64,000 nucleotides of DNA, from NCBI GenBank assembly GCA_004143945.1, contig SEHB01000005.1:1-64000 (forward strand). The letters are read 5' to 3'. This DNA comes from Lysobacteraceae bacterium (lineage in GTDB: Bacteria > Pseudomonadota > Gammaproteobacteria > Xanthomonadales > Rhodanobacteraceae). Made by a program: the position numbers and the translations under genes. The first letter of the stretch is position 1; the number at the start of each line of letters is the position of its first letter. Shown in pieces: positions 1 to 64,000 of the stretch. The notes beneath the pieces were generated by a model. That model was not told the DNA's origin, searched no databases, and saw nothing but the letters and a program-made list of their open reading frames with translations.

Positions 1-193
<193 letters not shown>

Positions 194-216
194 TCACGGA
201 CGACTGCACAAGCATA

Positions 217-292
217 TGGTGCTCACGAATGGAATCGAACCATCGACCTCCTCCTTACCAAGGAGGTGCTCTACCGACTGAGCTACGTGAGC
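217..292 (-). tRNA. tRNA-Thr (GGT)
   Basis: Read on the minus strand, the 76-nt gene starts GCTCACGTAGCTCAG and ends CGTGAGCACCA, so the 7-bp acceptor stem closes perfectly and CCA is encoded. The anticodon loop TTGGTAA gives anticodon GGT, and a GGTTCGATTCC T-arm is present. It is the last tRNA before tuf. Confidence 0.95.
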
Positions 293-368
293 GTGTATTT
301 CTGCAGCCCTCCCTGACTGCGAAGCACTGCCCGGCATCCTGCCGGACTCTTTGACACGAGCGACTCAA

Positions 369-442
369 TGGAGCGGGAGACGGGAATCGAACCCGCACTA
401 GTAGCTTGGAAGGCTACAGTTCTACCATTGAACTACTCCCGC
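369..442 (-). tRNA. tRNA-Gly (TCC)
   Basis: The 74-nt minus-strand gene starts GCGGGAGTAGTTCAATGG and ends CTCCCGCTCCA, with an encoded CCA. The anticodon loop CTTCCAA gives anticodon TCC. It is the middle gene of the Tyr-Gly-Thr cluster upstream of tuf. Confidence 0.95.
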
Positions 443-498
443 GCCGGATCGACCTGCTTGGGTAACGCGATCGCGCCTTCGGCGCGCTTTGCATGAAC

Positions 499-584
499 TG
501 GTGGAGGGAGGTGGATTCGAACCACCGAAGGCGTAAGCCAGCAGATTTACAGTCTGCCCCCGTTGGCCGCTTGGGTATCCCTCC
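499..584 (-). tRNA. tRNA-Tyr (GTA)
   Basis: The 86-nt minus-strand gene has the long variable arm of class II tRNAs. The anticodon arm contains ACTGTAAAT, giving anticodon GTA. The acceptor stem GGAGGGA pairs with TCCCTCC next to an encoded ACCA end. It is the first gene of the tRNA-tuf unit. The 94 bases between it and the thioesterase gene must hold the promoter, but no clear hexamers were identified there. Confidence 0.95.
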
Positions 585-678
585 GCGTATCGCTTGTTCC
601 CGCAGCGAAGGCTTGCGGATCTGACGCCGATCCTCCACGCCACGGAGCCGCGCATTGTCGTGTCCGCCGCTACGCAAG

Positions 679-1233
679 TCAAGGACCGCGACCCGGGTTT
701 CCTGGTACCGGCGCGCCCGCCGCTGGCGCGGGCGCGGAGGGCTCATCGATCCGTGTCGGCACGCCCCGCGATCCCTCGAGTTCCATCGCCTTCGAGAGCT
801 CGCCGAGGCGCGATGCGAGCTCGGCGAGCCGCAGGTCCTCTTCCGCGACCGGCTGCCACGCGGGCACGGGCACCGGCCGGCCCGCGGGGCCGTCCAGCGC
901 GACGAAGGTGATCACGCAGCCGGTTGCGCGCCGCTCGTTTCCGCTGCCGAGGTCACGCGCCAGCACGTCGACCGCGAACTGCATGCTCGTCGAACCCGTG
1001 CGCACGAGTTTCGCGCGCACCACCACGAGGTCGCCGATCCGGATCGGCTCGGCGAAGCGGATGCCGCCGACCGCGACCGTGACGCAATAGTGGCCGCTCC
1101 AGCCCACCGCGGCAGCGTATCCGGCCTGGTCGATCCACTTCATGACGGCGCCGCCGTGGACCTTGCCGCCGAAATTCACGTCGGACGGCTCGGCGAGGAA
1201 GCGCAGGACGAGTTCGCGCTGCTGGCCTGGCAT
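679..1233 (-). CDS. Acyl-CoA thioesterase (hotdog fold)
   Basis: A 184-residue cytosolic protein. Early residues carry the hotdog signature for acyl-CoA hydrolases: DVNFGGKVHGGAVMKWID, in which the Asn/Gly-rich stretch and the Asp at the end of the first helix are typical of the YciA/acyl-CoA thioesterase group. These enzymes cleave acyl-CoA to free acid and CoA. The body of the fold ends near residue 140; the remaining tail is Pro/Ala-rich and probably disordered. The start chosen is the ATG at 1233 with GGAGG five bases upstream, rather than the in-frame TTG one codon earlier. Substrate chain length cannot be read from the sequence. Confidence 0.85.
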   Translation of the reverse strand: MPGQQRELVLRFLAEPSDVNFGGKVHGGAVMKWIDQAGYAAAVGWSGHYCVTVAVGGIRFAEPIRIGDLVVVRAKLVRTGSTSMQFAVDVLARDLGSGNERRATGCVITFVALDGPAGRPVPVPAWQPVAEEDLRLAELASRLGELSKAMELEGSRGVPTRIDEPSAPAPAAGAPVPGNPGRGP

Positions 1234-1372
1234 CAAGGCCTCCGCCGGTTCAGGGCATCCAGCCTAGCGCAAGCCCGGCCTGCGTGCGCAGGCTGTGAAC
1301 CGCGTCCTGCCCGCGCACGCGCTGCGCGGCTAGATTCGAGCTGGCGGCGTACGCCGCGAACAGGGGGCAAGC

Positions 1373-2458
1373 ATGAACAAGCCGATCGTGATGGCACTGG
1401 GGATGTGCCTGTCGGGTGCCGCGGGCGCGGCCGAGATCACGCTGCAGAACGATTCGCTCGTCGATTTCGGCCAGGCGGCGATCGTCTGGGGCTTCGTCGC
1501 CGGCGAGAAGGCCGCGTCGTGGCTGACGTCGCCGTGCGACGGTGACCTCGTCGCACTGCAGGTGTTCTGGCGCTCGCCGAGCGGCATCGCGCCGTTCTCG
1601 ATCCAGGAATCGATCGACGTCTACCGCTCGGGCACGTTTCCCGAGCCCGGGGACGTCGCGCTGCAGGTGTTCGGGCCAGTCATGAACGACAACGCGCTGA
1701 ACGAGTTCCGCTACCTCGACGAGAACAACACGTTGCCGATCTCGGTGCCCGTGGTGGAGAACGAGACCGTGGTCGTCGCGTTCACGTTCACTGCGGCGCC
1801 CGAGGCGGGCGTCGATCCCAGCGTCGTGCGCGACACGAATGGTATCCAGCCGGGGCGCAACGCGATCCTCGCCGACATCGGTGCAAGTTTCATGTGGTTC
1901 GATGCTTCGACGCTCGGCGTGACCGGAGACTGGGTGATCCGGGCGGTGGTCGACTGCGACGCGCTGCCGAACTCAGCCGACGTCTCGGTCGCGATGACCG
2001 CGGATCCGCTGCAGTACACCGCAGGCGAGGCGCTCGCGTACACGATCACGGTCGCCAACGCGGGCCCCGCGGCCTCTCCCAGCACGACGATCATCGACAC
2101 CTTCCCGTCGGCATTCGAATCACCGACGTGGACCTGCACCGCATCGAGCGGCGCGAGCTGCACGGCCAACGGCACCGGACACCTCGCGACGGTTGCCAAC
2201 CTCCCGGTCGGCGGCAGCGTGGTCTACAGCGTGTCGGGCACCATCGCGGCGGGCGCCACCGGCACGATCGGCAACTCGGCCACCGCCGTGGTCGGCGCGC
2301 CCGCGAACGACCCGGCCGGGACCAACAACACGGTGCTGCTCGAAGTCACGCAGGCAACCAGCGACGTGATCTTCAGCGACGGCTTCGAGCCCGACTTGCG
2401 CGCACCGCGCCTGGTTCCGCGCGCGGGCAGGGCCCGGGGTTACGCACCTGCGCGCTGA
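1373..2458 (+). CDS. Secreted DUF11-domain protein with a DGFE-type C-terminus
   Basis: A 361-residue exported protein. Residues 1-20 form a signal peptide ending at GAAGAA. The middle (about 25-195) is a beta-rich domain with no recognised fold. Residues about 197-310 form one DUF11 repeat, marked by YTITVANAGP and the Asn/Thr-rich end PANDPAGTNNT, a module found in large surface proteins. Near the C-terminus is VIFSDGFE, a tail motif that I associate from general familiarity with secreted proteins of Dokdonella/Lysobacter-type bacteria. Here it is followed by a further 23 Arg/Ala/Pro-rich residues. A purine-rich ribosome site precedes the ATG. Function unknown; a cell-surface or extracellular role is inferred. 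Confidence 0.75.
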   Translation: MNKPIVMALGMCLSGAAGAAEITLQNDSLVDFGQAAIVWGFVAGEKAASWLTSPCDGDLVALQVFWRSPSGIAPFSIQESIDVYRSGTFPEPGDVALQVFGPVMNDNALNEFRYLDENNTLPISVPVVENETVVVAFTFTAAPEAGVDPSVVRDTNGIQPGRNAILADIGASFMWFDASTLGVTGDWVIRAVVDCDALPNSADVSVAMTADPLQYTAGEALAYTITVANAGPAASPSTTIIDTFPSAFESPTWTCTASSGASCTANGTGHLATVANLPVGGSVVYSVSGTIAAGATGTIGNSATAVVGAPANDPAGTNNTVLLEVTQATSDVIFSDGFEPDLRAPRLVPRAGRARGYAPAR

Positions 2459-2544
2459 GCCCGCCGCGCGTCCGGACCGGACCGATCGCACGGTCCGGGC
2501 GCAGCGGTGCCGGCGCGCGAATGCGGCCTCGCGCCTGGCTCCTC

Positions 2545-3141
2545 TCAGTGCGAGCCGATCGCGGCGGCGGCCGGCGTCGTGGCCCGACGCGTGAACGTGA
2601 TCTTGCCGAGCGGAACGACCTTGCCGGTCTTCGGTCCGATCGCGGTCATCGTCAGCACGCGCGTGTCACCGCGGAACTCCTCCACCAGGCGGAACTTCGC
2701 GGGTGGGTGGGGCTCGGGCTGGCGCAGCTCCGATTCCCAGGTCAGCGTGCGCGTCGCCGGGTCGTAGCGACCCTCGTCGAGGCGCACGTAGTCGGTATTG
2801 CTGTCGACCCAGATGCCGACGTAGCGCTGCCTGCGCGGATCCCAGCCCCAGGTGCCGTGGCCCGCGTACGAAGGCTCGACTTCGATGTCGTTGCGGATCC
2901 AGCGTCCGCCGGGGACCAGCGTATTGGTCTGCACGCCGCGCGCGTAGGTGGGCTTCGCATCCGGCGACGCCGGCGGGAATTCGACCAGGGCGTCCCAGGT
3001 CCCGAGTTCGAGGTGGACGAGCTCGACCTCCGGCGCGGGCGCGGGGGCGGCCGGGGCGACCGGCTCGGCGGGATCGGCAGTGGCGACGACGGCGACGGAA
3101 ACGCCGAGCACGATCAACAGGGACAGCATGGGCAAACGCAT
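2545..3141 (-). CDS. Exported DUF1579-family protein
   Basis: A 198-residue protein with an N-terminal hydrophobic export segment (MRLPMLSLLIVLGVSVAVVA) and an Ala/Pro-rich linker, then one DUF1579-like beta-barrel domain. The recognisable features are GTWDALVEF, LVPGGRWI, GHGTWGWDPRRQRYVGIWVD and a final beta strand ITFTRR, the order seen in that family. The family's biochemical role is not established. The start at 3141 was preferred to an upstream in-frame start because it has GGAG nine bases upstream and begins directly with the export signal. It points away from ychF's end, with a 263-base gap that shows no other gene. Confidence 0.75.
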   Translation of the reverse strand: MRLPMLSLLIVLGVSVAVVATADPAEPVAPAAPAPAPEVELVHLELGTWDALVEFPPASPDAKPTYARGVQTNTLVPGGRWIRNDIEVEPSYAGHGTWGWDPRRQRYVGIWVDSNTDYVRLDEGRYDPATRTLTWESELRQPEPHPPAKFRLVEEFRGDTRVLTMTAIGPKTGKVVPLGKITFTRRATTPAAAAIGSH

Positions 3142-3404
3142 CGTGTGTTCTCCTGCGGGGACCCGGCAACGCCGGGCGGAAGCGGAACATCCGCCTACAC
3201 GCAGACAACACGGGGGCGCGTGCCGGAACCTATCGGCGCGCGCGCCGGCACCCGATGGCGCCGCCGCATGACGCAGGATCGCCATGACGGATGGCGGGTC
3301 CCACCGAATGCTTCGCGGACGCCGCGATGGCCCTGGCTTGCGATCGCGGCATGCGCTCGCGGGCGCGCCGGGAACGCCGGGCGCCCGTCCGATCGTGACG
3401 CGGG

Positions 3405-4496
3405 CTAGACGTTGAAGCGGAAGTGCAGCACGTCGCCTTCCTGCACGAGGTAGTCCTTGCCTTCCAGCCGCAGTCGGCCGGCATCGCGCGCACCCGCTTC
3501 GCCCTTGTAGCGGATGTAGTCGTCGTAGGCGATCGTTTCGGCGCGGATGAAGCCGCGCTCAAAATCGGTGTGGATCACGGCGGCGGCCTGCGGCGCGGTC
3601 GCGCCCTTCCTGACCTGCCACGCGCGCACTTCCTTCTCGCCCGCGGTGAAGTACGTCTGCAACCCGAGCAGCTTGTAGCCGGCGCGGATCACGCGGTTGA
3701 GCCCGGGCTCGTCGAGGCCGAGGTCGGCGAGGAACTCGTCGCGGTCCGCGTCCTCGAGCTGCGCCATCTCCTCCTCGATCGCGGCGCAGACCGGCACCAC
3801 TTCGGCACCTTCGGTCGCCGCGCGCGCGCGCACCGCATCGAGGTGCGGGTTGTCGGTGAATCCATCCTCGAGCACGTTCGCGATGTACATCAGCGGCTTC
3901 AGCGTCAGCAGGAACAGGTCGCGCACGAGCGCCTGCTCCTCCGCGTCCAGCCCGAGGCTGCGCGCGGAGCGGCCCTGATCGAGCCCGGCCGCGAGCTTCT
4001 GCAGCACCGGGCGCTTCGCGAGCGCGTCCTTGTCGTTCGCCTTCGCCGCGCGCTCCACGCGGTTCAACGCCTTCTCGACCGAATCGAGGTCGGCGAGCGC
4101 GAGCTCGGTGTCGATCGTCTCGATGTCGGAAATCGGATCGACCTTGCCGGTCACGTGCACGATGTCCGGATGCTCGAAGCAGCGCACGACATGCGCGATC
4201 GCGTCGACCTCGCGGATGTGGGCAAGGAACTTGTTGCCGAGGCCCTCGCCCTTCGACGCACCCGCGACCAGGCCCGCGATGTCGACGAACTCGATCGAGG
4301 TCGGAATGATCTTGAGTGGTTTCGCGATGCCGGCCAGCGCCGCAAGGCGCGGATCAGGCACCGGCACCACGCCGACGTTCGGATCGATCGTGCAGAACGG
4401 GAAATTGGCCGCGGCGATGCCCGCCTTGGTCAACGCGTTGAAGAGGGTCGACTTGCCGACATTGGGCAGGCCGACGATGCCGCATTTGATGCCCAT
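3405..4496 (-). CDS. ychF: Ribosome-binding ATPase YchF
   Basis: A 363-residue protein, the family's usual length. YchF is an Obg-family P-loop protein that binds ATP rather than GTP and associates with ribosomes. Visible motifs: P-loop [14 protein letters not shown] near residue 8, switch region [29 protein letters not shown], and a C-terminal TGS domain ending [11 protein letters not shown]. It is the last gene of the prs-rplY-pth-ychF string. It lies just downstream of pth, the classic pth-ychF pair, but the two are separated by an inverted heptamer array (4502-4616) whose left arm begins six bases upstream of the ATG. No good Shine-Dalgarno is visible. Confidence 0.97.
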
Positions 4497-4501
4497 GTTC
4501 T

Positions 4502-4616
4502 GGAATCCGTGATGGGTGATTCGTGATGGGTGATTGGCGACAGCATGATTGAAGCGAGCTCCCCTCCCGACCTGGTAGAGGGTTCCTGCTGCTCCGAATC
4601 AAGAATCACGAATCAC
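4502..4616. repeat. Inverted heptamer array, family B (GTGATTC/GTGATGG units)
   Basis: The left arm is GTGATGG, GTGATTC, GTGATGG, GTGATTG at 4509-4536, preceded by GGAATCC. A 59-base spacer follows, then the inverted right arm GAATCAA, GAATCAC, GAATCAC at 4596-4616. Read on either strand the G-first units come first. The element fills the gap between pth and ychF and supplies the pth stop codon and its last residues. Each G-first unit contains TGA at the same place, so three units stop all three frames. Confidence 0.85.
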
Positions 4617-5193
4617 GGCTATTGGTGTGCAACCGCTGCATCGCCTCCTCGAAGCGACCTTCGACGACCAGCGGCAACACGTCGAGCGAGCGCGCGACCG
4701 CGTCGACGATCGCGGCCTCGTCGCCCGCGGACGGGCGTCCGAGCACCCAGCCGGTCACGCGGTCCTTGTGGCCCGGGTGTCCGATGCCGAGGCGCAGCCG
4801 GTGGAAGCGTCCGTGTCCGAGGTGCGCGAACAGGTCGCGCAGGCCATTCTGGCCGCCGTGGCCGCCGTCGAACTTGAGCCTCGCCGCACCGGGCGGGAGA
4901 TCGAGGTCGTCGTGCACGACGAGCATCTGCTCGGGTTCGATCTTCCAGTAGCGCAGCGCGGCACCCACCGAGGCGCCGCTCGCATTCATGAACGTGATCG
5001 GCTTCAGCAGCCACAGCGGCTGCGCCGCGATCACGAGCTTCGCGGTTTCGCCGCGCAGCTTCGATTCGATGCCGAAGCGCGCGTCCTCGCGCCGTGCCAG
5101 CGCATCGACGAACCAGAACCCCGCGTTGTGGCGGGTCCGCAGGTGTTCTGCCCCGGGATTGCCGAGGCCGACGATGAGGCGAAGCCCAGCCAT
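4606..5193 (-). CDS. pth: Peptidyl-tRNA hydrolase
   Basis: A 195-residue cytosolic enzyme that releases tRNA from prematurely dropped peptidyl-tRNA. The start LRLIVGLGNPGAEHLRTRHN contains GLGNPG and the catalytic His in TRHNAGFWFVD. PITFMNASG and VVHDDLDLPPG (with the conserved Asp) follow, then KFDGGHGGQNGLR and FHRLRLGIGHPG. The last four residues SRDS and the stop codon come from the adjacent family B heptamer repeat, so the native C-terminus has been replaced. This tail is not part of the active site, and function should be intact. It lies 57 bases after rplY. Confidence 0.97.
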   Translation of the reverse strand: MAGLRLIVGLGNPGAEHLRTRHNAGFWFVDALARREDARFGIESKLRGETAKLVIAAQPLWLLKPITFMNASGASVGAALRYWKIEPEQMLVVHDDLDLPPGAARLKFDGGHGGQNGLRDLFAHLGHGRFHRLRLGIGHPGHKDRVTGWVLGRPSAGDEAAIVDAVARSLDVLPLVVEGRFEEAMQRLHTNSRDS

Positions 5194-5250
5194 GGCGAAC
5201 CACGACCCGCGCGCCGCCCGCGCTTGCGCGCAGGCGGCGGCGGAGCCGCG

Positions 5251-5916
5251 TTACTTCTTCTCGTCCTTCTTCGCCGGCGCGGCCGCGGCCGCTGCAGCGC
5301 CTTCGCCTTCGGCGGCCGGCGTCTCCTCGGCCTCGGCGCGCATTTCCTTGGCCACGACCACGGCATGGTCGTGTTCCTTGCCGAAGCGAAGCTCGGGGAT
5401 TTCGACGCCCTGCGGCAGCTTGAGGTCGCTCAGGTGCACGATGTCGCCGACCGCGAGATTCGACAAGTCGATCTCGATACTCTCCGGCAGGTGCTTGGGC
5501 AGGCAGGAGATTTCGACTTCGGTCAGCTCGTGCATGATCACGACGCCCGAGGTCTTGCCGGCCACCGACGCTTCCTGGTTCAGGAAGTGCAGCGGCACGC
5601 GCACGCGGATCGCATCGTTCTCGTTGACGCGCTGGAAATCCATGTGCAGGACGATCTGCTTGAACGGATGGCGCTGCATGTCACGCAGCAGCACCTTCTG
5701 CACGTCGCCGCCGAGGCTGAGGTCGAGGATCGACGAGTAGAACCATTCGTTCTGGCTCGCATGCCAGACGTCCTTGTGCTGGATCTGGATCGACACCGGC
5801 TGCAGGTCGCCGCCATAGACGATCGCCGGGACGAAACCCGCGCGACGCAGGCGGCGGCTCGCACCCTTGCCCTCGTCGTTGCGCTTTTCGACATTGATGG
5901 TACGTGTGGTTGCCAT
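5251..5916 (-). CDS. rplY: 50S ribosomal protein L25 (Ctc/TL5 long form)
   Basis: A 221-residue protein that binds 5S rRNA. The N-terminal L25 domain (about 1-95) contains GKGASRRLRRAGFVPAIVYG. The second TL5/CTC beta domain (about 96-190) contains DFQRVNENDAIRVRVPLHF and ISCLPKHLPESIEIDLS. A low-complexity Ala/Glu tail ends KKDEKK. The long two-domain form is usual in this order of bacteria. The start MATTRTINVEK has AAGAAGG upstream. It is the middle of the prs-rplY-pth group; a heptamer array separates it from prs. Confidence 0.96.
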   Translation of the reverse strand: MATTRTINVEKRNDEGKGASRRLRRAGFVPAIVYGGDLQPVSIQIQHKDVWHASQNEWFYSSILDLSLGGDVQKVLLRDMQRHPFKQIVLHMDFQRVNENDAIRVRVPLHFLNQEASVAGKTSGVVIMHELTEVEISCLPKHLPESIEIDLSNLAVGDIVHLSDLKLPQGVEIPELRFGKEHDHAVVVAKEMRAEAEETPAAEGEGAAAAAAAPAKKDEKK

Positions 5917-5998
5917 TTTCGTGTTGCCTTCTTGCAGTAGGGCCGCCTCGCGGCGGCGATGTCGCTCCCCCGCGACCAGGGGAGCGGTGTTCTGATCA

Positions 5999-6070
5999 GG
6001 GAATGGGGAATGGAGAATCGGGAATGGTGGAGCAGGCAGCGGAACCTGCCGTCGGCCACTCCCTATTCCC
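5999..6070. repeat. Inverted heptamer array, family A (GGGAATG units), between prs and rplY
   Basis: Left arm GGGAATG, GGGAATG, GAGAATC, GGGAATG at 5999-6026, then a 30-base spacer. The shorter inverted right arm CACTCCC, TATTCCC lies at 6057-6070. The spacer itself holds a small palindrome (GCAGGCAGCGGAACCTGC). The element ends five bases before the prs stop codon. It sits between two co-directional genes of one operon. Confidence 0.85.
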
Positions 6071-6074
6071 CGCC

Positions 6075-7031
6075 TCAATCCACATACAACGAACTCACCG
6101 ACTCGCCATACGCGATGCGGCGAACCGTCTCGGCCAGCAGTTCGGCGACCGAGAGCTGGCGGATCTTGCCGCAGGACCTCGCCGAGGCGGTCAGCGGGAT
6201 CGTGTCCGTGACCACCAGCTCGTCGAGCGCGGAGCCGTCGATGTTGCTGATCGCCGGTCCCGACAGCACCGGATGCGTGCAGTACGCGACGACCTTGCGC
6301 GCGCCGTTCTTCTTCAGCGCGCTGGCGGCCGCGCACAAGGTGCCCGCGGTGTCGACGATGTCGTCGACGAGCACGCAGACCTTGTCCTTGACCTCGCCGA
6401 TGATGTTCATCACGGTCGCCTCGTTCGCACGCGGGCGGCGCTTGTCGATGATCGCGAGGTCGGCATCGTCGAGCCGCTTGGCGATCGCACGCGCGCGCAC
6501 CACGCCGCCGACGTCGGGCGACACCACGATGATGTCTTCCTTCGCATGATGGCGCCAGATGTCGGCCAGCAGCACCGGCGAGGCGTACACGTTGTCGAGC
6601 GGGACGTCGAAGAAACCCTGGATCTGGTCCGCGTGCAGGTCGACCGTCAGCACGCGGTCGGTGCCGACCACGCCGATCATCTGGGCGGCGACCTTGGCCG
6701 TGATCGGAACCCGCGCCGAACGCGGACGCCGGTCCTGTCGCGCATAGCCGAGGTACGGGATCACCGCGGTCACGCTCGCGGCCGAGGCGCGCTTGAGCGC
6801 GTCCACCAGCGCGAGCAGCTCCATGAAGTTGTCGGCGGTCGGCGCGCAGGTGGGCTGCACCACGAACACTTCCTGGCGACGCACGTTCTCCTCGATCTCG
6901 ATCTGCACCTCGCCGTCGCTGAAGCGCCCGACCAGCGCCTTGCCGAGCGGCACCGAGAGTTCGCTGCAGATCGCGGCGGCGAGATCGCGGTTCGCATTGC
7001 CGCTGAAGACGAGGAGGCCCGAAGTATCCAT
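6075..7031 (-). CDS. prs: Ribose-phosphate pyrophosphokinase
   Basis: A 318-residue cytosolic enzyme making PRPP from ribose 5-phosphate and ATP for purine, pyrimidine, His and Trp synthesis. Visible motifs: [13 protein letters not shown] at the N-terminus, [16 protein letters not shown], the ATP-binding [29 protein letters not shown], and the PRPP loop [15 protein letters not shown]. The start [11 protein letters not shown] was chosen over a long upstream extension that would overlap tRNA-Gln. The gene lies directly downstream of tRNA-Gln, the common ispE-tRNA-Gln-prs order. Confidence 0.97.
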
Positions 7032-7123
7032 GTTGGTATCCCTAGAACCTGCCGGTGGACCGCGAACGGATGTCGATGTGGGCGTGCCAGCGTCGCCGCC
7101 GCGCCATCGCGGGTCGCGGCGAA

Positions 7124-7198
7124 TGGCTGGGGCGGCAGGATTCGAACCTGCGAATGCCGGGATCAAAACCCGGTGCCTTACCGCTTGGCGACGCCCCA
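7124..7198 (-). tRNA. tRNA-Gln (TTG)
   Basis: The 75-nt minus-strand gene starts TGGGGCGTCGCCAAG and ends CGCCCCAGCCA, with the acceptor stem closing and an encoded CCA. The anticodon loop TTTTGAT gives anticodon TTG. It lies nine bases downstream of ispE and about 90 bases upstream of prs. Confidence 0.95.
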
Positions 7199-7207
7199 GC
7201 GCAACCT

Positions 7208-8086
7208 TCAGGCCCGCGCCGCGCGCCATTCCTGCACGCGCGCGAGCAGCGGTGAACACGCGACGCCGCGGACGACGAAACCGCGCCACTCCGCGGGACA
7301 CGCGCGCACGATGTCCAGACCTGCTTCATGCGAGCCGACCGGCGCAAGGATACAGCCGCCTGATCCGCTGAGCCGGGCGTGTGCACGCTCGCCGAGCCAG
7401 TCCAGCGCCTTCGCGACGGCCGGATGGCGCGCGCGCACGACGGACTCGAACACGTTCGAGGTCGCCGCACCCGAAACAAAGAGCGGAATTGTCAGCGGGC
7501 GGCAGTCGCGTGTCAAATCGGGCGAGCTGAACACCTCGGCCGTCGGCACCCGGGCGCCCGGATCGATCACGACATACCAGCGCTCGGGAAGCTCGAGCGG
7601 CGTCAGCAGCTCGCCGACCCCCTCGGCCCAGGCGCTGCGACCGCGCACGAACACGGGCACGTCCGCGCCGAGCCGGAGCCCGAGCGACGCGAGCGCATCG
7701 ACGTCGAGGCCCGTGCCCCAGAGCTCGTTCAGCGCGACCAGGGTGGTCGCCGCATCGGAACTCCCGCCGCCGAGCCCGCCGCCGAGAGGAATGTGCTTAT
7801 CGACCGCAATGTCGGCGCCCATGCGCGTGCCGCTCGCCTCCCGCAGCGCATGCGCTGCGCGCACCGCGAGGTCGTCGGCCTCGGCGACGTCCGCCAGCGG
7901 CTGCCTTCGGCTGATGACGCCGTCATCGCGCGGCCGCAGTCGCACGCAATCGCCCCACTCGAGCAGCTGGAACACCGTCTGCAGCAGGTGATAGCCGTCC
8001 GCGCGGCGACCGGTCACGTGCAGGAACAGGTTCAGCTTCGCCGGTGCCGGCCAGTCGCTCCAGGCGTGCGCCGGACCGCCGTTCAT
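7208..8086 (-). CDS. ispE: 4-diphosphocytidyl-2-C-methyl-D-erythritol kinase
   Basis: A 292-residue GHMP kinase of the non-mevalonate isoprenoid pathway, which phosphorylates CDP-methylerythritol. [20 protein letters not shown] carries the conserved N-terminal Lys/Asn. [18 protein letters not shown] is the ATP-binding Gly/Ser loop, followed by LGADVPVF with the catalytic Asp. [13 protein letters not shown] is the C-terminal glycine motif. The ATG overlaps the lolB stop by four bases (ATGA), so translation is probably coupled. Together with dxr at 26134, two enzymes of the pathway are in this window. Confidence 0.96.
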
Positions 8087-8685
8087 TCGACCGACCACGC
8101 CCTGATCGCGAGCCGCACCGTTCGACTGCCGCTGCTCGCATGCAGCCGGCGCGGCAGCGGTGGCGAACTGTCGTCGTAGTCGAGGAACTCGACGCGCCAG
8201 CCGTCCTGCGAGATCGCCGCGGGCAAGCCGTCGGCGCGGAACTCGACGCGGGCTTCGCCGGGCGCGCGCCTTCCGCGTACCCAGTCGACGAGCTGCGCGA
8301 CCGGCACGTCCCAGTCGAGCTCGCGCGCGAGGAGTTCGCGCGCGTCTCGGCCCTCGATCGGCGCCGGTCGCAGGCCGCTCAGCACCGCATGCGAGGGCGT
8401 GCCCGCGAGGATCCAGGTCTTGCCGGTGACCGGCGCGTGCACGCTGAAGCGGAACACCTCGCCGCGCTGGTTCCATTCCAGCGTGCCGCTGCCGCCATCG
8501 CGGCCATCCGACACGCCGAGTCGGCCGCGCAAGGTCCACGCCTGCACGCCCGCCAATGCCTGTTCGCGCGCCTGCAGACGCTGCATCGCGGTTGCATCGT
8601 CGACCTGCACGCGGATGCGCGGCCCCGCGCATGCGCCCAGCACCAGCGCGCCGAGCGCGAGCAGGCACCTCGCCGGCATGTTCAT
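8083..8685 (-). CDS. lolB: Outer-membrane lipoprotein receptor LolB
   Basis: A 200-residue lipoprotein with a signal peptide and lipobox LGAC (Cys about residue 19). LolB accepts lipoproteins from the periplasmic carrier LolA and inserts them in the outer membrane. Typical family features are WTLRGRLGVSDG, the Gly-rich strand SGTLEWNQRGEVFRFSVHAP and LPRRLHASSGSRTVRLAI at the C-terminus. It overlaps the upstream TPR gene by four bases and ispE by four bases, in the conserved TPR-lolB-ispE operon. The start MNMPARC keeps the short signal peptide; the second Met is a possible alternative. Confidence 0.93.
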   Translation of the reverse strand: MNMPARCLLALGALVLGACAGPRIRVQVDDATAMQRLQAREQALAGVQAWTLRGRLGVSDGRDGGSGTLEWNQRGEVFRFSVHAPVTGKTWILAGTPSHAVLSGLRPAPIEGRDARELLARELDWDVPVAQLVDWVRGRRAPGEARVEFRADGLPAAISQDGWRVEFLDYDDSSPPLPRRLHASSGSRTVRLAIRAWSVE

Positions 8686-10439
8686 GTCGACGCGAGCCGT
8701 TCGATCGCTTCGAGCAGGGTGGGGTTGTCCGGGTCCTTGCGCCGCGCTTCGTCCCAGACCCGGCGGGCCTCCGCGCGCTCGCCCTTGACCCACAGGACTT
8801 CGCCGAGGTGCGCCGCGATTTCCGCATCCGGCTGCTTCGCGTGCGCGCGGCGCAATTGCGCGAGCGACGCCTCGAGGTCGCCCATGCGATAACGCACCCA
8901 GCCCATGCTATCGATGATCGCGGCTTCGTCGGGCTTGAGCTCGAGTGCGCGCTGCACCAGCTGCAAGGCCTCGCCGAGGCGCGGGTCGCCGGGCTTGCTG
9001 TCGTCGGCGAGCGTGTATCCGAGCGCGTTCATCGCCTCGGCATCATCCGGCGACAGCGCGAGCACGCGGCGCAGGTCGCGCTCGCCCGCGGCCATGTCGC
9101 CCTGTTCGACCGCGAACAGCGCGCGCGAATACAGCAGGCGGGTGTCGTCGGGTTGCGCGGCGAGCGCGCGGTCGTAGACGGCGAGCGCCTCGCGCGGTCG
9201 CTTCGCGTTCGCGAGCAGGTCGGCTTCCAGCAGCCACGCATTGCGCTGGCGCAGGCGGTCGCCGGCCGACACCTCGGCGAGGCGCCGCAGCTGCGCGACG
9301 GCCTCGTCGGTGCGGCCGAGGTCGCCGAGCACGACGCTCGCGCGCATCTGCGCGTCGAACCAGTGCTCGTCGTCGATCGTGATGCCGCGGTACCACGCGA
9401 GTGCTTCTTCGCGCCGGTCGAGCATTTCGGCGACCTGGCCGAGCAGGTACTGGCGCTTCGCGCTGCGCGCGCTGTCGTCGGCCTGCACCTCGCGGTAGAG
9501 CGCGCCGAGCGCCTTGTGGTCCTCGGCGCGGGCGGCGTATGCGGCACGCGCCGCATAGGTGGTGTCGTCCTGCGTTCCCGCCGCGAGCACGCGCGCGGCC
9601 GCCGCGTTGTCGCCCTGTTCGGCCAGCAAGGCCGCGTAGCCCCCGCGCAGGCGCAGGCTGCCGGGCTGGCGTTGCAGCGACTCGGCATACGTCGCGCCCG
9701 CGGCGGCCTTGTCGCCGCTGTCGAGCGCGAGTCGCGCGCTCCAGGAATACGCATCGGCACCGTGGAAGCGCGCTACCGCGGCATCAGCCAACTCGCGTGC
9801 GAACGGCTTGTCGTCGAGCTTGAACGCGAGCTGGCTCGCGGCAACCCAGTTCGACTCCGCCGTCGCGAGGCGTTCGGGCGTCGCGAGCCGGCGCAGCACG
9901 CGTGCGGCGAGCGGCTTGTCCGACGCGTTCATCAGTGCCTGCGCGACGAGGCGCCAGGCCTGGCTCTCGCCGCGGGATACGAGGTCGGACAGCGCCGCAT
10001 GCGCCGCATCGGCGCGATCCTCGCCGAGCGCGATCCAGCCGCGTGCCTGCTGCACGCCCGGTGCGGCAGGCGCCAGCTGTTGCCAGCGCGCGACCGCCTG
10101 CGACGCGAGCGGCCAGTCGCGGGCAGCCAACGCGAGGCGCGTGGCTTCCTCGGCGAGGCGCGCGTCGCCGGACAGCGCGGCCGCGCCCGCGAATCCACGA
10201 GCGGCGGCCGGGATGTCGTCGGCGTGCAGCGCGAATTGCGCGGCCAGCAGCTGCAGCAGCAGGTCCTGCTCGAGCGGCACCGGCGCGACCTCGACGGGTG
10301 CGGTCGATGCGCGCACTTCGGAGCGCGGCTGCACCGGGGTACAGGCCGCCAGCAGCGCGCCCGCGAGCGCGAACGCGAGGCCCGCGACGCGCCCGACACT
10401 GCGCGCAGCGATCGATCGGAATTCAATGACACACTGCAT
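8682..10439 (-). CDS. Tetratricopeptide-repeat lipoprotein
   Basis: A 585-residue protein. Residues 1-35 contain a hydrophobic segment ending LAGALLAACTP with a lipobox, so it is probably a lipoprotein; the stretch before the signal (MQCVIEFRSIAARS) is long, and a downstream start is possible. The rest is helical repeats, clearest in the last 170 residues, for example DDTRLLYSRALFAVEQGDM, DDAEAMNALGYTLADDSKPG, DEAAIIDSMGWVRYRMGDLE and EIAAHLGEVLWVKGERAEAR, each a 34-residue TPR. Such proteins act as scaffolds. Its conserved place upstream of lolB and divergent from hemA suggests an envelope role, but no specific function can be given. Confidence 0.85.
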   Translation of the reverse strand: MQCVIEFRSIAARSVGRVAGLAFALAGALLAACTPVQPRSEVRASTAPVEVAPVPLEQDLLLQLLAAQFALHADDIPAAARGFAGAAALSGDARLAEEATRLALAARDWPLASQAVARWQQLAPAAPGVQQARGWIALGEDRADAAHAALSDLVSRGESQAWRLVAQALMNASDKPLAARVLRRLATPERLATAESNWVAASQLAFKLDDKPFARELADAAVARFHGADAYSWSARLALDSGDKAAAGATYAESLQRQPGSLRLRGGYAALLAEQGDNAAAARVLAAGTQDDTTYAARAAYAARAEDHKALGALYREVQADDSARSAKRQYLLGQVAEMLDRREEALAWYRGITIDDEHWFDAQMRASVVLGDLGRTDEAVAQLRRLAEVSAGDRLRQRNAWLLEADLLANAKRPREALAVYDRALAAQPDDTRLLYSRALFAVEQGDMAAGERDLRRVLALSPDDAEAMNALGYTLADDSKPGDPRLGEALQLVQRALELKPDEAAIIDSMGWVRYRMGDLEASLAQLRRAHAKQPDAEIAAHLGEVLWVKGERAEARRVWDEARRKDPDNPTLLEAIERLAST

Positions 10440-10592
10440 GCAAAGCCTTGTCTTGCTTGATATCGCAGGTCCGCGCCCGCACAATCCGGACCGCCTGCGG
10501 CAGGCGGCGCTGCGCCGGCTTAGCTTAGCCGATTCGCACGCGACCCCGGCGCGGATGGCGACCGAAACCGCGAGATCCTGCCTGCCTCCACC

Positions 10593-11873
10593 ATGGCGCT
10601 GATTGCCCTCGGACTCAACCACCAGACCGCCCCGCTCGCGCTGCGTGAGCGCGTCGCCTTCCCGGCCGACGCGACGACGCCCGCGCTCGCGGCGCTCTCG
10701 GCCGAGCCCGGCGTGCAGGAGGCCGCGATCCTCTCGACCTGCAATCGCACCGAGATCTACTGCAACGTCGAGGCCGGCGCCGAGCACGTCCCCGGCGGCT
10801 GGCTGCACCGCCACCACGATCTCGCGGGCGCACGGATCGACGAATTCATGTACCGCCACGCCGACGCGGACGCGGTGCGCCACCTGTTCCGCGTCGCGAC
10901 CGGGCTCGAATCGATGGTGCTCGGCGAGCCGCAGATCCTCGGCCAGGTCAAGGAGGCGTATGCGAGCGCGCGCGCCGCGCAGACGCTGAAGGCACCGCTC
11001 GAGCGCCTGTTCCAGAACACCTTCGCGGTCGCCAAGCGCGTGCGGTCGGATACCCGCATCGGATCCAATCCGGTCTCGGTCGCGTTCACCGCCGTACGCC
11101 TCGCCGAACGCGTGTTCGCCGACCTCGGCGAAGCCTGCGTGCTGCTGGTCGGCGCGGGCGAAACGATCGAACTGGTCGCGCGCCACCTGACCGAGTCGAA
11201 CGTGCGGCGCCTGATCGTCGCGAACCGCACGCTCGAGAACGCACAGGTGCTCGCGACGCGCTTCGGCGGCTACGCGATCGCGCTGGCGGACCTGCCGCGC
11301 CACCTCGCCGAAGCCGACATCGTGATCTCGTCCACCGCAAGCCGCGAACCGGTGCTGCAGCGCGAACACGTCGCCGCCGCGATCGCCGCGCGGCGGCGCA
11401 AGCCGATGTTCCTCGTCGACATCGCGGTGCCGCGCGACATCGACCCGGGCGTGGCCACGCTCGAGGACGTCTACCTCTACACGATCGACGACCTGCGCGG
11501 GATCATCGACGAGAACCTGCGCTCGCGTCGCGAGGCCGCGATCCAGGCCGAGGCGATGATCGAACTCTCGGTCGAGCATTTCATGGGCTGGTGGCGCACG
11601 CTCGACCTGCGCAATCCGGTGGTGGAACTGCGCCGCAGCGCCGAGGCGGAGCGCGACGAGGCGTTGCAGAAGGCGCAGGCGATGCTCGCGCGCGGCAAGT
11701 CGCCCGACGAGGCGCTCGCGTTCCTCGCCAACACGCTGACCAACAAGTTGCTGCATGCACCGAGCGCGAACCTGCGCGCCGCCGCCCTGCGCGGCGACGA
11801 CGACCTGCTGCGGGCGGCGGAGCGGTTGTTCGAAGCTGCCGGGAACAGGGAATCGGGAATGGGGAATCGTTAG
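10593..11873 (+). CDS. hemA: Glutamyl-tRNA reductase
   Basis: A 426-residue enzyme that reduces glutamyl-tRNA to glutamate-1-semialdehyde, the first step of tetrapyrrole synthesis. The N-terminal [15 protein letters not shown] and [12 protein letters not shown] with the catalytic Cys identify the family. [17 protein letters not shown] and the NADPH-binding [17 protein letters not shown] follow, then [18 protein letters not shown] and a C-terminal dimerisation helix. The last residues [10 protein letters not shown] and the approach to the stop are encoded by a family A heptamer array (11841-11868), so the original C-terminus has been overwritten. It is followed by prfA, the usual pair. Confidence 0.96.
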
Positions 11874-11933
11874 AAGCCCTGCAGTGCTCCACGATCGATT
11901 CCGGCCATTCCCCCTTCCCGATTTCCCATTCGC
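11841..11933. repeat. Inverted heptamer array, family A, between hemA and prfA
   Basis: Left arm GGGAACA, GGGAATC, GGGAATG, GGGAATC at 11841-11868 lies inside the end of hemA. After a 37-base spacer the inverted right arm CATTCCC, CCTTCCC, GATTTCC, CATTCGC runs 11906-11933 and ends seven bases before the prfA ATG. The left arm has four GGG runs separated by three or four bases, matching a canonical G-quadruplex motif. Confidence 0.88.
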
Positions 11934-11940
11934 GGCCCCC

Positions 11941-13023
11941 ATGCAACCCACGATCCAGCGCAAGCTCGAACAACTCGCCGAACGCCACGAGGAACTCGAG
12001 CACCTGCTCGCGAGCGCGGACGTGCTCGCCGATTCGAAGCGCCTGCGCGAGGTGTCGCGCGAACACGCGCAGCTCGCGCCGCTCGCGGCCGCGCTTCGCG
12101 CGTGGGAAGGCAACGGCAAGGCGCTGGCGGCATCGATCGCGATGCAAAAGGATCCCGAGCTGCGCGAGCTCGCGCTCGAGGAAGCCGAGGCGCTCGAAGG
12201 CGAGCGTGAACGTCTCGAGCGCGAGCTGAATCTGCTGCTGGTGCCGAAGGATCCGCGCGACGAAGGCAACCTGTTCCTCGAGATCCGCGCGGGGACCGGC
12301 GGCGACGAGGCCGCGATCTTCGCCGGCGACCTGCTGCGCATGTACCTGCGCCATGCCGAACGGCATCGCTGGAACGTCGAGATCCTGTCCTCGAGCGACG
12401 GCGAGCATGGCGGCTACAAGGAAGTGATCGCGCGCGTGGAGGGCCGCGGCGCCTACTCGCGGCTCAAGTACGAATCGGGCACGCATCGCGTGCAGCGCGT
12501 GCCCGCGACGGAGGCACAGGGACGCATCCACACGTCCGCCGCGACCGTCGCGATCCTGCCCGAACTCGACGAGGTCGACGAGATCGAACTCAGGGACGCC
12601 GACCTCAAGGTCGACACGTTCCGCGCGTCGGGCGCGGGCGGCCAGCACGTCAACAAGACCGACTCGGCGATCCGCATCACGCACCTGCCGAGCGGCATCG
12701 TGGTCGAGTGCCAGGACGAGCGCAGCCAGCACAAGAATCGTGCGCGCGCGCTGTCGCTGCTGAAGGCGCGACTGCTCGACGAGGAACGCAGCAAGCAGAG
12801 TGCGGCCCAGGCCGAATCGCGCCGCCTGCAGGTCGGCTCGGGCGACCGCAGCCAGCGCATCCGCACCTACAACTTCCCGCAGGGCCGGATCACCGACCAC
12901 CGCATCAACCTCACGCTGTACCGGCTGCCCGAGATCATCGCGGGCGACCTCGACGAACTCGTCGACGCGCTCACGCGCGAGGACCAGGCCGACCAGCTGC
13001 AGCTGCTGGCCGCGACCGCCTGA
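11941..13023 (+). CDS. prfA: Peptide chain release factor 1
   Basis: A 360-residue release factor recognising UAA and UAG. The codon-reading tripeptide PAT is visible in [18 protein letters not shown]. The catalytic GGQ is in [19 protein letters not shown]. The N-terminal coiled region begins [20 protein letters not shown], and the end contains [19 protein letters not shown]. The ATG at 11941 matches the family start; nothing resembling a Shine-Dalgarno precedes it, because the right arm of a heptamer array ends seven bases upstream. It may be translated by coupling to hemA. Confidence 0.97.
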
Positions 13024-13025
13024 GG

Positions 13026-13766
13026 CTAGAGCGCGCGGCCGACCACGTCGCTGCGCAGGCGCGCGACCGGCGCGAGCGCGAGCGCGTCGCCTTCGCCGAT
13101 CGGCGAGTTGCTGCCCGCGGGCTTGAACGCGCACGCATAATCGGGTGGCGCCTGGCTGGCCGCGACGACCGAGTAGCAGACCGGCAGCATCAGGCTCGAT
13201 GCGACCGCGCGTCCACCGACCCGCTCGGGCTGGATGGCCCACTGCCGCACCGCGGCGACGGTGGCCTTCTCGAGCGAACTCGACGCGTTGAGGCCGAGTT
13301 CCGACTGCGGCTCGACCGCGACCACCGTGCCCGATGCGTCGTAGTCCACCTTCACCACGATCATCGCGAACAGGCCGCGCTTCAACGCCTGGTTCGGGAA
13401 GCGCGGGAAGTGCCGCCGGCTGCTTTCCGCATCGACGCGCCCGCCGGTGCGCGCATCGTCGATGCGGATCGCGTAGCGGTCGCCGTCCGCGGGAACGAAG
13501 CGGAGGTCGAGCGTCAGCGTGGTTTCGGTCGGTGCCGCGACGCCGTCGATGCGTCCGGGCTCGAAGCTCCAGCCGCTGATCGCACGCTCGAGCGGCGCGG
13601 CGACCGCGGGGTCCAGCGTGTCGATCGACTCGAGCTGCGTGACGGCGCCGCTGGCGTCGAGCGCAACCCGCCACGAGTGCGTGAGATGGAGGTCCTGCGC
13701 GGCCTTGGCCGCGAGGGCAGTACCGCAGGAGCACGATGCGACGAGGACGAACAGCAGACGGATCAT
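13026..13766 (-). CDS. Exported protein with two TonB C-terminal-like domains
   Basis: A 246-residue protein with a signal peptide (residues 1-20, ending ALAA). Two stretches resemble the TonB C-terminal fold. The first is about residues 25-90 (WRVALDASGAVTQLESIDT, then AISGWSFEPGRIDG). The second, about 115-185, has FPNQALKRGLFAMIVVKVDYD, ASSSLEKATVAAVRQWAIQP. It has no N-terminal transmembrane anchor or Pro-rich linker, so it is unlikely to be a working energy transducer; a soluble periplasmic role is inferred. It is convergent with prfA, separated by only two bases, leaving no room for a separate terminator. Confidence 0.65.
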   Translation of the reverse strand: MIRLLFVLVASCSCGTALAAKAAQDLHLTHSWRVALDASGAVTQLESIDTLDPAVAAPLERAISGWSFEPGRIDGVAAPTETTLTLDLRFVPADGDRYAIRIDDARTGGRVDAESSRRHFPRFPNQALKRGLFAMIVVKVDYDASGTVVAVEPQSELGLNASSSLEKATVAAVRQWAIQPERVGGRAVASSLMLPVCYSVVAASQAPPDYACAFKPAGSNSPIGEGDALALAPVARLRSDVVGRAL

Positions 13767-13835
13767 CGGCGTGGCCTCCTTGCGGCGTGCGACCGACTCT
13801 AGCGCAAAGGCACCGCGTCGGCAGCGACCGCGATC

Positions 13836-14993
13836 TCAGGTCGCGAGGCCGAACCAGCGTTCGACGATCGCCGAGTAGAGTCGCGGGAGCGCTTCGAGCT
13901 CGGACACCGCGACGTGTTCGTCGACCTGGTGGATGCTCGCATTGCACGGCCCGAGTTCGACCACTTCGGCGCCGAGCGGCGCGATGAAGCGGCCATCCGA
14001 GGTGCCGCCGCCGGTACTCTGTTCGGGTTCGATCCCGCAATGCTCGCGAATCGCCGCGACGGTGGCCTCGCGCAATGCACCCGCGCGCGTCGCGAACGGC
14101 TCGCCCGACAGCCACCAGTCGAGTTCGAACCCGACGCCGTGCGCGCGCAGGATCGCCTCGGTGCGCGCGCGCAGCGACGGCGCGCTGCTCGCGGTGCCGT
14201 AGCGGAAATTGAAGACCGCGCGCAGCTCGCCCGGGATCACGTTGTCGGCGCCGGTGCCCGCGCCGAGGTTGGACACCTGGAACGACGTCGGCGGAAACGC
14301 ACCGTCACCCTCGTCCCAGCGTTCGGCCGCGAGCGCGGCCAGCGCGGGCGCGAACGCATGGATGGGATTGAGCGCCTTCTCCGGATACGCGACGTGGCCC
14401 TGCACGCCGCGCACGCGCAGCCGCCCCGTCAGCGAGCCGCGGCGGCCGACGCGGATCAGGTCGCCGAGCCGCCGCATCGACGAAGGTTCGCCGACCACGC
14501 AGGCGTCGATGCGCTGGCCGCGCGCGCGGAACGCTTCGGCGACGCGCCGCACGCCGTCGACCGCGAGGCCTTCCTCGTCGGACGTCAGCAGCAGGGCGAG
14601 CGTGCCCGCGTGGCGGGGTTGCGCGCGCACGCAGGCCTCCAGCGCGACCACCATCGCGGCGACGCTGCCCTTCATGTCCGCCGCGCCACGGCCGTAAAGA
14701 CGTCCATCCCTGACCTCGGGCTCGAATGGCGCGCTGGACCATGCCTCGGCCGGGCCGCTCGGCACCACATCCGTATGCCCGAGGAACACGAACACCGGCG
14801 CGCCCTCGCCATGCGTCGCCCACAGGTTGTCGACATCACCGTGGCGCATGCGTTCGATCGCGAAGCCCGCCGCCGCGAGGCGCACAGCGACGAGGTCCTG
14901 GCAACCCGCGTCGTCCGGCGTGAGCGATGCGCGCCGGACCAGCTCGCACGCGAGCGCGACCACATCGCTCGCTGCGCGCGGGTCAGCTGCCAT
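13836..14993 (-). CDS. dapE: Succinyl-diaminopimelate desuccinylase
   Basis: A 385-residue M20-family dizinc enzyme of lysine/diaminopimelate synthesis. Metal and catalytic motifs are [41 protein letters not shown] and the C-terminal [10 protein letters not shown] plus [14 protein letters not shown]. It lies in one run with dapD and the ArsC-like gene. The start at 14993 ([12 protein letters not shown]) overlaps the ArsC-like gene by 11 bases; a longer upstream start exists but would extend further into that gene and adds a tail not typical of DapE. Confidence 0.95.
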
Positions 14994-15363
14994 CGCGGCG
15001 CCCGGGGCGGGTTCCGAACAGCTTCTTGAACGCGGCGTCACTGAAGCCCTGGTGCCGCTGGCCGTCTTCGGTGACCACGAGCGGCCGACGGATCAGCGCG
15101 GGGTGCTCCCGCAGCAGCAAGGTCCACTCGGCATCGCTGCCGGGCGACTTGCGCGCAGGCGGCAGGCCGCGCCAGGTCGTCGATGCGCGATTGATGAACG
15201 CATCCCAGCCGCCGAGCGCGGCCGCCCATGCCTTGAGCTCGGGCGCGGGAATCGGATGCGCGCGGTAGTCGACGAACGCGTGCGACACGCCGGCCCGGTC
15301 GAGCCAGTTGCGCGCCTTCCTGCAGGTGTCGCAGGTGGTGAGGCCGTAGAGGGTCGCTTGCAT
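14983..15363 (-). CDS. ArsC/Spx-family thioredoxin-fold reductase
   Basis: A 126-residue protein with a CxxC start, [20 protein letters not shown], typical of the ArsC/Spx/YffB group. It continues VDYRAHPIP, a central [11 protein letters not shown] and [11 protein letters not shown], the conserved Arg-rich strand. It is commonly found between dapD and dapE in xanthomonads, sometimes annotated as arsenate reductase, but that activity is unproven for this subgroup. The ATG at 15363 directly abuts a family C heptamer repeat, so the region that should hold a ribosome-binding site reads CTCAGCCCTG and has none. Translation may depend on coupling or on a leader-independent mode. Confidence 0.85.
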
Positions 15364-15365
15364 CA

Positions 15366-15513
15366 GGGCTGAGGGCTGAGGGCTGAGAGCCGGGATTGTG
15401 GCCGGGTTGGGTCTGCGCGTGAAGCCGCAGCACGCAGGACATCACGCGTCGGCCAGCACGCCGCGCCGACCTGAGCCCTCAGCCCTCAGCCCTCAGCCCT
15501 CAGCCCTCAGCCC
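15366..15513. repeat. Inverted heptamer array, family C (GGGCTGA units), between dapD and the ArsC-like gene
   Basis: The left arm has three GGGCTGA units at 15366-15386. An 85-base spacer follows. The inverted right arm at 15472-15513 is one TGAGCCC and five TCAGCCC units. On the minus strand, the coding direction, this is six G-first units carrying GGG runs every seven bases and TGA every seven bases. The element begins two bases from the ArsC-like start codon and ends 14 bases from the dapD stop. Confidence 0.9.
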
Positions 15514-15526
15514 TGGGTTTCAAGCA

Positions 15527-16342
<816 letters not shown>

Positions 16343-16349
16343 GCAGGAT

Positions 16350-19013
16350 TCACTCGCGGGTTCGTGGCAGGTCGGGGCCGAGGCGATCGAGCAGCGCGGC
16401 CTGCAACGCGTCGCGCGTCGCGTCGCCGAGGACGGCACCCGATTCGCCGGTCAGGACGAAGAAGTCTTCCACACGCTCGCCGAAGGTCGCAATGCGCGCA
16501 TCGTGCACGCGAACGCGCGCCGCGTGCAGCACCTGCGCGACTTCCGCGAGCAGCCCGGGCCGATCGCTGCACACCAGCGCGAGCTGGGTCGCGCCGTCGC
16601 GTTCGCTGAACTCTACGCGTGGCGCACGCTGGAAGTGGCGCAGGCGACGCGGCAATCCGCGCCGCGCGACGCGCGCGCGCAGCTCGCGTGCGCCGAGCAC
16701 GCGCGCGAGCTCCGCCTGCAACCGCTGCGCGCGCCCCGCTTCGGTCTCCGCGTCACCGTCTGCGTCGAGCAGGTCGAAGGTCGCGAACATGCGCGCATCG
16801 TCGCCGACCAGCAGGCGCGCCGAAACGATGTTGAAACCGAGCCGGTCGAGCGTCGCGGTGATCGCGGCGAACAGCATGTCGTGGTCGGGCGCGCACACGA
16901 ACAGCATCGCGCCGGCGCGGCGCGAGCGCGGCAGCGTCGCGACGACGAGCGCGCCGGCCGGCGCCGCGGCGATCGTGCGTGCTTGCCACGCGAGCACCTC
17001 GACGCGATGGCGCAGGAAGCCACGCGGCGGCAGGCGCGCGAGCACCTCGTCCGCTCGCGCGGGCGGCATGCCTTCCTGCACGAGCTGCGCGCGCACCGCC
17101 TCGCGGCAGGCCGCTCCGCGCGCGGCGGCCTGCGGCGGCTGCTCGAGCCCGGCGCGGAGCGCGTAGCGTGCGGCCGCATGCAGGTCGGCGAGCAGGCGCG
17201 CCTTCCATTCGTTCCAGAGCTTCGGATTGGTGCCCGCGATGTCCGCGATCGTGAGCAGGTAGAGGTGGTCGAGCCGCTCGCGCGATCCGACCTGGCTCGC
17301 GAACCGGTGCACGACGTCGGGGTCGGCGATGTCCTGGCGCTGCGCGGTGACGCTCATCAGCAGGTGCCAGCGCACGAGCCAGGCGACGAGGTCGATGTCC
17401 GCCTGCGGCAGGCCGAGCCGCGCACAGAACGCACGCGCCTCTTCCTCGCCGAGCACCGAGTGGTCGCCGCCGCGTCCCTTCGCGATGTCGTGGAACAGCG
17501 CGGCGAGCAGCAGCAGTTCGGGCTTGTCGAGCGCCGCGTGGACGTCGGCCGCGTGCGGGAATTCCTCGCGCGATGCGTCATCGGAGAAGCGCGCGACGTT
17601 GCGCAGCACGCGCAGCGTGTGCTCGTCGACGGTGTAGACGTGGAACAGGTCGTACTGCATGCGCCCGACCACCTGGCGGAACGCGGGCAGGATCGCCGCG
17701 AGCACGCCGTGGCGGTTCATGCGCGCCATCACCTCGACCGCGGGCGCGCCACGCCGCAGCAGCTCGAGGAACGCGACCAGCACGTGCGGATCGCGCGCGA
17801 ACGCGTTGCGGTGGCGCGCGAGCGCCTGCTGCAGCAGGCGCATCGTCTGCGACGACAGGCCGCGCACGGCCGGGTCGTCGAGCTGGGCGCCGAACACGTC
17901 GACGATCGCGCGCGGGCGCCTCAGGAACAGGCCTGCATCGCGCGGTTCGATGCGCGTGCCGATCGCGACGAAATCGCGGTCGAGCTCGCGCGGCGGGCCC
18001 GGCGGGGGTTCGAGCAGCTCGGTGCAGCGCTCGACCATCTGCGCGCCGAGGCGTTCGACGATCGTCGCCGCGCGATAGTACGCCTGCATGAACTGCTCGA
18101 CCGCGAGGTTGGTCGCGTGTTCGTCGACGAAGCCGAGCTCGGCCGCGAGCCGGCGCTGGTGGTCGAACAGCAACCGTTCCTCCGCACGGCCCGCGGCGAG
18201 GTGCAATGCGATGCGATGGCGCCGCAACGTCGCCTCGGCGCGTACCAGCGCGTCGCGCTCGGTCGCATCGAGCAGGCCCTGCCCGACCATCGCATCGAGG
18301 TCCGGCGCCGCCGCGATGCGGCGCCCGAGCCAGCGCATGAGGTCGATCGTGCGCAGGCCACCGGGGCCTTCCTTGAGGTTCGGCTCGAGGTTGTAGGCGG
18401 TGTCGTTGAAGCGCGCGAAGCGCCGCGCCTGCTCGCTGCGCTTGGCTTCGAGGAACGCGGACGCGGGCCACATCGAGGGTTCGTCGACGAGCTGCGCGAG
18501 CGCATGCGCGGGCTCGACCGCGCCCGCGAGCACGCGCGCATCGAGCAGCGCGGTGAAAACGGTGACGTCGGCGCGCGCGATCTCGCGACACTGCGCGGGC
18601 GTGCGCACCGCGTGCCCGGGCTTGAGCCCGACGTCCCAGAGGCAGGCGAAGAACGCTTCGAGCGCGCGCGCCTGGCGCGCGAGCGCGTCGGCCTCGCCGA
18701 GCACCAGCACGTCGACGTCCGAATGCGGGAACAGCAAGCCGCGGCCGTAGCCGCCGACCGCGAACAGCGTGCAGTCGGGCGCTTCGCCGAGGCAGGCCTG
18801 CCACGCGTGCAGCAACACGCGCTCGACCGACTGCGCGCGGAAGCGCAGCAGCGCGGTCGCGTCGGCACCGTCGCGGAACGCCGCGCCGGCCGCGCGATCC
18901 GCGTCGCCGAGCAACTGCCGCAGCGCGATGCGCGCGGCCGCGGAGACGCCGCTGCGCGGCATGGCCACGGGAAGGCGCGGCAGTTCGGGCAGCGCGGGCG
19001 CGAGCGGATGCAT
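16350..19013 (-). CDS. glnD: PII uridylyltransferase / uridylyl-removing enzyme
   Basis: An 887-residue nitrogen sensor that adds UMP to PII when glutamine is low and removes it when glutamine is high. The nucleotidyltransferase motif [20 protein letters not shown] is at residues 87-106. An HD hydrolase domain with [17 protein letters not shown] is in the middle. Two C-terminal ACT domains are visible in [20 protein letters not shown] and [22 protein letters not shown]. It heads the glnD-dapD-arsC-dapE run and lies 57 bases downstream of map. No glnB is in the window. Confidence 0.96.
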
Positions 19014-19070
19014 GGCGTCAGCGCCTCGTCGGCGCAGCGCGCGCCGGGGCGGCGCGCGGGTGGCGGCGGA

Positions 19071-19838
19071 TCAGGCGGCGGATGGCCAAGGCGTCAGGAT
19101 TTCGTGGCCGTCGTCGGTGACCGCGATCGTGTGTTCCCACTGCGCCGACAGCGAGTGGTCCTTGGTCACGACGGTCCAGCCATCGGGCAACAGGCGCGTG
19201 TGCGGCCGGCCCGCGTTGATCATCGGTTCGATCGTGAACGTCATGCCCTTCTGCAGCTTGAGGCCCGCGCCGGGCTGGCCGTAGTGCAGCACCTGCGGAT
19301 CCTCGTGGTAGACCTGCCCGATGCCGTGGCCGCAATACTCGCGCACGACCGAAAAGCCGGCCGATTCGGCATGCCGCTGGATCGCATGGCCGATGTCGCC
19401 GAGCGTCGCGCCCGGCCGCACCTCGCCGATTCCGCGCATCATCGCCTCGAACGTGGTGTCGACGAGGCGCCGCGCGAGCACCGAGGGCGAGCCGACGAAG
19501 TACATCCGGCTGGTGTCGCCGTGCCAGCCGTCCTTGATGACGGTCACGTCGATGTTGACGATGTCGCCGTCCTTGAGCAGCTTGCCCGGGCTCGGGATGC
19601 CGTGGCAGATCACGTGGTTGACCGAGGTGCAGACGGTCTTCGGGAATCCCTTGTAGCCGACGTTGGCCGGGATCGCGCCCTGGACGCGCACGATGTGCTC
19701 GTGCGCGAGCTGGTCCAGCTCCTCGGTGCTGACACCGGGCTTCACGTGGGGCACGAGCAGTTCCAGCACCTCGGCGGCCAGGCGGCCGGCGACGCGCATC
19801 TTCTCGATCTGCTCGGGGGTCTTGACGGTGACAGGCAT
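19071..19838 (-). CDS. map: Methionine aminopeptidase, type I
   Basis: A 255-residue dimetal enzyme that removes the initiator Met. Metal ligands are in [19 protein letters not shown] (two Asp), [12 protein letters not shown] (His), TIEPMI (Glu) and [11 protein letters not shown] (Glu). The N-terminal [20 protein letters not shown] is typical. It is divergent from rpsB, sharing the 329-base intergenic region that also holds the rpsB leader. This map/rpsB-tsf divergence is conserved in gammaproteobacteria. Confidence 0.97.
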
Positions 19839-19884
19839 GGGATCTCGGTCGAAGGCGATGGTGGCGCCAGCGCGCCACCCGGGC

Positions 19885-19890
19885 TATAAT
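19885..19890 (+). promoter_or_regulatory. Probable -10 element of the rpsB promoter
   Basis: A perfect TATAAT lies at 19885-19890 in otherwise GC-rich DNA, between the divergent map and rpsB starts and about 278 bases upstream of the rpsB ATG. No good -35 hexamer is visible 16-18 bases upstream. The long distance implies a structured leader. Confidence 0.55.
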
Positions 19891-19902
19891 TCTATGGTTT
19901 CA

Positions 19903-19930
19903 CCGGCAACGTTTCGCAAGTCGTTGCCGG
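19903..19930 (+). promoter_or_regulatory. Hairpin at the 5' end of the rpsB leader
   Basis: CCGGCAACG (19903-19911) pairs perfectly with CGTTGCCGG (19922-19930) around a 10-base loop. It starts about 13 bases after the TATAAT box, so it would be the first structure of the transcript. The remaining leader to 20167 holds no gene. Ribosomal protein S2 represses its own mRNA in E. coli, so this leader may serve that purpose; this is inference. Confidence 0.45.
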
Positions 19931-20167
19931 GAAACGAGAAGATGCGGCCGGACGGGCAATCCGGCAAGGCCGCTACGGCGATCCAAGCCGAATCCGCACA
20001 CGTACCGTCACCGCGTTCGGGGTGCTCCGCAAGGAGTCGCACGCGGCGGGTACGTGGAGGCCCAACCCCGGAGCGTCACGCGAGTCCACCCGCCGTCGTC
20101 CGCGCGAGTCCGCGCAGGCCATGGCGGAAGGAGCCGCTGCCGTTCCCTTCATGAAGGACTACCTGCA

Positions 20168-21061
20168 ATGCCCCAAGTCACGATGCGCCAGATGCTCGAA
20201 GCCGGCGTGCATTTCGGCCACCAGACCCGTTACTGGAATCCCCGCATGGCGCCGTACATCTTCGGCGCACGCGGCAAGATCCACATCATCAACCTCGAGA
20301 AGACGCTGCCGCTGTTCACCGATGCGATGAACTTCGTCTCGGGCCTCGCGCAGAAGCGCGGCACGATCCTGTTCGTCGGCACCAAGCGCTCCGCGCGCGA
20401 GGCGGTCAAGGAAGAGGCATCGCGTTGCGGCATGCCCTACATCTCGCAGCGCTGGCTCGGCGGCATGCTGACCAACTTCCGCACCGTCAAGCAGTCGGTC
20501 GCGCGCCTCAAGGAACTCGAGGCGATGGAATCGGACGGCAGCTTCGGCCGCCTGGTCAAGCATGAGGTGCTCGGCCTGATGCGCGAGCGCGAGAAGCTCG
20601 AGAAGTCGCTCGGCGGCATCAAGGAGATGAACCGCCTGCCCGACGCGCTGTTCGTGATCGACATCGGCCACGAGAACATCGCGATCGAGGAAGCCAAGAA
20701 GCTCGGCATCCCGGTGGTGGCGGTGGTCGACACCAACTACGACCCGGCACTGGTCGACTATGCGATCCCGGGCAACGACGACGCGATCCGCGCGGTGCAG
20801 CTGTACACGAGCGCCGCGGCAGACGCCGTGCTCGAAGGCAAGGCAGCGGCCCCGGCCGTCGCCGCCGGCGAGAAGGACGACTTCGTCGAACTCGACGCCG
20901 ACGGCAACCCGATGGCCAACAAGGACGCGCGCGATCGCGATGACCGTCGCAAGCCGGGTCCGCGCAAGCCGGCTCCGGGCAACAAGCGTCCGCCCGCGGG
21001 TCGCCGTGGCCCCGCGCCGCGCGGCGCGAGGAACGAAGGCGAGGCTCCGGCCGCCGAGTAA
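20168..21061 (+). CDS. rpsB: 30S ribosomal protein S2
   Basis: A 297-residue small-subunit protein. [33 protein letters not shown]-like [20 protein letters not shown], and [20 protein letters not shown] are diagnostic. The body ends near residue 240; a 55-residue basic, Pro/Arg-rich tail follows ([20 protein letters not shown]), longer than in E. coli (241 residues) and probably disordered. Upstream is a long leader with its own promoter. tsf follows after 198 bases, the standard pair. Confidence 0.97.
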
Positions 21062-21259
21062 GCGTTTCCGCGGGTCGCGCGAGCGCCCGCGCCACGCCAT
21101 CGCGCGCGCGCAAGCGCGTGCCGATGGCGTCGGCAGATTCCCGGCGCCGCTTCGCGTCCCCGGGGCCCCGCGGACCGTCCGCGCGGCGCCCCCGCGCGCA
21201 TTGGCGGCATTCAAGAACGTGCGGTGCCCGCGGGCACCGCTCCGATCATCGAGGACACC

Positions 21260-22135
<876 letters not shown>

Positions 22136-22152
22136 TTCCGCGCCACCCGGGC

Positions 22153-22188
22153 AACGAAAAGGCCGCGGACCTCCGCGGCCTTTTCGTT
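22153..22188. terminator. Bidirectional Rho-independent terminator after tsf
   Basis: AACGAAAAGGCCGCGGA, a CC loop and TCCGCGGCCTTTTCGTT form a 17-base perfect palindrome at 22153-22188. The inner GC stem is flanked by A-run and T-run on both sides, so it can stop transcription from tsf on the plus strand and from the TRIC gene on the minus strand. Confidence 0.9.
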
Positions 22189-22202
22189 CGAGCAGCCGTG
22201 CG

Positions 22203-22853
22203 TCAGTCCGCTTGCCCGTCCTCTTCGTTGCGCATGCCGTCCTTCGAAACGGGCGGGCGCGGCAGTTGCCAGCCGCGGCGCACCGCCAGCATCCGCAGCG
22301 TGAAGCAGAGCGCCGCACCCGCGAGCACGACCGCCAGCGAATGCTGGTCGAGCATTTCCCCGACGACCACGACCGTCGCGCCCGCGAGCGCCGCGATCGC
22401 GTAGAGGTCGGCGCGCAGCACCATCGGCACCTGCGCGAGCAGCAGGTCGCGCGCCATGCCGCCGCCAATGCCGGTCAGCATGCCGAGCAGCGCGGCGATC
22501 GGCGGGTCGATGCCGAATGCGAGCGCCTTCTCGGTGCCGGCGACCGCGAACAGCGCGAGGCCGGCCGCGTCGAACATGCGCACGGGGTTCTGCAGTTTCT
22601 CGATCAGAGCAGCCCAGCGGAACGTGATCACGCCCGCGACGATCGCGGCCGCGAGATAGCGCCAGTCGCGGATCGCCGCCGGCGGCACCGCGCCGATCAG
22701 CAGGTCGCGCGCGACGCCGCCGGAGGTCGCCGCGGCGACCGCGAGCACGAGCACGCCGAAGATGTCGAGCCGCCGCCGCACCGCCGCGAGCGCGCCGCTC
22801 AGCGCGAACACGAACGTGCCGCAGAGATCGAGCACGAGCAGCAGGGTCTTCAT
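22203..22853 (-). CDS. TRIC-type (UPF0126) membrane channel protein
   Basis: A 216-residue inner-membrane protein with about seven hydrophobic segments and an internal duplication. Each half carries the family pattern: [20 protein letters not shown] with [17 protein letters not shown], and [18 protein letters not shown] with [16 protein letters not shown]. The GGxxRDLL motif is the UPF0126 signature, related to trimeric intracellular cation channels. The ion carried is unknown. It lies on the opposite strand between tsf and pyrH, interrupting the usual rpsB-tsf-pyrH order. Confidence 0.88.
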
Positions 22854-22989
22854 CCGGGTCTCGACGCCTCCTTGGCCGGCATCCCACTTTACCGTCCCGC
22901 GGCGACCGCCGCGGACCCCTGCGCACGTTCGCCGCATCCAGTGCGAGCCGCGAACCACCAGGCGCCGCCGCACGCGCGCGCGCAGCCGC

Positions 22990-22995
22990 TACAAT
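22990..22995 (+). promoter_or_regulatory. Possible -10 element of the pyrH promoter
   Basis: TACAAT lies 28 bases upstream of the pyrH ATG in a GC-rich gap between divergent genes. No convincing -35 hexamer is visible. A promoter is needed here because the preceding gene runs the other way. Confidence 0.4.
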
Positions 22996-23022
22996 GCGCC
23001 TGTTTTGCCTCCGGATCTCCCC

Positions 23023-23742
23023 ATGCCCGCCGATACCCGCTACAAGCGCATCCTCCTCAAGCTGTCCGGCGAAGCGCTGATGGGCGAGGCCGACTACGGC
23101 ATCGATCCCAAGGTGCTGCGCCGCCTCGCCGGCGAGATCATCGAGGTGCAGCGCGCCGGCGTGCAGGTCGGCGTGGTGATCGGCGGCGGCAACATCTTCC
23201 GCGGCGAAGGACTCGCGGCCGCTGGCATGGATCGCGTGACCGCCGACCACATGGGCATGCTCGCGACCGTGATGAACGCGCTCGCGATGCAGGATGCGAT
23301 CGAGAAGGCCGGCGGCTACGCGCGCACGATGTCGGCGATCAAGATCAATGAGGTGTGCGAGGACTTCATCCGCCGCCGCGCGATCCGCCACATCGAGAAG
23401 GGACGCATCGCGATCTTCGCGGCCGGCACCGGCAATCCGTTCTTCACCACCGATTCGGCGGCCGCGCTGCGCGCGATCGAGATCGGCGCGGACCTGCTGC
23501 TGAAGGCGACCAAGGTCGACGGTGTCTACAGCGCCGATCCGGCCAAGGATCCGTCCGCCACGCGCTACGAGCGCCTGAGCTACGAGGACGTGATCCAGCG
23601 CAACCTGCAGGTGATGGACACGACCGCGATCGCGCTCTGCCGCGACAACCGCATCCCGCTGCGCATCTACGACATGTCGCGTGCGGGCGACCTCATGCGC
23701 ATCATGCGTGGCGAGCCGATCGGCACCCTCGTCGCGCGCTGA
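23023..23742 (+). CDS. pyrH: Uridylate kinase (UMP kinase)
   Basis: A 239-residue amino-acid-kinase-fold enzyme converting UMP to [53 protein letters not shown]-like [18 protein letters not shown] and the C-terminal [12 protein letters not shown] are diagnostic. The ATG is chosen from the family start ([16 protein letters not shown]). It is followed by frr after 114 bases, as in most Proteobacteria. Confidence 0.97.
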
Positions 23743-23812
23743 ACGCTGCATCGCAGCGCAGGTTCTCGCCGCCGCGCAGCCCCGGCGCGCCCGCGGGGTG
23801 GCCGCTGCGCGC

Positions 23813-23821
23813 TGATATACT
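23813..23821 (+). promoter_or_regulatory. Possible extended -10 promoter for frr
   Basis: TGATATACT at 23813-23821 has TGN directly before TATACT, the extended -10 pattern, 36 bases before the frr ATG. No -35 is obvious, which extended -10 promoters tolerate. It would give frr and the downstream envelope genes a promoter separate from pyrH. Confidence 0.45.
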
Positions 23822-23856
23822 CGCACGTCACTCGCAACTTGAACCGGTGGCCCGCC

Positions 23857-24414
23857 ATGCTCGACGAGATCAAGAAGGATACCCAGACGCGCATGCAGAA
23901 GTGCGTCGAGTCGCTGCGCCACGAACTCACGCGCCTGCGCACCGGCCGCGCGAGCACCGCGCTGATCGAGCCGCTCAAGGTGCCGTACTACGGCAACGAC
24001 ACGCCGATCACCCAGGTCGCGAACGTCGCGGTCGCCGACGCGCGTTCGATCATGATCACGCCGTTCGAGAAGAGCATGGTCGGCCCGGTCGAGAAGGCGA
24101 TCCTCGCCTCCGACCTCGGCCTCACCCCGAACACCGTCGGCCAGGTCATCCGCATCAACCTGCCGCCGCTGACCGAAGAGCGCCGCAAGGAACTGTCCAA
24201 GCACGTCGCGCACGAAGGCGAGAACGCGAAGGTCGCCGTGCGCAACGTGCGCCGCGACGCGCTGCACCAGGCCAAGGAACTGCTCAAGGAAAAGAAGATC
24301 AGCGAAGACGATGAGCGCCGCGCCGAGGAAGAGATCCAGAAATTCACGGACCGCTTCGTCAAGGACATCGACGGCGTCGTCAAGGCCAAGGAAGACGAGC
24401 TGATGGCGGTGTGA
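23857..24414 (+). CDS. frr: Ribosome recycling factor
   Basis: A 185-residue protein, exactly the E. coli length. It splits post-termination ribosomes with EF-G. The three-helix bundle is recognisable from TRMQKCVESLRHELTRLRTG, the beta domain from VPYYGNDTPITQVANV, and the C-terminal helix from FTDRFVKDIDGVVKAKEDEL. The start MLDEIKKDTQ was chosen by family alignment over an in-frame TTG 18 bases upstream. A heptamer array separates it from uppS. Confidence 0.97.
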   Translation: MLDEIKKDTQTRMQKCVESLRHELTRLRTGRASTALIEPLKVPYYGNDTPITQVANVAVADARSIMITPFEKSMVGPVEKAILASDLGLTPNTVGQVIRINLPPLTEERRKELSKHVAHEGENAKVAVRNVRRDALHQAKELLKEKKISEDDERRAEEEIQKFTDRFVKDIDGVVKAKEDELMAV

Positions 24415-24423
24415 GATGGCGCC

Positions 24424-24570
24424 GGGAATGGGGAATGGGGTATGGGGAATTGCTTGAAGTGGCGCATGGCGCCTTTCGCCCCGCCGAGTCGCACAAGACC
24501 CCGTCGCCCGCTCTTGACCATTCCCCATTCCCCATCCCCATTCCCCACTCCCGGCCTTTGACCCATTCCC
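24424..24570. repeat. Inverted heptamer array, family A, between frr and uppS
   Basis: Left arm GGGAATG, GGGAATG, GGGTATG, GGGAATT at 24424-24451. A 67-base spacer follows. The inverted right arm has CATTCCC, CATTCCC, a 6-base CATCCC, CATTCCC and CACTCCC at 24519-24552, plus a further CATTCCC at 24564-24570. It begins nine bases after the frr stop and ends five bases before the uppS ATG. Both arms carry at least four G runs on their G-rich strand. Confidence 0.9.
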
Positions 24571-24575
24571 CGCTC

Positions 24576-25313
24576 ATGAACCTCCCGCGCCACATCGCGA
24601 TCGTCATGGACGGCAACGGCCGCTGGGCCGAGCGTCGGCACCGCCCGCGCAGCTTCGGGCACCGCGAGGGGCAGAAGGCGGTGCGCGCGGCGGTCGAGTA
24701 CTGCCGCCGCCGCGGGATCGAAGCGCTGACCCTGTTCGCGTTCTCGAGCGAAAACTGGAAGCGGCCCGACGAGGAAGTCGGCGCGTTGATGCAGCTGTTC
24801 CTCAAGGCGCTCGAGCGCGAGGTGGACGAGCTGCACCGCAACGGCGTGCGGCTCGCGTTCGTCGGCGACCTCGATGGATTCTCCGCGGAACTCGCCTCGC
24901 GCATGCGTGATTCGATGCTGCGCACCGCGGGCAACACCGCGCTGCGCCTCAACATCGCGGTGAACTACGGCGGGCGCTGGGACATCGTGCACGCCGCGCG
25001 CGAAATCGCGCAGGCGGCGGCACGCGGCGAACTCGATCCCGCCACGATCGACGAGGCGACGTTCGGCCGCCACACCTGCCTCGCGGACCAGCCGCCGGTC
25101 GACCTGTTCATCCGCACCGGCGGCGAACTTCGCATCAGCAACTTCCTGCTGTGGCAGGTCGCCTACGCCGAGCTGCACTTCACCGAGACGCTGTGGCCCG
25201 ACGTCGACGAACGCGAACTCGACCGCGCGCTCGCGGCGTTCGCGCAACGCGACCGACGCTACGGCCTGACCCCCGCGCAGGCGCGCGAAACCGGAGTGGG
25301 CGCCGCATGTTGA
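24576..25313 (+). CDS. uppS: Undecaprenyl diphosphate synthase
   Basis: A 245-residue cis-prenyltransferase making the C55 carrier lipid for peptidoglycan and O-antigen. The catalytic start is [45 protein letters not shown] and the Arg-rich pyrophosphate motif [18 protein letters not shown] follow. No Shine-Dalgarno is visible: the last heptamer of the preceding repeat ends five bases before ATG. It overlaps cdsA by seven bases. Confidence 0.97.
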
Positions 25314-26137
25314 AGCAACGCACACTCACCGCGCTGGTGCTGGCGCCGCTCGCGATCGCCGCGATCCTGCTGCTGCCGACCTGGGGTTTCGCGATCCTGA
25401 TCGGCGCGATGTCGCTGCAGGCCCTGTGGGAATGGACGCGATTGGCCGGCCTCGCGCACCAGGGCCTGCGCATCGGCATCCTCGTCCTCAACGCGCTGCT
25501 GCTGTGGCTGCTGTGGACGCAGCGCGCCGAACCGTTCGCATGGGTCGTCATCGCGGCCGGCGTCGCCTGGTGGGCGCTCGCGCTCGCATGGCTGCGCAAC
25601 CTCTCGTTCGCGGCCGCGCCGACGCGGGAAAACGCGGCGATCAAGCTCGCCGCGGGCGAGCTCGCGGTGCTGCCGGCGTGGCTCGCGCTCGTGCACCTGC
25701 ACGGCGACGCGCCATCGGGACACGCGTGGTCGCTGCTCGCCGTGATGCTGGTCTGGGCCGCCGATACCGGTGCGTACTTCGTCGGCAAGCGCTACGGCAG
25801 CACGAAGCTCGCGCCGCGCGTGAGCCCGAACAAGACGCGCGCCGGCGCCTGGGGCGCGCTGCTCGTCGGCGGCATCGTCGCGCTGGTCGGGAGCGCATGG
25901 CTGGGCGCGCGCGGCGGCATGCTGGTGGCGCTGCTCGTGCTCGCGTTCATCACGGTGCTCGCGTCGATCCTCGGCGACCTCGTCGAGAGCCTGCTCAAGC
26001 GCCAGGCCAACGTGAAGGATTCGGGTGCGCTATTCCCGGGGCACGGCGGCCTGCTCGATCGCGTCGACAGCGTGTTTTCCGCGATCCCCGTCTTCGTCGC
26101 GGGCAAGGCGCTGCTCGGGCTGCTGTTCGCGGCATGA
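25307..26137 (+). CDS. cdsA: Phosphatidate cytidylyltransferase
   Basis: A 276-residue integral membrane enzyme making CDP-diacylglycerol from phosphatidate and CTP. Several transmembrane helices are visible from [20 protein letters not shown] onward. The family signature is at the C-terminus: [20 protein letters not shown] followed by [14 protein letters not shown]. The start overlaps the uppS end and its stop overlaps the dxr ATG (ATGA), so the three are translationally coupled. Confidence 0.96.
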
Positions 26138-27324
26138 GGACGCTCGCGGTCCTCGGCGCGACCGGCTCGATCGGCGCGAGCACGCTCGACATCGTCGCGC
26201 GCCACCCCGACCGCTTCCGCATCGGCGCGCTGGCCGCGCATCGCAACGTCGACGCGCTCGCGACGCTCTGCGCGCGCTTTCGTCCCGGCCTCGCGGTGAT
26301 CGCCGATGCCGCCTGCGCGGGGGAACTGCGGGAGCGCCTGCGCGCGCTCGACGTGTCGTGCCGCGTCGAGGCCGGGCCGCAGGCCCTGCTCGAGGCCGCG
26401 ACCGACGCGGCCTGCGACACGGTCGTCGCCGCGATCGTCGGTGCGGCCGGCCTCGAGTCGACGCTCGCAGCCGCACGCGCGGGCAAGCGCGTGCTGCTCG
26501 CGAACAAGGAAGCGATCGTGATGGCCGGCGCGCTGCTCGAACGCGCGCTCGCCGAAGGCGGCGGCGAGCTGCTGCCGCTCGATTCCGAACACAACGCGGT
26601 GTTCCAGTGCCTGCCGCGTGGCGGCGCTACGGCCGAGGCCGGCGTTCGACGCATCCTGCTGACCGCGTCGGGCGGGCCGTTTCGAGGATGCACGACGGCC
26701 GAACTCGCCGGGGTGACGCCCGATCGCGCCTGCGCGCACCCGAAGTGGCGCATGGGCCGCAAGATCTCGGTCGATTCGGCCACGCTGATGAACAAGGGCC
26801 TCGAGGTGATCGAGGCACATCACCTGTTCGGGCTGCCGGCCTCGCGCATCGAGGTCGTCGTGCACCCGCAGAGCATCGTGCACTCGCTGGTCGAGTACGT
26901 CGACGGCTCGGTGCTCGCGCAACTCGGCAACCCCGACATGCGCACCGCGATCGCGCACGCGCTCGCATGGCCGCAGCGCGTGGCCGCCGGCGTGCCGCCG
27001 CTCGACCTGTTGCAGGTCGCGCGCCTCGAGTTCGAGGCACCTGACCGCGACACGTTCCGCTGCCTCGACCTCGCGTATGCCGCGCTCGGCGCCGGCGGCA
27101 GTGCACCGACCGTGCTCAATGCGGCCAACGAAGAGGCGGTTGCCGCGTTCCTCGAACATCGACTCGCATTCACCGCGATCGCCGAGGCGATCGAGCGCTG
27201 CCTCGCCGCGGTCGAGGCACGGCCGGTCGACGACCTGGACGCGATCCTTGACGCCGATTTAACTGCGCGCCGTCAGGCGCAACGTATCATCGCCACCCTT
27301 CCAGGCCCCAAATCCTTGCCATGA
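26134..27324 (+). CDS. dxr: 1-deoxy-D-xylulose 5-phosphate reductoisomerase
   Basis: A 396-residue NADPH enzyme making methylerythritol phosphate, the committed step of the non-mevalonate isoprenoid route that feeds UppS. The NADPH loop is [17 protein letters not shown]. Metal and substrate residues are in [26 protein letters not shown] and [20 protein letters not shown]. It overlaps cdsA and rseP by four bases each. Confidence 0.97.
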
Positions 27325-28679
27325 ATGAATTTTTCGGTTCCGTCTGGTGGCTGATCGTCACCTTGGGCCTGCTGATCACCTTCCATGAATACGGCCACTT
27401 CGTGGTCGCCCGCCTGTGTGGCGTGAAGGTGTTGAAGTTCTCGGTCGGATTCGGCAAGGCGCTGTGGTCGCGCCGCGACCGCCACGGCACCGAGTTCGCG
27501 ATCGCGGCGATCCCGCTCGGCGGCTACGTCAAGATGCTCGACGAGCGCGAAGTCGACGTCGCGCCCGACGAAGTCGCGCGCGCGTTCAACCGCCAGCCGG
27601 TCGGCCAGCGCATGGCGATCGCGGCGGCCGGCCCTGCGTTCAACCTGCTCTTCACGCTCGCCGCGTTCTGGCTGATGTTCCTGATCGGCAAGCCCGATTA
27701 CCTGCCCGTCGTCGGCCATGTCGAGCAGGCGGCGGCCAGCGCGGGGTTCGCGGTCGGCGACCGCATCACCGCGATCGACGGCGAGGTGGTCGCGACCTGG
27801 TCGGACGCGAGCCAGCGCCTGCTGCAGGGCGCGATCGAGCGCCGCGACCTTGCGATCGTCGTGACCGATGCGGGCGGCAGCGAACGCCGTCGCACGCTCG
27901 CGCTGTCGACACTGCCGGCCGATACCGCGGAAAAGGACCTCTACCGCGAGGTCGGCCTCTCGCCGAAACAGTTCGCCTCGCCGCCCGTGGTCGGCTCGGT
28001 CGTCGCCGGCAGCGGCGCCGCGGCCGCGGGCCTGCAGCCCGGCGACCGCATCGTCTCGATCGACGGCAGCGCCGTCGCCGACTGGCGCGACGTGCCGGCC
28101 GCGATCGCGCGGCATGCCGCCGAGGGCAAGGCCCTCGAGATCATGATCGAGCGCGGCGGCCAGCGCGAGGTGGTCCCGGCGATGCCGCGGCGCAACGCGA
28201 ATGCGACCGCGGGCGAACCCGCATGGCTGCTCGGCATCGGCGCGGCACCGATCGATCCGCAGTACGACGCGATGCTGCGCTACGGCCCGCTCGCGGCGAT
28301 TCCGCGCGCGTTCTCGGAAACCTGGCAGCGCACGAGCGAAACCCTCGTGATGCTCGGCCGCATGGTCACCGGCGAGGCCTCGCTGAAGAACCTGTCCGGC
28401 GTGATCACGATCGCCCAGGTCGCCAACACATCGGCCCAGCTCGGGCCGGCCTGGTTCCTCAATTTCCTCGCGATCATCTCGCTGAGCCTCGCCATCCTGA
28501 ACCTGCTTCCGATCCCGATCTTGGACGGCGGCCACCTGCTGTATTACCTTATCGAGCTGGTGAAGGGCAGCCCGGTCAGCGAGCGCACGCAGATCGCGGG
28601 CCAGTACGTCGGCCTGACCCTGCTGGTGGCCTTGATGGGCCTGGCGTTCTATAACGACATCCTGCGGATCGCTTCCTGA
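27321..28679 (+). CDS. rseP: Site-2 zinc protease RseP
   Basis: A 452-residue inner-membrane metalloprotease that cuts the anti-sigma factor RseA and clears signal-peptide remnants. The zinc motif HEYGH is in [15 protein letters not shown]. The third ligand is in [20 protein letters not shown]. Two periplasmic PDZ domains lie between ([19 protein letters not shown] and [20 protein letters not shown]). It is followed by bamA, the usual arrangement in the envelope stress cluster. Confidence 0.97.
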
Positions 28680-28758
28680 CCCGAAGGCTGGCCCCGGAAT
28701 CGAACAAGGCCGCGACTGCGCCCGTCGCGAGTCCGACAATGCCCTGACGGAAGAGACG

Positions 28759-31158
28759 ATGAAGCGTATCGCCGCACTGTTCCTGCTCGCCTTTTTCGCA
28801 GCGCGCGACGCCTCGGCGTTCGACGCGTTCACGATCTCCGACATCCGCATCGAGGGGCTGTCGCGCATCGCGCCCGGCACGGTGTTCACCTACCTGCCGG
28901 TCGAGAAAGGCGATCCGATCGACACCTCGCGCGCCGACCAGGCGATCCGCGCGCTGTACAAGACCGGCTTCTTCAGCGACGTGCAGCTCGCGCGCCAGGG
29001 CGACATCCTCGTCGTGACCGTCAAGGAGCGCCCGCAGATCAGCAAGATCGTGATCCGCGGCAACAAGGACATCCAGGAAGAAGACCTGCGCAAGGGCCTC
29101 AAGGGCATCGGCCTCTCCGAGGGCGAGTCGTTCAACCCGCTCGCGCTGAGCGAGGTGCAGAGCGAACTGATCCGCCAGTACTACAACCGCGGCAAGTACA
29201 ACGTCTCGGTCAAGACCTCGAAGGTCAACCTCGACCGCAATCGCGTCGAGATCGCGATCAATGTCGCCGAAGGCAAGGCCGCGCGCATCAAGCACATCAA
29301 CGTGGTCGGCAACGCGACGTTCCCGGACCGCGAGATCCAGGACGATTTCGAATCGAGCACGTCGAACTGGACCTCCTGGTACAGCAAAAACGACCAGTAC
29401 TCGCGCGAGAAGCTCTCGGGCGACCTCGAGAAGCTGCAGTCCTACTACATGGACCGAGGCTACGCCGACTTCAGCGTCGATTCGACCCAGGTCAGCATCA
29501 GTCCCGACAAGCGCCGCATGTACGTGAGCGCGAACATCACCGAGGGCGAGGTCTACACGATCAGCGACATCCAGCTCACCGGCGCGCTGATCGTCAAGGA
29601 GGACGACCTGCGCGCGATGGTGCGCCTCAAGCCGGGCGACGTGTTCTCGCGCGCGCGCATCGAGGAATCGATCGACCAGATGGTGTCGACGCTTTCCAAC
29701 ATCGGCTATGCGTTCGCCGACGTGCAGCCGCTGCCGACGATCGACAAGGAAAAGCGCCAGGTCGCGCTGAACTTCTTCGTCAACCCGGGCAAGCGGGTAT
29801 ACGTGCGCAAGATCGTGTTCAAGGGCAACCTGCGCACCGAGGACCAGGTGCTGCGCCGCGAAATGCGCCAGCTCGAAGGCTCATGGTACTCGCAGGCCGC
29901 GATCGACCGTTCCAAGATCCGCCTGCAGCGTCTCGGCTATTTCAGCAAGGTCGAGATCGAGACACCGGCGGTCGCCGGCACCGAGGACCAGGTCGACCTC
30001 GCGGTCACCGTGGAGGAAACCAACTCCGGCCAGTTCACGTTCGGCCTCGGCTATTCGCAGGTCCAGGGCCTCATCGCGAGCGTCAGCGTGAGCCAGAACA
30101 ACTTCTTCGGCAGCGGCGACCGCATCGGGCTGACCGCGCAGCGCAGCAGCTTCATCGAGCGCTACCAGCTGTCGTACTACGAGCCCTACCTGACCGACGA
30201 CGGCATCGGCATCGGCTACGACCTGCAGCACACCGAACTCGACACCGGCGAGCAGAACCTCGCGAGCTACTACAGCAATACCGACGCGTTCAACATCTAC
30301 CTCGGCTTCCCGATCACGGAGTCGGACACGATCAATGCGCAGGTCGGCTACAGCCGCACCGGCATCGTGCCGAGCTTCTACACGCCGCAGAGCATCATCG
30401 ACTACATCGACAACCTCGGCCACCGGACCTTCCATACCGTCAACAGCAGCTTTTCGTGGGCGCATGACACGCGCAACCGCTACTGGAACCCGACCCGCGG
30501 CTCGCTGCAGACCGCGTCGCTCGAGGTCACGCTGCCGGGTTCGACCGTCGAGTACTACAAGATCAACTACAGCTATGCGCAGTACCTGCGCATCACCGAC
30601 AAGCTGACGTTCTACGGGCACCTCACGCTCGGCTACGGCGACACCTACAAAGACCCCGAAAGCGTGCTGTCGCCCGACCACCCGCGTTACCGTGCGAACA
30701 TCGGCGGGCTGCCGTTCTTCGAGAACTTCTACGCGGGCGGCGTGTCCGACGTGCGCGGCTACCGTGACAACACGCTGGGCCCGTTCGCGCTCTCCAATCC
30801 GATCACCTGCCCGGCGACCGACAAGAACTGCCGCCTGCCGCTCGGTGGCGCGCTGAAGACCGTGCTCTCGGCCGAGGTGATCTTCCCGACGCCGTTCGTC
30901 AAGGAAAACAACGACAGCACCCGCATGTCGGCGTTCTTCGACGTCGGCAACGTGTTCAAGAACAACCTCTGCAACTTCACCGACGAGTGCCGTCCGTACC
31001 GCACGTTCAACGCGCAGCAGTTGCGCGCCTCGGTCGGACTGTCGTTCCAGTGGCGGGCGCCGGTCGGTCCGATCGTGATCAACTTCGCCAAGCCGCTGCG
31101 CAAGAAGCCCGGCGACGACACCGAGACGATCCAGTTCATGTTCGGCAACACGTTCTGA
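28759..31158 (+). CDS. bamA: Outer-membrane protein assembly factor BamA
   Basis: A 799-residue Omp85 protein. A signal peptide (about 1-22) is followed by five POTRA domains to about residue 420. The first begins FTISDIRIEGLSRIAPGTVF, and others contain KIVIRGNKDIQEEDLRKGLK and RKIVFKGNLRTEDQVLRREM. A 16-strand C-terminal barrel follows. The conserved loop 6 motif is visible as VRGYRDNTLGP, and the protein ends in Phe (MFGNTF), the barrel signal. It inserts outer-membrane beta-barrels together with BamB-E, encoded elsewhere. Confidence 0.97.
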   Translation: MKRIAALFLLAFFAARDASAFDAFTISDIRIEGLSRIAPGTVFTYLPVEKGDPIDTSRADQAIRALYKTGFFSDVQLARQGDILVVTVKERPQISKIVIRGNKDIQEEDLRKGLKGIGLSEGESFNPLALSEVQSELIRQYYNRGKYNVSVKTSKVNLDRNRVEIAINVAEGKAARIKHINVVGNATFPDREIQDDFESSTSNWTSWYSKNDQYSREKLSGDLEKLQSYYMDRGYADFSVDSTQVSISPDKRRMYVSANITEGEVYTISDIQLTGALIVKEDDLRAMVRLKPGDVFSRARIEESIDQMVSTLSNIGYAFADVQPLPTIDKEKRQVALNFFVNPGKRVYVRKIVFKGNLRTEDQVLRREMRQLEGSWYSQAAIDRSKIRLQRLGYFSKVEIETPAVAGTEDQVDLAVTVEETNSGQFTFGLGYSQVQGLIASVSVSQNNFFGSGDRIGLTAQRSSFIERYQLSYYEPYLTDDGIGIGYDLQHTELDTGEQNLASYYSNTDAFNIYLGFPITESDTINAQVGYSRTGIVPSFYTPQSIIDYIDNLGHRTFHTVNSSFSWAHDTRNRYWNPTRGSLQTASLEVTLPGSTVEYYKINYSYAQYLRITDKLTFYGHLTLGYGDTYKDPESVLSPDHPRYRANIGGLPFFENFYAGGVSDVRGYRDNTLGPFALSNPITCPATDKNCRLPLGGALKTVLSAEVIFPTPFVKENNDSTRMSAFFDVGNVFKNNLCNFTDECRPYRTFNAQQLRASVGLSFQWRAPVGPIVINFAKPLRKKPGDDTETIQFMFGNTF

Positions 31159-31201
31159 GCGAGGCGGGCCGCCGGCAGCGTCGGGTGACGAGGAGGCTCG
31201 G

Positions 31202-31726
31202 GTGACGCAGCATGTCAACCAGGCGGCACGCATGCTCGCACTGCTGCTCGCGATGCTGCCCGCTGCCGCCTTCGCGCAGGACGCCGCGGTCCGCATCGGC
31301 TACGTCGACATGAAGCGCCTGCTCGACAACGCACCGCAGGTGGTCAGCGGACGCACCCGCCTCGAGCGCGAGTTCGCTGCGCGTGACGCTGCGCTGCAGT
31401 CGGAGGAGAAGCGGGCCGAGGAGCTGCGCGCGCGGCTCGCGGCCGCGGCGGCCGGCGATGCCGACGCGTTGCGTCGCGAAGTCGACGCACTCGACCGCTC
31501 GATCAAGCGCAAACGCGACGGACTGCGCAACGACCTCAAGACGCGCAGTGACCAGGAGCTGGACCGCAGCTGGCGCGAGATCAACGAGGCGGTGGTCGAA
31601 TTCGCGCGTGAACAGGGCTACGACCTCATCGTGCCGAGCCCGGTCGTCTACGCAAGTCCCAAGGCCGACGTGACCGAGCGCATCCTCGACCGCCTGCGCC
31701 GCCAGTCCGCGGGCGCGACGCCGTGA
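31202..31726 (+). CDS. skp: OmpH/Skp-family periplasmic chaperone
   Basis: A 174-residue exported protein with a signal peptide ending AAAFAQ. The mature part starts RIGYVDMKRLLDNAPQVVSG, the OmpH signature. A long charged helix follows, then a final segment EQGYDLIVPSPVVYASPKAD. Skp holds unfolded outer-membrane proteins on their way to BamA. The start is a GTG at 31202, and the stop overlaps the lpxD GTG start. This is the usual bamA-skp-lpxD order. Confidence 0.92.
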   Translation: MTQHVNQAARMLALLLAMLPAAAFAQDAAVRIGYVDMKRLLDNAPQVVSGRTRLEREFAARDAALQSEEKRAEELRARLAAAAAGDADALRREVDALDRSIKRKRDGLRNDLKTRSDQELDRSWREINEAVVEFAREQGYDLIVPSPVVYASPKADVTERILDRLRRQSAGATP

Positions 31727-32757
31727 GCCGCGCGACCGCGACGACCCTCGGCGAACTCGCGACGGGCTACGGCCTCGAACTTCGGGGCGCCGACGCCGGC
31801 GTGCCGGTCACCGGGGTTGCGACGCTCGGCGACGCCGGCCCTGCCCAGGTCGCCTTCCTCGCCAATCCGCGCTACCGCGCGCAACTGGCGGCCACGGCCG
31901 CGGCAGCGGTGGTGCTGCGCGAGTCGGATGCGACCGCATGCGCGCGGCCGGTGCTGGTCGCGCGCGATCCCTACGTCGCGTTCTCGAAGATCGCTGCGCG
32001 CTTCGAACGCCTGCCGGCGCTCGAGCCCGGCATCCATGCGAGCGCGGTGGTCTCCCCGGGCGCACGCGTCTCCGCGCAGGCGCAGGTGGGCGCGTTCTGC
32101 GTGGTCGAGGACGGCGCGGTGGTCGAGGACGGCGCCGTGGTCGGTCCGCACTGCATCATCGGCCGCGACTGCCGCGTCGGCGCGCAGTCGCGTCTCGTCG
32201 CACGCGTGACCCTGGTGCAGGACGTGCAGCTCGGCGCGCGCGTGCTCGTGCACCCGGGCGCCGTGCTCGGCGCCGACGGCTTCGGGCTCGCCTTCGACCG
32301 CGACCACTGGATCAAGGTCCCGCAGCTCGGTGGCGTCGTCGTCGGCGATGATTGCGAGATCGGCGCCAACACCACGATCGACCGCGGCGCGCTCGGCGAC
32401 ACGGTGCTCGAGGAAGACGTGCGGCTCGACAACCAGATCCAGGTCGCGCACAACGTGCGCATCGGCGCGCACAGCGCACTCGCAGGTTGCTCCGCTGTCG
32501 CCGGCAGCGCGACGATCGGGCGCTACTGCCTGATCGGCGGCAGCGCTGGCATACTCGGTCATTTGACCATCGCCGATCGCGTCACCGTGACCGCGATGAG
32601 CCTGGTCACGCACTCGATCCGCGAGCCGGGCGAATACTCGTCGGGCACGCCGATCCAGTCGAACCGGCAATGGCGGCGCAATGCGGCGCGTTTCAAGCAC
32701 CTGGACGAGATCGTGCGTCGCCTCGGCGGCGCTGCAAGGGAACCGAACGATGAATGA
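31723..32757 (+). CDS. lpxD: UDP-3-O-(3-hydroxyacyl)glucosamine N-acyltransferase
   Basis: A 344-residue enzyme of lipid A synthesis with an N-terminal uridine-binding domain (VAFLANPRYRAQLAATAAAA) and a left-handed beta helix of hexapeptides. The catalytic His region is HPGAVLGADGFGLAFDRDHW, and QIAHNVRIG-like QVAHNVRIGAHSALAGC is a substrate loop. It starts with GTG inside the skp stop (GTGA). It overlaps fabZ by eight bases. Confidence 0.96.
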   Translation: MSRATATTLGELATGYGLELRGADAGVPVTGVATLGDAGPAQVAFLANPRYRAQLAATAAAAVVLRESDATACARPVLVARDPYVAFSKIAARFERLPALEPGIHASAVVSPGARVSAQAQVGAFCVVEDGAVVEDGAVVGPHCIIGRDCRVGAQSRLVARVTLVQDVQLGARVLVHPGAVLGADGFGLAFDRDHWIKVPQLGGVVVGDDCEIGANTTIDRGALGDTVLEEDVRLDNQIQVAHNVRIGAHSALAGCSAVAGSATIGRYCLIGGSAGILGHLTIADRVTVTAMSLVTHSIREPGEYSSGTPIQSNRQWRRNAARFKHLDEIVRRLGGAAREPNDE

Positions 32758-33220
32758 TTCGAGCGTGGCGGTGCAGCTTCCGGTGGACGTGGAGCGGATC
32801 CAGGCGATGCTGCCGCATCGCTATCCGTTCCTGATGATCGACCGCGTGGTCGCGTTCGAGCCGGGCAAGCGCGCGACCGCGATCAAGAACGTCACGATCA
32901 ACGAGCCGTTCTTCCAGGGCCACTTCCCGGGCCATCCGGTGATGCCGGGCGTGCTGATCATCGAGGCGATGGCGCAGGCCGCCGGCGTCATGATCAAGCT
33001 GTCGGTGCCGCATGACGCCGACCGACCCGTCGTGTTCTACCTCGTCAAGGTCGACAACGCGCGCTTCAGCCGCACGGTCGTGCCGGGCGACCAGCTGCGC
33101 CTCGAGATCACGCACAAGCGCACGATGCGCAACATGAGCCTGTTCCACGGCCAGGCCTTCGTCGGCGACGAGATCGCGGCCGAAGCCGAGATGCTCTGCG
33201 CCGAGGTTCCGAACGGATGA
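32750..33220 (+). CDS. fabZ: 3-hydroxyacyl-ACP dehydratase FabZ
   Basis: A 156-residue hotdog-fold enzyme that dehydrates 3-hydroxyacyl-ACP in fatty-acid synthesis. [15 protein letters not shown], the catalytic His in [11 protein letters not shown] and the catalytic Glu in [13 protein letters not shown] are present. It competes with LpxA and LpxD for hydroxyacyl-ACP, which explains its place between them. The ATG at 32750 overlaps lpxD; the stop overlaps lpxA. Confidence 0.97.
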
Positions 33221-33987
33221 TCCATCCGACCGCCCTCGTCGACCCGGCCGCGCGCGTCGGCAGCGACGTCAGCATCGGTGCGTACAGCGTGATCGGCCCC
33301 GAGGTCGAGATCGGCGACCGCACGACGATCGGCCCGCACGTCGTGATCGAGGGCGCGACGCGCATCGGCCGCGACAACCGCATCTTCCAGTTCGCCTCGC
33401 TCGGCGCGGAACCGCAGGACAAGAAATTCCGCGGCGAGCGCAGCGAGCTCGTGATCGGCGATCGCAACGTGATCCGCGAATTCACCACCTTCAATCGCGG
33501 CACCGGCGAGGGTGGCGGCGCCACCCGCATCGGCAACGACAACTGGATCATGGCCTACGTGCACGTCGCGCACGACTGCCGTGTCGGCGACCATGTCGTG
33601 TTCGCCAACAACGCGACGCTGGCCGGCCACGTCGAGGTCGGCGACCACGTGATCCTCGGCGGCTTCACCGGCATCCACCAGTTCTGCAAGGTCGGCGCGC
33701 ACGCGTTCTGCGGCATGGGCAGCCTCGTAAACAGCGACGTGCCGCCGTTCGTGATCGTCGGCGGCGGCTACGCGCGCCCGCGCGGCATCAACAGCGAAGG
33801 CCTCAAGCGGCGCGGCTTCGACGCGACCCGCATCGCCGCGATCAGGCGCGCCTACCGCACGCTCTACATGTCCGGTGCGCCACTCGAACAGGCCCGCGCG
33901 CAGCTCGCCGAACAGGCGATCACGAATGCGGACGTCGCCGACATGCTCGCCTTCATCGACCGCAGCGAGCGATCGTTGGCGCGGTGA
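33217..33987 (+). CDS. lpxA: UDP-N-acetylglucosamine O-acyltransferase
   Basis: A 256-residue trimeric beta-helix enzyme, first step of lipid A synthesis. Hexapeptide repeats start at [19 protein letters not shown]. The catalytic His is in [39 protein letters not shown] and the C-terminal helical [20 protein letters not shown] are diagnostic. It overlaps fabZ by four bases and is separated from lpxB by a heptamer array. Confidence 0.97.
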
Positions 33988-33992
33988 GAGCC

Positions 33993-34126
33993 GCGAATGG
34001 GGAAGAGGGGATAGGGAATGGTCCAGATCACTTTCGCCGCTTTGCGTTCGCTGGCCCGGGACAATGGCATGTGCGACCCGCGGGCGCGACGTGATGGCTT
34101 CTGACCATTCCCCATTCCCCATTCCC
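33993..34126. repeat. Inverted heptamer array, family A, between lpxA and lpxB
   Basis: Left arm GCGAATG, GGGAAGA, GGGGATA, GGGAATG at 33993-34020. An 85-base spacer follows. The inverted right arm is three CATTCCC units at 34106-34126. It begins five bases after the lpxA stop, and its right arm lies inside the lpxB reading frame, where it encodes residues 5-11. Confidence 0.88.
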
Positions 34127-35359
34127 GAATCTCCGCTCTTCGTGCTCGTCGCGGGCGAAGCCTCCGGCGACCTGCTCGGCGCGGATCTCCTCGATGCGTT
34201 GCGGGCGAGGTATCCGGCTGCGCGCTTCGCGGGGATCGGCGGGCCGCGCATGATCGCGGCGGGGCTGGAGAGCTGGCATCCGATCGGCAAGCTGTCGGTC
34301 ATGGGACTCGTCGAAGTGTTGCGCCACCTGCCCGAACTCCTCGCGATCCGGCGCGACGTCGCGCGCCGCACGCTCGCGTCTCGGCCCGACGCGTTCATCG
34401 GCATCGATGCACCCGACTTCAACATTGGCCTCGAACGGCGCCTGCGCGCGAACGGGCTGCGCACCGTCCACTACGTGAGTCCGTCGATCTGGGCCTGGCG
34501 CGAGAAGCGCGCCGCGAAGATCGGGCGCAGCGCCGGACGCGTGCTGTGCCTGTTCCCGATGGAGCCGCCGATCTATGCGCGGCACGGCGTCGACGCGCGC
34601 TTCGTCGGCCATCCGCTCGCCGACGCGATGCCGCTCGAGCCCGACCAGCATGCGGCGCGGGCGGCGATCGGCCTGCCGATGGACGTGCCGGTGCTCGCGC
34701 TGCTCCCGGGCAGCCGGCTCGGCGAGATCGCGCGGCTCGGCCGCGATTTCATCGACGCGGCGAGACTGCTCATGGAGCGCGTACCACGCCTGCGCATCGT
34801 CGCGCCGATGGCGAATGCCGATTGCCGCCACGCCTTCGAGGCGATCGCGCGCGAAGCCGGCATGCCGACGCGCGACCTGCGCGGGTCCGACGCGGAGCCC
34901 GCCGATGCGCAGCCGGCGATGCTGCTGCTGTCCACGGAGTCGGGTGTCTCCGATCCGCAACGTCGCCCGCTCTCGCAACTCGCGATGGTCGCGGCCGACG
35001 CGGTGCTGCTCGCGTCCGGCACCGCGACGCTCGAGGCGATGCTCGCGAAACGCCCGATGGTGGTCGCCTATCGCATCGCGCCGATGACCCATCGCATCGT
35101 CAAGGGACTCGGCCTGCTCAAGGTCGGCCGCTACGCGCTGCCGAACGTGCTCGCGGGACGCGACATCGCGCCCGAGCTGATGCAGGACGACTGCACCCCG
35201 GACGCGCTCGCGCACGCGCTCGCGCCACTGCTGCAGGCGCGCGCAGCCGATACCGCGCTGCTCGCGGAGTATCGGCGCCTGCACCTCGCGTTGCGTCGCG
35301 ACGCGAGCGCGAGCGCCGCCGCGGCGATCGCCGACTACCTCGCGGCGCCCGGCGCGTGA
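34094..35359 (+). CDS. lpxB: Lipid-A-disaccharide synthase
   Basis: A 421-residue GT19 glycosyltransferase joining UDP-diacylglucosamine and lipid X. LFVLVAGEASGDLLGADLL, GIGGPRMIAAGLE, VHYVSPSIWAWREKRAAKI, FVGHPLADAMP and LLPGSRLGEIARL are diagnostic. A short insertion around residues 265-290 carries an unusual LSTESGVSDPQRRPL. The first 14 residues (MASDHSPFPIPESP) are largely encoded by a heptamer repeat arm and are not part of the family. Initiation at GTG (34142), directly before LVAGEASG, is an alternative but would give an unusually short N-terminus. No strong ribosome site is seen for either. Confidence 0.93.
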   Translation: MASDHSPFPIPESPLFVLVAGEASGDLLGADLLDALRARYPAARFAGIGGPRMIAAGLESWHPIGKLSVMGLVEVLRHLPELLAIRRDVARRTLASRPDAFIGIDAPDFNIGLERRLRANGLRTVHYVSPSIWAWREKRAAKIGRSAGRVLCLFPMEPPIYARHGVDARFVGHPLADAMPLEPDQHAARAAIGLPMDVPVLALLPGSRLGEIARLGRDFIDAARLLMERVPRLRIVAPMANADCRHAFEAIAREAGMPTRDLRGSDAEPADAQPAMLLLSTESGVSDPQRRPLSQLAMVAADAVLLASGTATLEAMLAKRPMVVAYRIAPMTHRIVKGLGLLKVGRYALPNVLAGRDIAPELMQDDCTPDALAHALAPLLQARAADTALLAEYRRLHLALRRDASASAAAAIADYLAAPGA

Positions 35360-35402
35360 GCGCGCCGGCCAGCCCGCGCCGCACGCGCGCCCTGGACCGG
35401 CC

Positions 35403-37136
35403 ATGACCGCGACGCGCCCCGCCCGCCACCGCGGCGCGATCGCATTGCGACTGTTCGCGCTGGTCGCGTTCGCGGCGCTGGTCGCATTCGGACCGCTCGC
35501 CGAGAACACCGCGGCCGAACGCCTGTTTGCGGCGACGCTCGCGACGATCGCCCTCGCCGGGCTCCTGTTCGCGAGCGCGCGGCCCGCGTTTTCGCTGCTG
35601 CTGGTCGCGGTCGTGTTCGGCACGATCGAACTGGCCGGACGAATCAAGTTCGCCTACCTGATGACGCCGCTGCTCGCACCGGACCTCGAGTACTTCCTGA
35701 CCGTCGACACGGTCGAGGTGATCTCGCACTACCCCGCGCTGCTCGCGACCTGCATCGGCGTGCTGGTGCTGATTCCGCTGCTGCTGGTCATCGCGTGGCT
35801 GCGCGAACCGCGCGCGCGCCTGGCCGGACGCGCACGTGGCGAGCGCGCGCTGCTGCGCGGTTTCGGCACGCTCGCGGCCATGATGCTGCTGGCGGCGAGC
35901 CTGCATCCGCGCGGTCCGTTCCACGCGGTGTTCAACAAGCCGATGTGGATCACCGTCAACGACCGCAGCTTCATCACCAACTTCTTCACCTCGTTCAACG
36001 ACACCGAGATCATCGAGCCGGTCGCGCCGGCCGACCTCGACCGCGGCATCCGCTGGACGCTCGATCGCCCGCTGCAGGCGCCACCGACGTCGCCCGACGT
36101 CGTGGTCGTGCTCGAGGAAAGCACGCTCGATCCGCGCATCCTGAAGGCCTGCGACATTCCGGCCTGCCGGCGCGCGATGTTCAGGCCCGACCGGCGCACG
36201 CGTGCGCACGGGCTGCTGTCGGTGCACACCTTCGGCGGCGGTACCTGGACCAGCGAGTTCTCGCTGCTGACCGGCCTCGCGCACAACCTGTTCGGCAACG
36301 CCGGGCTATATGCGCCGTACAACCTCGCGCCACGCGTACGCCACACGCTTCCGCGCGTGTTCCAGGCGGCGGGCTACCGCGCGATCGCGCTCTATCCGAT
36401 GACCGGCGACTTCCTCAATGCGCGCAACGCCTACGACTACTACGGCTTCGATGCGTTCTACGACGGCACCGACTACGGCCTCGGCTGGGGCAGCCGCGAC
36501 GCGGACCTCGTCGATGTGTTCGAACGCGTCTACGCGGACGAAAAGCGCATGCATCCGGACACGCCGCTATTCGTGTTCATGCTGACGCTGCACCAGCACG
36601 GACCGCACATGGTGCCGCTGGCCGAGCTGCCGCCGCCGTTCGACCGGCCGCTGTTCGCGGGCCGCTTCCGGCCGAAGAAGCTCGACGAATGGCTGAACCT
36701 CAACCTCGGCAACTACCTCGAACGGCTGCAGCAGTCCGATACCGCCCTGTCGCGACTCGAAAAGATGCTGCTCGATCGCGAGCAGCCAACGGTGCTCGCG
36801 CACTTCGGCGACCACCAGCCCTCGTTCGACGGCGCGATCAACCGCCTCGACAAGGTGGTGCCGAAGCTGCTCGAGCGCACCTCGAACTGGGTCACCTACT
36901 ACATGGTGAAGGCGAACTTCCGGGTGCGCCGCGCGTTCGACTATCCGGCGCTCGACATCGCATTCCTCGGATCGATCGTGCTCGACGTCGCGGGCGTGCC
37001 GAAGGATGCGTTCTACCAGGCCAACACGCTGCTGCGCGAACGCTGCAAGGGTCGCTATCTGGACTGCAAGGATGCGAAGATGGTCGCGTCCTATCACGAC
37101 CACATCTTCCGCGAACTCGACGGCCTGCGCGAATGA
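35403..37136 (+). CDS. Inner-membrane sulfatase-family enzyme, LtaS-like
   Basis: A 577-residue protein. Five transmembrane helices are visible at about 13-32, 41-58, 62-79, 111-133 and 151-167, followed by a periplasmic alkaline-phosphatase-fold domain. The metal and nucleophile residues expected of the LtaS/EptA/sulfatase group appear as VVVVLEES near 234-240, the Thr-rich [10 protein letters not shown] near 277-285, HQHGPH, and FGDHQPSF with the Asp-His pair. Such enzymes move phosphoglycerol or phosphoethanolamine groups onto membrane lipids or glycans. It lies between lpxB and rnhB, overlapping rnhB by four bases, so a role in modifying lipid A or a periplasmic glycan is plausible but unproven. 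Confidence 0.8.
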
Positions 37137-37738
37137 AGCCACAGCACGCACGCGCGATCCCCGGCCACGTCGCCGGCGTCGACGAGGCCGGTCGCGGCCC
37201 GCTGGCCGGACCGGTGGTCGTCGCCGCCGTGATCCTCGACCCGCGCCGGCGCGTGCGCGGCCTCGCCGATTCGAAGGTGCTCTGCGAGGAACAGCGCGAG
37301 CGCCTCGCGCCGCGCATCCGCGAGCGCGCGATCGCATGGTCGGTCGTGGTCGTCGACACCGACGAGATCGAGTTGCTGAACATCCTCGGGGCCACGCTCG
37401 CGGGCATGGCGCGCGCGCTCGCCGCGCTCGCGCCGGTGCCCGCGCTCGCGCTCGTCGACGGCAACCGCCTGCCGAAGTCGCTGCCGTGCGCCGCGCGCGC
37501 GGTGATCGGCGGCGACGCGAGCGAACCCGCGATCAGCGCCGCATCGATCCTCGCCAAGACCGAGCGCGACCGCATCATGCGCGAACTCGACCTGCTGCAC
37601 CCGGGCTACGGCTTCGCGCGGCACAAGGGCTATCCGACTCCGGAACACTTCGCCGCGCTCGAGCAACTCGGTCCCTGCCCGATCCATCGACGCGGCTTCG
37701 AGCCCGTGCGGCGCCTCGTCGCGCCCGAACTGTTCTGA
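37133..37738 (+). CDS. rnhB: Ribonuclease HII
   Basis: A 201-residue nuclease that removes RNA from RNA-DNA hybrids and single ribonucleotides. The catalytic acidic residues are in [18 protein letters not shown], and the third is in [28 protein letters not shown] and the C-terminal [19 protein letters not shown] complete the family pattern. It overlaps the preceding sulfatase gene and lies upstream of dnaE, its usual partner. Confidence 0.96.
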
Positions 37739-37750
37739 CGCTGGCTTGGC

Positions 37751-37789
37751 CGTCGCGGGAGGGGCTTCAGCCCCGAGCTCTACGCGCGA
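37751..37789. repeat. Palindromic element, family D (GGGGCTTCAGCCCC core)
   Basis: The core hairpin GGGGCTTCAGCCCC (37761-37774) lies within an outer inverted repeat CGTCGCG / CGCGACG (37751-37757 and 37783-37789). It occupies the 191-base gap between rnhB and dnaE, the rest of which holds nothing recognisable. Related copies are at 48447-48690 and 56803-56941. Confidence 0.75.
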
Positions 37790-37929
37790 CGCCGCAAGTC
37801 ACCCGCCGACCGCGATGGACGAGGAACGCGCCGCGCCGCCGGCCCTCGCCGTCTCCCCTGCCTGCCCTTCCACCTTGCCGCTGGCGGAGGCAGCCACTAC
37901 GCTGGCCTGCCCCCGCGTGCGCCGTGTCC

Positions 37930-40900
37930 ATGCCCCCCGGTTTCGTCCATCTCCACGTGCACAGCGAGTTCTCGCTGACCGACTCGACGATCCGCGTCGG
38001 CGAGCTGGTGGAGGCGTGCGCGCGCGGCGACATGCCCGCGGTCGCGCTGACGGACCAGGCGAACCTGTTCGCGCTGGTCAAATTCCAGAAGGCCGCGGAG
38101 GCAGCGGGTGTGAAGCCGATCGCGGGTTGCGACCTCTGGCTCGCAGATCCCGAGGAGCGCGGGCGGCCGCAGAGGCTCGTCGTCCTGTGCCAGGACCGGC
38201 GTGGCTACCTCAATCTCTCGCGACTGCTCTCGCGCGCGTACGCGGAGAACCGCCATGGCGACCATGCACTCGTCGATCCGGCCTGGTTCGAGGACGCGCA
38301 CGAAGGATTGGTGGTGCTCGCCGGACAGGACAGCGACGTCGGCCGCCTGCTGCTGGCCGGGCGCGACGATGCGGCGCGCGCGCGCGCGCGCTGGTGGAGC
38401 GCGCGCTTCGCCGACCGCTACTACCTCGAAGTCACGCGCGTGCGCCGGCCGCAGGAGGATGCGTTCCTCGCCGCCGCGCTCGAACTCGGCGCGCTGCTGG
38501 ACCTGCCGCTGCTCGCCTCCAACGACGTGCGCTTCCTCGCGCGCGAGGATTTCGAGGCACACGAGGCGCGCGTGTGCATCCATGCGGGCCGCGTGCTCGC
38601 CGATCCGAAGCGCCCTCGCGAGTACACGCCCGAGCAGTACCTGAAGTCGCCGCGCGAGATGGCCGAGGTGTTCGAGGACCTGCCCGAACTGCTCGAGAAC
38701 ACGGTCGAGCTCGCCAAGCGCTGCAACTTCGAACTCGAGTTCGGCACCTACCACCTGCCGGATTTCCCGGTACCCGCGGGGCATACGCTCGACAGCCACA
38801 TCCGCGCGCAATCGCACGCCGGGCTCGCGCGCCGGCTCGCCGCGCACGCGCCTGCGCCCGGGTTCGTGCGCGAGGACTACGTGCGGCGGCTCGACACCGA
38901 GCTCGACGTGATCATGCAGATGGGCTTTCCGGGCTACTTCCTGATCGTCGCCGACTTCATCAACTGGGCGAAGTCCAACGACATCCCGGTGGGCCCCGGC
39001 CGCGGATCCGGCGCGGGCTCGCTGGTGGCGTACGCGCTCGGCATCACCGACCTCGATCCCTTGCGCTACGGCCTGCTGTTCGAGCGCTTCCTCAATCCCG
39101 AACGCGTGTCGATGCCGGACTTCGACGTCGACTTCTGCATGGACAAGCGCGACCGCGTGATCGACTACGTGAGTCGCACGTACGGGCGCGATCGCGTCAG
39201 CCAGATCATCACCTACGGCACGATGGCGGCCAAGGCGGTGCTGCGCGACACCGGTCGCGTGCTCGGCATGCCGTACGGCCAGGTCGATCGCATCGCGAAG
39301 CTGCTGCCGAAGATGCCGCTCGACCTTTCGCTCGAGGACGCGCTCGGCCGCTCGGAGAAGGCGCGGCGCGAACCCGATCGCGTCGTCGCCGAATTCCGCA
39401 CGCTCTACGACACCGACGACGAAGCACGCGAACTCGTCGACCTCGCGCTCAAGCTCGAGGACCTCACGCGCAACGCGGGCAAGCATGCGGGCGGCGTCGT
39501 GATCGCGCCGGGCCCGCTGCACGAATACGCGCCGCTCTACTCCGAAGGCGGCGACGGCGTCGTCACGCAGTACGACAAGGACGACGTCGAGGCCGTCGGC
39601 CTCGTCAAGTTCGACTTCCTCGGCCTGCGCACGCTCACGATCATCGACTGGGCGGTCAAGGCGATCAACTCCCGAAAGCCGGGAATGGGGAATCGGGAAT
39701 CGGGAATGGTCGACGCCGAAGCCGCGCTGGACATCATGGCGATACCGCTGGATGACCCGGCGGTGTTCGACCTGCTCAAGAAGGCGCGCACGGTCGCCGT
39801 GTTCCAGTTCGAGTCGCGCGGCATGCAGGGCGCGCTCAAGGACGCCAGGCCCGACCGCTTCGAGGACATCATCGCGCTCGGCGCGCTGTACCGGCCGGGT
39901 CCGATGGACCTGATCCCGAGTTTCTGCGCGCGCAAGCTCGGGCGCGAGCCGATCGAGTATCCCGATCCGCGCGTCGAACCCGTCCTGAAAGAGACCTACG
40001 GCATCATGGTCTACCAGGAACAGGTCATGCAGATGGCGCAGATCGTCGGAGGCTACACCTTCGGCGGCGCCGACCTGCTGCGTCGCGCGATGGGCAAGAA
40101 GAAGGCCGAGGAAATGGCCCGCCATCGCGCGATCTTCCGCGACGGCGCCGCGAAGAACGGCGTCAGCGAGGCGAAGGCCGACGCGGTGTTCGACCTGATG
40201 GAGAAGTTCGCGGGCTACGGCTTCAACAAGTCGCACGCGGCCGCGTACGCGCTGGTCTCGTACCAGACCGCGTGGCTCAAGGCGCACCACCCGGCGCACT
40301 TCATGGCCGCGGTACTGTCCTCGGACATGGACAGCACCGACAAGGTCGTCAACTTCCTCGGCGAGGCGCGCGCGCTCGGACTCGAGGTGCTGCCGCCCGC
40401 GATCAACGCGTCCATCTACATGTTCGAGGCGACCGACGCGAAGACGATCCGCTACGGCCTCGGTGCGGTCAAGGGCGTGGGCCGTGGTGCGGTCGAGAAC
40501 ATCGTCGACGCGCGGCGCGACGGCGCGTTCACCGACCTCGCGGACTTCTGCCGGCGCGTGGATCCGACGCGCCTCAACAAGCGCGTGTTCGAGGCGCTGA
40601 TCCTGTCCGGCTCGCTCGATGCGCTCGCACCGAATCGCGCGAGCCTGATGGCGCAACTGCCCGAGGCGATGCGCGCGGCCGAGCAGCAGGCACGCGATGC
40701 GCAGGCCGGGCAGAACGACATGTTCGGCGCGGCCATGCCGACCGCCGCATCGACGCTCGCGCTGCCGCAGGTGGACGAATGGCCGATCGCGCAGCGCCTC
40801 GCGGGTGAACGCGACACGCTCGGACACTATCTCTCCGGCCATCCGACCGATGCGTGGCGCGACCTGTTGACGCCGGTCACGACCTGCGCGATCGGCGACA

Positions 40901-41448
40901 TCGACAAGCACTACAAGCCACCCGCACGCGAGGGCCGGCAGCGCTTCGCGGACATGCAGTCGTTCGCGCTGGCCGGATCGGTGGTTGCGTTGCGCAAGCA
41001 GGGCGACAACCGCGCATTCGTCACCGTCGAGGATGGCTCCGGCCGGTTCGAGGCGGTGCTCTACCGCGAGACCTGGATCGAGTACGGCCCGCTGCTCACG
41101 CGCGATGCGATCCTCGTGTTCGAAGGCGGACTGGGACTCGACGACTTCTCGGGCGGCTTCCAGTTGCGCGTGCAGCAGGTGTCGACGATCGAGGCGGCCT
41201 GCGAGCGTCGCGCGCGCCTCGTGCGGCTGCGGCTGAACGGCGTCGACGACGCGTTCGTCGCGCGCCTGCACGGCGCACTCGCCGGACACCGTGGCGGCAA
41301 CACGGCGGTGCGGCTCGTCTATCACAACGCCCGCGGTCGCGCCGAACTCGAACTCGGGGCGGACTGGCGCGTGCGCGCAAGTCCCGCGTTGCGCGACAGC
41401 CTGCGCTCGCTCGAAGGCGTGGTGTCCGCCGAGATCGTGTTCGGCTGA
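37930..41448 (+). CDS. dnaE: DNA polymerase III alpha subunit
   Basis: A 1172-residue replicative polymerase. The N-terminal PHP domain starts FVHLHVHSEFSLTDSTIRVG. The palm contains GPGRGSGAGSLVAYAL and the catalytic aspartates in MPDFDVDFCMDKRDR. KHAGGVVIAPGPL follows. The clamp-binding peptide is QNDMFGAAMP, and an OB-fold ends the protein. Around residues 583-593 a family A heptamer array (39681-39708) is translated in frame as GMGNRESGM between the conserved WAVKAIN and LDIMAIPLDD. Compared from memory with E. coli, this makes the loop about nine residues longer. Start ATG at 37930; a GTG two codons earlier is possible. Confidence 0.97.
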   Translation: MPPGFVHLHVHSEFSLTDSTIRVGELVEACARGDMPAVALTDQANLFALVKFQKAAEAAGVKPIAGCDLWLADPEERGRPQRLVVLCQDRRGYLNLSRLLSRAYAENRHGDHALVDPAWFEDAHEGLVVLAGQDSDVGRLLLAGRDDAARARARWWSARFADRYYLEVTRVRRPQEDAFLAAALELGALLDLPLLASNDVRFLAREDFEAHEARVCIHAGRVLADPKRPREYTPEQYLKSPREMAEVFEDLPELLENTVELAKRCNFELEFGTYHLPDFPVPAGHTLDSHIRAQSHAGLARRLAAHAPAPGFVREDYVRRLDTELDVIMQMGFPGYFLIVADFINWAKSNDIPVGPGRGSGAGSLVAYALGITDLDPLRYGLLFERFLNPERVSMPDFDVDFCMDKRDRVIDYVSRTYGRDRVSQIITYGTMAAKAVLRDTGRVLGMPYGQVDRIAKLLPKMPLDLSLEDALGRSEKARREPDRVVAEFRTLYDTDDEARELVDLALKLEDLTRNAGKHAGGVVIAPGPLHEYAPLYSEGGDGVVTQYDKDDVEAVGLVKFDFLGLRTLTIIDWAVKAINSRKPGMGNRESGMVDAEAALDIMAIPLDDPAVFDLLKKARTVAVFQFESRGMQGALKDARPDRFEDIIALGALYRPGPMDLIPSFCARKLGREPIEYPDPRVEPVLKETYGIMVYQEQVMQMAQIVGGYTFGGADLLRRAMGKKKAEEMARHRAIFRDGAAKNGVSEAKADAVFDLMEKFAGYGFNKSHAAAYALVSYQTAWLKAHHPAHFMAAVLSSDMDSTDKVVNFLGEARALGLEVLPPAINASIYMFEATDAKTIRYGLGAVKGVGRGAVENIVDARRDGAFTDLADFCRRVDPTRLNKRVFEALILSGSLDALAPNRASLMAQLPEAMRAAEQQARDAQAGQNDMFGAAMPTAASTLALPQVDEWPIAQRLAGERDTLGHYLSGHPTDAWRDLLTPVTTCAIGDIDKHYKPPAREGRQRFADMQSFALAGSVVALRKQGDNRAFVTVEDGSGRFEAVLYRETWIEYGPLLTRDAILVFEGGLGLDDFSGGFQLRVQQVSTIEAACERRARLVRLRLNGVDDAFVARLHGALAGHRGGNTAVRLVYHNARGRAELELGADWRVRASPALRDSLRSLEGVVSAEIVFG
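39681..39708. repeat. Single-arm heptamer array, family A, inside dnaE
   Basis: Four units GGGAATG, GGGAATC, GGGAATC, GGGAATG with no inverted partner nearby. It is read in frame by dnaE as P-G-M-G-N-R-E-S-G-M-V. It contains four G runs with loops of three or four bases, a canonical G-quadruplex motif on the coding strand. Confidence 0.9.
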
Positions 41449-41592
41449 GCCGCGACATCCGTGGCGGCGCTCGCGATTCGGCCGATCGGCTCATGCCGGG
41501 TCCGCCCGTGGACGGATCATGCAGCGGACGGACTTGCCTAGACTCTGGGGTTTGCGCCGCCTCTTGCGGCGCTCCGCCCCGGGGAACACCAC

Positions 41593-43548
41593 GTGACGCC
41601 GACCTTGCTGCGCAGCGCGATCGCTGCCGTCCTTTCCGTCGCGGCCTGCGCCGCGGTCCCCGTGCATGCGGCCGACGCCGGTGCCGATCCCGAGGCGGAG
41701 GCCGCCGTCGATGCCGCGTCGCCCGACGCCGCCCCCGACGGCGGCTCGACCTGGGTCGGCGAAGCGGTGACCGTGACCGCGAAGGGCACCGCGGCCGACT
41801 GGCCCTCCGCGCTCGCGACCGAAACCCTGACGTACCAGGACGCGATCGCCGCGCCGCAGGATTTCCAGGACCTCATCACGCGCGTGCCAGGCGTCGGTGC
41901 GACCGGTCAGAACGGCCTGTTCGAGACGTTCTCGATCCGCGGCAGCGGCGCCAACGGCATCCTGATCCTCGTCGGCGGCATGCCGGTGACCGCGCAGCGG
42001 CGCGCGGGCGTGCCCGTCGCGTTCGTCGAACCGGCGCTGCTCGGCGACCTCAGCGTCACGCGCGGCCCCGCCGTCGTGCATTACGGCCCCGGTGCGCTCG
42101 GCGGCGCGATCTCGATCGAGCCGCGCTGGTTCGATGCGCCGTTCGTGTCGGCCGGCTACGCGACGGGCGGCGATGAAACCATGCTCGCCGCCGGCATCGG
42201 CTCCGAACACGTGTCGATCGGCGTCGCGCGCCATCGCGCCGGCGACAGCGAATCCGCCGACGGCGTGCCGCTCAACACGAGCTTCGAACGCGAGAGCGCG
42301 ACGCTGCAGTTCCGCAGCCGGCTCGGCGAGTTCGATCTCGATGGCCTGCTGATCCCGTCGCGCACCGAGAACATCGGCAAGTCCAACAGCCGCTATCCGA
42401 CGCGCGACACCACCTATCCCGAAGACACGCACACGCTCGGCCGCCTGCGCGTGCGCCACGAGGGCGGCTTCGAGGCGAGCGTGCACGCGCACGACCAGTA
42501 CCTCGGCACCTGGAACCAGCGTCCGGGTTCGCCCGACACGTTCGCCGCGGTGCAGAGCCTGGACATCGGCGCGACCGTGCAGCAGACGTTCGAACTCGGC
42601 GCCGTGAGCACCAACATCGGACTCGAGTACCTCGGACGCAAGGACGTCACCGCGTACGACGCGTCCGGCTCGGTCAACAACCGCGAGTACAGCCTCTACA
42701 ACGCGAGCGAGGACGGCTGGTCCGCGTTCGCGATCGGCGATTGGCAGCTCGCGCCGCAGTGGGCGCTGGAATTCGGCGGACGCTGGTCCACGATCGACCA
42801 GGACCACGAAGCGGCGACGCTCGATGACTCCGACAGCGCGTTCTCCGCGGGCGCGGTGTGGACGCCGACGGATGCGAGTCGCTGGACCCTGAGCCTGTCG
42901 TCGGGCTACCGCTTCGCGACACTCGAAGAGCGCTTCTACAGCGGCGTGACCGCGCAGGGCGAGGTGGTCGGCAATCCCGACCTCGCGTCCGAGCATTCGC
43001 TCGGCGTCGACCTCGGCTACGCCTGGCATGCGGGCGACTGGGGCACCGAGGTGCATGTCTGGCGCAACGACGTCGACGACCTGATCCAGCTCATCGACCT
43101 CGCGCCCGACGTCAACGGCTACGCGAACGTCGGCGAGGCCGAACTCTGGGGCGCGGAGGCGGCGCTCGGCTGGACGCCGCTCGACGGCCTCGCGTTGCGT
43201 GGCAGCCTCGCGCTCGTGCGCGGCGAAGACACGCTGACCGGCGACCCGCTCTACGGCATCCCGCCGGTCACGGCCGAGCTCGAGGCGAAGTACGACTTCT
43301 CCGACTTCACGATCGGCGCGCGCTACAGCCATCGCTGGAAGATGGACCGCCCGGGCTTCGAGGAAGTCGGGCGCGATGCGGTCGACCTCGTCGATGCGGA
43401 CCTGCGCTACCGCCTCCATCCATCGCTCGACCTGCAGTTCTACGTGCGCAACCTGTTCGACGAGGACTACTACGCGACCGCCGACGAGCTCTCGACGTTC
43501 GGGCAGGAGCGCTCGGTCGGCGTGAACGTCGTCTGGACCCTGCGCTGA
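41593..43548 (+). CDS. TonB-dependent outer-membrane receptor
   Basis: A 651-residue exported receptor. A signal peptide ends PVHAAD (about 28). A putative TonB box GEAVTVTA is near residue 55. The plug domain (about 60-165) contains LITRVPGVGATGQNGLFETF, SIRGSGANGILILVGGMPV and LSVTRGPAVVHYGPGALGGA. The 22-strand barrel runs to the end, with DLQFYVRNLFDEDYYATADE near the C-terminus as in Fe/siderophore and cobalamin-type receptors. The last residues are VVWTLR rather than a terminal Phe. The start is GTG with GGGGA upstream. Its ligand is unknown. It stands between dnaE and accA, normally neighbours. Confidence 0.9.
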   Translation: MTPTLLRSAIAAVLSVAACAAVPVHAADAGADPEAEAAVDAASPDAAPDGGSTWVGEAVTVTAKGTAADWPSALATETLTYQDAIAAPQDFQDLITRVPGVGATGQNGLFETFSIRGSGANGILILVGGMPVTAQRRAGVPVAFVEPALLGDLSVTRGPAVVHYGPGALGGAISIEPRWFDAPFVSAGYATGGDETMLAAGIGSEHVSIGVARHRAGDSESADGVPLNTSFERESATLQFRSRLGEFDLDGLLIPSRTENIGKSNSRYPTRDTTYPEDTHTLGRLRVRHEGGFEASVHAHDQYLGTWNQRPGSPDTFAAVQSLDIGATVQQTFELGAVSTNIGLEYLGRKDVTAYDASGSVNNREYSLYNASEDGWSAFAIGDWQLAPQWALEFGGRWSTIDQDHEAATLDDSDSAFSAGAVWTPTDASRWTLSLSSGYRFATLEERFYSGVTAQGEVVGNPDLASEHSLGVDLGYAWHAGDWGTEVHVWRNDVDDLIQLIDLAPDVNGYANVGEAELWGAEAALGWTPLDGLALRGSLALVRGEDTLTGDPLYGIPPVTAELEAKYDFSDFTIGARYSHRWKMDRPGFEEVGRDAVDLVDADLRYRLHPSLDLQFYVRNLFDEDYYATADELSTFGQERSVGVNVVWTLR

Positions 43549-43639
43549 CATCGCGGCGCCGGTTCGCCGGCAGGCCATGGCCGCGGAACTCGCGGCGCGT
43601 GGACGGGTCCATGCGGTACCCCCGCCCAGGAGCACGCCG

Positions 43640-44305
43640 ATGCGGAAATGGTCGAAGGCTCACCGCACGCTGTTCGCCTTCCTCGTCTGCCTCGGCGTGT
43701 TCCGCACCGCGGTGGCGGACTGGAACCCGGTGCCGACTGCTTCGATGCGCCCCACGATCCTCGAGGGCGACGTGGTGCTCGTGGATCGGCTCGCCTACGA
43801 CCTCAAGCTGCCGCTGACCGACATCCGCCTGCTGCACCTCGGCGATCCGCACCGCGGCGACATCGTCACGTTCTCCTCGCCGCGCGACGGCACGCGCCTG
43901 ATCAAGCGCATCGTCGCGGTCCCGGGCGACACGGTCGAGGTGCGCGACGACGTGCTGCACGTCAACGGCGTGGCGTCGACGTACGCGCAGCCGCGCGTCA
44001 TCGACGAACCGCTCGGCGGCGGACGCGTCGCAGCGGCGGTGCGCGCGACGGAGCGCAGCGCCGGCGACGCGCGCGAGGTGCAGTTCCTGCCGCGCGCCGC
44101 ACGTCGCGATTTCGGACCGATCACGCTCGCGGCCGATCGCTACTTCATGCTCGGGGACAATCGCGACAACAGCGAGGACTCGCGCTACATCGGCCCGGTC
44201 CCGCGCGAACGGCTGATCGGTCGCGCGCACCGATTGCTGGTGTCGGCCGACATCCTCGATCGGTGGCAGCCCCGCCCCGGGCGTTTCGGCATGGCCCTGG
44301 ACTGA
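43640..44305 (+). CDS. lepB: Signal peptidase I (S26 family), short form
   Basis: A 221-residue inner-membrane protease with one N-terminal membrane segment (about 10-27). The catalytic Ser is in PVPTASMRPTILEGDVVLVD, and the catalytic Lys is in TRLIKRIVAVPGDTVEVRDD. The conserved GDNRDNSEDSRYIGPVP follows. It is shorter than the usual two-helix LepB of gammaproteobacteria, so it may be a second, specialised enzyme rather than the housekeeping copy. The start ATG has GGAG upstream. The gene symbol reflects the family, not proven orthology. Confidence 0.85.
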   Translation: MRKWSKAHRTLFAFLVCLGVFRTAVADWNPVPTASMRPTILEGDVVLVDRLAYDLKLPLTDIRLLHLGDPHRGDIVTFSSPRDGTRLIKRIVAVPGDTVEVRDDVLHVNGVASTYAQPRVIDEPLGGGRVAAAVRATERSAGDAREVQFLPRAARRDFGPITLAADRYFMLGDNRDNSEDSRYIGPVPRERLIGRAHRLLVSADILDRWQPRPGRFGMALD

Positions 44306-44337
44306 CGCGGCACGCGGCGTCGCGCGGCCAGCCGCGC

Positions 44338-44366
44338 CTGACCCGCCCTGCCCGAGCCGCTATACT
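44338..44366 (+). promoter_or_regulatory. Candidate accA promoter
   Basis: CTGACC at 44338-44343 and TATACT at 44361-44366 are separated by 17 bases, close to the sigma-70 consensus, and lie 42 bases upstream of the accA ATG. Confidence 0.6.
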
Positions 44367-44407
44367 TCGCCTCTTTGCGCCGCCCCCGCGGGCGCGAACG
44401 GTCGCGA

Positions 44408-45367
44408 ATGAACCCGAACTTCCTCGATTTCGAACAGCCGATCGCAGAACTGGACGCGAAGATCCAGGAACTGCGCCATGCGAGCCATGGCCAGGCGTTC
44501 AACATCGAGGACGAGGTCCGGACGCTGCAGGGCAAGCTCAAGACCAAGACGGCCGAGATCTTCCGCGCCCTCACGCCATGGCAGGTCGCGCAGCTTTCAC
44601 GCCATCCGGCCCGGCCCTACACGCTCGACTACCTCGGCGTGATCAGCGAGGAGTTCCACGAGCTCGCGGGCGACCGCACCTATGCGGACGACGCCGCGAT
44701 CGTCGGCGGCCTCGCGCGCATCGATGGACGCAGCGTCATGGTGATCGGCCACCAGAAGGGTCGCGACACCCGCTCCAAGGTCCGCCGCAACTTCGGCATG
44801 CCGCGTCCCGAGGGCTACCGCAAGGCGCTGCGCCTGATGCAGATGGCCGAGCGCTTCGGGCTGCCGATCCTGACCTTCATCGACACGCCGGGCGCGTACC
44901 CCGGCGTCGGCGCGGAGGAGCGCGGCCAGAGCGAGGCGATCGCGCGCAACCTGCTCGAGATGGCGCGGCTGCGCGTGCCGATCGTCTGCACCGTCGTCGG
45001 CGAAGGCGGCTCCGGCGGTGCGCTCGCGATCGGCGTCGGCGACGTGACCAACATGCTCGAGTACAGCACCTACTCGGTGATCACGCCCGAAGGCTGCGCC
45101 TCGATCCTCTGGAAGACCGCCGAGCGCGCGAAGGATGCGGCCGAAGCACTCGGCATGACCGCCCCGCGACTCAAGGAACTCGGCCTCGTCGACAAGATCG
45201 TGCGCGAGCCGCTTGGCGGCGCGCATCGAAACCCGCGCGGAATGGCCGTGCGGCTGAAAGCCGTTCTGCTGAATCAGCTCGACGAGCTCGCCGACATCGA
45301 CGCCGACACGCTGCTCGAACGACGCTACGAGCGCCTGCGCAGCTACGGCGCGCACTCGCAAGGCTGA
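44408..45367 (+). CDS. accA: Acetyl-CoA carboxylase carboxyltransferase alpha subunit
   Basis: A 319-residue subunit, the standard length. With AccD it transfers the carboxyl group from biotin to acetyl-CoA, the first step of fatty-acid synthesis. It starts [20 protein letters not shown]. The core has [58 protein letters not shown] and [20 protein letters not shown]. It is followed by inverted repeats and a convergent gene. Confidence 0.97.
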
Positions 45368-45398
45368 GCGCAGCGCGGCGGCGCTCGCCTCTTCGCGC

Positions 45399-45491
45399 CT
45401 CGGGAGCTCGCCCGGTGGGCGATCCGCGCTGGAAACCGTTCGTGCGAAGACACCGGATCACCGCGCACCGCCCACCGGATGCGCTCCTACA
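45399..45491. repeat. Inverted pair of 30-base elements, family E (TGTAGGAGCGCATCCGG type)
   Basis: The left arm at 45399-45428 and the reverse complement of 45462-45491 agree at about 23 of 30 positions and share CCGGTGGGCG. The element lies between the convergent accA and deiminase genes, and its right arm overlaps the TAG stop of the deiminase gene. A related but more diverged pair is at 62973-63048. Confidence 0.7.
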
Positions 45492-46650
45492 GGATCGGGT
45501 CGTCGGCGTCGTCGCGGAACAGCAGGTCGGGCACGTGCATCACGATGCAATGGATCGCGCCGGACATCCAGATGATGTCGCTGCAATCGACCGGCACGAT
45601 CACGTGATCGGGGAGCGCCGCCTCGTAGGTCGCGAGCGCCGCGGCGTTCTGGCTCGAATAGCCATCGAAACGGCAGATCAGCACGACGTTGTTCACGATG
45701 ACCGAATTCGTGTAGGTGAAATGCGTTCCCGAAGCACGCCAGCCGGGCGTGCGGTACACGGCGTAGCCGCGGCCCGCGAGTTCGAGCGCGGCGGCATCGG
45801 TCACGGTTTTCGGGACGCCGCCGCCCTGGGCCGCGTCGTACTCGCCGATCAGCACCTTGTGGTCCGCGAGCGGCAGCATCCACATGTCGATGTGCTGGGT
45901 CGAGTCGTAGCTCGCCGGGAACGGATCGAACAACGTGACCTCGAGCCCTTCCCACGCGCGGAAATCCGCGAGGATCTCCGGCTCGCCCACGCCCGGGTTC
46001 TCGTTCGAGATCAGTCGCGTCATGAACGCATCGCGATTGCGGAACAGGTGGAAATTGCCGCCACCGTGCACGAGCGGGATCTCGAAGATCGGCTCGTCCC
46101 ACTGCCCCGCGACCGCGAACGGCACGAGGTCGTCGTTGGGGCGCGGGCGGTTGTACGCGTGGTCGACGATCGCACGCGTGCCGCGGTGCTGCACGAAGCG
46201 CGGACCATAGTCGCGGATCCAGACGCTGTCGGACGCCGCGATCACGAAATGCACGTGCGCGAGGTCGGCGCCGCCCCCCTGCAGGACGTTGCGCGCCGAG
46301 TTCTCCTGCGCCGCCCCGTCGACGACGACCCAGACGTCCGACGGCGGATCGGCCGTCGTCAGCGGCACCACCATGGACGTGTGCAACGCATTGAAGTTGC
46401 CCCAGCGGATCATGATGCCCGCGTTGCCTTCGTATTCGGCGATCGCACGCAGCGGGCCTCCCGGAGGCGCGGCGCCGCGCGGGCGCTGCGGCAATGGCAC
46501 GCGTTCCGATGGCGCGAGGCCGCGCGGCAGCGGCGGCGGCGCGTCGTCGATGATCGTCGCGAGGTAGGCCTCGGGCGCGCGCGCAGGCGCGGCGAATGCG
46601 CCCGGGGCGAAAGCCACGGCGAACGCGACGGACAGGAACACGGTGCGCAT
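45487..46650 (-). CDS. Exported agmatine deiminase / peptidyl-arginine deiminase family protein
   Basis: A 387-residue protein of the Porphyromonas-type PAD family. Residues 1-21 form a signal peptide (ending GAFAAP). Catalytic residues expected of this guanidine-modifying fold are visible: [12 protein letters not shown] with Asp, the His-x-Asp in [12 protein letters not shown], and the Cys in [14 protein letters not shown] at the C-terminus. [10 protein letters not shown] is another family motif. Cytosolic agmatine deiminases lack a signal, so this one probably acts in the periplasm or outside. Substrate (agmatine, free arginine or protein arginine) is undetermined. Its stop is inside a repeat. 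Confidence 0.85.
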
Positions 46651-46790
46651 CCGGCAGGACTCCAGTCGTGGGGCGATCGCTTCAGCGCGCCGACGCGCGT
46701 GGACGGCGGCGCCGCTGCGCAGCGGAACGTCGGTGCTCGAGCGTGGCCGCCCGCATGCACCGGACCGAGCCGCTGCGCGCGGACACAGCG

Positions 46791-47093
46791 TCATTCGACG
46801 TCGAGCTCGAGGCCGCCGACGTAGCGTGCCACGAGGTTGTAGATCGCGGCTCCGATCACGCCCGCGATGAATCCGAATATGCCGTACATGATCGGGAAGA
46901 AGATCACCGCCCCGATGCCGCCGATCATGCCGAGCCCGAGCCCGGTGGCGCCTTCGCCGCCGGCTGCGCCCATGAGTCCCCCTGCCATCGACCCGAACAG
47001 CAGCATGAAGAGCCCCGCGAGCAGGCCGAACAGCGCCATCACGCAGGCCTGGATCACGCCGGCCTTCACCACCCCGATCCGCTTGATGATCAT
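46791..47093 (-). CDS. Small inner-membrane protein (DUF3566-like)
   Basis: A 100-residue protein starting [20 protein letters not shown], with two long hydrophobic segments (about 13-40 and 55-95) separated by a Gly-rich loop. The KRIGV start and two-helix layout resemble the DUF3566 transmembrane family. The ATG has GGAAGGG upstream. It is divergent from kbl across 150 bases. Function unknown. Confidence 0.7.
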
Positions 47094-47243
47094 CACCCTT
47101 CCCCTCCCCGGTGGATGCGTCGCGCAGTCGCGCCGCTCGGCGAGCGTAGTCGCGCGGGTCCGGCCCTGCAAGGGCACGCGCCCGGGTTTCCGCGCCGCGC
47201 GCCGATCGACGACAATGGCGCACCCGCAGCCCGGAACATCCCC

Positions 47244-48440
<1,197 letters not shown>

Positions 48441-48446
48441 GCCGCG

Positions 48447-48690
48447 CTCGCGGGAAGGGCTTCAGAGTCCCGAGATCTGCGCTTGATCCATCGGGACTGA
48501 AGTCCCTCCCACAAGGCACCGGCTACCTGACTCGACAGCATCCGCAGCGCTGTGGTGGGAGGGGCTTCAGCCCCGAGCTCTTCGAACGAACCATCGGGAC
48601 TGAAGTCCCTCCCACAAGGCACCGGCTGACGGTGGCGACGGCACCGGCTGCCTTGTCGTGGGAGGCGCTTCAGCCCCGAGCGCCTTGCGC
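48447..48690. repeat. Cluster of five family D palindromes in alternating orientation
   Basis: Copies lie at about 48451-48472 (degenerate), 48491-48516, 48555-48582, 48594-48616 and 48657-48686. Forward copies read GTGGGAGGGGCTTCAGCCCC and reverse copies read TCGGGACTGAAGTCCCTCCC. An ACAAGGCACCGGCT linker recurs after the reverse copies. The block fills the 307-base gap between the convergent kbl and M3 peptidase genes; no gene is seen in it. Confidence 0.85.
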
Positions 48691-48747
48691 GCGGCGTCGG
48701 GGCGAACTCGTCACGGCACGGAGTTCCACCCGACGCATGCCGCTTCG

Positions 48748-50937
48748 TCAGTTCGCGACGCCGAGCCCGCGCCGCTCGAGCAGCGGCTCGATCTTCGGTT
48801 CGTGGCCCGCGAAGTCGATGAACAGCTGCGAGGCGTCCTTGCTGCCGCCACGCGACAGCAGCGTGCGACGGAAGCGGTCGCCGTTCTCGCGCTTGAGGCC
48901 ACCGTTCTGCTCGAACCACGCGACCGTGTTCGCGTCGAGCACCTCGGACCAGATGTAGGCGTAGTAGCCCGCGGCGTATCCGCCCATGATGTGGCTGAAG
49001 TACGGCGTGCGGTAGCGCGGCGGCACCGGTGCGTACGCAATGCCCGCGCGCTCGAGCGCGGCCGCTTCGAACGCCATCACGCCGTCGGCGGCCGGCACAT
49101 CCCGGGCACTGCCGATCTGATGCCAGGCCTGGTCGAGGATCGCGGCGCCGAGATACTCGGTGGTCTTGAAGCCCTGGTTGAACTGCGCACTCGCGAGCAC
49201 CTTGTCGAGCAGGGCTTGCGGCATCGGCGCGCCGGTCTGGTAGTGCTTGGCGTAGTTCGCGAGCACGCTCGGCCAGTCCGCCCACATCTCGTTGACCTGC
49301 GAGGGGAACTCGACGAAGTCGCGCGGCACCGCGGTGCCCGCGAATGTCGGGTACTCGACGTTCGAGAACATCCCGTGCAGCGCATGGCCGAACTCGTGGA
49401 ACATCGTGGTGACCTCGTCCCAGGTCAGCAGCGTCGGCTTGCCTTCCGACGGCTTGGGGATGTTGAGGTGGTTGGCGACCACCGGCTGCGTGCCGAGCAG
49501 GCGGTTCTGCGGAACGTACGCGTTCATCCACGCGCCACCGCGCTTGGACGGGCGCGCATACATGTCGGCGAGGAAGATCGACAGCTGCTTGCCGTCGGCG
49601 TCGAACACGTCGTAGACGAGCACGTCCGGATGGTAGACCGGCAGGTCCTTGCGCTCGCGGAACGAAAGCCCGTAAAGCTGGCCGGCCGCGAAGAACACGC
49701 CGTTCTCGAGCACGTTCTTCATCTCGAAGTAAGGCTTGAGCTGCGCCTCGTCGAACGAGAACTTCTGCTGGCGCACCTTCTCGCTGTAGTACGCCCAGTC
49801 CCAAGGCTCGAGGCGGAACGTCGGCTCGCCCTTCGCGGCCTGCTCGCGATCGATCATCGCCTGCAGGTCGGTCGCTTCGCGCTTCGCGTTGGCAACGGCC
49901 GCCGGCGCGAGCTTGCCGAGCATCGCATTGACCGCCGCGGGCGTCTTCGCGGTCTGGTTGCCGAGGCCGTACGACGCGTAATCGGGGAAGCCGAGCATCG
50001 CGGCGCGCTCGGTGCGCAGCTTGACCACCTGCGACACGATCGCGGTGTTGTCCCACTGGTTGCCACGGCTGTTGCGCACGACCGAGGCGCGATGCAGGCG
50101 CTCGCGCAGCGCGCGATTGGACAGGTACGCCTCGGGCGGCTGGCCGGTGGTGTTCTGCAGCGCGAGCACGTACTTGCCCTCGAGCTTGCGCGCCTTCGCA
50201 GCCTCGGCCGCGGCCGCGATCGCCTCGTCGGGCAGGCCGTCCAGCTCCTCGCGCGTGTCGACGATGATCGCGGAGTCGTTGACCTCGGCGAGCACGTTCT
50301 GGCTGAAGTCGGTGCCGAGCTTCGCGAGTTCGGCGTTGATCGCCTTCAGGCGTGCCTTGTCCGGATCGGAGAGCTTCGCACCTGCGCGGACGAAGTCGTC
50401 GTGGTAGCGCTCGACGAGGCGCACGCCCTCCGCATCGAGGCCGAGCGCGGCGCGACGCGCGTACAGCGATTCGATGCGTGCGAACAGTTTCGGGTCGAGG
50501 TTGATCGCATCCTGGTGCGCCGCGAACTTCGGCGAGTACTGCCCCTGCAGCTGCTTGCGCGCGTCGTTGGTGTCGGCGCCGGCGAGGCTCATGAACACCG
50601 TGACCGCGCGCCGCAGCGGCTGGCCGGACTTCTCGAGCGCGACGATCGTATTGTCGAAGTCCGGCGCGGCCGGATTGTTCGCGATCGCCTCGATCTCGAC
50701 GAGGTGCGCGGCCATGCCGCGATCGAAGGCGGGACCGAAATCACTGTCCTTGATCGCGTCGAACGGCGGGTACTGCAGCGGCAGCGTGCTCGGCGCGAGC
50801 AACGGATTGCCCGCCATGTCGGCGCTGGTCGTGCTGGCCGCCGCGGTCGCGTCGGTGCGCGTCGCCGGCGCACTGCAGGCGCCGAGCGCGAAGGTCGAGA
50901 GCGCGGAAGCGAGCGCGAGCGCGAGGGGGGTCTTCAT
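48748..50937 (-). CDS. M3-family peptidyl-dipeptidase (Dcp-like) lipoprotein
   Basis: A 729-residue zinc metallopeptidase. The zinc motif is in TTMFHEFGHALHGMFSNV, with the third ligand Glu downstream in FVEFPSQVNEMWADW. MGGYAAGYYAYIWSEVLDAN near the C-terminus is typical of Dcp. Unlike cytosolic Dcp it begins with a signal peptide and lipobox (STFALGACSAP, Cys about 21), so it is probably a periplasmic or outer-membrane-anchored enzyme that removes dipeptides from C-termini. Monocistronic, convergent with kbl. Confidence 0.92.
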   Translation of the reverse strand: MKTPLALALASALSTFALGACSAPATRTDATAAASTTSADMAGNPLLAPSTLPLQYPPFDAIKDSDFGPAFDRGMAAHLVEIEAIANNPAAPDFDNTIVALEKSGQPLRRAVTVFMSLAGADTNDARKQLQGQYSPKFAAHQDAINLDPKLFARIESLYARRAALGLDAEGVRLVERYHDDFVRAGAKLSDPDKARLKAINAELAKLGTDFSQNVLAEVNDSAIIVDTREELDGLPDEAIAAAAEAAKARKLEGKYVLALQNTTGQPPEAYLSNRALRERLHRASVVRNSRGNQWDNTAIVSQVVKLRTERAAMLGFPDYASYGLGNQTAKTPAAVNAMLGKLAPAAVANAKREATDLQAMIDREQAAKGEPTFRLEPWDWAYYSEKVRQQKFSFDEAQLKPYFEMKNVLENGVFFAAGQLYGLSFRERKDLPVYHPDVLVYDVFDADGKQLSIFLADMYARPSKRGGAWMNAYVPQNRLLGTQPVVANHLNIPKPSEGKPTLLTWDEVTTMFHEFGHALHGMFSNVEYPTFAGTAVPRDFVEFPSQVNEMWADWPSVLANYAKHYQTGAPMPQALLDKVLASAQFNQGFKTTEYLGAAILDQAWHQIGSARDVPAADGVMAFEAAALERAGIAYAPVPPRYRTPYFSHIMGGYAAGYYAYIWSEVLDANTVAWFEQNGGLKRENGDRFRRTLLSRGGSKDASQLFIDFAGHEPKIEPLLERRGLGVAN

Positions 50938-51046
50938 CGGGCGTTCCTGTTCGCGAGGGATCAGCCGAGCCTATCAAAATGGCGCCGTCGGTCCCCGTGA
51001 CGAAAGGCACGGGCGAGCTGCGGTGCTTGCGCGCAGTGGCGCTGCG

Positions 51047-51787
51047 TCAGCGCTGCAGCGCGGCGACCTCGCCCGCCTCGAGCAGGCGCCAGCCGCCCTT
51101 CGCGAGGGTCCCGAGCGCGACGTCGCCGATCGCGACACGCACCAGCCGCAACACGCCGAGGTCGAGCAGCGCGAGGATGCGACGAATCTGCCGATTGCGG
51201 CCTTCGGCGAGCACGATTTCGAGCCAGGCGTGCTTGCCGCCGCGCCGCAGCTCACGCACCGACTCGACGGCAAGATGCTCGCCCGCGTCGTCCACGCCCG
51301 CGCGCATGCGCGCCAGCAGTGCGTCGTCGGGCAATCCGTCGACCTGCACGTGGTAGGTCTTGTGAACATGCGTGTCGGGCGCCGTCACGGCCGCCGCCCA
51401 CGCGGTGTCGTTGGTGAACAGCAGCAGGCCTTCGCTGGCCTTGTCCAGCCGACCGACCGGCGCGAGCCACGGCAGGCCCGCAGCTTCGAGCAATGCGTAC
51501 ACCGTGTCGCGACCGCGTTCGTCGGACGTGGTGGTGACGTAGCCGCGTGGCTTGTTGAGCGCGAGATACGTGAACTCCCGCGCGGCGAGCGGCGTGCCGT
51601 CGAGCGTGATGCGTTCGCGCGACGCGTCGGTGGGTCGCTCGGCATCGTGTTGCGTGCGTCCGTCCACCGCGATGCGTCCCTCGGCGACCCAGCGCGCGGC
51701 CTGCGTGCGCGACGCGATGCCGAGCTTGGAGATCACGCGCGCGAGCCCGTGGCGCGGCGCGGGCCTCGTGCGCACGGGAGGTCGCAC
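51047..51787 (-). CDS. RsuA/RluB-family pseudouridine synthase
   Basis: A 246-residue rRNA-modifying enzyme. An N-terminal S4 RNA-binding domain is visible in RVISKLGIASRTQAARWVAE. The catalytic motif is PVGRLDKASEGLLLFTND with the essential Asp. KTYHVQVDGLPDD and AEGRNRQIRRILALLDL complete the family pattern. The S4 domain rules out RluE; RsuA, RluB or RluF cannot be separated here. The start chosen is GTG at 51787, one base after the acyP stop; other in-frame starts lie inside acyP. Confidence 0.88.
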   Translation of the reverse strand: MRPPVRTRPAPRHGLARVISKLGIASRTQAARWVAEGRIAVDGRTQHDAERPTDASRERITLDGTPLAAREFTYLALNKPRGYVTTTSDERGRDTVYALLEAAGLPWLAPVGRLDKASEGLLLFTNDTAWAAAVTAPDTHVHKTYHVQVDGLPDDALLARMRAGVDDAGEHLAVESVRELRRGGKHAWLEIVLAEGRNRQIRRILALLDLGVLRLVRVAIGDVALGTLAKGGWRLLEAGEVAALQR

Positions 51788-51788
51788 G

Positions 51789-52055
51789 TCAGCGACGCTC
51801 GAAGCCGCGGATCGCGCGCTCGGCGATCTCCTCGCGCGTGACGCGATCGACGCGCGCCGCAGGTGGTCCGACTCGCAGCCACTCGGCGAGCGCGTCGAGT
51901 GCCGGCGCATCGCCCTCGGCCACGACCTCCACGCGCCCGTCCTCGAGGTTGCGCGCATGGCCGCGAAGCCCGAGATCGAGTGCGCGCGCCTGCGTGGCTG
52001 CACGGAAGAACACGCCCTGCACGAGTCCGCCGACGAGGAAGCGTGCGGCCGGCAT
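51789..52055 (-). CDS. acyP: Acylphosphatase
   Basis: An 88-residue enzyme hydrolysing acyl phosphates. The signature LVGGLVQGVFFRAATQARA carries the catalytic Arg, and GLRGHARNLEDGRVEVVAEG carries the catalytic Asn. It sits two bases after the thioredoxin gene and one base before the pseudouridine synthase, within a tightly packed operon. Confidence 0.94.
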   Translation of the reverse strand: MPAARFLVGGLVQGVFFRAATQARALDLGLRGHARNLEDGRVEVVAEGDAPALDALAEWLRVGPPAARVDRVTREEIAERAIRGFERR

Positions 52056-52057
52056 CG

Positions 52058-54938
<2,881 letters not shown>

Positions 54939-55124
54939 TGCGCGTTGCAGCGCGGGCAGCAACCGCGCCACACGCGTCCGCTCGCCCCTCGGCGCCGGTC
55001 GAAACGTGCAGCCGAAGGACGCGCTCGCGACGGCATCCGGGCGCAGCGGCGCTTGACTACGCGGAGATTCGCCCGCTGCGCCGGCGCGAACCGACCCTGC
55101 TGCGCCAGCGCCGTGCGCCCGGCC

Positions 55125-56075
55125 TCATGCCCCTCCACACTGCTCGTGCTTCTGCCGCACCGCGCCGGGCAGCCGCTCGGCGAGGAACTCGACGAGCGCG
55201 CGCACGCCGGGCAACTGGCCGCGCCGGCTCGGATAGACGAAGTGCATCGTGCCCTGCGGCGCGTTCCAGCCCGGCAGCACGACTTCGAGCTCGCCGCGCG
55301 CGATCGACGGCGCGCAAACGAATTCCGGCAGCATCGCGACGCCCTGCGAACGGAGCGCGGCTTCGTGCAGCACCGCGAAGTCGCCGCAGATCAGGCGTGC
55401 CTGCATCTCGACGCTGACGCGGTTCGCATCGCCATCGTGGAGTTCGAGCAGTTGCGCGCCGTCGTGCTCGAGCATCGACAGCAGCGGCAGCCGCTCGAGC
55501 GCCTGCGGCTGCTCGGGTCGTCCGTGCGCCTCGAGGAAGGCCGGGCTCGCGACCAGCAGCACGCGCGAGTAGCCGAACGTGCGCAGGACCAGCGAGGTGT
55601 CGGTATCGAGTTTCTCGCGCACGCGCAGCGCGAGGTCGATGCCTTCGCCGATCAGGTCGACGCGGCGGTTGTTCGCGAGCACGCGCACCTGCACTTTCGG
55701 GTACGCGGCAAGGAAGTCCGGCAGCACGTGCGCGACGATCGTCTGCGCGAGCGACACCGGGCAACTCATGCGCACGATCCCGCGTGGCTCCGCGCGCAGT
55801 TCGTCGACGACGTCCTGCGCGGCCTGCGCCTCCTCGAGCGCGGCGCGGCAATGCGCGTAGAAGCGCTCGCCGATCTCGGTGACCGCGAAGCGCCGCGTGG
55901 TCCGCTGCAGCAGGCGCACGCCGAGGCGCTCCTCGAGTTGCGCGATGCGCTTGCTGAGCCGCGATTTCGGCACGCCGAGCGCGCGCCCCGCGGCCGAGAA
56001 CCCCTTGTGTTCGACCACCGCGACGAAGAACCGCAGGTCGTTGAGGTCGTGCAGCGCGCCCTGGGCCGAATGCAT
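55125..56075 (-). CDS. LysR-family transcriptional regulator
   Basis: A 316-residue regulator. The N-terminal winged helix-turn-helix runs LNDLRFFVAVVEHKGFSAAG, ALGVPKSRLSKRIAQLEERL. A periplasmic-binding-like effector domain follows from about residue 95 (GIVRMSCPVSLAQTIVAHVL). Its gene is divergent from azoR with 117 bases between the starts, the standard LysR arrangement, so it probably controls azoR and itself in response to a quinone-like or aromatic compound. The effector is not readable from sequence. Confidence 0.92.
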   Translation of the reverse strand: MHSAQGALHDLNDLRFFVAVVEHKGFSAAGRALGVPKSRLSKRIAQLEERLGVRLLQRTTRRFAVTEIGERFYAHCRAALEEAQAAQDVVDELRAEPRGIVRMSCPVSLAQTIVAHVLPDFLAAYPKVQVRVLANNRRVDLIGEGIDLALRVREKLDTDTSLVLRTFGYSRVLLVASPAFLEAHGRPEQPQALERLPLLSMLEHDGAQLLELHDGDANRVSVEMQARLICGDFAVLHEAALRSQGVAMLPEFVCAPSIARGELEVVLPGWNAPQGTMHFVYPSRRGQLPGVRALVEFLAERLPGAVRQKHEQCGGA

Positions 56076-56192
56076 GATCGTTTCCCGTGGTGAACGTTTC
56101 GTCGCGATTCTCGGGTCTTATCCGATGATTGTCCACGCCCTATCGTGGTTCCTCGCAGGAGGCGCTTTCGCCCCCGACCGGAGAACACCGCG

Positions 56193-56774
56193 ATGAACCT
56201 GTTGCATGTCGATTCGAGCGCGCTCGGCGCGCATTCGGTTTCACGCGAACTCAGCCGCGAAGTCACGGACTCGCTGCTGCGTGCGCACCCGCACGCGAAA
56301 CGCGTCTATCGCGACCTCGCCGCCGATCCGCTGCCGCACTGGGCGCCTGCGCCCGATGCCGCGCAACCCGCCGAGCGCAGCGGCAGCGAGGCGCTCGACG
56401 AGTTCCTCGCCGCGGACATCGTCGTGGTCGGCGCGCCGATGTACAACTTCTCGATCCCGAGCACGCTCAAGGCCTGGATCGACCGCCTCGCCGTGCCGGG
56501 CAAGACGTTCCGCTATACGGCCGAAGGTCCCGAGGGCCTTGCGCGCGGCAAGCGCATCGTGATCGTGTCGTCGCGCGGCGGTATCTACAGCGAGGGTCCT
56601 GCCGCGCCGATGGATTTCCAGGAAGCCTACCTGCGCACGGTGTTCGGGTTCTTCGGCATCGAAGACATCCGCATCGTGCGGGCTGAAGGCGTCAACCTCG
56701 GACCCGAGCACAAGCAGCAGGCGATCACGCGGGCGCTCGCGTCGATCCGCGAACGCGAGGCGCTCGCGGCCTGA
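56193..56774 (+). CDS. azoR: FMN-dependent NADH-azoreductase
   Basis: A 193-residue flavodoxin-fold enzyme reducing azo dyes and quinones with NADH. MNLLHVDSSALGAHSVSREL is the FMN loop. VVGAPMYNFSIPSTLKAWID and VIVSSRGGIYSEGP are diagnostic AzoR motifs. The sequence GAGGCGCTTTCGCCCCC about 35 bases upstream is palindromic and resembles family D, and GGAGA lies ten bases before the ATG. The stop codon is the start of a perfect 11-bp hairpin. Confidence 0.94.
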   Translation: MNLLHVDSSALGAHSVSRELSREVTDSLLRAHPHAKRVYRDLAADPLPHWAPAPDAAQPAERSGSEALDEFLAADIVVVGAPMYNFSIPSTLKAWIDRLAVPGKTFRYTAEGPEGLARGKRIVIVSSRGGIYSEGPAAPMDFQEAYLRTVFGFFGIEDIRIVRAEGVNLGPEHKQQAITRALASIREREALAA

Positions 56775-56799
56775 GCGAACGCCGGCGCGCGTTCGCTCA
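56772..56799. other. Perfect 11-bp hairpin over the azoR stop codon
   Basis: TGAGCGAACGC (56772-56782) pairs with GCGTTCGCTCA (56789-56799) around CGGCGC. The first three bases are the azoR stop. It is followed by AAAAAG on the plus strand instead of a T run, so it is not a canonical terminator; it may protect the mRNA end or pause polymerase. Confidence 0.55.
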
Positions 56800-56802
56800 A
56801 AA

Positions 56803-56941
56803 AGAGCTCGGGGCTGAAGCCCCTCCCACACCAGCGGGCTTCGGCGTTGTCGGCGCCGTCGAGGCGGAGGTCGATGTCTTGTGGGAGGGACTTCAGTCCC
56901 GATGGATCGTCCGAAGAGCTCGGGGCTGAAACCCCTCCCAC
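56803..56941. repeat. Three family D palindromes between azoR and the M1 aminopeptidase
   Basis: Copies at about 56803-56830 (AGAGCTCGGGGCTGAAGCCC), 56876-56903 (GTGGGAGGGACTTCAGTCCC) and 56915-56941 (AGAGCTCGGGGCTGAAACCC) alternate in orientation. They fill most of the gap between two convergent genes. Confidence 0.82.
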
Positions 56942-56968
56942 GCCAGCGGGCTTCAGCGTTGCCGGTGC

Positions 56969-59644
56969 CTACGGGTTGGATTGCGTGGCGAGCCATTCGG
57001 CGAGGGGCTTGCGCTCGACGTGGCTGCGCAACGCACCGCACTGGCGCATGCGCTCGAGCGTCTGGCCGAGTCCGCGGTCGCCGCCGGCGAGTCCTTCGAT
57101 GCGCGGCGCGAAGAACGTCGACACGCGTTCGGCATCGGCATCGCCGCAACGGCCTTCGGCGAACGTGCGCGGCATCCAGGCCTGCGCGAACGGCGAGAGC
57201 CGCGCGCGATACGCTTCGTAGTGGCGCGTCATCCATTGCCATGCGGCCGTCCGGTTCTCGGGCTCGTCGAGCTGCGCGCCGTACAGGCGCGACATCTCGC
57301 CAACCTGCACCGCGCGCGTCAGACCGTAGTTGCGCGCGCGCTCGCCGAGCGCGGCATCGCGCGTCGCGCCGATGCCGGCCAGCAGCGCGTACCGCCGCGT
57401 GGTGTCGCGCTGCGCCTCGAATGCGGACAGCGCGGCATCGAACGCCTCCGCGCCGCCGTCCTGCACCGCGACCTTGAGTGAGGTCGACAGCAGGTCGGCG
57501 TCCGCGCGTGACAGGTCGGCCTTGCCGCCGTCGAGGCCGAGCGCAGCGCGTCCCTGCGCGCCGAGCTGCGTTCGCGACGACGGATCGCGCAGTTTGATCG
57601 CGAGGAAATCGGCGAGGCGCGTGCGCAGCGCGGTCGTGGTGCCTGGCTCGTCGGCCACACGACGCCAGCCGAGTTGCCGCAGGCGCGGTGCATAGAGGCG
57701 CGCCGCCCACGCATCGAGCGCGGGACGAAGACCGGCGTCGGCGACGTGCTCGCGGATCCACGCGAAATCGTCGAGCAGCGCGGTCGCGACCTGCGGCATG
57801 TCCGACCCCGCGAGCGCAGGCATCGCCTCGAGCAGCGTCGCCGGCGGCAGCGTGCCGCGCCGGAACGCGGCCGACAGCGCATCGGCGAACACGATCTGCT
57901 CGGCCGGCGACAGCGACGGTGTCGCCGCGGCGAGCTTGGCGAACTCCGCCTGCGCGAGCGCGAAACGGTAGTACCCGCGCGCATCGGCGTTCGGCAGGAC
58001 CCAGTCCGGGCACGCGCCCTCGATCCGGAACGCCTGCCGCGGCTGCTCGAGCAGCACGCATTGCGTGTCGCTGCGCGCGCCGCGACCGAAGCGCGCGCAG
58101 AACGGCACGCGCCACGACGCCTCGTCCTTCGACATCACGCCCTGCGGCAGGTAGCGCGCTTGCGCGAGCTGCATCGAAGCCGTGCCGCCCTCGCAGGCCA
58201 TGTCGACCTCGATCATCGGCACGCCGGGCTGGTCGAGGAAGCTGCGCATCGCCTGCGCGAACGCCTCGCCCTTGCCGCTGGCCTCGGCCAGCGTCGCGAT
58301 GAGGTCATCCGAACTTCCGCTGCCGAACGCGCGACGCGCGAGGTAGGCGCGCATGCCCGAGCGGAAGCGTTCCTCGCCGACCCAGCGTTCGAACATCGCG
58401 AGCACCGCGGCGCCCTTCTGGTAGGTGATCGTGTCGAACGCGGTCACGATGTCGCCCTCGCCGCGGATCGGCTGGCGTACCTTGCGGGCGCTCAGCAGGC
58501 TGTCGTTCGCCATCGCCGCGAGGCGACCTTCGAGTGCCTCGAGGTCGGCGTGGTATTCGGGCTTGAGCGCCGCGGTCGTTTTCGCCTGCGCCCAGGTCGC
58601 GTAGGCCTCGTTGAGCCAGATGTCGTCCCACCAGGGCACGGTGACGAGGTTGCCGTACCACTGGTGCGCGATCTCGTGCGCCTGGATGTTGAACACCGCG
58701 CGGTAGCGGTCGGCCGGCGAGTCCGGCCCGATCAGCAGCAACGCATCGCGGTAGACGATGAGCCCCGCGTTCTCCATTGCGCCGGCCGAGAAGTCCGATG
58801 CGCCGAGCAGGTCGAGCTTGTCGAACGGATACGGCTGCGCGGTGTACTGCTCGAGGAACGCGACGATCGGCGGCGCGGTCTCGAGCGCCCAGCCGAGACG
58901 CTCGCGGCTGCCGCGCGGGCCGATCCCGCGCAGCGGCACGGCGTGCTTGCGGACCGCGTTCGACGCGATCGGCGTGCCTTCGACGACGTCCCAGGGACCC
59001 ACCGCGAAGGCGACGAGGTATGTGGGCAACGGCTGCGTCGCGGCGAAGTCGAGCGTCTTCCACTTGCCGTCGGCCGAACGCGATTCGCGCAGCTGGCGCG
59101 TGTTCGCGACCGCGACGTCCTGCGCGGGTACCGTGAGGCGCAGCTCGAACGGCGTCTTGAAGCGCGGCTCGTCGAAGCCGGGGAACGCGTTGCGCGCGCT
59201 GATCGGCTCCATCTGCGTGACCGCGTACGCATCGTCGCCGACCACGACCTTGTAGAGGCCTTCGAGCTGCGTGTTGAACGGCGCGTCGTAATCGATCGCG
59301 ACCCGCAGCGTTTGCGCCGGAAGCGCGCGCGCGAACCGCAGCTCGAGCACGCCCGCGGGGTCGTGCTGCGTGATGCGCGTTTCGACCGCCTGGCCCGCGG
59401 CATCGGTGACGACGACGCGCCGGATCTCGAGTGCGCGCGCATGCAACCAGACGACGTCGCTTGCACGCGCGAGTTCCACGCGGATGCGCGCCTCGCCCGC
59501 GAAGCGCTCGCTGCGCGGGTCGATCGTCAGGTGCAGCGCGTAGTGTTCGGGCTCGATGCCCTCGGGCAACTTCCCGGTCGGGACGGCCGCGGATGCAACG
59601 CCGCATGCGGTGAACAACAGGATCGCGACGATGCGCGGCAGCAT
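56969..59644 (-). CDS. Exported M1-family aminopeptidase
   Basis: An 891-residue zinc aminopeptidase. The signal peptide covers about 1-19 (ACGVASAA). The substrate motif is SAGAMENAGLIVY. The zinc site is IQAHEIAHQWYGNLVTVPWW with the third ligand in WLNEAYATWAQ, and the catalytic Tyr is in TITYQKGAAVLAMFERWVG. The C-terminal ERAP1-like helical domain is present, so the length is normal for the aminopeptidase N group. The start at 59644 was preferred to an upstream extension of 86 codons because it begins at the signal peptide. It acts on periplasmic or external peptides, complementing the M3 peptidase at 48748. Confidence 0.94.
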   Translation of the reverse strand: MLPRIVAILLFTACGVASAAVPTGKLPEGIEPEHYALHLTIDPRSERFAGEARIRVELARASDVVWLHARALEIRRVVVTDAAGQAVETRITQHDPAGVLELRFARALPAQTLRVAIDYDAPFNTQLEGLYKVVVGDDAYAVTQMEPISARNAFPGFDEPRFKTPFELRLTVPAQDVAVANTRQLRESRSADGKWKTLDFAATQPLPTYLVAFAVGPWDVVEGTPIASNAVRKHAVPLRGIGPRGSRERLGWALETAPPIVAFLEQYTAQPYPFDKLDLLGASDFSAGAMENAGLIVYRDALLLIGPDSPADRYRAVFNIQAHEIAHQWYGNLVTVPWWDDIWLNEAYATWAQAKTTAALKPEYHADLEALEGRLAAMANDSLLSARKVRQPIRGEGDIVTAFDTITYQKGAAVLAMFERWVGEERFRSGMRAYLARRAFGSGSSDDLIATLAEASGKGEAFAQAMRSFLDQPGVPMIEVDMACEGGTASMQLAQARYLPQGVMSKDEASWRVPFCARFGRGARSDTQCVLLEQPRQAFRIEGACPDWVLPNADARGYYRFALAQAEFAKLAAATPSLSPAEQIVFADALSAAFRRGTLPPATLLEAMPALAGSDMPQVATALLDDFAWIREHVADAGLRPALDAWAARLYAPRLRQLGWRRVADEPGTTTALRTRLADFLAIKLRDPSSRTQLGAQGRAALGLDGGKADLSRADADLLSTSLKVAVQDGGAEAFDAALSAFEAQRDTTRRYALLAGIGATRDAALGERARNYGLTRAVQVGEMSRLYGAQLDEPENRTAAWQWMTRHYEAYRARLSPFAQAWMPRTFAEGRCGDADAERVSTFFAPRIEGLAGGDRGLGQTLERMRQCGALRSHVERKPLAEWLATQSNP

Positions 59645-59863
59645 GGACCTTGCCCTCGGTGGCCAGCGCCCAAGATGACCATGGGACGTGCGCATGCACA
59701 AGGGGACGATCGGTCGCGGGGATTCCGGGCCGGGCAACCCGCACGCGACTTCGACTTTGCGGGCGACGCGCAGCGGCTCATGCGGAAACGCGCCTCGCCG
59801 TCGCTTGCGCGGCGGGAACCGCGCGAAGATCAACAGCGGCCCCCTTCTGCCCCTGCGGGGCAT

Positions 59864-60009
59864 CTTCCCCCGCAAGCGGGGGAAGCAGACGGTTTCCACC
59901 ACGAGCTGCGGCAGAAGGTTTCCCTTCTCCCGCTGGCGGGAGAAGGTGCCGCGCAGCGGCGGATGAGGGCAGCTCTTGATCTTCGCCCATCATCCCCCGC
60001 ACGCGGGGG
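59864..60009. repeat. Three GC-rich hairpins with 2-base loops (family F)
   Basis: Perfect hairpins lie at 59864-59885 (CTTCCCCCGC / GCGGGGGAAG), 59923-59946 (CCTTCTCCCGC / GCGGGAGAAGG) and 59994-60009 (CCCCCGC / GCGGGGG), each with a 2-base loop. The text GCGCAGCGGCGGATGAGGG follows the second. They occupy the 383-base gap between the ahpD end and the M1 aminopeptidase start. The remainder, 59645-59863, shows no gene or clear site. Confidence 0.8.
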
Positions 60010-60027
60010 AGGGTCGAAACGCGTGCG

Positions 60028-60588
60028 TCAGGCCGCCTCGGCCAGCGCGGGTGCCGCGGCCGTCGCCTGCTCCGCGGTCACCGCGACCGCGTGCACGACC
60101 GCCGCGATGCGCGCGGCGCTCTGGATCGCCTGCGCGGCGACGCCATGCTTCTGCAGCGTCTTCTCGTGCGATTCCATGCACATGCCGCAGCCGTTGATCG
60201 CGGATGCCGCGAGCGACGCGAGTTCGAAATCGATCTTCTCGCAACCGGGGTTGGACATCACGTTCATGCGCAGGCCCGCGCGCATCGTCGCGTATTCCGG
60301 ATTGCCCACCAGGTGAGTGAAGCGGTAGTAGATGTTGTTCATCGCCATGATCGCGGCTGCCGTGCGCGCGCCGTTCGCTTCGGCTTCGCTGAGCGTGCCG
60401 GCGGTGTGCTGCACGATCGCCGCGGTCAGCGGCGCGTGGCGCGAAGCGATCGCGCTCGTCAGCGCGATGATTGCGACCTGCTTGGCGGTGAGGCCCGGTG
60501 CACCGGACTCGGACAGGACGGAATCGAGGTTCAGTCGCAGGTCCTTCGCGTAGTCGGGCAGGCTGCCCTTGATCTGTTCGAGTGTCAT
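60028..60588 (-). CDS. ahpD: Alkyl hydroperoxide reductase AhpD-type carboxymuconolactone decarboxylase-like protein
   Basis: A 186-residue all-helical protein. The redox and catalytic pair is NGCGMCMESHEKTLQKHG, the AhpD CxxC motif with the downstream Glu/His. The N-terminal MTLEQIKGSLPDYAKDLRLN matches AhpD. In mycobacteria AhpD links AhpC to lipoamide-dependent NADH oxidation. The start MTLEQ has GGAGC upstream. It lies 196 bases downstream of ahpC on the same strand, and no ahpF is present. Confidence 0.93.
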   Translation of the reverse strand: MTLEQIKGSLPDYAKDLRLNLDSVLSESGAPGLTAKQVAIIALTSAIASRHAPLTAAIVQHTAGTLSEAEANGARTAAAIMAMNNIYYRFTHLVGNPEYATMRAGLRMNVMSNPGCEKIDFELASLAASAINGCGMCMESHEKTLQKHGVAAQAIQSAARIAAVVHAVAVTAEQATAAAPALAEAA

Positions 60589-60784
60589 GTCGGCTCCTGC
60601 GGCGCGGCCGCCCTTGGGGCGGCGCGCCATCGAATAGGTGGGCGGCGGCTGCGGGGGTGCCGCCGCCCGGGTCGGCATCGCCAGGGAGGGAGGACGATGC
60701 CTGACGGGAACCGGACGGCGCGTCGCCGTCCGGATCAGGTGCGGTCCGCACGCCCGCGCAGGCGGGTCGTGCGCGACCGATGGG

Positions 60785-61327
60785 TCACGCGACCTTGAGC
60801 GTCTCTTCGCCCTTGCTCCAGTTGCACGGGCAGAGCTCGTCGGTCTGCAGCGCGTCGAGCACGCGCAGGACTTCCTGCGGATTGCGGCCGACGCTGCCGT
60901 CGGTGACGTAGACGAAGCGGATCACGCCTTCCGGATCGACGAGGAAGGTCGCGCGCTTGGCCACGCCTTCGTCGCCGTCGAGGATGCCGAGCTCGGTGCT
61001 CAGGCGCTTCGCGGTGTCGGCGAGCATCGGGAACGGCAGGTCGCGCAGGTCCTTGTGGTCGCGGCGCCACGCGAGGTGCACGAACTCGGTGTCCGTGCTC
61101 GCGGCGAGCACCTGGCAGTCGCGATCCGCGAACTGGGCGTTGAGATCGCCGAAGCCCTTGATCTCGGTCGGACACACGAACGTGAAGTCCTTCGGATAGA
61201 AGAACACGAGCAGCCACTTGCCCTTGTAGGTCTCGTTGTTGATCGTCGAGAACGCGGTGTCGAGGCTGTCGGTACCGACGGTGGCCTTGAGGTTGAAAGC
61301 CGGGAACTTGTCGCCGATGGTCAGCAT
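60785..61327 (-). CDS. ahpC: Alkyl hydroperoxide reductase C (peroxiredoxin)
   Basis: A 180-residue 2-Cys peroxiredoxin reducing H2O2 and organic peroxides. The peroxidatic Cys is in FFYPKDFTFVCPTEIKGFGD and the resolving Cys in DELCPCNWSKGEETLKV. ATFLVDPEGVIRFVYV is also typical. The start MLTIGDKFPAF at 61327 has AGGAG eight bases upstream; a GTG three codons earlier is less likely. It is divergent from oxyR across 167 bases. Confidence 0.96.
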   Translation of the reverse strand: MLTIGDKFPAFNLKATVGTDSLDTAFSTINNETYKGKWLLVFFYPKDFTFVCPTEIKGFGDLNAQFADRDCQVLAASTDTEFVHLAWRRDHKDLRDLPFPMLADTAKRLSTELGILDGDEGVAKRATFLVDPEGVIRFVYVTDGSVGRNPQEVLRVLDALQTDELCPCNWSKGEETLKVA

Positions 61328-61413
61328 GGAATGCACTCCTGGGTCGAGGGTTGGCGGAAAACGGAACAGGCTGGCGCCCGTGCGGCGCCGACGGAAGCCA
61401 GATTACGGCAAGG

Positions 61414-61470
61414 CCATAGATCAATCAAATCGATTGTTGATATGCGATTGATAGAGTGCTTCAATCGCGG
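61414..61470. promoter_or_regulatory. Candidate OxyR control region between ahpC and oxyR
   Basis: This AT-rich stretch stands out from the GC-rich surroundings. It contains ATAG at 61416 and 61451, the dyad CAATC / GATTG around 61422-61436, and a perfect 8-bp inverted repeat GCGATTGA (61444-61451) / TCAATCGC (61461-61468). OxyR binds ATAG-type spaced half-sites, and here the spacing does not match the ideal 10-11-base period throughout, so the exact site is uncertain. Confidence 0.5.
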
Positions 61471-61494
61471 AGTCGACCGCCGCGAGGATTCCGC

Positions 61495-62472
61495 ATGAAC
61501 CTGCGTGATCTCCAGTATCTGGTCGCGCTGGCCGAAAACAAGCATTTCGGCCGCGCCGCCGCCGCCAGTTTCGTGAGCCAGCCGACGCTCTCGACGCAGA
61601 TCCGCAAGCTCGAGGAAGAGCTCGGCGTCGCGCTCGTCGAACGTGCCCCGCGCAAGGTGCTGCTGACCGAGATCGGACGCGAAGTCGCGGCGCGCGCGCG
61701 CACGGTGCTGTCGGAGATCGACGAGATCCGCGCCGCCGCGCAGCGCACGCGTGATCCGGAATCGGGCACCGTGCGCCTCGGGATTTTCCCTACCCTGGGT
61801 CCCTACCTGCTGCCGCACGTGGTGGCACCGATCCGCCAGCGCTTTCCGCGACTGGAATTGTTGCTGACCGAAGAGAAGACCGAAGTCCTGCTGCGGATGC
61901 TGCGCGAAGGGCGCCTCGATGCCGCGATCCTCGCGTTGCCGCTGCACGAGGACCAGTTGCACCAGGAATTCCTGTTCGAGGAAGACTTCGTGCTCGCGGT
62001 GCCGCAGACGCATCCGCTCGCGGGTCGCCCTTCGCTGAAACTCGACGAACTTGCCGCGCACGACCTGCTGCTGCTCGAGGATGGTCATTGCCTGCGCGAC
62101 CAGGCGCTCGAGGTGTGCCAGATCGCCGGTGCAGGCGAACGCAGCGGCTTTCGCGCGACCAGTCTCGAAACGCTGCGCCAGATGGTCGCAGCGGGCGTCG
62201 GCATCACGTTGCTGCCGAGTCTCGCGGTGCAGCCGCCGGTGGCTACCTCCAGCGACATCCACCTCGTGCCGTTCCGCGGCAAGCCGCCGAGCCGGCGCAT
62301 CGGGATGGCCTGGCGCAAGAGCTCGGCGATCGCGCGTTTCCTGCGCGAGCTGGCCGCGGTCGTGAAGACCTTGCCGCCGCAACTGACACACCTCGCGCCG
62401 CCGGCGCCGGTCGCAGCCGGCAGGCCGTCGGCGCGCGCGAAAAGCGACACGTCCACCCCTGCCCGCGATTGA
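61495..62472 (+). CDS. oxyR: Hydrogen-peroxide sensor OxyR
   Basis: A 325-residue LysR-family regulator. The N-terminal helix-turn-helix is MNLRDLQYLVALAENKHFGR, AAAASFVSQPTLSTQIRKLE. The redox cysteines of OxyR are present in LLEDGHCLRDQALEVCQIAG, with eight residues between them as in E. coli. The effector domain ends FRGKPPSRRIGMAWRKSSA; a Pro/Ala-rich tail follows. It is divergent from ahpC, its expected main target. Confidence 0.96.
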   Translation: MNLRDLQYLVALAENKHFGRAAAASFVSQPTLSTQIRKLEEELGVALVERAPRKVLLTEIGREVAARARTVLSEIDEIRAAAQRTRDPESGTVRLGIFPTLGPYLLPHVVAPIRQRFPRLELLLTEEKTEVLLRMLREGRLDAAILALPLHEDQLHQEFLFEEDFVLAVPQTHPLAGRPSLKLDELAAHDLLLLEDGHCLRDQALEVCQIAGAGERSGFRATSLETLRQMVAAGVGITLLPSLAVQPPVATSSDIHLVPFRGKPPSRRIGMAWRKSSAIARFLRELAAVVKTLPPQLTHLAPPAPVAAGRPSARAKSDTSTPARD

Positions 62473-62532
62473 GAATGCACGCGCAATGGGCTACGGTGGG
62501 AACGATTTTTCCCAGCTCCCGCACGAGGCGAC

Positions 62533-62949
62533 ATGAGCACCGGCGCACCACCGATCATCGTTTCCACCCTCGACCTCGAGCGCATCGAAGCGCTCCTCGA
62601 GGCGCCTGCGCACCGGCATTTCCCGGGCGCCGATGCGCTGCGCGAGGAGCTCGAGCGCGCGAACATCGTCGAGCCCGGAGCGATGCCGGCGGACGTCGTC
62701 ACGATGAACTCCACCGCGACCGTCGTCGACGAGGGCAACCGCGAGGAGTACCAGCTCACGCTCGTGTACCCGCGCGAGGCCGATGGCAGCCCGGGCAAGG
62801 TCTCGGTGCTCGCGCCGGTCGGCAGCGCGATCCTCGGCCTGCGCGTCGGCCAGTCGATCAAGTGGCCGATGTCGGGCGGGCGCGAACTCGTGCTGCGCGT
62901 TGCCGCGATCAACTACCAGCCCGAGGCGAGCGGCCACCTGCATCGCTGA
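62533..62949 (+). CDS. rnk: Regulator of nucleoside diphosphate kinase (GreA/B-like)
   Basis: A 138-residue Rnk-family protein. The pattern PIIVSTLDLERIEALLEAPA at the N-terminus, MPADVVTMNSTATVVDEG in the middle, and LVYPREADG with APVGSAILGLRVGQSIKWPM at the end match Rnk. The C-terminal GreA/B FKBP-like fold binds RNA polymerase, but the N-terminal coiled coil is too short to act as a transcript cleavage factor. It lies 60 bases after oxyR. Confidence 0.93.
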   Translation: MSTGAPPIIVSTLDLERIEALLEAPAHRHFPGADALREELERANIVEPGAMPADVVTMNSTATVVDEGNREEYQLTLVYPREADGSPGKVSVLAPVGSAILGLRVGQSIKWPMSGGRELVLRVAAINYQPEASGHLHR

Positions 62950-62972
62950 CTTCGCCTTCGTGATCCAGGCGC

Positions 62973-63048
62973 CGTAGCAGCGGCGCAGCTGTCGCGGCGC
63001 TTCGCGTGCGGCATCGCGCAGATCGCGCACAGGGTGCGCTCCTACACG
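62973..63048. repeat. Diverged inverted pair, family E, after rnk
   Basis: CGTAGCAGCGGCGCAGCTGT at 62973 and the reverse complement of 63021-63048 (CGTGTAGGAGCGCACCCTGT) are related in sequence and face each other across about 20 bases. The pair lies between the convergent rnk and the last gene. Confidence 0.6.
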
Positions 63049-63090
63049 AGGAGCGATGGTCGACGCAGCTCATCGCCACGGGAAGTCCCG

Positions 63091-64000
63091 TCAGGACCCG
63101 CACGCGGGCGGCGCACGCCCGATGCGCACGAGGTCGAGCGTTCCCGCGCGTCCGTCGTCGAACTGGTACGCGAGCGTCGCGGCCGTGCATGAATGGAACG
63201 CGAGTCGCGCGGTGCCGACCAGCCTGGTCGTCGTCGTCGATGCCGCGTCGAAGCGGCCGCCCTGCGTTTCGAAGATCGCGATGTCGGCAGGGACGCCGAG
63301 GTCGCCAGGCAGCGGCGCCTGCAAGGTGTACCAGCGTTGGCTTCGCGGCGCATTCGGCGGCGCGAATGTGTACCAGGCCGCGAACAGCACGCCTTGCACG
63401 GTATCGAGGTCGAACAGCAGGCCTTGGCCCGAGTTCGAGGGATCGGCCCACGCGCCGGAATGGAGCGCACGCGAATCCTGTCCCGCCGCGTCCGCGTCAC
63501 CATCACGCGAACAGCGCACGTTCGCGAGCAGGCGTGTCAGCGGGATCGTGCCACTGCGACCATCGACGAACGCGTATTCGAGCGATCCGTGCGAGCAGTC
63601 CTCGAAGCGCAGCGTCGCGTTGCCGACCGCGTGGGTCGTCGTCGGATCGGGCGCATCGAACGCACCGAATTCGGTTCGGTAGATCGGCATCGTGGACGCG
63701 TCCGCGTCTTCTCGCACTTCGCCCTGGATCGTGTACCACGCGGGCGCGGCAGCGGGCGCCCAGGTGAACCAGCCGCCGAACGCGAGGCCGATGCCCGGTT
63801 CGAAGAAATCGGCCTGCAGGTCGAGCAGCAGGCCTTGCGCATCGGTCGCTGCATTCGCCCACGATCCCGACAGACCCGGCTGGTCCGGGTTGGGCCCGGC
63901 ACCCACGACGAACGCATGCTCGTAGGCCTTGCCCGCGAAGTCCGCGTGCAGGATCCAGCGACCGGCAGGCGCATCGGAAGGCAACACGTGTTCCCACGAC
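63091..64000 (-). CDS. Secreted repeat protein, C-terminal part (cut by window edge)
   Basis: The frame is open to the right edge; about 303 residues are visible and the N-terminus is missing. Two copies of an approximately 130-residue unit can be seen. The first is SGSWANAATDAQGLLLDLQA with GGWFTWAPAAAPAWYTIQGE. The second is SGAWADPSNSGQGLLFDLDT with AAWYTFAPPNAPRSQRWYTL. Each is followed by a strand containing GxRFDA or GAFDA and a LxFxxCxxxxLxYxFxDGR pattern with one Cys. The SGxWxDPxxSGQGxxxD unit recurs in secreted proteins of xanthomonad-type bacteria; its function is unknown to me. Confidence 0.7.
   Translation of the reverse strand, partial: SWEHVLPSDAPAGRWILHADFAGKAYEHAFVVGAGPNPDQPGLSGSWANAATDAQGLLLDLQADFFEPGIGLAFGGWFTWAPAAAPAWYTIQGEVREDADASTMPIYRTEFGAFDAPDPTTTHAVGNATLRFEDCSHGSLEYAFVDGRSGTIPLTRLLANVRCSRDGDADAAGQDSRALHSGAWADPSNSGQGLLFDLDTVQGVLFAAWYTFAPPNAPRSQRWYTLQAPLPGDLGVPADIAIFETQGGRFDAASTTTTRLVGTARLAFHSCTAATLAYQFDDGRAGTLDLVRIGRAPPACGS

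What the first reader, a model, noticed from the sequence alone, without database searches (positions are those of the whole stretch)
4502..39709. Three unrelated repeat families share one architecture: inverted arrays of tandem heptanucleotides
Seen directly: GGGAATG/C units (5999, 11841, 24424, 33993, 39681), GTGATTC/G units (4509) and GGGCTGA units (15366) differ in sequence. All are 7-base units repeated two to six times, then a spacer of 30-85 bases, then an inverted array. All six two-arm copies lie between consecutive genes of one operon (prs/rplY, pth/ychF, hemA/prfA, dapD/arsC-like, frr/uppS, lpxA/lpxB). On either strand the G-rich arm always comes first. A shared unit length across different sequences suggests that one mechanism makes or spreads them. 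Heptamer tandem repeats are known in other bacteria (cyanobacterial STRRs); whether this inverted operon-internal class has been described is not known to me.
Basis: partly seen in the sequence, partly recalled or inferred. Interest (0 to 1): 0.72.

Follow-up and report, generated by a model that had tools for sequence, protein, structure and literature searches.

The report
Dispersed hairpins with seven-base repeat arms
Short inverted pairs of seven-base tandem repeats are scattered between, and sometimes inside, genes of this bacterium and its relatives; they look like tiny dispersing DNA elements that keep one layout while their repeat sequence differs from species to species, even at the same gene.

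Summary
Period 7 is the only tandem period that regularly has an inverted partner (22 of 50 arrays in 80 relatives' loci; 1 of 36 for periods other than 7 and 14), and 72 of 74 array pairs picked by proximity alone run G-rich then C-rich. One unit, GGGAATC, with convergent pairs and a four-unit preference, was published for Xanthomonas in 2015. New here: the layout is shared by six units, four of them with common flanks (AGCC outside, GNARAGC inside); both arms of an element carry the same unit (53 of 72, shuffled 17.7); the lpxA/lpxB gap holds different units in different species; one codon slot in dnaE was invaded in frame, five changes on a 53-row tree; one whole element was copied into lpxB. 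GGGAATN, GGGATTN and GTGATTN grade into one another, so 'unrelated' fails for them. GTGATTN arms lack G-tracts yet usually number four, so quadruplexes cannot explain the number. Best reading: non-autonomous palindromic dispersing elements, behaving like Rickettsia palindromic elements and REPINs. The moving enzyme is unknown; Y1 transposase and reverse transcriptase do not track abundance.

The parts
4509..4536 (+). G-rich arm, four GTGATKS heptads, ychF side of the pth/ychF gap
4596..4618 (-). inverted partner arm, three GTGATTC-like heptads, overlapping the 3' end of pth; spacer 59
5999..6027 (+). G-rich arm, four GGGAATN heptads, prs/rplY gap
6059..6073 (-). decayed partner arm, about two heptads; spacer 31
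11841..11869 (+). G-rich arm, four GGGAAYN heptads, inside the 3' end of the hemA frame (10593-11873)
11907..11930 (-). partner arm before prfA, decayed; spacer 37
15366..15388 (+). G-rich arm, three GGGCTGA heptads, dapD/ArsC-family gap
15471..15514 (-). partner arm, six GGGCTGA heptads; spacer 82
24424..24450 (+). G-rich arm, four GGGAATG-like heptads, 9 bases after the frr stop
24519..24552 (-). partner arm before uppS; spacer 68
33993..34021 (+). decayed G-rich arm after the lpxA stop
34106..34126 (-). partner arm, three GGGAATG heptads, before or within the start of lpxB; spacer 84
   Evidence: the lpxB start is uncertain
39681..39708 (+). solo arm, four GGGAATS heptads, in frame in dnaE (+27 bases against the empty slot)

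Best explanation
These are non-autonomous palindromic elements of about 95-150 bp that disperse within Lysobacterales genomes. Each is two inverted arms around a variable spacer; the typical arm is AGCC, four tandem heptads, then GNARAGC. Shown: the layout with several heptads, arms matched within an element, one family per locus in relatives, repeated occupation of one codon slot in dnaE, and one whole-element copy inside lpxB. Inferred: new copies arise by copying an existing element, probably through a hairpin or single-strand intermediate, into short gaps or tolerant protein loops; the period of 7 is inherited and kept by slippage while point changes spread through the arms, so that subfamilies with new heptads arise. 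The enzyme is unknown. The RNA hairpin may be used by the host in places, but would not be why the element exists.
For: Layout: 72 of 74 proximity-picked pairs G..C; four heptads modal in each of five families; AGC at one fixed offset behind the last heptad in 31 of 104 arms, within 12 bases in 55 of 104 against 19% background. Arms same family 53 of 72, shuffled mean 17.7, maximum 29. In 7 relatives' loci with more than one element 9 of 9 pairs share the family, shuffled mean 2.0. dnaE slot: complete in-frame elements in 5 of 51 valid loci, 1 of 29 further loci, one complete and one solo of 39 anchored; five changes on the tree, forced by supported branches. L037: element, spacer included, copied inverted and in frame into lpxB, 83% over 102 bp.
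Against: Of 38 own spacers none matched another own spacer; of 67 in all only the L037 pair, two orthologous pairs and one 14-base match did, so recent copies with spacer are rare. Two of the three L037 copies lie in a larger repeat that includes the end of lpxA. No target duplication was shown; complete dnaE elements seem to have replaced part of the loop (my reading). No mobilising gene was found. GGGCTGA arms mostly lack the flank signature (2 of 6). A label spread over a tree can also mean old gain and many losses.
Confidence: 0.6

Rival explanations
1. Repeats born in place: polymerase slippage makes heptad arrays and template switching within the hairpin copies one arm onto the other, without movement between sites.
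For: Unique spacers; unit transition within one array (L062); a few exactly mirrored arms such as L247 and L036; Xanthomonas sites mostly conserved in place between two species (PMC4692102).
Against: Unit order is not mirrored beyond family shuffles (0.872 against 0.864, 153 of 2000 as high). Empty dnaE slots show no heptad-like seed, yet several lineages have complete elements there. The family is uniform within loci of a genome. A spacer was copied into lpxB.
Confidence: 0.2
2. Selected RNA or DNA structure: the hairpin or a G-quadruplex between genes stabilises, stops or attenuates transcripts, and selection keeps arms complementary.
For: Window elements fold better than shuffles as RNA (z -2.0 to -6.7 in 6 of 6); arms pair in 0.899 of positions against 0.728 shuffled; mostly co-directional gaps, median 4 bases behind the stop codon; published arrays of four G-tracts form quadruplexes in vitro (PMC4692102).
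Against: No co-variation within families: position 7 agrees in 59% and no position beats within-family shuffles. GTGATTN has no G-tract yet 17 of 22 arms have four units. Many orthologous gaps have no element and complete copies sit inside dnaE. The folds are expected from any inverted repeat.
Confidence: 0.12
3. They are REPINs moved by a REP-associated Y1 transposase.
For: REPINs are doublets of inverted short repeats with a spacer that are predicted to form hairpins (abstract of PMC3116915); the window's genome has 5 Y1_Tnp matches.
Against: G009 (100% complete) has 78 GTGATTN, 48 GGGATTN and 19 GGGAATN dimers but no Y1_Tnp match, while G002, G016, G019 and G023, with none of the four dimers, have 1-2. 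The arms are tandem heptads, not short palindromes.
Confidence: 0.08

Closest known systems
GGGAATC quadruplex-forming repeats of Xanthomonas (Rehm et al. 2015, PMC4692102)
   Same: Heptad unit, two to many copies with a preference for four, convergent G-rich/C-rich pairs (70 and 75 cases), intergenic, between aligned ORFs, dnaE among marked genes (text parts 1-6 of 8 read).
   Different: Treats one unit as a simple sequence repeat and quadruplex; no other units in the layout, no flank signature, no recurrent in-frame slot, no whole-element copying.
Rickettsia palindromic elements
   Same: 100-150 bp palindromic elements, several families, in-frame in genes (passages of PMC10969869 and PMC3767692).
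   Different: No heptad arms are mentioned in the passages seen; other bacteria. Sequences were not compared.
REPINs / REP doublets
   Same: Inverted doublets of short repeats with spacer, hairpin-forming, mostly extragenic, within-genome dispersal (abstract of PMC3116915).
   Different: REPs are themselves palindromic and tied to Y1 transposases; heptad abundance does not follow Y1_Tnp presence.
TAACTGA direct repeats of Beggiatoaceae (MacGregor 2015, PMC4679880)
   Same: Seven-base tandem units, two to six copies, intergenic (abstract).
   Different: One fixed unit, direct and not inverted (169 direct sets, one indirect); related heptamers rarely or never repeated.
Cyanobacterial heptad repeats (Nostoc GGGGA(T/C)T)
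   Same: G-rich heptads, many units (PMC4692102).
   Different: Only a few could form inverted pairs, per that paper; not compared here.

Membership tests
Xanthomonas GGGAATC repeats (Rehm 2015) | GGGAATC heptad arrays, convergent pairs, four-unit preference | tested here: met
   For the GGGAATN family. The other units fall outside the published definition.
Xanthomonas GGGAATC repeats (Rehm 2015) | Capacity for G-quadruplex (four G-tracts) | tested here: not met
   By sequence, GTGATTN units have no GGG yet 17 of 22 arms have four units; met for GGG-starting units with four intact tracts.
MITE | Short, non-coding, terminal inverted repeats | tested here: met
   About 95-150 bp, inverted arms.
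MITE | Target site duplication | tested here: inconclusive
   No duplication evident at the dnaE slot by eye; no closely related empty/filled pair available.
MITE | Related autonomous transposon with the same ends | not tested
   Not searched for; only Y1_Tnp and RVT_1 presence.
REPIN/RAYT | A Y1 REP-associated transposase in genomes with the elements | tested here: not met
   G009, 100% complete and heptad-rich, has no PF01797 match; a diverged one could be missed.
REPIN/RAYT | Tetranucleotide-tagged palindromic REP at each end | not tested
   No systematic scan; arms seen are tandem heptads.
Rickettsia palindromic elements | Palindromic, 100-150 bp, inserted in frame in genes | tested here: met
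   dnaE and lpxB. This is likeness in behaviour only.
Rickettsia palindromic elements | Sequence of one of the RPE families | not tested
   No RPE sequence was compared.

The most novel reading that the evidence does not exclude
A mobile palindromic element whose identity lies in a layout (four seven-base steps per arm, fixed flanks) and not in a sequence: some host or element activity works in seven-base steps, accepts any of several heptads and keeps both arms in the same unit, so that a genome can change its heptad while architecture and even insertion slots stay the same. Genomes rich in one unit are often rich in several (G000, G008, G015) and others have none, as one enabling factor would predict.
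Probability: 0.25. Interest if true: 0.82.

Novelty: new variant of a known kind. Interest (0 to 1): 0.62.

Why it matters
A published puzzle (why heptad arrays fill Xanthomonas gaps) was framed as a quadruplex question about one sequence. That several heptads, including one that cannot form quadruplexes, share the layout, and that it recurrently enters one slot of the replicative polymerase gene, makes it a question of mobile DNA: what moves the element and what counts to seven. The dnaE slot is a ready-made trap for following gains across an order, and the wide spread of abundance among congeners allows a gene-by-gene search for the enabling factor.

Tried and rejected
Literal arm-to-arm copying: unit order is not mirrored beyond family shuffles (outer-anchored 153 of 2000 as high, inner-anchored 637 of 2000). 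Strict RNA stem selection: no within-family co-variation; positions with two-sided change did not clearly beat shuffles (103 of 1000 as high), extra pair types did weakly (33 of 1000), the paired fraction did (0 of 1000). Known RNA family: none at these places at gathering scores. Y1_Tnp and RVT_1 as enabling factors: presence does not follow abundance. Shared spacers in the own genome: none between spacers; of 21 other hits to sampled own sequence 19 come from one mis-set spacer that contained an arm, two weak ones (C13_90772, L252_11728) were not followed. An inverted-repeat scan by best period was noisy for short arms and was replaced. A test with inconsistent unit rotation left 5 pairs and no signal and was replaced. 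A paper search with the bare heptad was useless. PMC1895974 is not held.

Caveats: positions rest on my own codon-score gene caller, which missed hemA. The dnaE sets overlap in genomes. Of 52 loci one (L093) was spurious and dropped from the count, though it stayed in the tree, which is a quick one. Near-twin loci (L065/L069, L067/L088) count twice. In one search the lpxB slot was anchored in 3 of 9 loci tried. Loci L146-L150 and L247-L266 were chosen because they held hits; contigs C17, C13 and C25 because hits had been listed on them, but were read as contiguous runs from base 1. The array threshold drops arms of two units, which favours longer modes. Whole-genome place lists were capped; counts were not.
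Full report
WHAT IS THERE. The window is 64 kb of a 3.67 Mb, 29-contig genome. Its nearest rows on a combined LpxB/DnaE tree are Dokdonella fugitiva; the best lpxB match among named contigs is 76%, so no very close relative was at hand. Six are two-arm elements between co-directional neighbours whose names NCBIfam confirms: prs/rplY, pth/ychF, hemA/prfA, dapD/ArsC-family, frr/uppS, lpxA/lpxB. Spacers are 31-84 bases. The seventh (39681-39708) is a solo arm of four heptads inside dnaE, in frame.

MORE THAN CHANCE. Whole-genome dimer counts are 178 (GGGAATN), 26 (GTGATTN) and 36 (GGGCTGA), with none for the reversed patterns. In 80 lpxB-centred loci of relatives (1.53 Mb) tandem runs at lag 7 number 50, of which 22 have an inverted partner; lag 14 adds 12 with 9; all other lags from 4 to 15 give 36 with 1. 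In 853,900 own bases lag 7 gives 42 with 20; lags 4-6 and 8-20 give 137 with 9. One pair finder over 1,159,000 contiguous own bases gives 13 pairs at period 7, three at 4, one at 6, none at the other periods from 4 to 12.

ANATOMY. Picking neighbouring period-7 arrays by distance alone in 1.63 Mb of own sequence plus the 80 loci gives 74 pairs: 72 are G-rich arm then C-rich arm, 2 are C-rich twice, none is reversed. Arms of one element carry the same unit family in 53 of 72 (shuffled mean 17.7, maximum 29 of 2000 shuffles); in the own genome alone 26 of 39 (14.6, maximum 22). The modal arm has four heptads (29 of 49 left, 35 of 49 right), in each of the five families counted: GGGAATN 30 of 52 arms, GGGATTN 12 of 16, GTGATTN 17 of 22, GGGACTC 5 of 8, GGGCTGA 5 of 6. 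Around the heptads lies a signature that does not depend on the unit..AGCC outside, G-N-A-R-A-G-C inside, with AGC at one fixed offset in 31 of 104 arms and within 12 bases in 55 of 104 (28 of 52, 8 of 16, 13 of 22, 4 of 8) against 19% background. GGGCTGA arms do not clearly share it (2 of 6). Heptad positions 1-6 agree between arms in 85-98%, position 7 in 59%. GGGGCTA stands in the same two-arm layout (L258); mixed elements join GGCGAGT with GAGGGAT and GGGATTC with GGGAATN; single GGGGAAC arrays stand in L214 and L319.

ARE THE FAMILIES UNRELATED. Not all. GGGAATN, GGGATTN and GTGATTN are one step apart, and one array in L062 runs GGGATCT, GGGATTC, GTGATTC. GGGCTGA has no such link yet. In the 7 relatives' loci with more than one matched element the family is uniform: 9 of 9 pairs agree, shuffled mean 2.0, maximum 8 of 5000 shuffles. 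The profile changes from species to species: dimers GGGAATN/GGGATTN/GTGATTN/GGGCTGA are 178/23/26/36 in the window's genome, 219/162/60/42 in G008, 211/195/2/0 in G012, 161/24/49/20 in G015, 19/48/78/0 in G009, 11/87/0/0 in G006, and 0 in G002, G016, G019, G021 and G023.

SAME PLACE, DIFFERENT UNIT. In the lpxA/lpxB gap (80 loci; congeners) several species have almost no gap (for example L034, L044, L047, L058). Others hold the two-arm layout with GGGAATC (L036/L198), GGGATTN (L038, L053/L200, L063/L210, L212), GTGATKS (L031/L201, L065, L069), GGGCTGA (L073) or GGGACTC (L076), both arms of one unit. Some have quite different repeats there (L203, L206, L040, L043). One search covered 29 loci, of which 27 had both anchors.

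THE dnaE SLOT. After IDWAVKAIN the polymerase has a short variable loop. Of 52 loci with both anchors one was spurious; of the other 51, five carry a complete in-frame heptad element (L048, L053, L067, L088, L089), three carry other inserts (L071, L105, L107), two are six bases longer (L042, L046) and 41 are empty. The units differ: GGGATTN, a GGGATTC/GGGACTC mix, GTGATTN; the window has a solo GGGAATS arm. A search of 299 genomes of the order (277 with a match) was followed in 29 other loci (one occupied, L277) and 40 fetched stretches (39 anchored, two occupied, L313 with GGGAATN and L319 with a solo GGGGAAC arm). On a 53-row quick tree the six occupied rows need five changes, forced by supported branches; the label is no more clustered than shuffled ones (82 of 500 as low). 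The slot was therefore filled, or filled and lost, repeatedly.

COPYING. Spacers are nearly all unique: of 67, two orthologous pairs, one pair in L037 and one 14-base match. L037 (a Dokdonella bin) has the element twice in a 147-base repeat that includes the end of lpxA, and a third time, inverted and in frame inside lpxB, 83% identical over 102 bp with the spacer conserved. The canonical element there is about 95-110 bp.

HOW IT MOST LIKELY WORKS. Shown: layout, arm match, one subfamily per locus, recurrent slot, one whole-element copy. Inferred: dispersal by copying through a hairpin intermediate, tolerance of short gaps and loops, turnover of the heptad by mutation plus slippage. Not shown: the enzyme, a target duplication, movement in real time. 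Y1 transposase and reverse transcriptase domains do not follow abundance. The in-place rival explains unique spacers but not the dnaE slot or the lpxB copy. The regulatory rival explains position (33 of 38 co-directional; median 4 bases behind the stop codon) and the folds, but not the lack of co-variation, the empty sites or the coding copies. Four units without G-tracts in GTGATTN argue against a quadruplex as the reason for the number four.

WHAT IS KNOWN. Rehm et al. 2015 (PMC4692102; text parts 1-6 of 8 read) describe GGGAATC arrays in two Xanthomonas genomes, the four-unit preference, 70 and 75 convergent pairs, bias to aligned ORFs, dnaE among marked genes, and leave function open. Searches aimed at heptads and at palindromic elements listed no paper whose title or abstract start describes several units in one inverted layout; the library holds only open-licence papers and the listings were capped. 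In behaviour the closest are Rickettsia palindromic elements (passages) and REPINs (abstract); membership in either is not claimed.

VERDICT. Real, partly published, and broader than the published part: a class of palindromic dispersing elements defined more by layout than by sequence.

Noticed in passing
window 48488-48681: Two tandem copies of a 103-base repeat with GGGACTGAAGTCCCTCCCAC and GGGAGGCGCTTCAGCCCC motifs; the first motif recurs in L117 near 12000 (own genome). A separate palindromic repeat family.
   Followed up: no
L203 and L206, lpxA/lpxB gap: Long arrays of a different palindromic repeat (TGTAGAGCCGAGCTTGCTCGGCT) in the same gap that elsewhere holds heptad elements; the gap looks like a general insertion spot.
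   Followed up: no
L071, L105, L107, dnaE loop: The same dnaE codon slot carries other in-frame inserts of 42-48 bases in three Luteimonas/Lysobacteraceae loci.
   Followed up: partly
window 11841-11873: The heptad arm lies in the hemA frame and would encode the last residues of glutamyl-tRNA reductase, beyond the family model (model match 4-414 of 426).
   Followed up: no
L133 12811-12875 (own genome C13): A solo run of nine GTGATTC heptads directly behind a stop codon without a visible inverted partner.
   Followed up: no
L067 and L088, dnaE element spacer: The spacer begins with AAGAGC AAAAGC AAAAGC, as if the inner flank motif itself were amplified in six-base steps.
   Followed up: no
L037 6340-9920: A 147-base direct repeat (98%) that includes the end of lpxA flanks about 3.3 kb between lpxA and lpxB; origin of the insert unknown.
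   Followed up: no
L054, lpxB: Decayed heptad-like sequence at about the same place in lpxB where L037 has its in-frame copy; possibly a second recurrent coding slot.
   Followed up: partly
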